A stretch of DNA of 30,818 nt from positions 1 through 30,818 of IMG/VR virus record IMGVR_UViG_3300030331_004259; one strand, 5' to 3'. Within the stretch, counting starts at the first letter, position 1. Each line of letters begins with the position of its first letter. The stretch comes from a virus. Below, in pieces: positions 1 to 30,818 of the stretch. The notes below the pieces were generated by a model. That model was given only the letters and a program-made list of their open reading frames with translations, made no database searches and was not told where the DNA came from. The position numbers and the translations under genes are program-made.

Positions 1-33
1 TTGAGTTTTTTCAAAATCCTTTTTATCATACAT
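1..33 (-). CDS. possible 5' end of a leftward gene, cut by the window edge
   Basis: Read leftward, an ATG at 33-31 opens a frame that stays open to the edge and would encode MYDKKDFEKTQ, a protein-like hydrophilic start. An AAAGG lies just upstream of the ATG but is too close to be a good ribosome binding site. Rightward frames 1 and 3 are also open here, closing with TAA at about 82-84 and 72-74, so the fragment could instead be the tail of a rightward gene. Eleven residues cannot settle it; the leftward reading is a weak preference. Confidence 0.22.
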   Translation of the reverse strand, partial: MYDKKDFEKTQ

Positions 34-88
34 ACCTTTGTATGGTTTGTTCCGAATCCTCTAAATACAATTAACATTATTTAAAGAG
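34..88. other. short intergenic stretch at the left edge
   Basis: AT-rich spacer before the first convincing rightward gene. It holds TCTAAATA at 60-67, one mismatch from the T4 late promoter core TATAAATA and placed 21 bases before the ATG at 89. That is a suggestive position but a weak match in AT-rich DNA. If the leftward fragment at 1-33 is real, this is a divergent promoter region. Confidence 0.3.
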
Positions 89-328
89 ATGGTTGGAATT
101 CAAGAAGATACTCTGTACCACATCTACGCGAGAGATAGATGTATCTACAATTGTTTGGACGAAGAACAGTTTGAAGAAACGTGGGAGATGTTGAAGGTCA
201 TGGTGGGAATATTAAAAACGGATTATACTGAAAGTGACTTATCCTATGTAAAGATTAAAGGGAAGGTTGGATATGGTGGGCCGGGTAAAGTTATATACAC
301 AGAACCTGCGGGAGAAGATTCATATTAA
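89..328 (+). CDS. conserved hypothetical protein, 79 aa
   Basis: A small acidic soluble protein with no signal peptide or membrane segment. The N-terminal half (EDTLYHIYARDRCIYNCL, about residues 6-23) and the following Glu- and Trp-containing helix (EEQFEETWEMLKVMVG, about 25-40) resemble small hypothetical proteins I associate with T4-like cyanophages near the structural genes, but I cannot assign a function. The C-terminus (GYGGPGKVIYTEPAG) is Gly/Pro-rich and probably flexible. The AAAGAG before the ATG directly abuts it, so the ribosome binding site is poor and the exact start is less sure than the frame. The gene ends five bases before a late promoter, which makes it the last gene of its transcription unit or a separately expressed one. 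Confidence 0.72.
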   Translation: MVGIQEDTLYHIYARDRCIYNCLDEEQFEETWEMLKVMVGILKTDYTESDLSYVKIKGKVGYGGPGKVIYTEPAGEDSY

Positions 329-332
329 GTGG

Positions 333-340
333 TATAAATA
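333..340 (+). promoter_or_regulatory. T4-type late promoter (TATAAATA)
   Basis: This is an exact match to the T4 late promoter core TATAAATA, recognised in T4 by the gp55 sigma-like factor with gp33 and the gp45 clamp. It sits between the stop at 328 and the start at 365 and faces the rightward genes. By the T4 rule, transcription would begin roughly six bases past the element, near 346, at the foot of the hairpin at 347-362. It probably serves the 52-aa ORF, the glycosyltransferase and the small genes behind it. Confidence 0.7.
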
Positions 341-346
341 AGGTGC

Positions 347-362
347 AGTCCCATTGGGGACT
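347..362 (+). promoter_or_regulatory. 5' hairpin overlapping a ribosome binding site
   Basis: AGTCCC (347-352) and GGGACT (357-362) are perfectly complementary around the loop ATTG, giving a six-pair GC-containing stem in otherwise AT-rich DNA. The 3' arm contains the GGGGA that would serve as ribosome binding site for the ATG at 365. There is no T-run, so it is not a standard terminator. Some T4 late genes use similar hairpins to mask the ribosome binding site on early read-through transcripts; whether this one does so is inference. Confidence 0.45.
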
Positions 363-364
363 TC

Positions 365-523
365 ATGACCTTTATGTATCACAAACATGACCAAATTCAA
401 AAGAAGCGCAATCCATATAAGAGACCAGAACCAAAGAAATACGTAAGAGAAAAGTATCATCAGATAAGAATATATTTCAAGTGTGAGAAAGAGAATAACA
501 TTGACAAACAGCAAATAAACTGA
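365..523 (+). CDS. small basic hypothetical protein, 52 aa
   Basis: The reading frame runs from ATG at 365 to TGA at 521-523. It encodes a Lys/Arg-rich protein starting MTFMYHKHDQIQKKRNPYKR and ending with a short polar tail; one Cys lies near residue 40. GGGGA at 356-360 is a ribosome binding site four bases from the ATG. A second ATG at residue 4 is possible. It lies directly behind an exact late promoter and fills an otherwise empty 220-base gap, which favours a real gene. I do not recognise the family. The opposite strand here also has an open frame with a long hydrophobic translation, expected from the complement of Lys/Asn-rich codons. Confidence 0.5.
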   Translation: MTFMYHKHDQIQKKRNPYKRPEPKKYVREKYHQIRIYFKCEKENNIDKQQIN

Positions 524-550
524 TAAAATTAGTATAGGTGATCTTCATTT

Positions 551-1333
551 ATGGCAAAAGGATTTAAAGTAAAAACAGTCGCACCGAAAACAAAAGGCCC
601 TGAATGGGACATCGATGCAATTAAACAACGAATGAAAGGAAAGAAGATTGTCTTCTGCCTTCCCGGTAGAGGATGCTCTTATATCTTTTTAAAGAACTTT
701 GTTCAACTTTGTTTTGACATGGTTCAGAATAATATGAGTATTCAGATATCTCAGGATTATTCATCTATGGTAAACTTTGCTCGATGTAAAGTTCTTGGAG
801 CAAATGTATTACGTGGCCCAAATCAAAAACCTTGGGATGGTAAGTTAGAGTATGACTATCAGTTATGGATTGATAGTGATATTGTCTTTGACACAAACAA
901 GTTCTGGCAACTATGCGATTTAGCATTACCTGCCGAAGCAGTTGAAGATGAAACAAAGAAGAATGGTATCGTTGCAGGATGGTATGCCACTGAAGATGGT
1001 CAAACGACTTCTGTTGCTCACTGGTTAGAGGAAGATGACTTCCGTAAGAACGGTGGAGTGATGAATCATGAGACCGTTGAGACCATGGGTAAGCGTAAAA
1101 AACCATTTACAGTTGATTATACTGGTTTTGGCTGGGTAATGATTGAAAAAGGAGTTTTTGAGAAACTCGAATATCCTTGGTTTGCACCTCAGATGCAGAT
1201 TTTTGAGTCAGGTGAAGTACAGGACATGTGTGGTGAGGACGTTTCTTTCTGTTTAGATGCTCAAAAAGCAGATTTTCAGATCTGGTGCGACCCAAGAATA
1301 CGTGTTGGACATGAAAAAACTCGAATCATATGA
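551..1333 (+). CDS. GT-A-fold glycosyltransferase-like protein, 260 aa
   Basis: Predicted nucleotide-sugar glycosyltransferase acting in the host cytoplasm. Near residue 33 a strand (KIVFCLPGRGCSYIFL) starts the fold. YQLWIDSDIVFD contains a D108-S-D110 metal-binding DxD motif. A late GEDVSF segment (E229, D230) and H254 in RVGHEK match the acidic and histidine positions near the end of GT-A enzymes. No signal peptide or membrane segment is visible. AGGTGA at 536-541 lies nine bases before the ATG and supports this start. The stop overlaps the start of the 26-aa membrane peptide (ATGA at 1330-1333). The acceptor is unknown: a virion protein or host surface glycan would both fit its place in a late gene cluster. 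Fold assignment is fairly sure; activity is inferred. Confidence 0.72.
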   Translation: MAKGFKVKTVAPKTKGPEWDIDAIKQRMKGKKIVFCLPGRGCSYIFLKNFVQLCFDMVQNNMSIQISQDYSSMVNFARCKVLGANVLRGPNQKPWDGKLEYDYQLWIDSDIVFDTNKFWQLCDLALPAEAVEDETKKNGIVAGWYATEDGQTTSVAHWLEEDDFRKNGGVMNHETVETMGKRKKPFTVDYTGFGWVMIEKGVFEKLEYPWFAPQMQIFESGEVQDMCGEDVSFCLDAQKADFQIWCDPRIRVGHEKTRII

Positions 1334-1410
1334 TTATTTTCTTCTCTTTTCTCGTAATTCTCTTTATTATTACAGTTTATATTCTTTATAAGTACAATCC
1401 ACATCAATAA
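1330..1410 (+). CDS. 26-aa single-pass membrane peptide
   Basis: ATG at 1330 overlaps the glycosyltransferase stop (ATGA), and the TAA at 1408-1410 shares its last A with the next ATG (TAATG). The product begins MIIFFSFLVILFIITVYILY, one continuous hydrophobic helix, followed by a short polar tail KYNPHQ with a Lys, giving a probable cytoplasmic C-terminus by the positive-inside rule. No ribosome binding site is evident, so translation would depend on coupling to the upstream gene. The tight overlap at both ends and clean membrane-segment pattern make it more than a chance ORF, but the length is marginal. Function unknown; a membrane-lesion, lysis-accessory or enzyme-anchoring role is only speculation. 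Confidence 0.5.
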   Translation: MIIFFSFLVILFIITVYILYKYNPHQ

Positions 1411-1550
1411 TGGCAACAAAATACAACATGGGGGGTGTTACAATTCAATCTACCCCCAAAAAAACTCGTCAAGGCCGCTCGGCTCGAACCAAACTATCCG
1501 CAACTTCTCGAAATGCTGCTCGAAAAGCATATCGTGGACAGGGTAAATAG
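1410..1550 (+). CDS. 46-aa highly basic conserved peptide
   Basis: ATG at 1410 overlaps the preceding stop by one base; TAG is at 1548-1550. The product starts MATKYNMGGVTIQSTPKKTR and continues with an Arg/Lys/Ser/Ala-rich stretch ending AARKAYRGQGK. It carries about a dozen basic residues and no acidic ones, so it should bind nucleic acid or an acidic protein surface and is likely disordered when free. I recognise a similar short basic peptide (PKKTRQG...RYRGQGK pattern) from marine T4-like phages, where it is a hypothetical protein. No ribosome binding site is obvious, so translational coupling is likely. A longer frame crossing this region (1435-1617) is the less credible alternative because it lacks these features and overlaps the next gene. 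Confidence 0.72.
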   Translation: MATKYNMGGVTIQSTPKKTRQGRSARTKLSATSRNAARKAYRGQGK

Positions 1551-1571
1551 TAAAAACTACTTAATTTTTCA

Positions 1572-2261
1572 ATGTCTTGCCTTATCGCAAACCTTCCTGC
1601 CTACGAAGTATGGGTAAGGAAAGAATATTTAACAGATCATAAGAGTGGACACGGTGAATTTGTTAAAGGAGTCTGGGTTTCGGTTAAATCGATTCCCGGA
1701 CGTGCTTTTTATTTTGAGACATATTTACCTGAGTACGCTGCAATGTTCGATAAATTGCCAATATCCGCGTTTGTCTCGGATCCTGAGAAGCCATCACCTG
1801 ATATGGAACTGCATAATCTTCAATTTTGGAACTGTATGGACTATGGAGTGACCACAATTACGAAACAATTCATTGGTTCAATGCATTATGAGATCTATAC
1901 AAGAGATTATGGCACTCAAACGGGCACTTATATCTGTACGATTGACAATTATCATGAAAGTGTTGACCAAATTGACTATTCAACCAGTGAACAACCTGCT
2001 GAACACAAGTCTCATAATCTAATTGAACTTGATAATGGTCAATTTGCACTGTATCCGAACAATCGAATGAGAATTTTTGATAATAGTTTGACTCCAGAGG
2101 TGCCAAAAGCACCAGATTTCAAGGTTTCGACCGTATATTATCAAGTTGAGAACGGACATGACCGTGATGGCCTTGGAAATGATGAAAATTATTTCTGGAA
2201 AACAGCAAAAGAAACAAAAGCCAAGGATGTTGAAATTAATATTGAACCAGAGTTAGGATAA
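1572..2261 (+). CDS. conserved hypothetical protein of marine T4-like phages, 229 aa
   Basis: A soluble, acidic, aromatic-rich protein starting MSCLIANLPAYEVWVRKEYL. The N-terminal 75 residues look like a compact beta domain (KGVWVSVKSIPGRAFYFETY), followed by a mixed region (NLQFWNCMDYGVTTITKQF at about 93-111) and an Asp/Asn-rich middle. I associate this protein with cyanophage genomes just upstream of the baseplate genes but know no function. No ribosome binding site stands out in the 21-base AT-rich gap before it, so it may rely on the preceding small genes' transcript. The last residues are charged (KAKDVEINIEPELG). The gene ends six bases before the late promoter driving gene 25, so it closes the accessory cluster. 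Whether it is virion or regulatory cannot be read from sequence. Confidence 0.78.
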   Translation: MSCLIANLPAYEVWVRKEYLTDHKSGHGEFVKGVWVSVKSIPGRAFYFETYLPEYAAMFDKLPISAFVSDPEKPSPDMELHNLQFWNCMDYGVTTITKQFIGSMHYEIYTRDYGTQTGTYICTIDNYHESVDQIDYSTSEQPAEHKSHNLIELDNGQFALYPNNRMRIFDNSLTPEVPKAPDFKVSTVYYQVENGHDRDGLGNDENYFWKTAKETKAKDVEINIEPELG

Positions 2262-2266
2262 GAGCG

Positions 2267-2274
2267 TATAAATA
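2267..2274 (+). promoter_or_regulatory. T4-type late promoter (TATAAATA) for the baseplate operon
   Basis: Exact TATAAATA between the stop at 2261 and the gene 25 start at 2296. The same flanks (a G before, AG after) occur at the other exact copy at 333-340, supporting a shared recognition element. Transcription would start near 2280, leaving a leader of about 15 bases. It is the most likely promoter for genes 25, 6 and the giant gene, which follow with almost no gaps. Confidence 0.75.
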
Positions 2275-2295
2275 AGTTAGATCAAGTACGTTTTA

Positions 2296-2697
2296 ATGCC
2301 TCAACAGCGGGTAAGTCAGAGTTTTAAGGATATAAGTATGTCATTTGAGACTAATCCTCTCAATGATGACCTTATTGGTTTAAAAAATTCAAGTGCAATT
2401 GCCCGTTCGATAAGAAATATCGTCTTTACAAGGCCTGGAGAAAAATTTTTTCAACCAGAATTTGGTTCAAGAGTATCAGAATCACTTTTTGAGATTGTAG
2501 ATCAAGTATCTTCACTATCAATTCGTGATGAAATCCGAAATTCAATCATAAATTATGAACCAAGAGTGAAATTATTGAGTGTGGATGTTGTTCCAAATCC
2601 GGAAGATAATGAAATGAATGTTACGATAAAGTATGAGATCGTAGGTATTGATATTCCACCACAACAATTAGATTTTGTGTTACTTCCAACTCGATAA
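2296..2697 (+). CDS. 25: baseplate wedge subunit gp25
   Basis: gp25 is a small wedge protein that helps join the gp6-based ring to the tail sheath base; it belongs to the gene 25/lysozyme-like (GPW_gp25) family of contractile injection systems. The family pattern is visible: FKDISMSF near residue 10-17, then NPLNDDLIGLKNSSAIARSI with the conserved asparagine and alanines, IVFTRPGEKFFQPEFGSRV (about 42-60) and SLFEIVDQ, then a strand-rich C-terminus. At 133 residues it is nearly identical in length to T4 gp25 (132). The ATG at 2296 is preferred over an internal ATG at residue 15 because the FKDIS segment is conserved. The stop is followed at once by the gene 6 ATG with no spacer, pointing to coupled translation. 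Confidence 0.93.
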   Translation: MPQQRVSQSFKDISMSFETNPLNDDLIGLKNSSAIARSIRNIVFTRPGEKFFQPEFGSRVSESLFEIVDQVSSLSIRDEIRNSIINYEPRVKLLSVDVVPNPEDNEMNVTIKYEIVGIDIPPQQLDFVLLPTR

Positions 2698-4629
2698 ATG
2701 GCACTCATAAATTTTACAAATCTGGATTTTGAGCAGATTAAATCAACTTTAAGAGATTACATTCAAAGTAATTCAGATTTTACTGACTATGACTTTGAGG
2801 GATCTAACTTATCAACTATTTTAGACGTATTAGCTTACAATACTTACATCACATCGTATAATGCAAACATGGTATCGAATGAAGTTTTCATCGATTCCGC
2901 AACTTTACGTGAAAATGTAGTTTCTTTAGCTAGAAATATTGGTTATGTGCCTCGATCAAAGAAATCTTCAAGAACAAATATTAATTTTTTCGTTGATTTG
3001 TCAGATATTTCACCAACTCCGGCAAATTTAACTCTAAAAGCAGGCCCTGTGGCGAGCACGGGAGGTCAATTTAACAATCAATCGTTCGTTTTTGGTATTC
3101 CAGAGGACATAACCGTGTCTGTAATTGATGGAATTGCAAATTTTGATAGTATTGAGGTATATGAGGGAACATATTTAAGTCAAAGTTACGTATTTTCTAC
3201 TAGAAATCCATTTCAAAAGTTTATTTTACCAAATAGTGGAATTGATTTGGACAGTTTAGTCGTAAATGTTCGTCCATCATCACAATCGTCAGTTAGAACC
3301 ACTTATAATCGACATGACAGTCTTTTTGATAATGATACTGGTACAACAATTAATGGTAATTCAAATATTTACTTCATTCAAGAGGTTGAAAGTGAAAGAT
3401 ATGAGGTAATTTTTGGTGATGGTATATTTGGAAAAAAACTACAAGATGGAAATGTGGTGGAAGTTACATATATTACAACTAATGGATCAGATGGTAACGG
3501 TATAAGTAATTTTACATTTTCTGGATCACTATCATTTGTAAGAAACTCTGTTGAAATATTTGTAACAAGTGGAATATCTTTATTAACAAGTGAAGGTTCA
3601 TCAAGTGGTGGTGAGAGTATCGAAAATATTGATTCAATTCGTAAATATGCACCACAAATTTACGCAACACAAAACAGAGCTTTAAGTGCAAATGATTACG
3701 AAGTTTTAATTCCTAATAAAATCTATCCAGAAGCTGAATCAATATCTGTTTACGGTGGTGAGGATCTTGTTCCACCTCAATATGGTAAGGTTTTTATTAG
3801 TATTAAACCAAGAAATGGTGATTTTGTACCGAATTTAATAAAACAAAATATCAAAAGGGACTTAAAAAAATATGCAGTTGCTGGAATTGTCCCTGAGATA
3901 TTAGATTTAAAATATTTGTTTATTGAAACAAACAGTAAAGTTTATTACAACACAAATTTAGCACCAAGTGCCTCATTCGTATCAACGATCGTACAGAGGA
4001 ATTTAACAACATACGCTAACTCTTCACAATTAAACAAATACGGTGCTCGATTAAAGTATAGTAAATTACTAAAAGTAATTGATGAAAGCCATGAATCAAT
4101 AACTTCTAATATCACAACTGTTGAGATGAGAAGGGATCTTCGTTTAGCTGTAAATCAACCAGCTGAATATGCGATTGATTTTGGAAATCAATTTCATATA
4201 AAATCGATGACCGGATATAATATTCGATCAAGTGCATTTAGAGTTATAAACATAAGTTCTGATGTGTATTTGTTTGACACACCTGATATAAGTGGTGAAA
4301 AAGGTCAAGTTGGTTTATTCTCACTCACTGAAGGATCATCTACACCGATTATTCAAAGAAAAAATATCGGAGTCATAAATTATAAGACAGGACGCATCAC
4401 TTTAGATCCAATAAATATAGTATCAGGTAAAACAAAAGACAACGTTCAAATTATGGAAATATCTGTAAGTCCAGAATCGAATGATGTTATTGGATTACAG
4501 GATCTATATCTTCAATTAGATAGTAGCGTTGTTGAAATGGTCGTGGATCAGATCAGCTCTGGTAGTGATCCTTCAGGATCAACATATACAGTAACCACAA
4601 GTTACAAAAACGGAAGCATCGTTAGATAG
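2698..4629 (+). CDS. 6: baseplate wedge subunit gp6 (Baseplate J-like)
   Basis: gp6 forms the ring-making core of the wedge. Signatures in order: residues about 25-95 carry YDFEGSNLSTILDVLAYNT, then NMVSNEVFIDSATLRENV and ARNIGYVPRSKKS, typical of gp6; residues about 235-265 carry YEVIFGDGIFGKKLQDG; residues about 306-355 carry RKYAPQIYATQNRALSANDY and EAESISVYGGED, the Baseplate_J-type core. The C-terminal third is beta-rich and less conserved (VGLFSLTEGSS; RKNIGVINYKTGRI). The length of 643 is close to T4 gp6 (660). It starts directly on the gene 25 stop, and its own stop is three bases before the giant gene. No sign of truncation. Confidence 0.93.
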   Translation: MALINFTNLDFEQIKSTLRDYIQSNSDFTDYDFEGSNLSTILDVLAYNTYITSYNANMVSNEVFIDSATLRENVVSLARNIGYVPRSKKSSRTNINFFVDLSDISPTPANLTLKAGPVASTGGQFNNQSFVFGIPEDITVSVIDGIANFDSIEVYEGTYLSQSYVFSTRNPFQKFILPNSGIDLDSLVVNVRPSSQSSVRTTYNRHDSLFDNDTGTTINGNSNIYFIQEVESERYEVIFGDGIFGKKLQDGNVVEVTYITTNGSDGNGISNFTFSGSLSFVRNSVEIFVTSGISLLTSEGSSSGGESIENIDSIRKYAPQIYATQNRALSANDYEVLIPNKIYPEAESISVYGGEDLVPPQYGKVFISIKPRNGDFVPNLIKQNIKRDLKKYAVAGIVPEILDLKYLFIETNSKVYYNTNLAPSASFVSTIVQRNLTTYANSSQLNKYGARLKYSKLLKVIDESHESITSNITTVEMRRDLRLAVNQPAEYAIDFGNQFHIKSMTGYNIRSSAFRVINISSDVYLFDTPDISGEKGQVGLFSLTEGSSTPIIQRKNIGVINYKTGRITLDPINIVSGKTKDNVQIMEISVSPESNDVIGLQDLYLQLDSSVVEMVVDQISSGSDPSGSTYTVTTSYKNGSIVR

Positions 4630-4632
4630 CAG

Positions 4633-7600
4633 ATGTCAGAAAAAAGAATTAAATTAAATCAAATTGTAAAAAGTCAATTACCCTCTTATGTCAAAGAGGA
4701 TTTTCCGCTTGTTGGTGAATTTTTGTCTCAATATTATACAGGACAAGAATATCAAGGTGGGCCAATTGATTTAATTCAAAATATTGACTCTTATATAAAA
4801 TTAAGTGAATGTGGTAACTTAATCAAATCAACAAATACGACTACAAAAGTTGGAGTAACGACTTCAACTATTTTTGTTTCCAACACAACAGGATTTCCTG
4901 ATAATTATGGTATATTAAAGATTAATGATGAAATTATAACTTATGAAAACAAAACAGATAATAGTTTCACAAACTGTGTAAGAGGTTTTAGTGGAATAAC
5001 ATCTTTTCGTAACCAATCAGATCCCGAAAATCTTGTTTTTTCAAGTTCTACAGCTGAAAATCATGAAAATGATGCTGTTGTCGAAAATTTAAGTGTTTTA
5101 TTTCTTGATGAATTTTTAAAAAAAGCAAAAAAACAATTTTTATACGGTTTTGAAAAAGATTTAAATGAAAATTTAAATAAACCTCAGTTTATTCGTCAAT
5201 CAAAAGATTTTTATTCAACACGGGGAACTGACGAATCTTTTAAAATTCTTTTTGGTGCTTTATATGGGGAAAAAGTTGATATAATTCGTCCAATTGAAAA
5301 TGTTATATCACCATCTAATGCAAATTATCAAAAAACAAGGGATATAATAGTTGAACCATATGTTGGTGATCCAGAAGATCTTTTAAATAAGACACTTTTT
5401 CAAGATGATTTTGAAAATGTGTCAAAAGCATACGCACCAGTTGGAGCAGTTGAAAAAATAGCTGTTGGAATAATTACAAATACATTTTATAAAATAAGTC
5501 TTGATGGATCTCAGGTTGTTCCTGACGGATCTACAAGTATGATATATGGTGAATTTTCTCCACATGCAAAAACAAAGATCATAGGTGAGGTTGGCATAGC
5601 TCAAACTTTTATCGATGTTGATTCCACTTTGGGATTCCCTAATTCTGGAACATTATCATTTTTATATAAAAATGGGACATCTGGTGTATGCACATATGCA
5701 GAAAAAACAATTAATCAATTTTTAGGAATTAATACAACAGGAATAACCACATCGATTGCAGATAATACATCCATTGATCAAAATACTTTTGCTTATTCTG
5801 GTGATGTTCAAGTAAAGATAAGAAATGTTTTAAACAATTTTATAATACCACCTCTGGTTAATAATCAAGTAGCAAATAGTAAAATAAAAATAAAAAATTT
5901 AGGTAAAGTTGGTGAAAGTGTAAAAGAAAATAATTGGTTATTTAACACAGCACAAAGTTATGTGGTTGAAAAACTTGAAATTATTGATAGCACAAACAAC
6001 ACTTTTAAATTAACAACTAAGGATACAAATATTTTAAGAATAGGTGATAAAATAACAACTCATGAAACTTTAGCTTCGGGATCTCAGTGGGGTGATAATA
6101 TAACAGATACTTTTGATCCTGCTTCAAATAAATTATATGTTGTAAATGATGTATTCAATAATAAAGAGTGTTTAATTTCGGGAACTGGAATTAATGATCC
6201 TCGTAAAATTACAAAAGTAACTAGGAGAATTTCCAAGGTTGATTCAGATATTCATTCAGATTTAAATATTTTTACCGCAAATATTCAAAATATATACACG
6301 AAACCTGACGGTGGTTTAGTAAATGGAGTGAAATATTTTGGGCCATCACATGAACATCCAACAAAGGGAGTTCAAATGGTTGGTGCTAGACACGTTCCGT
6401 TTCCACATGCAACCATAACACCAATTGAAGGTCAAAATAAAGTATATGTTGCATCATCATCTTTACCATTTACTGGTGTCACAAAATTAAATCCAAAAAC
6501 TCAAAAATTAACTTTTGGTGGAACATATAATTTAAACGATGAAGAGATAAAAATATCTGATCAGGTCGATCATAACTTTTTTACAGGGGATGCTGTTTAT
6601 TATACACCACAAAAAGGATCTGTTAATACGATTGACTCTGAGGGTAATGTAATAACTCAAGAGTTTATCATTAGTCGATTATTCCCAGAGGGTTTATATT
6701 ATGTAAAAAGAATTGATTCCAATACTGTAAAGTTAGCTAAAAGTCAATCTGATATTTACAGTGGCATATTTGCAAAAGTAACTCCGGACGGAGGAGTTGA
6801 TAATGTTACAATATCATCAAATGATATTGAAAAGTTTTACTTTAATGGTAAAAAAATAAGACCTCAAAAATTAATAAGAGAAATACTAACTCCTGTTAAA
6901 GATGGTAAAAAACATGAAACATCTCCAGGCTATACTGGTATACTTGTTGATGGTGTAGAAGTTTTAAATTATAAATCAAAAAATTTTGTTCACTATGGTG
7001 AATTAAAATCAATTAATATTGTAGATGGTGGAGAAAAATATGATATTATAAATCCACCTGTATTATCAATTGAAGACACTGTAGGTAGTGGTGCTACCGG
7101 TGTTTGTGCTGTAAGAGGGACACTAGAGGATATTCGCATATTAGATTCTGGATTTGATTATATTGAAGAACCAATTATCAAAATAACAGGTGGAAATGGA
7201 TTAGGAGCTAACGCAGTGGCGAAGCTCAATGCAAAACCTTATGAGATTATTTTTAATGGAGATGGTGTTGGTCTTGGGACAGTAAAATTAGACACTGCTG
7301 GTATTAATACCTCTTCAATAGGATTTACTACCTATCATAAGTTTAGACCGGGTGAGAGGGTCATATACGACCCTTTGGGAGGCATTCCCCTTGTTGGTTT
7401 ATCAACAGATTCTTTATATTACGTTTCCTCTGTATCTGAATATACCATTCAATTACATAAAACTTATGATGATGCAACTTCTGGTATCAACACGATTTCA
7501 TTTACAAATTTTGGATCTGGTGTTCAATCCTTCAAATCATTAAATGGAAAATCAATATTAAGTTCAATCGTAATATTAGATAAAGGATCAGGATATGAAA

Positions 7601-10600
7601 ATAAATCAAGATCTTGTGCATCCCTCGGTATTAATACATCTCTAAACACAGTTACTATTAAAAATCATGATTATAAAAATGGAGAAATTTTGCAATACTC
7701 TGTTGATGGAACAGTAGTTGATGGATTATCTACAAATAAAAATTACTATGTAACAGTAATTGATAATGATACTTTTAAATTATCAGAGGTTGGCACTGGA
7801 TCTACAGACAAACGATTTTTCTATGATACAAAACAATTCAATGAATTTAGAAATACAGGAGTCGGAACTCATAGTTTTAATTATGAACCAATATCAGTTG
7901 AAGTAATAGGTAAAGTTGGAATATCATCAATCGCTGGAAAAACATTTGAAGCTGTTGTTCAACCTATTTTTAGAGGTGAAATTACAAGTGTTGATTTGAC
8001 AAAAACAGGTGTTGGATACGGTGCATCTGAAATTTTAAACTTTGTTAGATCACCTAAAGTCAATTTGTACTCAGGTAAAGATGCAGTTATAACTCCTGTA
8101 GTGGCTAATGGAAGAATAGTTGATGTAAGTGTGAGTTATGGTGGAACTGATTATAATTCACCTCCAGATTTAGTAGTATTAGGAATAGGTTCGGATGCTA
8201 AATTAACTCCAGAATTAAATTCATCAGGTAATATAATTTCAGTTAATATTCAAAGCAGTGGAATCGGTTATGGAGTAACATCGACCTCAGTAAGAGTAGA
8301 ACCTTCAGGAAAAGGAATTAAATTTAATCCAGAACTTCAAAAATGGAGAGTAAATGAATTTAGAAAAAATTTATCAAATTTAAATGATGATGATGTATTC
8401 ATAAGCACACCAACTAATCGTCTTTTTGAATTACAGTGTTCTTATGTTTATGCCCCTAGAAATTTAAGAAGAATATCATATGCAAATGATCCGGATGGTA
8501 ATATTTTATATGGTAAAAAAGATTTAACACTCATTAATAACGTTGAAAGTAATAGCGATCAACACTCACCAATCATTGGTTGGGCTTACGATGGTAATCC
8601 AATTTATGGGCCATATGGTTACTCAACAAGAACTGGTGGTAGCATAGTTCAATTGAAATCTGGATACGTAGATGAAACTATAAAAAAATTCAATAGACCT
8701 CCGGTAAGTGTATTTCCACCTGAGTTTTTTGTGGAGGATTTTACATATAAAACATCAAGTGATGAAAGTGTTTTAGATGAAAATAATGGTAGATTTTGTA
8801 TAACTCCTGAGTATCCAAATGGAACTTATGCTTACTTCACAACGTTAGATTCAACTGCTGCATCGGATGGTATATTTAAAAACTTTAAAAAACCTAAGTT
8901 CCCATATTTAATTGGAAATGAATTTCATTCAGTACCAAATAAATTTAACTTTAGTAGATTATCAAATCAGGAAGATTTTGATTTAAATAAATCAAACTCA
9001 ATAAGAAATGTTTTACCATATTCATTTAATAAAGATTTTAGTGGATACGACTACGTAAGAGAGTCTTATAAATTTGTTAATCAAGATACTAATATTGATT
9101 TTGCTGAAAAAGGTAAAGTGGATAGTATTGGAATTACTTCTGGTGGAAGAAATTATAGAATTAACGATAGAGTTGTTTTTGATCCTAGTGTTGATAGTTC
9201 TTTTAAAGCAGATGGAAAGATTACATTACTAAATGGAGTATCAATATCTGAAATAAACGTTGATAGCACAAAAATTTCAAATATTGAGTTTTATCGCCAA
9301 ACCACAAATACTTTTGTTGGTATTGCATCAACCGCTTTAAATTTAAAGAATAATACAAAAGTAAGAGTGGGTGGACTTACCACAACAACATCATTTTTAG
9401 AGGGTGCTTATAACATTGGAGTGAGTTCATCTAAATTAGTTTTGACACAAGGAATAGGGACTGCCACAGCCACTGGTATCGTGACCTTCTTTAATATTTC
9501 TGGTAATTTATCTGATGTAAGAGAAAATGATATATTCAAAGTTGGAGTTGGAACAGAACAAATAAAAGTTCTTAATGTTGATCGATTATCATCAAGACTT
9601 AGAGTTCTTAGATCAGTTAATTCTACAACTGGTGTTTCTCATACAGCTTCAGTTGTTTTAGAAAGTATTCCAAGAAGATTTACCATAAACACAGGGGTAA
9701 ATACTACATCTAAATTAAAACAAAATAAAGAATTTTTCTTTAATCCACAAGAAAGTTTAGGTTTAGGAACACTTCCAACAAGTGGTGTTGGTGGCGTTGG
9801 AATTGGAAGCACGATAGTTTTTTCAAATCCCGGAACAGGGTTAACTCAAATATTTGCACCAACACAATCAATTTATCTGCCTAATCATGGACTTGAAACT
9901 GGTGATGAAGTTGTTTATGAATTAAACAAATTAAGTGGATCAGAACAATCACCATTAGTTAAATTCACCAATCTTCCACCCACAGTAAATACGTTTTTGG
10001 GTGTTGGTGTAACTTTATTTGTAGCAAGAAAATCAGTTGACTTTATAGGATTATCCACAATCCCAGTTGGAGTAGGATCAACTGGAGGATTTGTTGGATT
10101 TGCGACAAATGGTTCTTTTGTACCCATAGGAACAGGAAATGCGACACAACCACAATTTGATTTACTTTATTTTCTTAACTCAGGTATAGGGTCAATTCAT
10201 AGTTTGAGAACACAATTTCCTGTGGTAAAAGGTGAGTTAGAAAAAAATGTAGTTACGGTTGTTGGATCTGGAACACACGGACTTTTAACTAATGATACAG
10301 TTTTTATTGATGTTAAATCAGGTTTAACTACAACGGTAACGGTTAAGTACAATAAAGATAATCGTAAAGCAGTATTCAATCCTTTAAACTTTGTGGCAGC
10401 TGGAATAGTAACTGCTGGATTTTCAACGAACACCACAGGAAAAGTTCCAAGTTCAATTGAAATAAAAGAACATGATTTTGTCACAGGTCAAAAGGTAATT
10501 CATACTTCAGATGGGCCAGCTTTAGGATTAATTAATAACAAAGAATATTATGTGTATGTCGTTGATTCCGATACTATTAAGTTAGTTCACAACAAATATG

Positions 10601-13600
10601 AATTATCACAAACTACTCCTAAATTTGTTGGAATCACCTCAGCCGGAGATGGCACCCTATCATTAATTAACCCTCCTTTCAACTTTTATAGAAATTCTAA
10701 TGTTGTGTTTGATTTATCAGATGAATCTTTATCTTATACTCAAAGTGCAACAAAATATGCAGCATTTTATTTTGATTTTTATAAAGATAATAGATTTTCG
10801 GAAATATTTGAAACTACTGGATCATCAATAACATTTGATGTTTCTAGGACAGGAACAATCGGAGTCACTGGAGACGCTAAAGTAACGTTAAAAATAAAAG
10901 ATGACACTCCAACTACTTTATACTATAAATTATCACCAGTTGAAGTATCGGATAATTTAACAGAGAATAAGGATATTGTTGCAGACGATGATGTTAATTT
11001 AAACAATCAAATTTCTATTTTAGATAGCAAATTTAACGGAAGATTTGATATCATATCAACCGGATCCACAACCTTTACTTATGATATTGATACTTATCCA
11101 GAATCAGGTTCATACTCCTCAACAAATTCTAAATTAAGGTTCACAACAATTTCAACAAGTGCTTATGGTAGTGTTGAACAAATAACAATTACAGATGGTG
11201 GTGGTGGGTATAAAGAATTACCCGGTATAACAACTATAACATCAGATCTTGGTGTAGGAGCAGTTATAGAGCCTTTCTCAGTTAGTGTTGGTAAACCTAC
11301 AAAAGTATCTTTATCAAATATTGGATTTGATTATCCTAATGACATAACCTTAAGACCTGAAGCTTTATTTCCACAAGTTTTAAGAATAACACCTTTAACT
11401 GGTTTTAGATCAATCGGTATCACATCTTTTGGAAGAGGTTATATCACAAATCCAAGTTTAGTGGTAATTGATGGTGTAACAAAAAAAGAAATAACTGATG
11501 TTGATTTGAGATATAATCCAAATGAAGAAATAGTCGAAATTTTAGAAAATTCAGAATCTCTCAATAATGCTCCACCTACAATCATACCCATTGGTAACTC
11601 AAATGGTATTAGAGCGAAAAATTTTGAATATAATTCATCAACACAAGAGGTCACTGTTACTTTAAAAAATTCATTTAGTGGCACTTTAAATGCTATAGGT
11701 GAATATATTGATCCATTCCCATTTACCGTTGGTGACAAAGTATTAGTTGAAAAGGCAAGCGTTGGTGTGGGTTCAACTGGATTAGGATATAATTCTGATC
11801 AATATGACTATGCGTTATTCCCAGTAACTGCAGTTCATCCAAACTACGGTGGAATTGGAATAGTTACTTACAGCATGGCTGAATATCTGGAAAAAGACAC
11901 AGAATTTCCCGGTGTTTTTAATTTAGTTAAGTCTGCAGCAACGCTCATTCCTGATAAATGGTTCCCACAGTTTGATATTGTCTTACAACCAAATGATTTT
12001 AGAATTGATGATGAAATTCAAAGTATAGATTCTTCTGGTCTTCTTATCAAGGGAACAGTGGCTGATTGGAATAATTCAAGTAAATATTTAACGGTAGAAA
12101 GCACAAGAGAATTTGAAGTTGGTAGAATTGTTGAACAAGTAAAATTTAGAGGAGAGAGAATTGGAAGTAAGGAGTATTCTTCCCCTACCGGTGCAAAAGG
12201 AATTATAAAAGAAGTTATATCATACAAATCAAAATATAATTTAGATTATTTTTCAATCGTAGAAAATGGTTGGGAATTAGAAACTGGATTTTTAAATAAT
12301 GAACAACAGCGTGTTCATGATAATGATTACTACCATGCGTTTTCATACGCGATAAAATCCAAAGTTCAAGTGAGTGAATGGGAAGATACTGTTAGTTCTC
12401 TTAATCACACTTCAGGATTTAAAAAATTTAGCAATCTGCAAGTTGAATCAAAATTATCAGATTCAAGAGATGATGATTTAATTGTAAGACCTGTTGACGG
12501 AACAACGATATTAGTTGAATTAGTAGGTAAAGAAAGTTTACAATCATTCCATGATTTTGATTTAGCCTCTGAAAATTACATAACAGGTGCAGTTAAACCA
12601 TATTCTGATGAAATTAATTTCAAAACAAGATTATTAACGGATTACTCTGAATCTGTTTCTAACAGAGTTGTTACAATAGATGATTTTAGTAATTTATTTA
12701 ACAACAACGCAAGATCAACTCCTTTTGCAGATGTTTATAGAAACAGATTAGATGATGGTCGAGTTCAGTTCTTTGTGGCTTACATTCAAGACAGATTATT
12801 TACAGGTGAAAGACAAATCATGATAGTTAACACACTACATGATACTGGTCGTGGATTAACAATGATGAATCAGTATGGTTCTGTTGAAACCACTTTAGAT
12901 TTGGGATCATTTGATTTTGTCATAGATGGTGTTGAGTCTGTCCTTAGATTTTTCCCCCATAAATCTAGAATTAATGATTATAATGTCATATTATGGTCTT
13001 ACCAAATTGATAAAAACCAATTAGGTGTAACCACAACAAATGTTGCAACAGCAACCACATCTATTCCTGCTGAACCATTTAATCCATCAACATCTGAGGG
13101 TTTAAACGGATCTCTCGTTAGCATTCAATCAACATGTGTTTCAGTTGCTGGTGGTGCTGCTGGTACGGTGTTTACTCTTGCTGGTATTGGAACAACAGTT
13201 TCTGGACATAGATCAGCAAAATTATTTGTAAGTGTTGAAGGTAGTGATGGTAGTGTTGAATATGATCAAGTTAGTGTAATTCATGATGGCACAAATGTGG
13301 GATTCCAAGAATATGGTCAATTGACAGTTCATTCAAGTGATGCATATTCATCAACTGGTAACATTGGCACTTTCTTCCCATTAGTTGTTGGGAATGATCT
13401 TGTGGTCAGATACACCCCAGATGCTGGTTTAACAACAGCTTTTATAAATGCAACTGCAATTGGAATTGCAACTGAAGGATATATTGGTATTGGATCTTAT
13501 GATATGGCATATGCAGAGATGTCTGCACAGAGCACTGGTATCTCATCATCTTCGACACCAGTTGCAGTTGGTATCGCAAGTTACGGAGATGCTTATGATG

Positions 13601-16600
13601 CTGCATATTGTATCGTCCAAATAGCTGATAAATTGAATGGAAGTTATGAATTAGCAGAGGTAATAATAATTGATGATTTTACAGATGATGATAATGTTTA
13701 CTTAACTGAGTTTGGTAATGTAAAAGTTGGCACAGCGTTCGCTGGTTTAGGAACAATAAGTGGTAGAAGAACCTCTGATAATGTTACTGAAATAACATTT
13801 GTACCAAATGCTGGAATTGGAGTTTCCATAACAACATTCCTTAACTCTTTAAGAGTAGAGGAAAATACTGAATTATTACCAGCAGATGCAACTAGAGATG
13901 TTGGTGGCGAAGCTGTTAAAGATTTACAAAACGCCTCTATAGAAAGTGGATTTGCACAATATGAAGGAACAGAATCAGCGATAAAAACTAAATTTGCTCT
14001 TGAACATAATGGTGATCCTATATTTAAAAAACCTTATGATGGATCAACTTCAACTGTGGTTGATATAACAAATAACACAATTACTTTACCTAATCACTTC
14101 TTTGTAAGTGGTGAGGAGGTGTCATATGCACATACCGATAGAAGAACTGGAATTTCATCTGCAATAGGAATAGCATCAACCTCATTCCCATCTTTAGGTA
14201 TTACTACATCATTATTACCATCCTCATTATTCATTATTAAAAAAGGTGAAGATAAAGTTCAATTAGCAAGAACAGCAGAAGATGCGTTGAAAGAGGTCGC
14301 AGTTCCTCTTGACTTGACACATGTTGGAATTGGAACATCACATACATTTACTGGTAAAAATCCTAATACAAGAGTATTAGTTGCAATTGATAATTATCTA
14401 CAATCACCAATTGCTGGCACATCAGTTACAACAACTCTTGACAGAGCTGCTGATAAATCTCAAGATGTAATATTCTTCACAGGAATTACATCATTCTTTG
14501 GTGCTGATAATATTCGTGTAAGTAGTGGTAATACAAGTGAAGTGATGAAGATATTGTCAGTTGGAATTGGCACAACAAATGGAATTAAAGTAAGAAGACA
14601 AAGACTAGGAACAACAATTGCAGGATTCCCAACTGGATCACTTGTCGAAAAAATACGAGGTAATTATAATATTGTTGAAAACGAAATTGCGTTTGCAGAG
14701 GCACCTCCCGGAAAAAATCCAATTGGATCAACAACAAATCCACCTAGTGAGAGAGATTTTGTTGGAATAACCACTTCTTCTAGTTTCCAAGGTAGAGTAT
14801 TTACTCGATCTGGTATTACTAATGGAAATACTGAAACTTATGTTAGTAATCATTTGTATGATGATTTAACATCTGATTTTAATGGTAAAAATAGACAATA
14901 TGCACTTACTGTAGATAAAGCACAGAAAACAGGTATCGCAACTAACAACGCTTTGATACTTATAAATGGTGTTCTTCAAGCTCCCGGATCAAATGGTAAT
15001 TTTGAATTAGACACAGTAGGATCTGGAACAACAATTACTTGGACTGGTGCTGCAAGTTCAGTGGCAAGAGACATCAATACAGCTGGAATACCTGTTGGTG
15101 GAGTAATTATATCTGTCGCATCAACAAGTGGTTTTGGATATCAACCATTAGTTTCAGCTGGTGGAACTGCTGTGGTATCACTAGCAGGAACAATCAATAG
15201 TGTAAGTATAGGTAATACAGGTTCTGGTTATAGATCAGGCATTCAAACAGTGTCTGTAGGTTTGCAAACTGAGGGATTTGATCACTCTGGTATCACAACC
15301 ATTGGTCTTGCTAATGTTAGTGGTGGTCATGTTACTGATGTGACTATTACCAACCCACAATTCTTCTACAAACCAAGAGATATTTACAATGTTGGATATT
15401 CTTCGATCACTGGTATAACAACCATAACCACAGCATTTGCACATAATTTATCCGTTGGAAATGAAGTGGTTGTATCTGGTATTGCATTCACATGTGACTA
15501 CGCCCCAGCTGTCGGAGTGCAGAGTGCAAATTATGATAACACCACTGGTATCATGACGGTAACTACACTTGCTGCTCATGGATTATCTACAACTGGTAAG
15601 AGCAGTGATGTAATATTAACTGGTTTGGCATTTACATGCGGACTTGGTGCGACAGTAAATCATATCTATCCAAGAAACAGAGATCGTTTCTTTGACACTG
15701 CAATATCCGTTGCATCAACAACAGCAACAACCATAACTTTAGATGTATCAAAATCTCCTATTGGTCAACAATATACTCATAGATTTATAGGTGCTGCAAG
15801 TAGTGCTGTGATACAAGGTGGTGATTATTCTCATACATTCCGATATGCACTTCCAAATGCAGTGACAACAGGTGTTGGAACTCAGTTTACGCCAACTAAT
15901 GCGACATATAACGCATCAACTGGAGTATTTGTAATATCAATACCAAGTCATGGTTTATCAACAAATGATACTGTTGGTATTGGCACGAGTTCGATTGTCT
16001 TCTCTTGCGAGATGGATCATTATGGAAGTGATCATCCATATCCAAGACCGACTGATCCGATAGCTGGCATACAAACTGCAATCACTGCTGTAACCACTAA
16101 TACCATAACAATAAACGTAGGTAAGTCTGAATTAAACTTCTACGATGTATCTGACGCAACATATGCTGCTGATACTGGTGTATTAGTTCTTACAATAGGT
16201 TCTCATACCCTATTACCGGGAAGAAGTATAAAACTTAAAAAAGAATCATTAAGATTTACCTGCTCTAAAAATAATTTTGCAACTCAACATAAGTATCCAC
16301 GAGAGGGTGATCCTGTATTTGATGGAACACCCGTGGTTGGTGTTGCGAGTGCTACTCAATTCACAATAAATGCTGGCATATCTACTGTTCCTACAGATTA
16401 CGTTTCTGGTGGATTCATACAACCAGCGATAATCGCACCAAGAGCGAATAATAACTCACCAAGTGGTCAAGATGTAGCTTTTGATGGATCAACAGTGTTA
16501 AGAGTTTTAAGTGCAACAGAGTTTGAAATTAATAGTGGTATTTCAACAAGAGCTCATTTGTACGCAAGAGGTGGTAGAGTTGATCAATTAACAAAAATTG

Positions 16601-18444
16601 TTATAGATGATCCATTATCATATAACGATATGCAGTTAATTCATAGCGTAACTAGCCCCGGAACAGCAGGTTCAGAGGCAAGAGCAGATGTTGTTGTGAG
16701 TCAAGGTTCAACTATAATGGACTTTAAGATTACAAATACTGGATATGGATATGGTATTAGTGAAATATTAACACTTCCCCTTACAGGTTCAGCTGGCATC
16801 CCAACGACACCTAATTTTGTTGATAATCAAGAATTTAGAATTACTGTCAATGATGTAGCAAGTGATCAATTCAGTGGATGGTCTGTTGGTCAACTTCAAG
16901 TTTTAGATGATTTTTCAAATTTATTTGATGGATCAAGACGAACCTTCCCAATAACAGTTGCTGGTGATTCACTTTCAATTCAAGCAACACCCGGATCAAC
17001 GGTTACAGTTCAAGATACTCTTTTCATATTTGTTAATGATATACTTCAAATACCCGGTGAATCTTATACTTTCCTTGGTGGAAGTAACATAACTTTTGAT
17101 GAGGCACCTAAATTTGAAGATACACTTAAAATATTATTCTACCGTGGAACTGGTGGTGCTGATGTTGTTGACAGAGAGGTAATTGAAACTGTTAAAGTTG
17201 GTGATGATCTTACTCTCGGATATCACAGTAAACTTAATCAGGAAAGATGGTTACAAGAGAAGAAAAGAGGTGTTTTAGAAATCACATCAGTTAATTCAGT
17301 TGACACCACAACTTATGATGAGGAGGGGTTATTTGAAGATACTAGAGTTTTCCGTCCAGTAGTTTGGACATTACAAACTGAGGATAAATTCATTGAGGGT
17401 AAATTTATATACAAGGATAGAGATTTGTACAAAGGAAATATTTTCCCAACAACAAATCTCATACAGTCAGTGGGAGTTGGTACTACAATAGCGTATGTCA
17501 CTGGTGTAAGACCATTCTTTAATGCTAAAAATGAAAACGCAGTATCAACAGAATTTCAAAAAAATATTGTTATAGTGAATAATGTTGAAAGATTATCAGC
17601 TGCTGCTACTGCTATCGTTTCTGCTGCTGGAACAATTTCTTCAGTAGCAATTTCTACTGGAGGTAGGGGATATGATAGTGCTCCAACGGTAACAATTCAA
17701 AATCCAGTTGGATTAGGGACAACTGCCCGTGCAGAAGCGACAGCATCAATTACTAATGGTGTTGTAACAGGTATAACTGTTTCAACTGCTGGAACACAAT
17801 ATAGTGATGCAAATCCACCAGTTGTTCTTATAGGGGCTGACCCTGTTCTTGAAGAAACTAATTCTGTAAAATCATATGCAGGTGATCATGGTATTATCAC
17901 TGGTATTGGAACAACCTCATTAGCTGGAGTTGCTGTAACTGGATTAGTATTTGATTTAGTGATTCCATCTGATTCATTCCTTAGAAATTCTGATATTACA
18001 CAAGGAACAACAGGTTCAGGTGCTAATAGTGGTATAGTTACATCTGGTTTAAATGTTGGCGATTTCTTCATTGTAAGTAACTCTAATGTGGGTCATGGAT
18101 TAACATCACTAAATACTGATGGCAGTGCTGTAGGTGTCGGTACGACTTATATTGACAATGTTTATCGTGTTGCTCATCGCACATTAGGTGTAACAACAGA
18201 TGCGATGGGATTTGGATCTACAGTTGTAACGCAAGTTGTTGTGAGCGTTAACAGTTTAAATGGTCTAACTGGATTAGGTCATAGTATGTACTTTGGTGAT
18301 TACAGTTATGGTAAATTATTATTAAATGATAGAAACACAGTTCGATCATACCCAGTTAATACTTCAAACGGTGTCACTGGCATATTGACTGGGCCAATTA
18401 TCAAGAGAGAATCATTCTTAAAAACTCAAAGTTATTCCACATAA
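4633..18444 (+). CDS. giant modular virion protein in the gene 7 position, 4603 aa
   Basis: A protein of roughly 0.5 MDa filling 45 percent of the window, with no internal stop. Its place between genes 6 and 8 is that of T4 gp7 (1032 aa), so the N-terminus may be the wedge initiator, but beyond position the homology is unproven. Residues 1-60 (LPSYVKEDFPLVGEFLSQYY) and about 190-225 (FYSTRGTDESFKILF, LYGEKVDI) match marine T4-like phage baseplate proteins. Next come beta modules: a YHYH-type domain (about 1240-1410), a DNDYYHAFSYAIKSK segment (about 2555-2610), a tandem beta pair (2862-3077), Cys/His repeats (3590-3900), an IFVNDILQIPGESY domain (4090-4180) and about 14 Gly-x-Gly-Tyr repeats. 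There is no membrane segment or signal peptide. The start is three bases after gene 6. Probable role: baseplate wedge plus a long peripheral structure. Confidence 0.85.
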   Translation: MSEKRIKLNQIVKSQLPSYVKEDFPLVGEFLSQYYTGQEYQGGPIDLIQNIDSYIKLSECGNLIKSTNTTTKVGVTTSTIFVSNTTGFPDNYGILKINDEIITYENKTDNSFTNCVRGFSGITSFRNQSDPENLVFSSSTAENHENDAVVENLSVLFLDEFLKKAKKQFLYGFEKDLNENLNKPQFIRQSKDFYSTRGTDESFKILFGALYGEKVDIIRPIENVISPSNANYQKTRDIIVEPYVGDPEDLLNKTLFQDDFENVSKAYAPVGAVEKIAVGIITNTFYKISLDGSQVVPDGSTSMIYGEFSPHAKTKIIGEVGIAQTFIDVDSTLGFPNSGTLSFLYKNGTSGVCTYAEKTINQFLGINTTGITTSIADNTSIDQNTFAYSGDVQVKIRNVLNNFIIPPLVNNQVANSKIKIKNLGKVGESVKENNWLFNTAQSYVVEKLEIIDSTNNTFKLTTKDTNILRIGDKITTHETLASGSQWGDNITDTFDPASNKLYVVNDVFNNKECLISGTGINDPRKITKVTRRISKVDSDIHSDLNIFTANIQNIYTKPDGGLVNGVKYFGPSHEHPTKGVQMVGARHVPFPHATITPIEGQNKVYVASSSLPFTGVTKLNPKTQKLTFGGTYNLNDEEIKISDQVDHNFFTGDAVYYTPQKGSVNTIDSEGNVITQEFIISRLFPEGLYYVKRIDSNTVKLAKSQSDIYSGIFAKVTPDGGVDNVTISSNDIEKFYFNGKKIRPQKLIREILTPVKDGKKHETSPGYTGILVDGVEVLNYKSKNFVHYGELKSINIVDGGEKYDIINPPVLSIEDTVGSGATGVCAVRGTLEDIRILDSGFDYIEEPIIKITGGNGLGANAVAKLNAKPYEIIFNGDGVGLGTVKLDTAGINTSSIGFTTYHKFRPGERVIYDPLGGIPLVGLSTDSLYYVSSVSEYTIQLHKTYDDATSGINTISFTNFGSGVQSFKSLNGKSILSSIVILDKGSGYENKSRSCASLGINTSLNTVTIKNHDYKNGEILQYSVDGTVVDGLSTNKNYYVTVIDNDTFKLSEVGTGSTDKRFFYDTKQFNEFRNTGVGTHSFNYEPISVEVIGKVGISSIAGKTFEAVVQPIFRGEITSVDLTKTGVGYGASEILNFVRSPKVNLYSGKDAVITPVVANGRIVDVSVSYGGTDYNSPPDLVVLGIGSDAKLTPELNSSGNIISVNIQSSGIGYGVTSTSVRVEPSGKGIKFNPELQKWRVNEFRKNLSNLNDDDVFISTPTNRLFELQCSYVYAPRNLRRISYANDPDGNILYGKKDLTLINNVESNSDQHSPIIGWAYDGNPIYGPYGYSTRTGGSIVQLKSGYVDETIKKFNRPPVSVFPPEFFVEDFTYKTSSDESVLDENNGRFCITPEYPNGTYAYFTTLDSTAASDGIFKNFKKPKFPYLIGNEFHSVPNKFNFSRLSNQEDFDLNKSNSIRNVLPYSFNKDFSGYDYVRESYKFVNQDTNIDFAEKGKVDSIGITSGGRNYRINDRVVFDPSVDSSFKADGKITLLNGVSISEINVDSTKISNIEFYRQTTNTFVGIASTALNLKNNTKVRVGGLTTTTSFLEGAYNIGVSSSKLVLTQGIGTATATGIVTFFNISGNLSDVRENDIFKVGVGTEQIKVLNVDRLSSRLRVLRSVNSTTGVSHTASVVLESIPRRFTINTGVNTTSKLKQNKEFFFNPQESLGLGTLPTSGVGGVGIGSTIVFSNPGTGLTQIFAPTQSIYLPNHGLETGDEVVYELNKLSGSEQSPLVKFTNLPPTVNTFLGVGVTLFVARKSVDFIGLSTIPVGVGSTGGFVGFATNGSFVPIGTGNATQPQFDLLYFLNSGIGSIHSLRTQFPVVKGELEKNVVTVVGSGTHGLLTNDTVFIDVKSGLTTTVTVKYNKDNRKAVFNPLNFVAAGIVTAGFSTNTTGKVPSSIEIKEHDFVTGQKVIHTSDGPALGLINNKEYYVYVVDSDTIKLVHNKYELSQTTPKFVGITSAGDGTLSLINPPFNFYRNSNVVFDLSDESLSYTQSATKYAAFYFDFYKDNRFSEIFETTGSSITFDVSRTGTIGVTGDAKVTLKIKDDTPTTLYYKLSPVEVSDNLTENKDIVADDDVNLNNQISILDSKFNGRFDIISTGSTTFTYDIDTYPESGSYSSTNSKLRFTTISTSAYGSVEQITITDGGGGYKELPGITTITSDLGVGAVIEPFSVSVGKPTKVSLSNIGFDYPNDITLRPEALFPQVLRITPLTGFRSIGITSFGRGYITNPSLVVIDGVTKKEITDVDLRYNPNEEIVEILENSESLNNAPPTIIPIGNSNGIRAKNFEYNSSTQEVTVTLKNSFSGTLNAIGEYIDPFPFTVGDKVLVEKASVGVGSTGLGYNSDQYDYALFPVTAVHPNYGGIGIVTYSMAEYLEKDTEFPGVFNLVKSAATLIPDKWFPQFDIVLQPNDFRIDDEIQSIDSSGLLIKGTVADWNNSSKYLTVESTREFEVGRIVEQVKFRGERIGSKEYSSPTGAKGIIKEVISYKSKYNLDYFSIVENGWELETGFLNNEQQRVHDNDYYHAFSYAIKSKVQVSEWEDTVSSLNHTSGFKKFSNLQVESKLSDSRDDDLIVRPVDGTTILVELVGKESLQSFHDFDLASENYITGAVKPYSDEINFKTRLLTDYSESVSNRVVTIDDFSNLFNNNARSTPFADVYRNRLDDGRVQFFVAYIQDRLFTGERQIMIVNTLHDTGRGLTMMNQYGSVETTLDLGSFDFVIDGVESVLRFFPHKSRINDYNVILWSYQIDKNQLGVTTTNVATATTSIPAEPFNPSTSEGLNGSLVSIQSTCVSVAGGAAGTVFTLAGIGTTVSGHRSAKLFVSVEGSDGSVEYDQVSVIHDGTNVGFQEYGQLTVHSSDAYSSTGNIGTFFPLVVGNDLVVRYTPDAGLTTAFINATAIGIATEGYIGIGSYDMAYAEMSAQSTGISSSSTPVAVGIASYGDAYDAAYCIVQIADKLNGSYELAEVIIIDDFTDDDNVYLTEFGNVKVGTAFAGLGTISGRRTSDNVTEITFVPNAGIGVSITTFLNSLRVEENTELLPADATRDVGGEAVKDLQNASIESGFAQYEGTESAIKTKFALEHNGDPIFKKPYDGSTSTVVDITNNTITLPNHFFVSGEEVSYAHTDRRTGISSAIGIASTSFPSLGITTSLLPSSLFIIKKGEDKVQLARTAEDALKEVAVPLDLTHVGIGTSHTFTGKNPNTRVLVAIDNYLQSPIAGTSVTTTLDRAADKSQDVIFFTGITSFFGADNIRVSSGNTSEVMKILSVGIGTTNGIKVRRQRLGTTIAGFPTGSLVEKIRGNYNIVENEIAFAEAPPGKNPIGSTTNPPSERDFVGITTSSSFQGRVFTRSGITNGNTETYVSNHLYDDLTSDFNGKNRQYALTVDKAQKTGIATNNALILINGVLQAPGSNGNFELDTVGSGTTITWTGAASSVARDINTAGIPVGGVIISVASTSGFGYQPLVSAGGTAVVSLAGTINSVSIGNTGSGYRSGIQTVSVGLQTEGFDHSGITTIGLANVSGGHVTDVTITNPQFFYKPRDIYNVGYSSITGITTITTAFAHNLSVGNEVVVSGIAFTCDYAPAVGVQSANYDNTTGIMTVTTLAAHGLSTTGKSSDVILTGLAFTCGLGATVNHIYPRNRDRFFDTAISVASTTATTITLDVSKSPIGQQYTHRFIGAASSAVIQGGDYSHTFRYALPNAVTTGVGTQFTPTNATYNASTGVFVISIPSHGLSTNDTVGIGTSSIVFSCEMDHYGSDHPYPRPTDPIAGIQTAITAVTTNTITINVGKSELNFYDVSDATYAADTGVLVLTIGSHTLLPGRSIKLKKESLRFTCSKNNFATQHKYPREGDPVFDGTPVVGVASATQFTINAGISTVPTDYVSGGFIQPAIIAPRANNNSPSGQDVAFDGSTVLRVLSATEFEINSGISTRAHLYARGGRVDQLTKIVIDDPLSYNDMQLIHSVTSPGTAGSEARADVVVSQGSTIMDFKITNTGYGYGISEILTLPLTGSAGIPTTPNFVDNQEFRITVNDVASDQFSGWSVGQLQVLDDFSNLFDGSRRTFPITVAGDSLSIQATPGSTVTVQDTLFIFVNDILQIPGESYTFLGGSNITFDEAPKFEDTLKILFYRGTGGADVVDREVIETVKVGDDLTLGYHSKLNQERWLQEKKRGVLEITSVNSVDTTTYDEEGLFEDTRVFRPVVWTLQTEDKFIEGKFIYKDRDLYKGNIFPTTNLIQSVGVGTTIAYVTGVRPFFNAKNENAVSTEFQKNIVIVNNVERLSAAATAIVSAAGTISSVAISTGGRGYDSAPTVTIQNPVGLGTTARAEATASITNGVVTGITVSTAGTQYSDANPPVVLIGADPVLEETNSVKSYAGDHGIITGIGTTSLAGVAVTGLVFDLVIPSDSFLRNSDITQGTTGSGANSGIVTSGLNVGDFFIVSNSNVGHGLTSLNTDGSAVGVGTTYIDNVYRVAHRTLGVTTDAMGFGSTVVTQVVVSVNSLNGLTGLGHSMYFGDYSYGKLLLNDRNTVRSYPVNTSNGVTGILTGPIIKRESFLKTQSYST
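7009..8277 (+). repeat. Gly-x-Gly-Tyr repeat cluster 1 (giant protein residues 793-1215)
   Basis: Six copies of a short beta repeat: a hydrophobic strand, [TDS]-x-G-[GSFV]-x-[GDK]-Y, then often a Pro and a second strand. Copies: INIVDGGEKYDIINPPVLSI, DIRILDSGFDYIEEPIIKI, IVILDKGSGYENKS, SVDLTKTGVGYGASEILNF, DVSVSYGGTDYNSPPDLVVL and SVNIQSSGIGYG. Two module A copies sit among them. The pattern suggests a stacked or solenoid-like beta rod. Confidence 0.72.
8350..8862 (+). other. YHYH-type domain inside the giant protein (about residues 1240-1410)
   Basis: The core HSPIIGWAYDGNPIYGPYGY spans residues 1311-1330 and matches the GxAxDGxPIYGPYGY core of YHYH-domain proteins. Downstream, LDENNGRFCITPEYPNGTYA (about 1381-1400) matches the asparagine- and Tyr-containing second half seen with such domains. 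The literal YHYH string is not present. Domain limits are estimates. The domain's function is not established; a surface-binding or metal-related role would be a guess. Confidence 0.65.
9121..9180 (+). repeat. single Gly-x-x-Tyr repeat (giant protein residues 1497-1516)
   Basis: SIGITSGGRNYRINDRVVF follows the same strand, GG-x-x-Y, strand pattern as the other clusters. It lies just after the YHYH-type domain region and before a segment with IFKVGVGTEQIKVLNVD. Confidence 0.65.
11170..11487 (+). repeat. Gly-x-Gly-Tyr repeat cluster 2 (giant protein residues 2180-2285)
   Basis: Three copies about 40 residues apart: QITITDGGGGYKELPGITTI, KVSLSNIGFDYPNDITLRPE and SIGITSFGRGYITNPSLVVI. The even spacing suggests tandem duplication of a small beta unit. 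Confidence 0.72.
13216..13863 (+). repeat. tandem pair of beta domains (giant protein residues 2862-3077)
   Basis: Two stretches of about 86 residues align along their length. Copy 1 (about 2862-2948) has KLFVSVEGSDGSVEYDQVSV, then FQEYGQLTVHSS, then VVRYTPDAGLTTAFINATAI. Copy 2 (about 2991-3077) has YCIVQIADKLNGSYELAEVI, then LTEFGNVKVGTA, then ITFVPNAGIGVSITTFLNSL. Both show a strand, EY/EF-G-x-[LV]-x-V, and a closing [TV]P-[DN]-AG-[LI] hairpin, consistent with duplicated beta-sandwich domains. DNA identity is low. Confidence 0.65.
14860..15057 (+). repeat. degenerate copy of the FVNDxLQxPG domain (residues 3410-3475)
   Basis: DFNGKNRQYALTVDK, then NNALILINGVLQAPGSNGNF, then GTTITWTGAA. 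It parallels the fuller copy at 16900-17172: the F-[ND]-G-[KS]-x-R start, [IF]-[LF]-[IV]-N-[GD]-[VI]-LQ-[AI]-PG core and final strand are in the same order. Confidence 0.6.
15121..15267 (+). repeat. Gly-x-Gly-Tyr repeat cluster 3 (residues 3497-3545)
   Basis: Two adjacent copies: STSGFGYQPLVSAGGTAVVS and INSVSIGNTGSGYRSGIQTV. The first resembles the classic form in which the strand after the Tyr is followed by a Gly-Gly turn and a small-residue strand. Confidence 0.65.
15400..16332 (+). repeat. Cys/His beta repeat array, FTC...H-x-YPR...D (residues 3590-3900)
   Basis: Four copies of a unit reading TG-[IV]-[MF]-x-[VI]-[TS]-x-x-x-H-x-L...V-x-[LI]...F-[TS]-C. Copies 2, 3 and 4 continue to H-x-YPR: C3669 with H3677-IYPR, C3792 with H3801-PYPR and C3877 with H3886-KYPR; each YPR is followed two residues later by Asp. 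Copy 1 has FTC (C3621) but not the His-YPR part. Fixed Cys, His and Asp spacing in every full copy hints at metal binding or a buried network. Confidence 0.72.
16720..16797 (+). repeat. single Gly-x-Gly-Tyr repeat (residues 4030-4055)
   Basis: MDFKITNTGYGYGISEILTL. It closely resembles copy 4 of cluster 1 (TKTGVGYGASEILNF), including the G-Y-G-x-SEIL run, more than it resembles its neighbours. This suggests two repeat subtypes. Confidence 0.65.
16900..17172 (+). other. DDFSNLF...FVNDxLQxPG domain (residues 4090-4180)
   Basis: QVLDDFSNLFDGSRRTFPIT begins the unit; LFIFVNDILQIPGESYTFLG is its core; NITFDEAPKFEDTLKILFYR ends it. I know this order from tail and fibre proteins of marine T4-like phages, where it tends to recur. 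A related TIDDFSNLFNNNARSTPF occurs earlier, near residue 2690. Confidence 0.65.
17635..17847 (+). repeat. Gly-x-Gly-Tyr repeat cluster 4 (residues 4335-4405)
   Basis: Two consecutive copies in the most canonical form: SVAISTGGRGYDSAPTVTIQ, followed by a Gly-Leu-Gly-Thr-Thr turn and an Ala-rich strand (TARAEATAS), then GITVSTAGTQYSDANPPVVL. The period here is about 40 residues. Confidence 0.72.
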
Positions 18445-18447
18445 ATA
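18440..18447 (+). promoter_or_regulatory. probable late promoter variant (CATAAATA) before gene 8
   Basis: One mismatch from TATAAATA, overlapping the giant gene's TAA stop and 16 bases before the gp8 ATG at 18464. The position is right for a late start, but the surrounding run of A and T makes chance matches easy. Confidence 0.45.
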
Positions 18448-18463
18448 AATAAAAAAATCTCAA

Positions 18464-20014
18464 ATGGCAGCTATAATTACTGATCAGATAAGAATATTAA
18501 ATGCAAAGAATTTTGTTGCGGGAGTTTCAACGTCTACTAATTCATATTATTCGTTTGTGGGTTTGACTGATCCAACAAGTATTCAAACTGACTGGGATGA
18601 TGATCCACCTTCACCAATAGATAATTTTAATAATCAAAATGATATTTGGGATACAATTATTGCTGTTAAAAAAATAAATGACACTGATGTAAAACAAGTT
18701 GTTAAGAGGAATTCTTGGACTTCTGGAACAACATATGATTATTACAGACCAGATTATAGTGTGATAAATCCCCCTAAACACGCTCAAGGAACATCATTAT
18801 ACTCATCCAATTATTTTGTTTTAAATAGTGATTTTAGGGTTTATATTTGTTTAAAAAATGGAACAAGTCCAGAGCAACCTGATGGTAAACCATCTCTTGA
18901 TGAACCAACTTTTACTGATTTAGAACCAAAAGCTGCTGGCACGAGTGGTGATGGATATATTTGGAAATATCTCTATACAATTAAACCATCAGAATTAATA
19001 AAATTTGATTCTACTGAATTTATGCCAGTGCCATCAGATTGGTCAACTGGAACTGATAACGCTCCTGTGAGAGATAATGCAGTTGATGGTGGTATAAAAG
19101 TTGTTATAATTCAAAATCGTGGTGTTGGTTTAGGAACTGCAAATAGAACATATACTAGAGTTCCAATTAAAGGTGATGGTAGTGGTGGAGAGTGCACAGT
19201 AGTTGTAAACGCTGATCAACAAATAGGATCTGTCGATGTAACTAATCAAGGATCTGGATATACATTTGGTAATGTGGATATTGTTGCAGGTGGTTTGCCA
19301 AGACCAGATGCTTATCCTCAACTTGATGTTATTATTCCTCCAACTGGTGGACATGGATCGGACATTTACAAAGAATTGGGTGCAACAAATGCCTTGGTGT
19401 ATTCAAGAATTGAAAACGATTCAGAAAATCCAGACTTCATCACTGGTAATCAAATTGCAAGAATAGGTATTGTAGAAAATCCACAAGCTTTTGGTTCATC
19501 ATCACTTCTTTCTTTAGATAAAGCAAGTGCAGCCTACGCTCTTCGTTTAACTGGAACGGGGTATAGTAGTGCGACTTTTACAGCAGACTCTATCATAACT
19601 CAAACAACTGGAACTGGTGTTACTGCTATTGGTAAAGTTATAAGTTATGATCAAATAACAGGTGTATTAAAGTATTGGCAAGATCGCACGATGGCAGGAT
19701 TTACAACTGTTGGTGCAGCTACCACAACACCTATATTTGGATTAAATGCTGATAGGTTCACGGCAGACATAGCGACCGGTGGTAGTGTAAGTATTACTGG
19801 TGGCAGTATACCACTTGAAATAAACACAGCATTTGATGGTCTGTCAACCTCAATAAATAATAAAACATACTATCTTGGTCAAACATTTACAAGTGGCGTG
19901 TCAAATCCAGAAGTTAAAAAATATTCTGGAAATATACTTTATGTTGATCATCGACCAGCTATCACTCGTTCTTCTAATCAAAAAGAAGACATAAAAGTTA
20001 TATTGCAGTTCTAA
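18464..20014 (+). CDS. 8: baseplate wedge subunit gp8 (cyanophage type), 516 aa
   Basis: gp8 is a wedge protein that in T4 dimerises and binds gp7 and gp10. The N-terminus MAAIITDQIRILNAKNFVAG and the segment YSFVGLTDPTSIQTDWDDD, then DIWDTIIAVKKIN and VVKRNSWTSGTTYDYYRPDY, are the pattern of gp8 in marine T4-like phages, as is DGYIWKYLYTIKPSELIKF. At 516 residues it is well over T4 gp8 (334). Some extra length is a beta region containing SVDVTNQGSGYTFGNVDIVA (residues 256-275), the same Gly-x-Gly-Tyr repeat found in the giant protein. The ATG lies behind a run of A with no strong ribosome binding site. The end (SSNQKEDIKVILQF) matches the conserved gp8 C-terminus. Confidence 0.85.
   Translation: MAAIITDQIRILNAKNFVAGVSTSTNSYYSFVGLTDPTSIQTDWDDDPPSPIDNFNNQNDIWDTIIAVKKINDTDVKQVVKRNSWTSGTTYDYYRPDYSVINPPKHAQGTSLYSSNYFVLNSDFRVYICLKNGTSPEQPDGKPSLDEPTFTDLEPKAAGTSGDGYIWKYLYTIKPSELIKFDSTEFMPVPSDWSTGTDNAPVRDNAVDGGIKVVIIQNRGVGLGTANRTYTRVPIKGDGSGGECTVVVNADQQIGSVDVTNQGSGYTFGNVDIVAGGLPRPDAYPQLDVIIPPTGGHGSDIYKELGATNALVYSRIENDSENPDFITGNQIARIGIVENPQAFGSSSLLSLDKASAAYALRLTGTGYSSATFTADSIITQTTGTGVTAIGKVISYDQITGVLKYWQDRTMAGFTTVGAATTTPIFGLNADRFTADIATGGSVSITGGSIPLEINTAFDGLSTSINNKTYYLGQTFTSGVSNPEVKKYSGNILYVDHRPAITRSSNQKEDIKVILQF
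19229..19288 (+). repeat. Gly-x-Gly-Tyr repeat copy in gp8
   Basis: SVDVTNQGSGYTFGNVDIVA at gp8 residues 256-275, preceded by a GDGSGGECTVVV strand like the Gly-turn strands of the giant-protein copies. Confidence 0.7.
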
Positions 20015-20020
20015 TAACTC

Positions 20021-23000
20021 ATGGCTCAAACAACTAACCTAAACGTATCGCCATATTTTGACGATTTTAATGCAGATGACAACTACTATAAGGTGTTGTT
20101 TAAGCCTGGACTTCCTGTTCAAGCAAGAGAGTTAACTGGATTACAGTCAATATTGCAAAACCAAATTACAAAATTTGGTCAACACATTTTTAAAGAAGGT
20201 GCAAAAGTAATTCCGGGAAATACATCCTACTATAATGATTATTTTTGTGTAGAACTTAACAATGAATATCTTGGTATAACAGTAGAGTCTTATATTGATC
20301 AATTATTAGATCGTAAAATTGTCGGATTATCATCAGGTGTTACTGCGGTTATAACAAAAGTATTAAAATCAAGAAACTCAGAAAGAGGTAATTTAACTCT
20401 TTACATAAAATACTATGCTTCAAATTCTGCAAATAATGAGGGTGGGAAATTTGTTGATGGTGAATTATTAGCAGCAGACGTAGATATTATATCAGGCCCT
20501 GAAAATAGCGTTTTTATTCCTTCAGGTGAAGCATTCGCCTCTACAATATCTTCAAACTCAACTTCGACTGGAGCATCTTATTCAATATCAGAGGGTGTAT
20601 ATTTTATAAGGGGTACTTTTGTCACTGTAAACACTGAAACAATAATTTTAAGTCAATATTCAAACTCTCCAACAGGGAGAATTGGATTACGAATTTTAGA
20701 GGAAACAATAAATGCAGATGAGGATCCCACTTTAACAGATAACTCAAAAGGATTCAATAATTTTGCAGCTCCCGGTGCTGACCGTTTAAAAATTACATGT
20801 TCATTATTTTTTAAAGGTATTGACGATGTTAATGATAATGATTTTGTAGAGTTAGCGTCTGTTCGAGATGGTGAGTTAAAGTCAAGACCCACTACAAGTG
20901 ATTACAATATTTTAGGTGATGAACTAGCAAGGAGAACATTTTCTGAGTCTGGTAATTATACTGTAAAACCTTTTTCAATAAGTGTAAAAGAGTCTTTAAA
21001 TAATCAAATAGGAAATAATGGTATATTTGGAGATGGAGAATCCACTGATCAAGGATCGATTGCAGACGAAAGTTTGGGTTTATATCAAGTATCCTCTGGT
21101 AAAGCATTTGTGAAGGGATATGAAATTGAAAAAATTGGATCATCGTATCTTGATTTTGAAAAACCAAGGACTATAAAACTACTTGAAAATCAGAGAGTAA
21201 ATTACAATACTGGATCAACAATTAAATTAAATCGTGTGCTTGGATCTCCTCAAGTTGGTTTTGGAAATACACAAATTGTTAGTTTAAGAAGTCAAAGACA
21301 AGGTAGTCAAAGTGCTGCAAATATTATGTCAGCTCCCGGTGAAGAGATAGGACTTGCGAGAGTTTATGATTTTGCACTTGAATCTGGATCATATAATACA
21401 TCAAATTCAAATATTAATCAATGGGATATTTCTTTATTTGACATTGAGACATTTACAAAAATAACTTTAAACGCAAATCATACACTTTCAACACCAACTT
21501 TTATCGAAGGTAAATTCAGTGGTGCAACAGGATTTTTAAGATCTTCAATCTCAAATACAACATCTTTAGAAATTTACGAAAAATCTGGTGATTTTGTTAT
21601 TAATGAACCACTCATATTTGATGGTGTAGAAGATTCAAGAATATCTATCGCTGTCACAAGTTTTGGTGTGTCAGATGTGAAATCAATATTTGGTGGGCCT
21701 GGACTCACAGATCAAAACTCTGGTGATGTTGGATTTGCGAGAACTTTTACTGGTGATATAGTACAAAAAAATGAGTTTGTATTTGGCAATGGTCTTTTAA
21801 AAAGATCTGATTTAACTACAGGATTAAGCACAGTAACAAGTTCAAATCCTCAGTTTCCCGGAAAAATAAAAGTTGGAAATATACTAAAATTTGGAGCAGG
21901 TACTAACGATCCAAAATTCGCAAGAGTGACTGCTGTTGGATTAGATGATGTAACTGTTACTGGTGTTACAACAGTAAGTGGTATATGTGATGGTGGTTTA
22001 TCTATAGGTGATCCTACCACTGCTGAAACAACACTTTCAGATCTTACTCTCGTTACATCACCATTTGAGAGTTCTCAGGATAATACTTTATTCACTTCTT
22101 TACCAAAACGATTTGTGTCTGATGTTGATCTGTCAAACACAACTTTAACAATTAAAAAATTATTTGATGTAAAAATAAACGCTTCAACAGATTCATTGAC
22201 AGCATCAGTTAGTTCCGGTAACAATGAAACATTTTTACCTTTTGATGATGATAGATATTCTTTAATTAGACAAGATGGCACAATAGAATTACTTACTGAT
22301 GATAAATTCACTTTTAGTGGAGGCAATTCATCTCTACAAATTAGTAATGTTGGTTCAGATTTATCAAATAATGAGGATGCAACATTAATTGCAACATTAG
22401 CAAAAATAAAACCATCAGCTAAAATTAAGAAAAAAAATAGAGTTAATAGTTTAGTTGTTGATAAATCAAAACTATCTGGATCTGGTATTGGAGCGACTAC
22501 ATTGAATGATGGATTGAGCTTTGGTAGTTTCCCATTTGGAACTCGTGTTCAAGATAAAAAAATATCCTTAAATACACCAGATATAATAAGTGTTCTTGGT
22601 ATCTTTGAGTCACTTGATACAAATGATCCCTCATGTCCTAAATTAACAATATCATCTTTAGATAATCAAACTGGTAAAGCCAGTGATTTGATTATTGGTG
22701 AAAAAATAGTTGGATCACAGTCAAATACTGTTGCCATTTTATCTGAAATATTATCTGAAACACAAATAAGTTTTATTGCACTAAATGAAGGTGAGTTTAA
22801 AGATAATGAAAGTATAAGTTTTGAGGAATCTAATACAACCGCACTTGTAAGTTCTCTTGATATTCCAAGTAAAAACATATCATCTAATTTTAACTTCAAT
22901 ACTGGACAAGAGAGCACTTTCTATAATCATGGATTTATCACAAGAAAAGTAAATGCAAGTGAACCTAGAAAAAAAATAAAAATTTATTTTGAAAATTTAT

Positions 23001-26000
23001 TTTTTGATAGCAGTGATGATGGAGATATTGTTACAACCAATTCATACAATTCTTTAGATTATAAAAAAGATGTTCAATCTTTTGGTGGTTTAAGGAACAC
23101 TGATGTCATTGATATCAGACCAAGAGTTTCTAATTATACTGTAACTGAAGGTAGTAGATCTCCTTTAGAATTTTTGGGTAGAGGATTAAATGGATCTGGT
23201 AATTCTGCATCTAATATTTTAGCTTCAAATGAATCTATATTAACTGATTTTTCATATTATCTAGGACGTATTGATAAAATATATGTGACTAAAAATGGAA
23301 AGTTAGTTGTTCAAAATGGTGCTCCAGCTGAAAAACCTGATGCACCCATAGCTATTGATGATTCATTAGAATTGTGCACAGTTACTTTACCTCCATATCT
23401 TTTTAATGTTTCAGATGCCTCTTTATCTTTCATGAAACATAAAAGATATCGAATGCAGGATATAAGAAAACTTGAAGAAAGGATAAAAAATCTAGAATAC
23501 TATACAGCACTTACTTTACTTGAAACAGCCACTGCTAATTTATTCATATCTGATGAAGATGGATTAAATAAATTCAAATCAGGATTTTTTGTTGATAATT
23601 TTACAACATTTTTACCACAAGAAACAAGTTTAAAAATAAAAAATAGTATTGATACTCGAAATAAAGAGACCAGACCATCTCACTACACCAATTTAATTGA
23701 TTTACAAATTGGCCCAGTGGAGGGTGAGAACACAATTTATAATGGAGCAGAACCTGAAGGAAATAATATTAAAAAAACTGGTTCTTTATTGACTTTGGAT
23801 TATACGGAAACACCTTATCTAAACCAACCATTTGGAACAAGAACTGAAAGTGTTACTCCCTTCATGTTAAATTTTTGGAGAGGATCTGTTGAGTTAATAC
23901 CAGCAACTGATACTTGGGTAGATACTGTTAGATTAGAAGCTAAAATAATAAACGTTGAGGGTAATTACGCATCTACAATCGAAGCAGCAGATGGATTTGA
24001 CCCACAAACGGGACTAACAGCCGAAATTTGGAATGGTTGGGAAACTTATCATTTTGGAACTGAAACTACAACAAGAACACAGAACAGACAGGAAACATCA
24101 GTTGGTGAAATATATTATCAATCAATGTCATCTGATAGAACAGATGTTCTTCAAACCACAACCACAACGACATTTCAAGACACTTTCACAGAAACTTTTG
24201 AGATTGCACATCAACAACGTGAAGGATCTAGGCAACTAATTACAGAGGTATTTGATGAAGAATCAGTTGGTGATAGAACTATTAGTTCAGAGGCAATTCC
24301 TATAATTAGATCTCGTAACGTTGCATTTGAAGGTAAAGGATTTAGACCACAAACTAGATTATATGTATTTTTTGATGGAAAAAATGTTACACAACATATT
24401 GTTCCAAAACTCCTTCAAATTTCAATGACTAAAGGAGTATTCCGAGTTGGTGAAACGGTAACTGGAACAATGGGTAGTCAGGTACGTGGAATAAATCTGC
24501 CACGAATAACATTTAGAGTTGCGGTATCGAATCATAAAGAGGGGCCTTTTAATGCACCAACAAGAATATACGCTAAAAATCCTTACACCTCTGAAGTAGG
24601 CCCTACTGAACTTGAAACATATTCTGGTAGTCCGGGACAAGTTCAACTTGCATCAAGTGGTAATACTGCGAATATACCGTCTACTTACTCATCAACTTCA
24701 ACAACGTTAAATGTAGATACAATATCATTATCTGATCAACCACAAGGAACATATTTTGGTAAAGTTGCAAGTGGTATGATTCTAAAAGGTAATGAATCTG
24801 GTGCAGAGGCAACAATTACTGATGTAAAACTTATTTCCGATTTTGCTGCTTCTATTCAAGGTAGTTTCTTTATCCCAGATCCAAATCTTAACAACAATGA
24901 TAAATTTGAAACAGGACAAAGAGTTTTTACATTAACAGATAGTCCTACCAATAATATTACAACGGCGACCACTGTTGGTGAAGACACTTATGATGCAAGT
25001 GGAACATTAGAAACAGTTCAAGAAAATATTATATCTGTAAGAAACGCAAAAGTAGAAAACTTACAGTTTAATGAGTCAAGAAATGTAAGAACATTTACCG
25101 GAACAAGCGTCGACACTGTACAGACAGGACAAACAACTTCAACTCAACTAATTGACACTATTTGGGAAGATGATGATCCTTTAGCTCAAACATTTTTTGT
25201 TAGTGATAACACCGGTGTTTATGCAACGAGTGTTGATGTATTTTTTGAAAGAACTGATGATACAAACACACCAGTGCAATTAGATATAAGAACAGTTGAA
25301 TTAGGTATACCAAGTAAAAAAGTATTACCATTTTCTAGGGTATTTCTTGATCCAGATCAAATAGAAGGTAATCTATCTACAAACGGATCCTTACCAACAA
25401 AATTCACTTTCCAATCTCCTGTTTACTTATCTCCAGCAACCGAATATGCAATTTGCATGTTGTCCGCATCGACAAAATATCGTGTATTCATATCAAGAGT
25501 TGGAGAAAATGATTTGATAACTGATGAATTTGTATCAAATCAACCTGCTTTGGGAACATTATTTAAATCACAAAATGCATCTACATGGACACCTAGCCAG
25601 TGGGAGGATTTAAAGTTTACTCTGAATCGAGCAGTATTTGAACCATCTGGTAGCGTAGAGATTTATAGTCCCATATTATCAGAGGGAAATGCTCAAATAC
25701 CAAGATTAAGACCAGATTCTCTTAACTTTGAATCTAAGAAAATAAGAGTCGGTTTATCATCAGCTTTTGCTGCGGGTATTCATCCAACTCTTGGTAATAC
25801 AATTACTCAACAAGGATCTAATGCATCGGGTAATTTTGTAGGAAGTGCTGGTGCTGCGTCAGGATCATTAACTGTTACAAGAGCTGGTTTAGGATATACA
25901 TCTGCAAACGCTTCAGTTTCCTCTCGTGGTGGTTCTGGACATACCATAGCAGGAGTTGCTTTAACAACAATAATAGGTAATGGTAGAGATGCTAAAGCAT

Positions 26001-27673
26001 CAGTTGTTTACAATAATGGGTCAGTGGTTTCTGCTACAATTAGTGATGGTGGTGCAGGATATCAAGTTGGTGACGTATTAGGTATTACGACAAGTTTAGG
26101 TATAAATGGAAGATTAACTGTCGCATCAATTGGTAGCACAAGTGAAATAATTATTGATAATGTTCAGGGTGAATTTGCTGTGGGAACTGGAAAAACTTTA
26201 ATGTATTCTAGTGTTACCGGTGTTTCGAGTGCAATCACCGGAAACGGTGGTGAGATTGGTGCTAATATTCCATCTGGTAAAATCACTATTATGTCAGATG
26301 GTCTTCATGTTACTGTTGACCATAAAAATCATGGAATGTATCATCAAAACAACCAAGTAATTATTTCTGGTGCTGAGAGTGATGTAACACCGACTAAGTT
26401 AACATCTGCATATGAAAATGATTCTACCGCTTCAATATCAATCGGTAGCACATCAGACTTTACTACTTTTGAAAATGTTAGTGTTGCATCAACTAATCCA
26501 GGCTATATAAAAATAAGAAATGAAATCATAAAATACACTGGATTTTCTGGAAATACTTTGACAGGTATAACTAGACAACAAGATTCGACTCTTTCACAAA
26601 ATTATGTGAGTGGTGATTTGGTTACAAAGTATGAGTTAAATGGTGTTTCATTACGTAGAATTAATACAACTCATAATCTTGGCATTGTGACTGCAACAAA
26701 TCCAATAACGTTTGATTCTTATAAAGTTAAATTAGATATGGGTGCTAATGGTATTGGAAGAAGCACAACAACTGTTACAGACTATCCACCTAGATTATTA
26801 CCGATTGATACAAAATCAACTGGTGGATTAAATATACGTGCTACACAAAACATGCCTTTTGAGTTAATAACTCCGATTGTTTCAAATGTTACTGTTTCTG
26901 GAACATCAATTGATGCATCAATAAAAACAGTCAGTGGTACGAGCTTAAATAGTGGATCAGGGCAAGGATCTGATACACCGTTTGTTGTGAAACCAGCAGA
27001 GAGTATTTCTTTAAATAAAACAAATTACTTGGATTCTCCAAGAGTCATAGCATCTAGAGTAAATGAAACAAATAATGTTGCAATAACAAATCTTCCCGGA
27101 GATCGTTCATTTAACATGACACTTAATCTTGAAACAACAGATGCTCGCATATCTCCAACGATCGATACAGATGCAATAAGTGCATGTCTTACATCAAATA
27201 GAGTTGGTAAATTAGTATCTAACTTTGAAAGTGATAAACGAGTTAAGAGTTTGAAAGATGATCCATCATCATTCCAATATGTTTCAAAAGAAAATAGACT
27301 TGAAACATCAGCAACATCTTTGAAAATTATTCTTGATGCTCACATAAATGAATATTCTGATATAAGAGCTTTCTTCGCGGTAAGTGAAAATGAGGGATTT
27401 GATCCAATATTTGTACCATTCCCCGGATTTAATAATTTAAATGAAAAAGGTCAAGTGATATCTATCGATAAAAGTGACGGTAGGCCAGATGTTCTTGTAC
27501 CATTATCAGATGCTAGTGGATTTGTCCCATCAGAAATTGAATATAAGGAATATACATTTAGTATAAATGATTTACCAGCATTTAAATCATTTAGAATTAA
27601 ATTAGTGGGAACATCAACCAATCAAGCGTATGTTCCGAGATATACAAGTCTTAAAGTGATCGCTCTTGCATAA
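20021..27673 (+). CDS. DUF4815-family large virion structural protein, 2550 aa
   Basis: The N-terminus (LNVSPYFDDFNADDNYYKVL, then PGLPVQARELTGLQSILQNQ and FGQHIFKEGAKVIPGNTSYY) is the DUF4815 signature of phage tail proteins. In order follow beta regions, a short helical stretch starting MKHKRYRMQDIRKLEERIKN (from residue 1138) likely forming a coiled coil, a Thr-rich QTTTTTTFQDTF segment (about 1384-1395), the widespread phage motif IPIIRSRNVAFEGKGFRPQT with FFDGKNVTQHI (about 1426-1460), a receptor-like beta region, Gly-x-Gly-Tyr repeats (1948-2045) and a C-terminal domain with DIRAFFAVSENEGFDPIFVP. It starts six bases after gp8 and shares its last base with the next gene. It sits where T4 has genes 9 and 10; a peripheral baseplate or fibre-network role is inferred. 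Confidence 0.85.
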   Translation: MAQTTNLNVSPYFDDFNADDNYYKVLFKPGLPVQARELTGLQSILQNQITKFGQHIFKEGAKVIPGNTSYYNDYFCVELNNEYLGITVESYIDQLLDRKIVGLSSGVTAVITKVLKSRNSERGNLTLYIKYYASNSANNEGGKFVDGELLAADVDIISGPENSVFIPSGEAFASTISSNSTSTGASYSISEGVYFIRGTFVTVNTETIILSQYSNSPTGRIGLRILEETINADEDPTLTDNSKGFNNFAAPGADRLKITCSLFFKGIDDVNDNDFVELASVRDGELKSRPTTSDYNILGDELARRTFSESGNYTVKPFSISVKESLNNQIGNNGIFGDGESTDQGSIADESLGLYQVSSGKAFVKGYEIEKIGSSYLDFEKPRTIKLLENQRVNYNTGSTIKLNRVLGSPQVGFGNTQIVSLRSQRQGSQSAANIMSAPGEEIGLARVYDFALESGSYNTSNSNINQWDISLFDIETFTKITLNANHTLSTPTFIEGKFSGATGFLRSSISNTTSLEIYEKSGDFVINEPLIFDGVEDSRISIAVTSFGVSDVKSIFGGPGLTDQNSGDVGFARTFTGDIVQKNEFVFGNGLLKRSDLTTGLSTVTSSNPQFPGKIKVGNILKFGAGTNDPKFARVTAVGLDDVTVTGVTTVSGICDGGLSIGDPTTAETTLSDLTLVTSPFESSQDNTLFTSLPKRFVSDVDLSNTTLTIKKLFDVKINASTDSLTASVSSGNNETFLPFDDDRYSLIRQDGTIELLTDDKFTFSGGNSSLQISNVGSDLSNNEDATLIATLAKIKPSAKIKKKNRVNSLVVDKSKLSGSGIGATTLNDGLSFGSFPFGTRVQDKKISLNTPDIISVLGIFESLDTNDPSCPKLTISSLDNQTGKASDLIIGEKIVGSQSNTVAILSEILSETQISFIALNEGEFKDNESISFEESNTTALVSSLDIPSKNISSNFNFNTGQESTFYNHGFITRKVNASEPRKKIKIYFENLFFDSSDDGDIVTTNSYNSLDYKKDVQSFGGLRNTDVIDIRPRVSNYTVTEGSRSPLEFLGRGLNGSGNSASNILASNESILTDFSYYLGRIDKIYVTKNGKLVVQNGAPAEKPDAPIAIDDSLELCTVTLPPYLFNVSDASLSFMKHKRYRMQDIRKLEERIKNLEYYTALTLLETATANLFISDEDGLNKFKSGFFVDNFTTFLPQETSLKIKNSIDTRNKETRPSHYTNLIDLQIGPVEGENTIYNGAEPEGNNIKKTGSLLTLDYTETPYLNQPFGTRTESVTPFMLNFWRGSVELIPATDTWVDTVRLEAKIINVEGNYASTIEAADGFDPQTGLTAEIWNGWETYHFGTETTTRTQNRQETSVGEIYYQSMSSDRTDVLQTTTTTTFQDTFTETFEIAHQQREGSRQLITEVFDEESVGDRTISSEAIPIIRSRNVAFEGKGFRPQTRLYVFFDGKNVTQHIVPKLLQISMTKGVFRVGETVTGTMGSQVRGINLPRITFRVAVSNHKEGPFNAPTRIYAKNPYTSEVGPTELETYSGSPGQVQLASSGNTANIPSTYSSTSTTLNVDTISLSDQPQGTYFGKVASGMILKGNESGAEATITDVKLISDFAASIQGSFFIPDPNLNNNDKFETGQRVFTLTDSPTNNITTATTVGEDTYDASGTLETVQENIISVRNAKVENLQFNESRNVRTFTGTSVDTVQTGQTTSTQLIDTIWEDDDPLAQTFFVSDNTGVYATSVDVFFERTDDTNTPVQLDIRTVELGIPSKKVLPFSRVFLDPDQIEGNLSTNGSLPTKFTFQSPVYLSPATEYAICMLSASTKYRVFISRVGENDLITDEFVSNQPALGTLFKSQNASTWTPSQWEDLKFTLNRAVFEPSGSVEIYSPILSEGNAQIPRLRPDSLNFESKKIRVGLSSAFAAGIHPTLGNTITQQGSNASGNFVGSAGAASGSLTVTRAGLGYTSANASVSSRGGSGHTIAGVALTTIIGNGRDAKASVVYNNGSVVSATISDGGAGYQVGDVLGITTSLGINGRLTVASIGSTSEIIIDNVQGEFAVGTGKTLMYSSVTGVSSAITGNGGEIGANIPSGKITIMSDGLHVTVDHKNHGMYHQNNQVIISGAESDVTPTKLTSAYENDSTASISIGSTSDFTTFENVSVASTNPGYIKIRNEIIKYTGFSGNTLTGITRQQDSTLSQNYVSGDLVTKYELNGVSLRRINTTHNLGIVTATNPITFDSYKVKLDMGANGIGRSTTTVTDYPPRLLPIDTKSTGGLNIRATQNMPFELITPIVSNVTVSGTSIDASIKTVSGTSLNSGSGQGSDTPFVVKPAESISLNKTNYLDSPRVIASRVNETNNVAITNLPGDRSFNMTLNLETTDARISPTIDTDAISACLTSNRVGKLVSNFESDKRVKSLKDDPSSFQYVSKENRLETSATSLKIILDAHINEYSDIRAFFAVSENEGFDPIFVPFPGFNNLNEKGQVISIDKSDGRPDVLVPLSDASGFVPSEIEYKEYTFSINDLPAFKSFRIKLVGTSTNQAYVPRYTSLKVIALA
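25862..26155 (+). repeat. Gly-x-Gly-Tyr repeats in the DUF4815 protein (residues 1948-2045)
   Basis: Two copies: LTVTRAGLGYTSANASVSSR and VSATISDGGAGYQVGDVLGI, separated by Gly-rich turns and a small-residue strand (DAKASVVYN). This is the full repeat with the intervening Gly-turn-strand element. Confidence 0.72.
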
Positions 27674-27894
27674 TGGATTACAAAAAAGTAAAAGGTAATG
27701 AACATTTAGTAAAAAATACTAAATCTAATTTTATAATTAATACCAATAAATCTGAGTATGATGAATATGTCACTCGTCGTAAACTCAAAAAAAATGAAAA
27801 AAACAAAGTAGAAAATCTTGAAAGAGATCTTTCCACTCTTAGAGGTGAACTTGATGAAATTAAAAATTTGTTAAGGAGTTTAGTAAATGGCTGA
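27673..27894 (+). CDS. 73-aa basic coiled-coil protein
   Basis: A short, very Lys-rich protein. Residues about 20-35 read FIINTNKSEYDEYVTRR; residues about 43-71 (KNKVENLERDLSTLRGELDE, then IKNLLRSL) form hydrophobic heptads typical of a coiled coil. Its ATG shares one base with the DUF4815 stop (TAATG), and its last eight bases overlap the next gene, whose ribosome binding site AAGGAG (27873-27878) lies inside this frame. That arrangement points to coupled expression in fixed ratio with its neighbours. Similar small coiled-coil proteins sit here in related phages, without known role; an assembly cofactor or trimerising adaptor is a guess. Confidence 0.75.
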   Translation: MDYKKVKGNEHLVKNTKSNFIINTNKSEYDEYVTRRKLKKNEKNKVENLERDLSTLRGELDEIKNLLRSLVNG

Positions 27895-28813
27895 TGTCAC
27901 TTCATCTAAAATTCAATTTGATGATAAGGGATCTACATCAAGATATAATCTTGTTTTAAATCAACATGCTGATAACTTTATTGAATTTTCAGTTGTAGGA
28001 TCTGGAGGAACAACATTTAATTTAAGTGGATATGCTTTTTCTGGTTCAGTCAGAAAACATATTGGATCGTCGTCAACCGCCACTGATTCTGTAAATTTAG
28101 GTTTTGATACCGGTGGCAGGGCTGTTGGTGTCATCACTGCTAGAGTAACTGCTGGATTAACAACAAATTTTAGTAAAATAAGTCCAAGATATACTTATGA
28201 CATCATAACCACTGATAACACATCTGGTGTTAAAAGAAAATTAGTAACAGGGGATGTAAATGTTGATGTTGGTGTTACGAAAGTTGGAGGAGGAGGCACT
28301 GATGATAGTGATGATGTATTAGGATCAAATAGAATATGTATTGCTGTTATTGACGAATCATCAAGTGCAGGAAGTGTGAATTCGGCAAACTCAGCATCAA
28401 ACGCAGTTACAGTATCCGAATATAATGCCTTCAGAGAAACTTTTCCAAATAGAAAACATTATATATTACAACCAACACCAACAGGTATCGCAAAAACTGA
28501 AGCGATAATGACAGATGCGGTAAAAGCTGTGTATGTGAGTGGATTTACTGATGGAAGACAAGTTCAAGGTGTAAATAGAGATGGTGGTGATGCGTCTGAA
28601 GCATCTGATTGGTTTAATATAGTTGGCATCAGCACGATGAATATTACAAAACTCGCATTATTCATTGATACTTCGGGTAGTATGGATTTAAACACAGTGG
28701 CTGCCTCACGAGCAAAATTTATAGGAACATGCACCGCTAATGGGATCACGATTCGTGAAGAGGATAATGGTGATGAAGATTGGATTGAACCATTCACAGG
28801 GATATTAGCATAA
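27887..28813 (+). CDS. VWA-like virion protein with an N-terminal beta domain, 308 aa
   Basis: Residues 1-140 form a beta domain (NFIEFSVVGSGGTTFNLSGY, FSGSVRKHIG, SPRYTYDIITTD, VTGDVNVDVGVTKV) resembling upper-baseplate or fibre-anchor domains. A Gly/Asp linker follows. Residues about 149-308 look like a von Willebrand A fold: RICIAVIDESSSAGSV gives D156-x-S158-x-S160, the first metal-site motif, and KLALFIDTSGSMDLNT gives D261-x-S263-x-S265, placed where the third MIDAS aspartate strand would fall; ANGITIREED and WIEPF close the domain. The strong AAGGAG ribosome binding site eight bases before the ATG supports the start. The stop shares a base with the next ATG. It may mediate metal-dependent adhesion on the baseplate or a fibre; this is inferred. 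Confidence 0.68.
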   Translation: MADVTSSKIQFDDKGSTSRYNLVLNQHADNFIEFSVVGSGGTTFNLSGYAFSGSVRKHIGSSSTATDSVNLGFDTGGRAVGVITARVTAGLTTNFSKISPRYTYDIITTDNTSGVKRKLVTGDVNVDVGVTKVGGGGTDDSDDVLGSNRICIAVIDESSSAGSVNSANSASNAVTVSEYNAFRETFPNRKHYILQPTPTGIAKTEAIMTDAVKAVYVSGFTDGRQVQGVNRDGGDASEASDWFNIVGISTMNITKLALFIDTSGSMDLNTVAASRAKFIGTCTANGITIREEDNGDEDWIEPFTGILA

Positions 28814-29199
28814 TGGCAGTAAAAAAATTAATCAATGTCACGCAAATAAAAAAAGATCTTTTCATTCCTAGAAATGTGAATTATGAAGAGTCTTTTACGA
28901 TAAAAGATAGGATCACTGGAAGTGGTGTTAGTTTTAGTGGTTTTTCATCATCAATATTGACATCAAGAATTAAACAACATCCAGACTCAGTATCAATTGC
29001 TTGCACTTTTACAGCAGCATTTACAGATGCATCATCTGGGGTTTTAAAATTATCACTTACACCAACTCAAACAAATCAATTAAAATCAGGAAGATATTTC
29101 TATGATTGTGTAATAATAACTGAGGATAAACCCAACGCTGATACAGCTGGTGATTTACATATCGAGAGACTTGTACAAGGTCAAGTCATAGTAGAATAA
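28813..29199 (+). CDS. 128-aa beta-domain virion protein, paralogous to the preceding N-terminal domain
   Basis: The protein is a single beta domain: RNVNYEESFTIKDRITGSGV, SFSGFSSSILTSRIKQHPDS, SSGVLKLSLTPTQTNQLKSG, RYFYDCVIITED, IERLVQGQVIVE. The order (N-terminal D/E-x-F strand, SGF/SGY with S-x-x-R, [SG]-x-L/I strand, RYxYD-[CI]-[VI]-I-T, G-x-V-x-V) parallels residues 1-130 of the preceding 308-aa protein, so the two are probably ancient duplicates. The layout also recalls the BppU-type N-terminal domains that anchor receptor-binding proteins. Translation is coupled to the previous gene (TAATG), with AGGGA at 28798-28802 as a weak ribosome binding site. Likely a baseplate or fibre anchoring part; exact role unknown. 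Confidence 0.65.
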   Translation: MAVKKLINVTQIKKDLFIPRNVNYEESFTIKDRITGSGVSFSGFSSSILTSRIKQHPDSVSIACTFTAAFTDASSGVLKLSLTPTQTNQLKSGRYFYDCVIITEDKPNADTAGDLHIERLVQGQVIVE

Positions 29200-29202
29200 A
29201 TA
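29195..29202 (+). promoter_or_regulatory. possible late promoter variant (AATAAATA) before gene 13
   Basis: One mismatch from TATAAATA at the first base, overlapping the previous stop and 20 bases before the gene 13 ATG. Gene 13 also has the strongest ribosome binding site in the window, GAGGAGAT (29207-29214), eight bases before its ATG. The combination suggests a separately initiated neck-gene transcript. Confidence 0.4.
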
Positions 29203-29222
29203 GATTGAGGAGATAGCATAAC

Positions 29223-30071
29223 ATGGCTCAACCATCAAGTAGATCAACACTAATAGATTATTGCAAAAGGCAACTGGGTGCTCCACTGCTTGAGATTAAT
29301 ATTGCAGATGAGCAAACTGAAGATCTCTTAGATGATGCTATACAATATTTTCAAGAAAGACATTTTAACGGTGTCATACAAACCTTTTTAAAATATAAAA
29401 TAAGACAAGAAGACGTTGATAGATCTAGAGGAAAGGGTGCAGAAAATCAGATAGGAATTGTAACCACAACAACCAGTGGGACAGTTGCAGGAATATCGAC
29501 AACATTTAGTTTTGAAGAGGATAGTAATTATCTAATAATGCCTGATTCGGTGATTGGTGTTAATAAATTATTTCATTTCGATGGTGCTAACACAGTCACT
29601 AATAACATGTTTAGTGTTAAGTATCAATTATTTTTAAATGATGTTGCATTTAATTTAGGATATGCTGGTATTCTTAATTATGCAATGACAAAGAGATACT
29701 TAGAGGATATAAATTTTGCTTTGACTACAGAGAAACAAATAAGATTTAATCAAAGACAAGATCGTTTATATATGGACATGGATTTTGCATCAATGACTGT
29801 TGATGATTATCTTGTTATTGATTGTTTTAGAATAATAGATCCAAATGATCACACAGGTGTATATAATGATTACTTCTTAAAAAGGTATCTCACTGCATTA
29901 ATGAAAAGGCAATGGGGACAAAATTTAATTAAGTTTCAAGGTGTAAAATTACCGGGTGGTGTAGAATTAAATGGTAGACAAATATATGATGATGGTCAGA
30001 GAGAATTAGATGTTATAAGAGAACAGATGTCAAACACATACGAGTTACCACCACTCGATTTCATAGGATAG
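29223..30071 (+). CDS. 13: neck protein gp13
   Basis: gp13 joins gp14 to form the neck collar that seals the filled head and docks the tail. The family signature is clear at the start: STLIDYCKRQLGAPLLEINI, then DEQTEDLLDDAIQYFQERHF and FLKYKI, typical of T4-like gp13. Further on are PDSVIGVNKLFHFD, the helix NYAMTKRYLEDINFAL, then RQDRLYMDMDF and the helical KRYLTALMKRQWGQNLIKFQ with LPGGVELNGRQIYDDGQREL near the end. At 282 residues it is slightly shorter than T4 gp13 (309). A strong ribosome binding site fixes the start. Gene 14 begins four bases after its stop, as expected for the pair. Confidence 0.93.
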   Translation: MAQPSSRSTLIDYCKRQLGAPLLEINIADEQTEDLLDDAIQYFQERHFNGVIQTFLKYKIRQEDVDRSRGKGAENQIGIVTTTTSGTVAGISTTFSFEEDSNYLIMPDSVIGVNKLFHFDGANTVTNNMFSVKYQLFLNDVAFNLGYAGILNYAMTKRYLEDINFALTTEKQIRFNQRQDRLYMDMDFASMTVDDYLVIDCFRIIDPNDHTGVYNDYFLKRYLTALMKRQWGQNLIKFQGVKLPGGVELNGRQIYDDGQRELDVIREQMSNTYELPPLDFIG

Positions 30072-30075
30072 TGAC

Positions 30076-30818
30076 ATGGCTCTTAATCCATTTTTCCAAC
30101 AAGGGTCAAAGACTGAGCAAAACTTAGTTCAATCTCTTATTAATGAACAACTCCAAATCTATGGTGTGGAAGTTCATTATTTGCCAAGAAAATACGCAAC
30201 ATCAAATACAATTATTAAAGAAGTTGTTGAATCAAAATTTGATGATGCTTTTCCATTAGAGGCATACGTAGAATCTTTTGATGGATATGGAGATAATCCA
30301 ACTTTATTATCTAAGTTTGGAATACAACAGACAAATGAATTAACACTTACTATATCAAGAGAAAGATTTGAAACATATATTACACCACTTATAGAAGATC
30401 TATCAAATATTAAATTATCTACAAGACCAAAAGAGGGGGACTTAATATATTTTCCGTTAGGTGATCGATTATTTGAAATTAAATATGTAGAGCATGAGCA
30501 ACCATTTTATCAGTTAAGAAAAAATTATATCTATACATTACGTTGTGAACTCTTCCGTTACGAAGATGAAATTATCGATACTGGTGTTGATGAAATAGAT
30601 GATACATTAGCGGCCACAGAAGGTGTAGATGGTGAGGATTTTATTGTTGGAAGCACACAGGTATTAACATTAGTAGGCACTGCATCAAGAGCAACTGCTG
30701 TTACTGGAATTTTAACAAGTGGTATTCAGTTCATAGATATAACAAATCGAGGACGTAATTATACGTTTGCTCCAAGGGTCGCCATATCATCTGCTCCAAC
30801 TGGAGGAACAACCGGTAT
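30076..30818 (+). CDS. 14: neck protein gp14, 3' end cut by the window edge
   Basis: The partner of gp13 in the neck. The start MALNPFFQQGSKTEQNLVQS, then INEQLQIYGVEVHYLPRKY, VESKFDDAFPLEAYVESFDG and SKFGIQQTNELTLTISRERF, and later RPKEGDLIYFPLGDRLFEIK and QLRKNYIYTLRCELFRYEDE match gp14 of T4-like phages. The 247 residues seen nearly equal all of T4 gp14 (256), yet no stop is reached: after an acidic linker (about 176-195) the chain enters a beta extension with FIDITNRGRNYTFAPRVAIS (residues about 219-238), the repeat found in the baseplate proteins. The true length lies beyond the window. Confidence 0.92.
   Translation, partial: MALNPFFQQGSKTEQNLVQSLINEQLQIYGVEVHYLPRKYATSNTIIKEVVESKFDDAFPLEAYVESFDGYGDNPTLLSKFGIQQTNELTLTISRERFETYITPLIEDLSNIKLSTRPKEGDLIYFPLGDRLFEIKYVEHEQPFYQLRKNYIYTLRCELFRYEDEIIDTGVDEIDDTLAATEGVDGEDFIVGSTQVLTLVGTASRATAVTGILTSGIQFIDITNRGRNYTFAPRVAISSAPTGGTTG
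30721..30813 (+). repeat. Gly-x-x-Tyr repeat copy in the gp14 extension
   Basis: IQFIDITNRGRNYTFAPRVA lies at about residues 217-236, followed by a Gly-Gly turn where the window ends. It resembles cluster 4 of the giant protein (TGGRGYDSAPTVTI) most closely. More copies may follow past the edge. Confidence 0.7.

Follow-up and report, generated by a model that had tools for sequence, protein, structure and literature searches.

The 4603-aa protein encoded between gp6 and gp8 in the analysed DNA (a 30.8-kb virus record of 30,818 nt, hereafter the window) was established, at the level of sequence, as the gp7 of this phage. By profile comparison, roughly 200 of its residues (1-62 and 146-293) form a core whose homologue in T4 gp7 sits in the C-terminal half of that protein; one beta module is inserted in this core, and around 4300 residues are appended to it. 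New here are this homology and where the core lies, the correction of a claim in print that gp7 is absent, and an elastic array of modules (the F array) within the appended chain; the giant gp7 itself is of a kind already catalogued in marine cyanophages, and this gene type has long been in databases.

The frame runs from ATG to stop through 4603 codons with no interruption. The gene order of the window, which comprises gp25, gp6, giant gp7, gp8, a VrlC-type protein, two small proteins and gp13-like and gp14-like neck proteins, was the same as the cyanophage order. The principal genes are as follows:

2296..2697 (+), gp25, wedge / sheath initiator (PHROG 261)
2698..4629 (+), gp6, wedge (family profile match)
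4633..18444 (+), gp7, baseplate wedge protein, 4603 aa, 497 kDa (PHROG 2885, E=0; codon usage)
18464..20014 (+), gp8, wedge, with one C module at gp8 residues 186-272
20021..27673 (+), VrlC-type structural protein, 2550 aa, without the gp7 core

Codon usage of the giant gene correlated with that of the adjoining VrlC gene at r 0.82-0.95 per 1.5-kb block, compared to 0.04-0.26 when read off by one frame, and at r = 0.67 in the last block, which is 309 bases long. The N-terminal part of the frame was open in approximately 60 independent IMG/VR contigs, as far as their sequence extends, which argues that the giant gene is no assembly artefact. C-terminal relatives in other contigs ended at the identical stop position, before gp8, and a profile search of viral contigs retrieved at least 559 gp7 relatives. 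The preliminary description, made from the letters of the window, had reported a 13.8-kb frame several-fold longer than T4 gp7; the frame was intact and in the gp6-gp8 slot, codon usage and the many contigs agreed with it, and many contigs were free of a stop or frameshift. The closest isolate found was Synechococcus phage SynMITS9220M01, with 73% identity in gp8 and 52% in the first 600 residues of gp7. Downstream, at window positions 27887-29199, two adjacent small ORFs both matched PHROGs 1084 and 3304 (tail-fibre assembly) weakly and are possibly a duplicated pair.

A search of the PDB with the whole protein sequence gave chance matches only, so that an N-terminal profile was needed. We used a profile of gp7 residues 1-565, built from 62 sequences, which aligned by hhalign with a T4-type gp7 profile with a probability of 95.6 and an E of 1.1e-8 (window gp7 residues 185-290 on T4 gp7 726-813; aligned core stretches, KDFYSTRGTDESFKILFGALYGEKVDI in the window versus YDFYSTKGIEASYKFLFKVLYNEEVEI in T4 gp7). 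When the insert at residues 63-145 was removed, a global hhalign placed window residues 1-300 on T4 642-826 with P 2e-10, the T4 helical domain included. Two segments make up the homologous region:

4633..4818 (+), helical hairpin, residues 1-62, counterpart of the T4 gp7 helical domain (643-689) (global hhalign)
5068..5511 (+), T4 gp7-homologous core, residues 146-293 (KDFYSTRGTDESFKILFGALYGEKVDI) (hhalign, PDB profile search)

Across comparisons, the core reached probabilities of 95.6-97.6 and E values of 1e-8 to 1e-11, in keeping with the preliminary description, which had taken the first few hundred residues for a conserved baseplate part. Against all PDB sequences, the core profile retrieved T4 gp7 (1.1e-5) and KP1 gp7 (1.6e-5), with no other significant match, and T4 gp6, used as a negative control, did not match it (probability 0.1).

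The core opened 14 of the 14 non-T4 slot proteins tested (503-6603 aa), and the hairpin stood at the N-terminus of the slot proteins. Those in which the core was detected included Ps15 (503 aa), Cr30 (767), Melnitz-3 (896), phiN3 (1006), HTVC008M ORF55 (1016), S-CREM2 (1937) and the giants. In the set as a whole it was N-terminal in 155 proteins, the sole exception being T4, whose core is found in the C-terminal half of gp7. A single core gene, always the slot gene, was present in each of the 11 complete genomes of relatives or reference phages; weaker extra rows in some of them fell outside the core and matched stretches of module A type. The preliminary description had named a gp7 homologue elsewhere in the genome as a finding that would speak against its reading. 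The window being a 30.8-kb fragment, this was examined in complete genomes of relatives: each had a single core gene, and in three of them no T4-type gp7 was seen at another locus.

An AlphaFold2 model of residues 1-565 (mean pLDDT 70.7) showed helices in the hairpin, there with pLDDT below 50. Structure comparison of this model returned T4 gp7 (5iv5 638-840; 5hx2 706-840) and KP1 gp7 with Z about 8 and in the register obtained by sequence. The T4 gp7 match had an rmsd of 13-16 A and ranked level with unrelated single-domain rows; the structure comparison therefore only corroborates the homology of the core. Foldseek alone, run against the PDB with this model and with one of residues 995-1475, gave no match at E 0.001 or better. 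Rows for E1-enzyme and ATPase barrels in the structure search were put down to a common small-barrel resemblance.

Iterated HMMs resolved seven module types, A to G, interleaved along the chain, with no matches in 21 shuffled or reversed controls; profile-profile self-comparison gave 59 matches at a probability of at least 60, compared to none with reversed profiles. The initial count of at least six recognisable, interleaved types was thereby matched, as was the view of the remainder as beta modules, in that much of the chain after the core consists of them. Modules covered 43% of gp7 residues, the remainder being unclassified. Module A occurred in two copies, G in three and B in six, while C was found at seven places; D (YHYH) was single, E appeared twice, one copy being partial, and F amounted to 3.5 copies. 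Self-BLAST found no repeat at 1e-3 and a tandem-repeat search within the gene found nothing, both being too insensitive; the lack of a self-BLAST repeat indicates that the modules are old and diverged. Their positions are listed below, based on HMMs and profile-profile comparison unless otherwise stated:

4828..5010 (+), module A copy 1 (STxGFP), residues 66-126, inside the wedge core (also structure)
5569..5748 (+), module A copy 2, residues 313-372 (also structure)
6529..6741 (+), module B copy 1 (NHGxxGD), residues 633-703
6994..7281 (+), module C (GGxGY), residues 788-883
7300..7461 (+), module B copy 2, residues 890-943
7627..7794 (+), module B copy 3, residues 999-1054 (HMM; resembles the K1F/phi92 endosialidase beta-barrel)
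7972..8292 (+), module C pair, residues 1114-1220 (also a weak match to tailspike Dpo31/36)
8500..8982 (+), module D, YHYH domain, residues 1290-1450, signature YAYF (Pfam, HMM)
9100..9276 (+), module C (weak), residues 1490-1548
9859..10062 (+), module B copy 4, residues 1743-1810
10450..10584 (+), module B copy 5, residues 1940-1984
11047..11349 (+), module C, residues 2139-2239
12730..13872 (+), module G region, three copies, residues 2700-3080
14059..14271 (+), module B copy 6, residues 3143-3213
14947..15051 (+), module E (partial), residues 3439-3473 (profile-profile)
15124..15393 (+), module C, residues 3498-3587
15388..16386 (+), F array, one half and three full copies, residues 3586-3918 (HMM, relatives' alignments)
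16489..16764 (+), module C (weak), residues 3953-4044 (HMM)
16990..17187 (+), module E, residues 4120-4185 (HMM)
17554..17832 (+), module C, residues 4308-4400

In the 1-565 model, module A (63-157 and 311-384) resembled small beta domains of tail proteins of JBD30, Mystique and Chi (Z 9-10). Module C was also present in gp8 (window 19019-19279), VrlC (25964-26182) and the gp14 neck protein (30631-30795), and in P-SSM2, F-type modules (PHROG 1276) occurred in two more frames outside gp7 (17968-18957 and 228878-229117; 332 and 1329 aa). Modules are therefore common to several virion genes.

End-to-end alignment of the giant relatives showed that module order is colinear among them, which contradicts the free assortment implied by the term mosaic in the preliminary description. 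Nor are only the first few hundred residues conserved, as had been stated there: apart from the F array, almost every block was approximately 36-64% identical to SynMITS9220M01, and in several relatives conservation of the YHYH stretch equalled or exceeded that of the N-terminus. The most variable stretch among close relatives lies in the middle of the chain:

9058..11232 (+), residues 1476-2200, 53-73% amino acid identity versus 72-84% in adjoining blocks

The extra length of the window protein relative to SynMITS9220M01, S-SM2 and Bellamy fell nearly entirely within residues 3576-3988, that is, at the F array, which would be a site of gain and loss of module number. Two to five F copies were found in environmental relatives and six in P-RSM4, with an overall range of 0 to 11 per phage. 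In most relatives compared, the F array was the most conserved part of the protein: in close relatives it was 92-100% identical in amino acids, compared to 53-84% in blocks up to residue 2690, and in another relative (L065) 83-91%, compared to 44-64% in most other blocks. Recent horizontal spread of the array was considered in view of its amino acid identity (83-100% versus 44-84% in the blocks to 2690); four-fold sites were moderately raised (40-76% identity in the array versus 33-71% elsewhere). Since this rise is only moderate, the identity of the array fits strong constraint and cassette exchange alike. Both the array and residues 2691-3585 were under strong constraint, with synonymous sites near saturation.

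With regard to host contact, two modules offer leads. In a structural model of residues 995-1475 (pLDDT 75.5), module B resembled the beta-barrel of two endosialidases, those of phi92 and K1F, with Z about 6 and 24-30% identity. Its sequence match to K1F 430-486, in the same register as in the structure, was weak (hhalign probability 14, P 0.0019, top against 500 shuffles), and the module B profile did not find endosialidase among PDB sequences. As this barrel of K1F is a sialic-acid binding site (PMC12632334), predicted structure and sequence suggest a weak resemblance of module B to a sialic-acid-binding barrel. The YHYH domain (PF14240), in turn, was recognised with 77 bits, versus a cut-off of 25. 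A role as a metal-dependent hydrolase has been proposed for this domain, its signature histidines being the suggested zinc ligands (PMC7824862). In the window protein the signature reads Y-A-Y-F, both signature histidines being gone, and among 64 relatives aligned, the A was present in 62 and the F in 63; hydrolase catalysis of that sort would therefore not be expected.

Taken as a whole, the protein is most probably a gp7 wedge subunit that pairs with a gp6 dimer and joins an N-terminal core to a long peripheral scaffold or attachment arm. T4 gp7 is present in six copies (PMC3004832); with six copies per baseplate here as well, arms of about 3 MDa would result. The N-terminal core would nucleate the (gp6)2-gp7 heterotrimer, while the inserted loop and the C-terminal chain would face outward. 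In phage XM1, the gp7 orthologue has an N-terminal helical hairpin, and the tail spikes are held by two further parts of it, a loop insertion and the C-terminal tail (PMC10457771). Window gp7 is apparently enlarged at these same two places, which suggests a peripheral position for its insert and tail. At the rim of the baseplate, the long chain may thus serve both as scaffold and as attachment arm, and some of its modules may contact host-surface sugars. The preliminary description had gone further, in proposing that one chain carries out work that T4 splits among several proteins; this found no support, as gp25, gp6 and gp8 stay separate genes, as does gp9 in P-RSM4. A long rod and receptor or surface binding are only inferred for the gp7 chain. 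A search of the open literature found no cryo-EM work on kyanovirus baseplates.

It is quite possible, if somewhat short of an even chance, that the C-terminal chain is mainly a structural scaffold, which widens or braces the baseplate and binds gp8, VrlC and fibres, and no host sugars. The fixed order and fairly even conservation across more than 4000 residues, the strong constraint on the F array and on 2691-3585, the sharing of module C with the virion structural proteins gp8, VrlC and gp14, and the loss of the YHYH signature histidines all favour such a scaffold, and conservation of the F array is unlike that of a typical fast-evolving receptor-binding tip, which counts against an attachment arm. 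The more variable stretch at 1476-2200, on the other hand, suggests an exposed surface, and module B resembles a sialic-acid-binding barrel. The boldest form of the attachment-arm reading, in which the kyanovirus wedge protein would be an adhesive rim of six 0.5-MDa arms with sugar-binding B barrels and an F array passed on as a cassette, its copy number tuning reach or host range, appears improbable. Very large structural polyproteins exist elsewhere, and this is the sole point in favour of a gp7 that is cut, once assembled, to yield a wedge subunit of T4 size plus detached peripheral parts; such cleavage is very unlikely, given that Pfam revealed no protease signature in gp7 and that no boundary is common to the members, which all retain the core over a size range of 503 to 6603 aa.

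The presence of a gp7 is at odds with a paper on pelagimyophages, which reported that gp7 is absent in such phages, with VrlC in its place (PMC7029224). The Pfam T4 gp7 domains PF21428, PF21427 and PF21456, all three matched by T4 gp7, indeed gave no match in window gp7, and two of them none anywhere in three complete relative genomes; nonetheless, a missing gp7 substituted by VrlC is scarcely credible, because the core was in the slot gene of every genome tested, HTVC008M ORF55 included (E about 1e-13), and none was detectable in VrlC, by which the published absence is contradicted. HTVC008M ORF55 (33435-36485 of its record) is labelled 'head closure Hc2', yet it occupies the gp7 slot and has both the gp7 core and C modules, and is therefore the real gp7 of HTVC008M. 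The presence of module C in gp8, VrlC and gp14 probably explains the cross-annotation as Hc2. In the same genome, ORF59 and ORF62 are named baseplate wedge initiator, and no core was seen in them.

Judged by sequence, abundant marine phages said to lack gp7 do have one. What the one small core bears at its periphery varies greatly, in proteins of 503 to 6603 residues: in T4 most of the added sequence precedes it, whereas here it lies within and behind the core. The F array, module B and the degenerate YHYH domain are concrete targets for work on how these phages meet their hosts.

Among known families, PHROG 2885 ('baseplate wedge subunit', 4179 positions) matched window gp7 over its full length with E=0 and 3320 bits, in two stretches, the best at 602-4599. 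The first 600 residues matched 466 phage records, and among the matches listed, the majority were annotated as baseplate wedge initiator. At 4603 aa, the window protein lies inside the size range of isolate slot proteins (SynMITS9220M01, 4067 aa; S-SM2, 4156; Bellamy, 4067; ACG-2014f, 4225; P-SSM2, 5195; S-CAM1, 3032; P-RSM4, 6603). The PHROG 2885 isolates SynMITS9220M01, S-SM2, Bellamy, ACG-2014f and P-SSM2 share slot, core, colinearity and main modules with the window and differ in F modules, which number 3.5 in the window, 0 in the first three, 1 in ACG-2014f and 11 in P-SSM2. A His-rich insert of 43 residues, YFGPSHEHPTKGVQMVGARH, at window 6304-6432 (gp7 residues ~558-600) was present in the window lineage and absent from five aligned giant isolates. 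The 6603-aa protein of P-RSM4 (2867-22678 of its record) likewise follows gp6 and has the split core and A, C, YHYH, E and F modules, six of them F; it differs by approximately 500 additional residues at the loop insertion of the core (core at 651-784) and by two further genes between it and gp8, and that phage has a separate gp9. S-CREM2 gp122 (1937 aa), a gp7-family member with the gp7 core, YHYH and C modules, was found in virions by mass spectrometry with 91 unique peptides (PMC10665884).

The smaller gp7s of Ps15 (Stenotrophomonas, 503 aa), Cr30 (Caulobacter, 767) and pelagiphage HTVC008M (ORF55, 1016) resemble that of the window in having an N-terminal core followed by C modules; no A, B, YHYH, F or G modules were detected in them. 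XM1 gp17 (242 aa, PMC10457771) has a comparable hairpin, loop insertion and C-terminal tail, but is minimal and without a sequence match to window gp7, so that the two are likened through its published description. Lastly, T4 gp7 (1032 aa) also lies between gp6 and gp8, and its residues ~642-826 are homologous to window 1-62 plus 146-293; T4 gp7, however, has its extra domains mostly before the core and lacks modules A-G, whereas in window gp7 the core is interrupted by an insert and followed by about 4300 residues.

Follow-up and report, generated by a model that had tools for sequence, protein, structure and literature searches.

A beta repeat shared by neck, baseplate and other virion proteins of a marine T4-like cyanophage, with a possible remote relationship to domain I of the T4 tail sheath protein

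Four virion proteins of a marine T4-like cyanophage, the giant gp7 homologue, gp8, a DUF4815 protein and gp14, share a repeat of about 40 residues, and judged by sequence profiles the copies are homologous. We consider it about an even bet (probability roughly 0.5) that the repeat is an exposed docking or decoration module, present from neck to baseplate and related to domain I of the T4 tail sheath protein gp18; exposure and docking we infer by analogy with the T4 domain. The window, which is the whole stretch of DNA analysed, is a 30,818-nt IMG/VR fragment from a phage of the Kyanoviridae close to S-SM2. Its gene order is that of S-SM2, and its gp14 is 71-75% identical to the gp14 proteins of Synechococcus phages S-SM2 and SynMITS9220M01. 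The giant ORF is followed by gp8, the DUF4815 protein, gp13 and gp14 (Table 1). Elsewhere in the window, the ORF at 1572-2261 bears the name ferredoxin both in PHROGs (phrog_3704) and in S-SM2, yet is without any Pfam match, and the name looks doubtful. Two adjacent ORFs at 27887-29199 have their PHROG matches (1084 and 3304, for L-shaped tail fibre assembly) in common, which suggests a duplication.

Table 1. Repeat-bearing genes of the window and the repeat copies assigned to them
Feature	Position	Strand	Evidence and remarks
Giant baseplate wedge protein, gp7 homologue, 4603 aa	4633..18444	+	phrog_2885 baseplate wedge subunit, E 0; syntenic with 4156-aa S-SM2 gp7
Giant copies 1-2, tandem pair, aa 787-874	6991..7254	+	30.0 and 37.8 bits
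Giant copies 3-5, tandem array, aa 1113-1244	7969..8364	+	40.7, 39.8 and 38.9 bits; last two predicted to fold as one domain (AlphaFold)
Giant copy 6, aa 1492-1544, GRNYRIND subtype	9106..9264	+	29.9 bits; copy closest to T4 gp18 domain I
Giant copies 7-8, aa 2177-2228 and 2254-2296	11161..11520	+	19.1-32.6 bits; marginal copy between
Giant copy 9, aa 3517-3574	15181..15354	+	21.5 bits
Giant copy 10, aa 4024-4067	16702..16833	+	21.2 bits
Giant copies 11-12, C-terminal tandem pair, aa 4331-4429	17623..17919	+	Copy 11, 36.5 bits (family profile); copy 12, 21.6 bits (seed profile, which includes copy 12)
gp8 homologue (baseplate wedge)	18464..20014	+	PF09215, E 6e-13; PDB match T4 gp8 1n7z
gp8 copies 1-2, aa 207-276	19082..19291	+	hhalign vs gp14 array 95.6%, E 1.3e-8; in segment without T4 gp8 counterpart
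DUF4815 (VrlC-like) virion protein, 2550 aa	20021..27673	+	PF16075, E 1e-55; PDB relative 9euf
DUF4815 copies 1-2, within aa 1935-2075	25823..26245	+	hhalign vs gp14 array 95.3%, E 2.2e-8; family alignment
gp14 neck protein	30076..30816	+	PF11649, E 7e-34; window end cuts at aa 247 of ~474
gp14 copy 1, aa 213-247, cut by window end	30712..30816	+	41.8 bits; three further copies beyond window

The repeat comprises three strands, an ATAxV strand, an IxxIxIxxxGxGY strand with its turn, and a PxVxI strand, and it often occurs in pairs. In the alignment, the first Gly of the Gly-x-Gly-Tyr-type turn is invariant, and no conserved site stands out beyond the turn-forming Gly, Tyr and Pro. The sequence-only reading, from which this work started, had described the copies by the literal pattern [TDS]-x-G-G-x-[GN]-Y. 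This is too strict: the pattern occurs above shuffles, with three instances in the giant protein and one in the DUF4815 protein, and is absent from gp8 and gp14. The looser G-x-[GN]-Y is found 11 times in the giant protein, against a shuffle mean of 2.8. By itself, the motif is weak evidence for a shared repeat. The gp14 array is not covered by any Pfam or NCBIfam model, and papers describing the repeat in cyanophages were not found in the literature searched, which covered few subscription journals.

Profiles gave a somewhat different count of copies. In the giant protein, for which about 14 had been proposed, 12 are clear, in the sense of exceeding 19 bits in one of two profiles, and two or three more are marginal; the first copy starts near 6991, slightly earlier than the 7009 originally given. 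The gp8 homologue has two copies instead of one, and the two expected in the DUF4815 protein were recovered. The single copy noted in the gp14 extension is the one inside the window, and full-length gp14 has four. A YHYH domain of the giant protein (aa 1301-1409, 8533-8859) lies shortly downstream of the three-copy array.

Profiles trained separately on one protein detect the copies in the others. A profile of 14 giant copies matches S-SM2 gp14 (E 1.3e-7), and a profile of gp14 copies only matches residues 4331-4379 (33.6 bits) and 2177-2213 (22.5 bits) of the giant protein and residues 250-276 of gp8 (15.6 bits), compared to 6.7 bits for the best hit among 202,000 decoy residues. With the giant-only profile, residues 1998-2046 of the DUF4815 protein score 12.4 bits versus 9.0 for the best decoy, which is marginal on its own. 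Profile-profile comparison (hhalign) with the gp14 array, however, yields 95.3% for the DUF4815 protein and 95.6% for gp8, whereas control segments of the same proteins and the gp14 core mostly stay below 1% (maximum 3%), and column shuffles peak at 6.6% (DUF4815) and 3.0% (gp8). PHROGs independently assigns residues 4316-4419 of the giant protein to the gp14 family (E 2.4e-19, whole protein). The separately trained profiles and the shuffled profile-profile comparisons thus argue for a repeat that is shared by gp7, gp8, the DUF4815 protein and gp14, and not for chance. This was the central claim of the sequence-only reading, and with the corrections given above it is borne out. The barrel segment ITGxTSGATA of gp14, a candidate for another shared module, has a weak match in the DUF4815 protein (17.9 bits) and could not be established by sequence in gp8 or T4 gp7.

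Two of the proteins that carry the repeat, gp8 and gp14, have T4 counterparts without it. The gp8 core is present in the window protein (Pfam match and 1n7z alignment, Table 1), and T4 gp8 aligns to residues 3-193 and 483-516 only, with the repeats in the unmatched part. Similarly, gp14 has the conserved core (PF11649; structural match of the model to T4 gp14, Z 11.4), and T4 gp14 matches this core only, up to residue 168. None of the 18 T4 structural proteins that were profiled has a clear repeat, the best being gp18 with 9.4 bits. T4 gp8 and gp14 align on both sides of, or up to, the repeat segments but do not have them, which agrees with the earlier view that proteins of different core have gained the same module. 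An ancient repeat has probably been added to the cores of gp7, gp8, the DUF4815 protein and gp14, either within them or at an end. Residues 345-482 of gp8 (19496-19909) form a second segment without T4 counterpart, which is not the repeat.

The merged repeat profile was run against the whole S-SM2 genome and the structural regions of five other phages, a search of the kind that had been suggested from the outset. Only virion proteins scored above decoys, and nothing did so in the T4 region. These hits are gp7, gp14 and, in S-SM2, another virion structural protein (15101-19372), which also has PA14 matches and whose repeat copies are weak (E 2.2e-5). The gp8 of Pelagibacter phage HTVC008M is matched by the gp14 profile (E 2.3e-3). 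A search of PHROGs gives 16-22 families with the repeat, including baseplate wedge, neck, tail fibre, hub-lysozyme and virion structural families, and at E<=0.001 every family to which a function has been assigned is a virion protein. A count of four proteins is thus correct for the window and an undercount across phages. The repeat may also explain an annotation problem: the gp7 homologue of HTVC008M (33435-36482) is labelled 'head closure Hc2', as is phrog_3465, most likely because its repeats match gp14.

The copies appear to have kept their places. Full-length gp14 has four tandem copies in 72 of the 72 complete relatives, and the same number is found in S-SM2, P-SSM2, S-SRM01 and DSL-LC02. 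All 256 gp14 copies compared are nearest to the same-position copy of another phage. The C-terminal tandem pair of the giant protein is kept, position included, in the gp7 of the related loci compared. Identity is 0.74 for the gp8 insert versus 0.73 for the gp8 core; for gp14, it is 0.53 for the array versus 0.73 for the core, the array being similar in this respect to the rest of the C-terminal half. Longer gp7 ORFs hold more copies (six to seven in ORFs of 3133 and 3652 aa, 10-11 in ORFs above 4150 aa). Between repeat-bearing genes of the same genome, the best DNA match extends over 42 nt at 83%, and the giant segment involved is conserved in other phages. Recent spread by in-genome recombination, a mechanism that had been offered as a possibility, finds no support, and the nearest-neighbour test, the fixed copy number and the small DNA match speak against it. 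Instead, the positional nearest neighbours and the conserved gp8 insert favour an old and fixed architecture over recent shuffling.

In the AlphaFold model of giant residues 1090-1262, two consecutive repeats are predicted as one compact domain (pLDDT ~95 over aa ~1144-1231), and the copy that precedes the compact pair is poorly predicted. For full gp14, pLDDT is near 90 across much of the repeat region. Two consecutive repeats may hence suffice to build one compact beta domain. Residues 193-450 of the gp14 model align discontinuously to a T4-type gp7 barrel (Klebsiella phage 9f4a chain A0, aa 767-850; Z 8.5, 77 residues), which suggests that the array is inserted in a beta-barrel; the match is apparently to the barrel around the array, and not to the repeats themselves. 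The structural neighbours of the giant pair model are weak. They include Ig C1 domains, with Z 4.4-4.8 over ~75 residues, a level that the tool flags as possibly just a common arrangement, and gp18 domain I, with Z 4.1. Foldseek found no match to the pair model at E<=0.001. When the gp14 array and the repeat region of the DUF4815 protein were searched by sequence against the PDB, nothing usable came up, and a search with the single-repeat profile returned marginal gp18 and chance rows only.

Among characterised proteins, T4 gp18 domain I (PF22639, 3FOA/3FO8) looks like the closest relative of the repeat, albeit a remote one. The comparison of the gp18 family domain I with the family of giant residues 1485-1575 by hhalign gives 90.6%, and 17 control segments stay at or below 3.2%. 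The first unit of the domain alone reaches 94.6%, a value to be compared with column shuffles that exceed 50% in one of 200 cases (maximum 58%); the second half of the domain does not match the repeat. PF22639 is the leading Pfam model for 16 of 29 relatives (best E 2.1e-4), and the next family is hit by one. These matches stay below the curated cut-off (27 bits), the copy in the window scoring 14.7 bits (E 0.03). The tests by hhalign and Pfam largely share one giant copy and are not independent. Residues 1499-1550 of the giant protein align with model positions 6-57 of PF22639, with the GxNYxVxD signature in register. The structural match of the pair model to domain I, a six-stranded beta-barrel (3foa 99-175, 2.7 A, 63 residues), is weak and slightly below that to Ig domains, which leaves the link in fold short of decisive. 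At the start of the matched range, model residue 74 pairs with gp18 residue 99, and Y85 would fall on Y110 if there is no gap between. On three cyanophage sheaths, domain I was not detected. The T4 domain resembles the repeat in its turn and strand signature, in being an inserted domain and, as far as the weak structural match goes, in its beta arrangement and the register of the motif tyrosine, and differs in its location on the sheath and in being present once per protein, whereas the repeat has several copies.

The T4 domain suggests what the repeat might do. Domain I of gp18 protrudes without inter-subunit contacts, its binding partners are the baseplate and the long tail fibres in their retracted state, and the mutations G106S, S175F and A178V inhibit fibre retraction (PMC3004832). 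In the GenBank numbering of gp18, residue 106 is proline, residue 107 is glycine (the G of GSNY) and residue 179 is alanine. The glycine of G106S must therefore be the G of GSNY, and so the invariant position of the repeat. By analogy, the repeats would be exposed knobs that dock tail fibres or neighbouring tail and neck parts. A common surface decoration or docking unit was one of the roles first considered, and it draws some support from the remote match to this protruding, fibre-binding domain.

A role of the repeat as a weak glycan or cell-envelope binding module, making many low-affinity contacts with the cyanobacterial surface, appears rather unlikely. Promiscuous Ig-like domains are small beta modules that have been added to many unrelated phage virion proteins. 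The repeat is comparable as a small add-on, and the weak Ig C1 resemblance points in the same direction; however, this may reflect just a common arrangement, and no Ig-type Pfam family is among the matches. Tail fibre and hub-lysozyme families are among the PHROG matches, and the tailspike depolymerases Dpo31/Dpo36 (PDB 8ck1, 28lx) may contain a pair of copies, with two consecutive motifs at aa 434-506; unlike the other repeat proteins these are depolymerases, and the E value is 0.0045. The gp14 array, which evolves faster than its core, would also fit a binding surface, a point against the docking reading. On the other hand, no conserved site beyond the turn-forming residues stands out in the repeat; the gp14 copy number is fixed, and the gp8 copies are conserved like the core, both unlike typical host-range modules. 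An exposed docking module would fit these data better than a variable host-range adhesin.

It is also unlikely that the repeats are architectural filler. On this view, they would be rigid beta spacers with no specific partner, serving to extend the giant gp7 and to give baseplate and neck more stability. The higher copy number in longer gp7 ORFs, the fixed position of the C-terminal pair and the apparent insertion of the gp14 array in a beta-barrel would be in line with such a function. Yet the giant copies are scattered singly or in twos and threes and do not form a continuous rod, and the related T4 domain is a knob whose partners are known. A chance or compositional likeness of glycine-rich beta segments is highly improbable and is refuted at the sequence-profile level for gp7, gp14, gp8 and the DUF4815 protein: the bare motif is just moderately over-represented, but the profiles cross-detect with far lower decoys, and shuffles reach at most 6.6% compared to 95%.

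In T4, domain III of gp13 (190-239) binds fibritin (PMC12270204). The cyanophage gp13 (window 29223-30071) lacks ~37 residues at the T4 fibritin-binding domain, according to one lineage comparison. With phmmer, a single-sequence search that can miss diverged fibres, no homologues of wac, gp9, gp10, gp11 or gp12 were detected in the S-SM2 genome. The gp14 arrays resemble the T4 fibritin (wac) collar and whiskers in their site at the neck, where T4 fibritin holds tail fibres, and differ in consisting of beta repeats. The lack of a fibritin match in S-SM2 and the ~37-residue gap in gp13 suggest, on the basis of one genome and one lineage comparison, that the gp14 arrays may stand in for the fibritin collar.

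Giant baseplate proteins are a feature of marine T4-like cyanophages. Tentatively, these phages might use one reusable gp18-related knob, on the neck, the baseplate and other tail proteins, for holding fibres or assembling appendages, in place of the sheath knob and the fibritin collar; we regard this wider scenario as possible, if doubtful. By connecting the four proteins gp7, gp8, DUF4815 and gp14 with a T4 domain for which mutants have been described, the repeat provides a concrete structural and genetic hypothesis.
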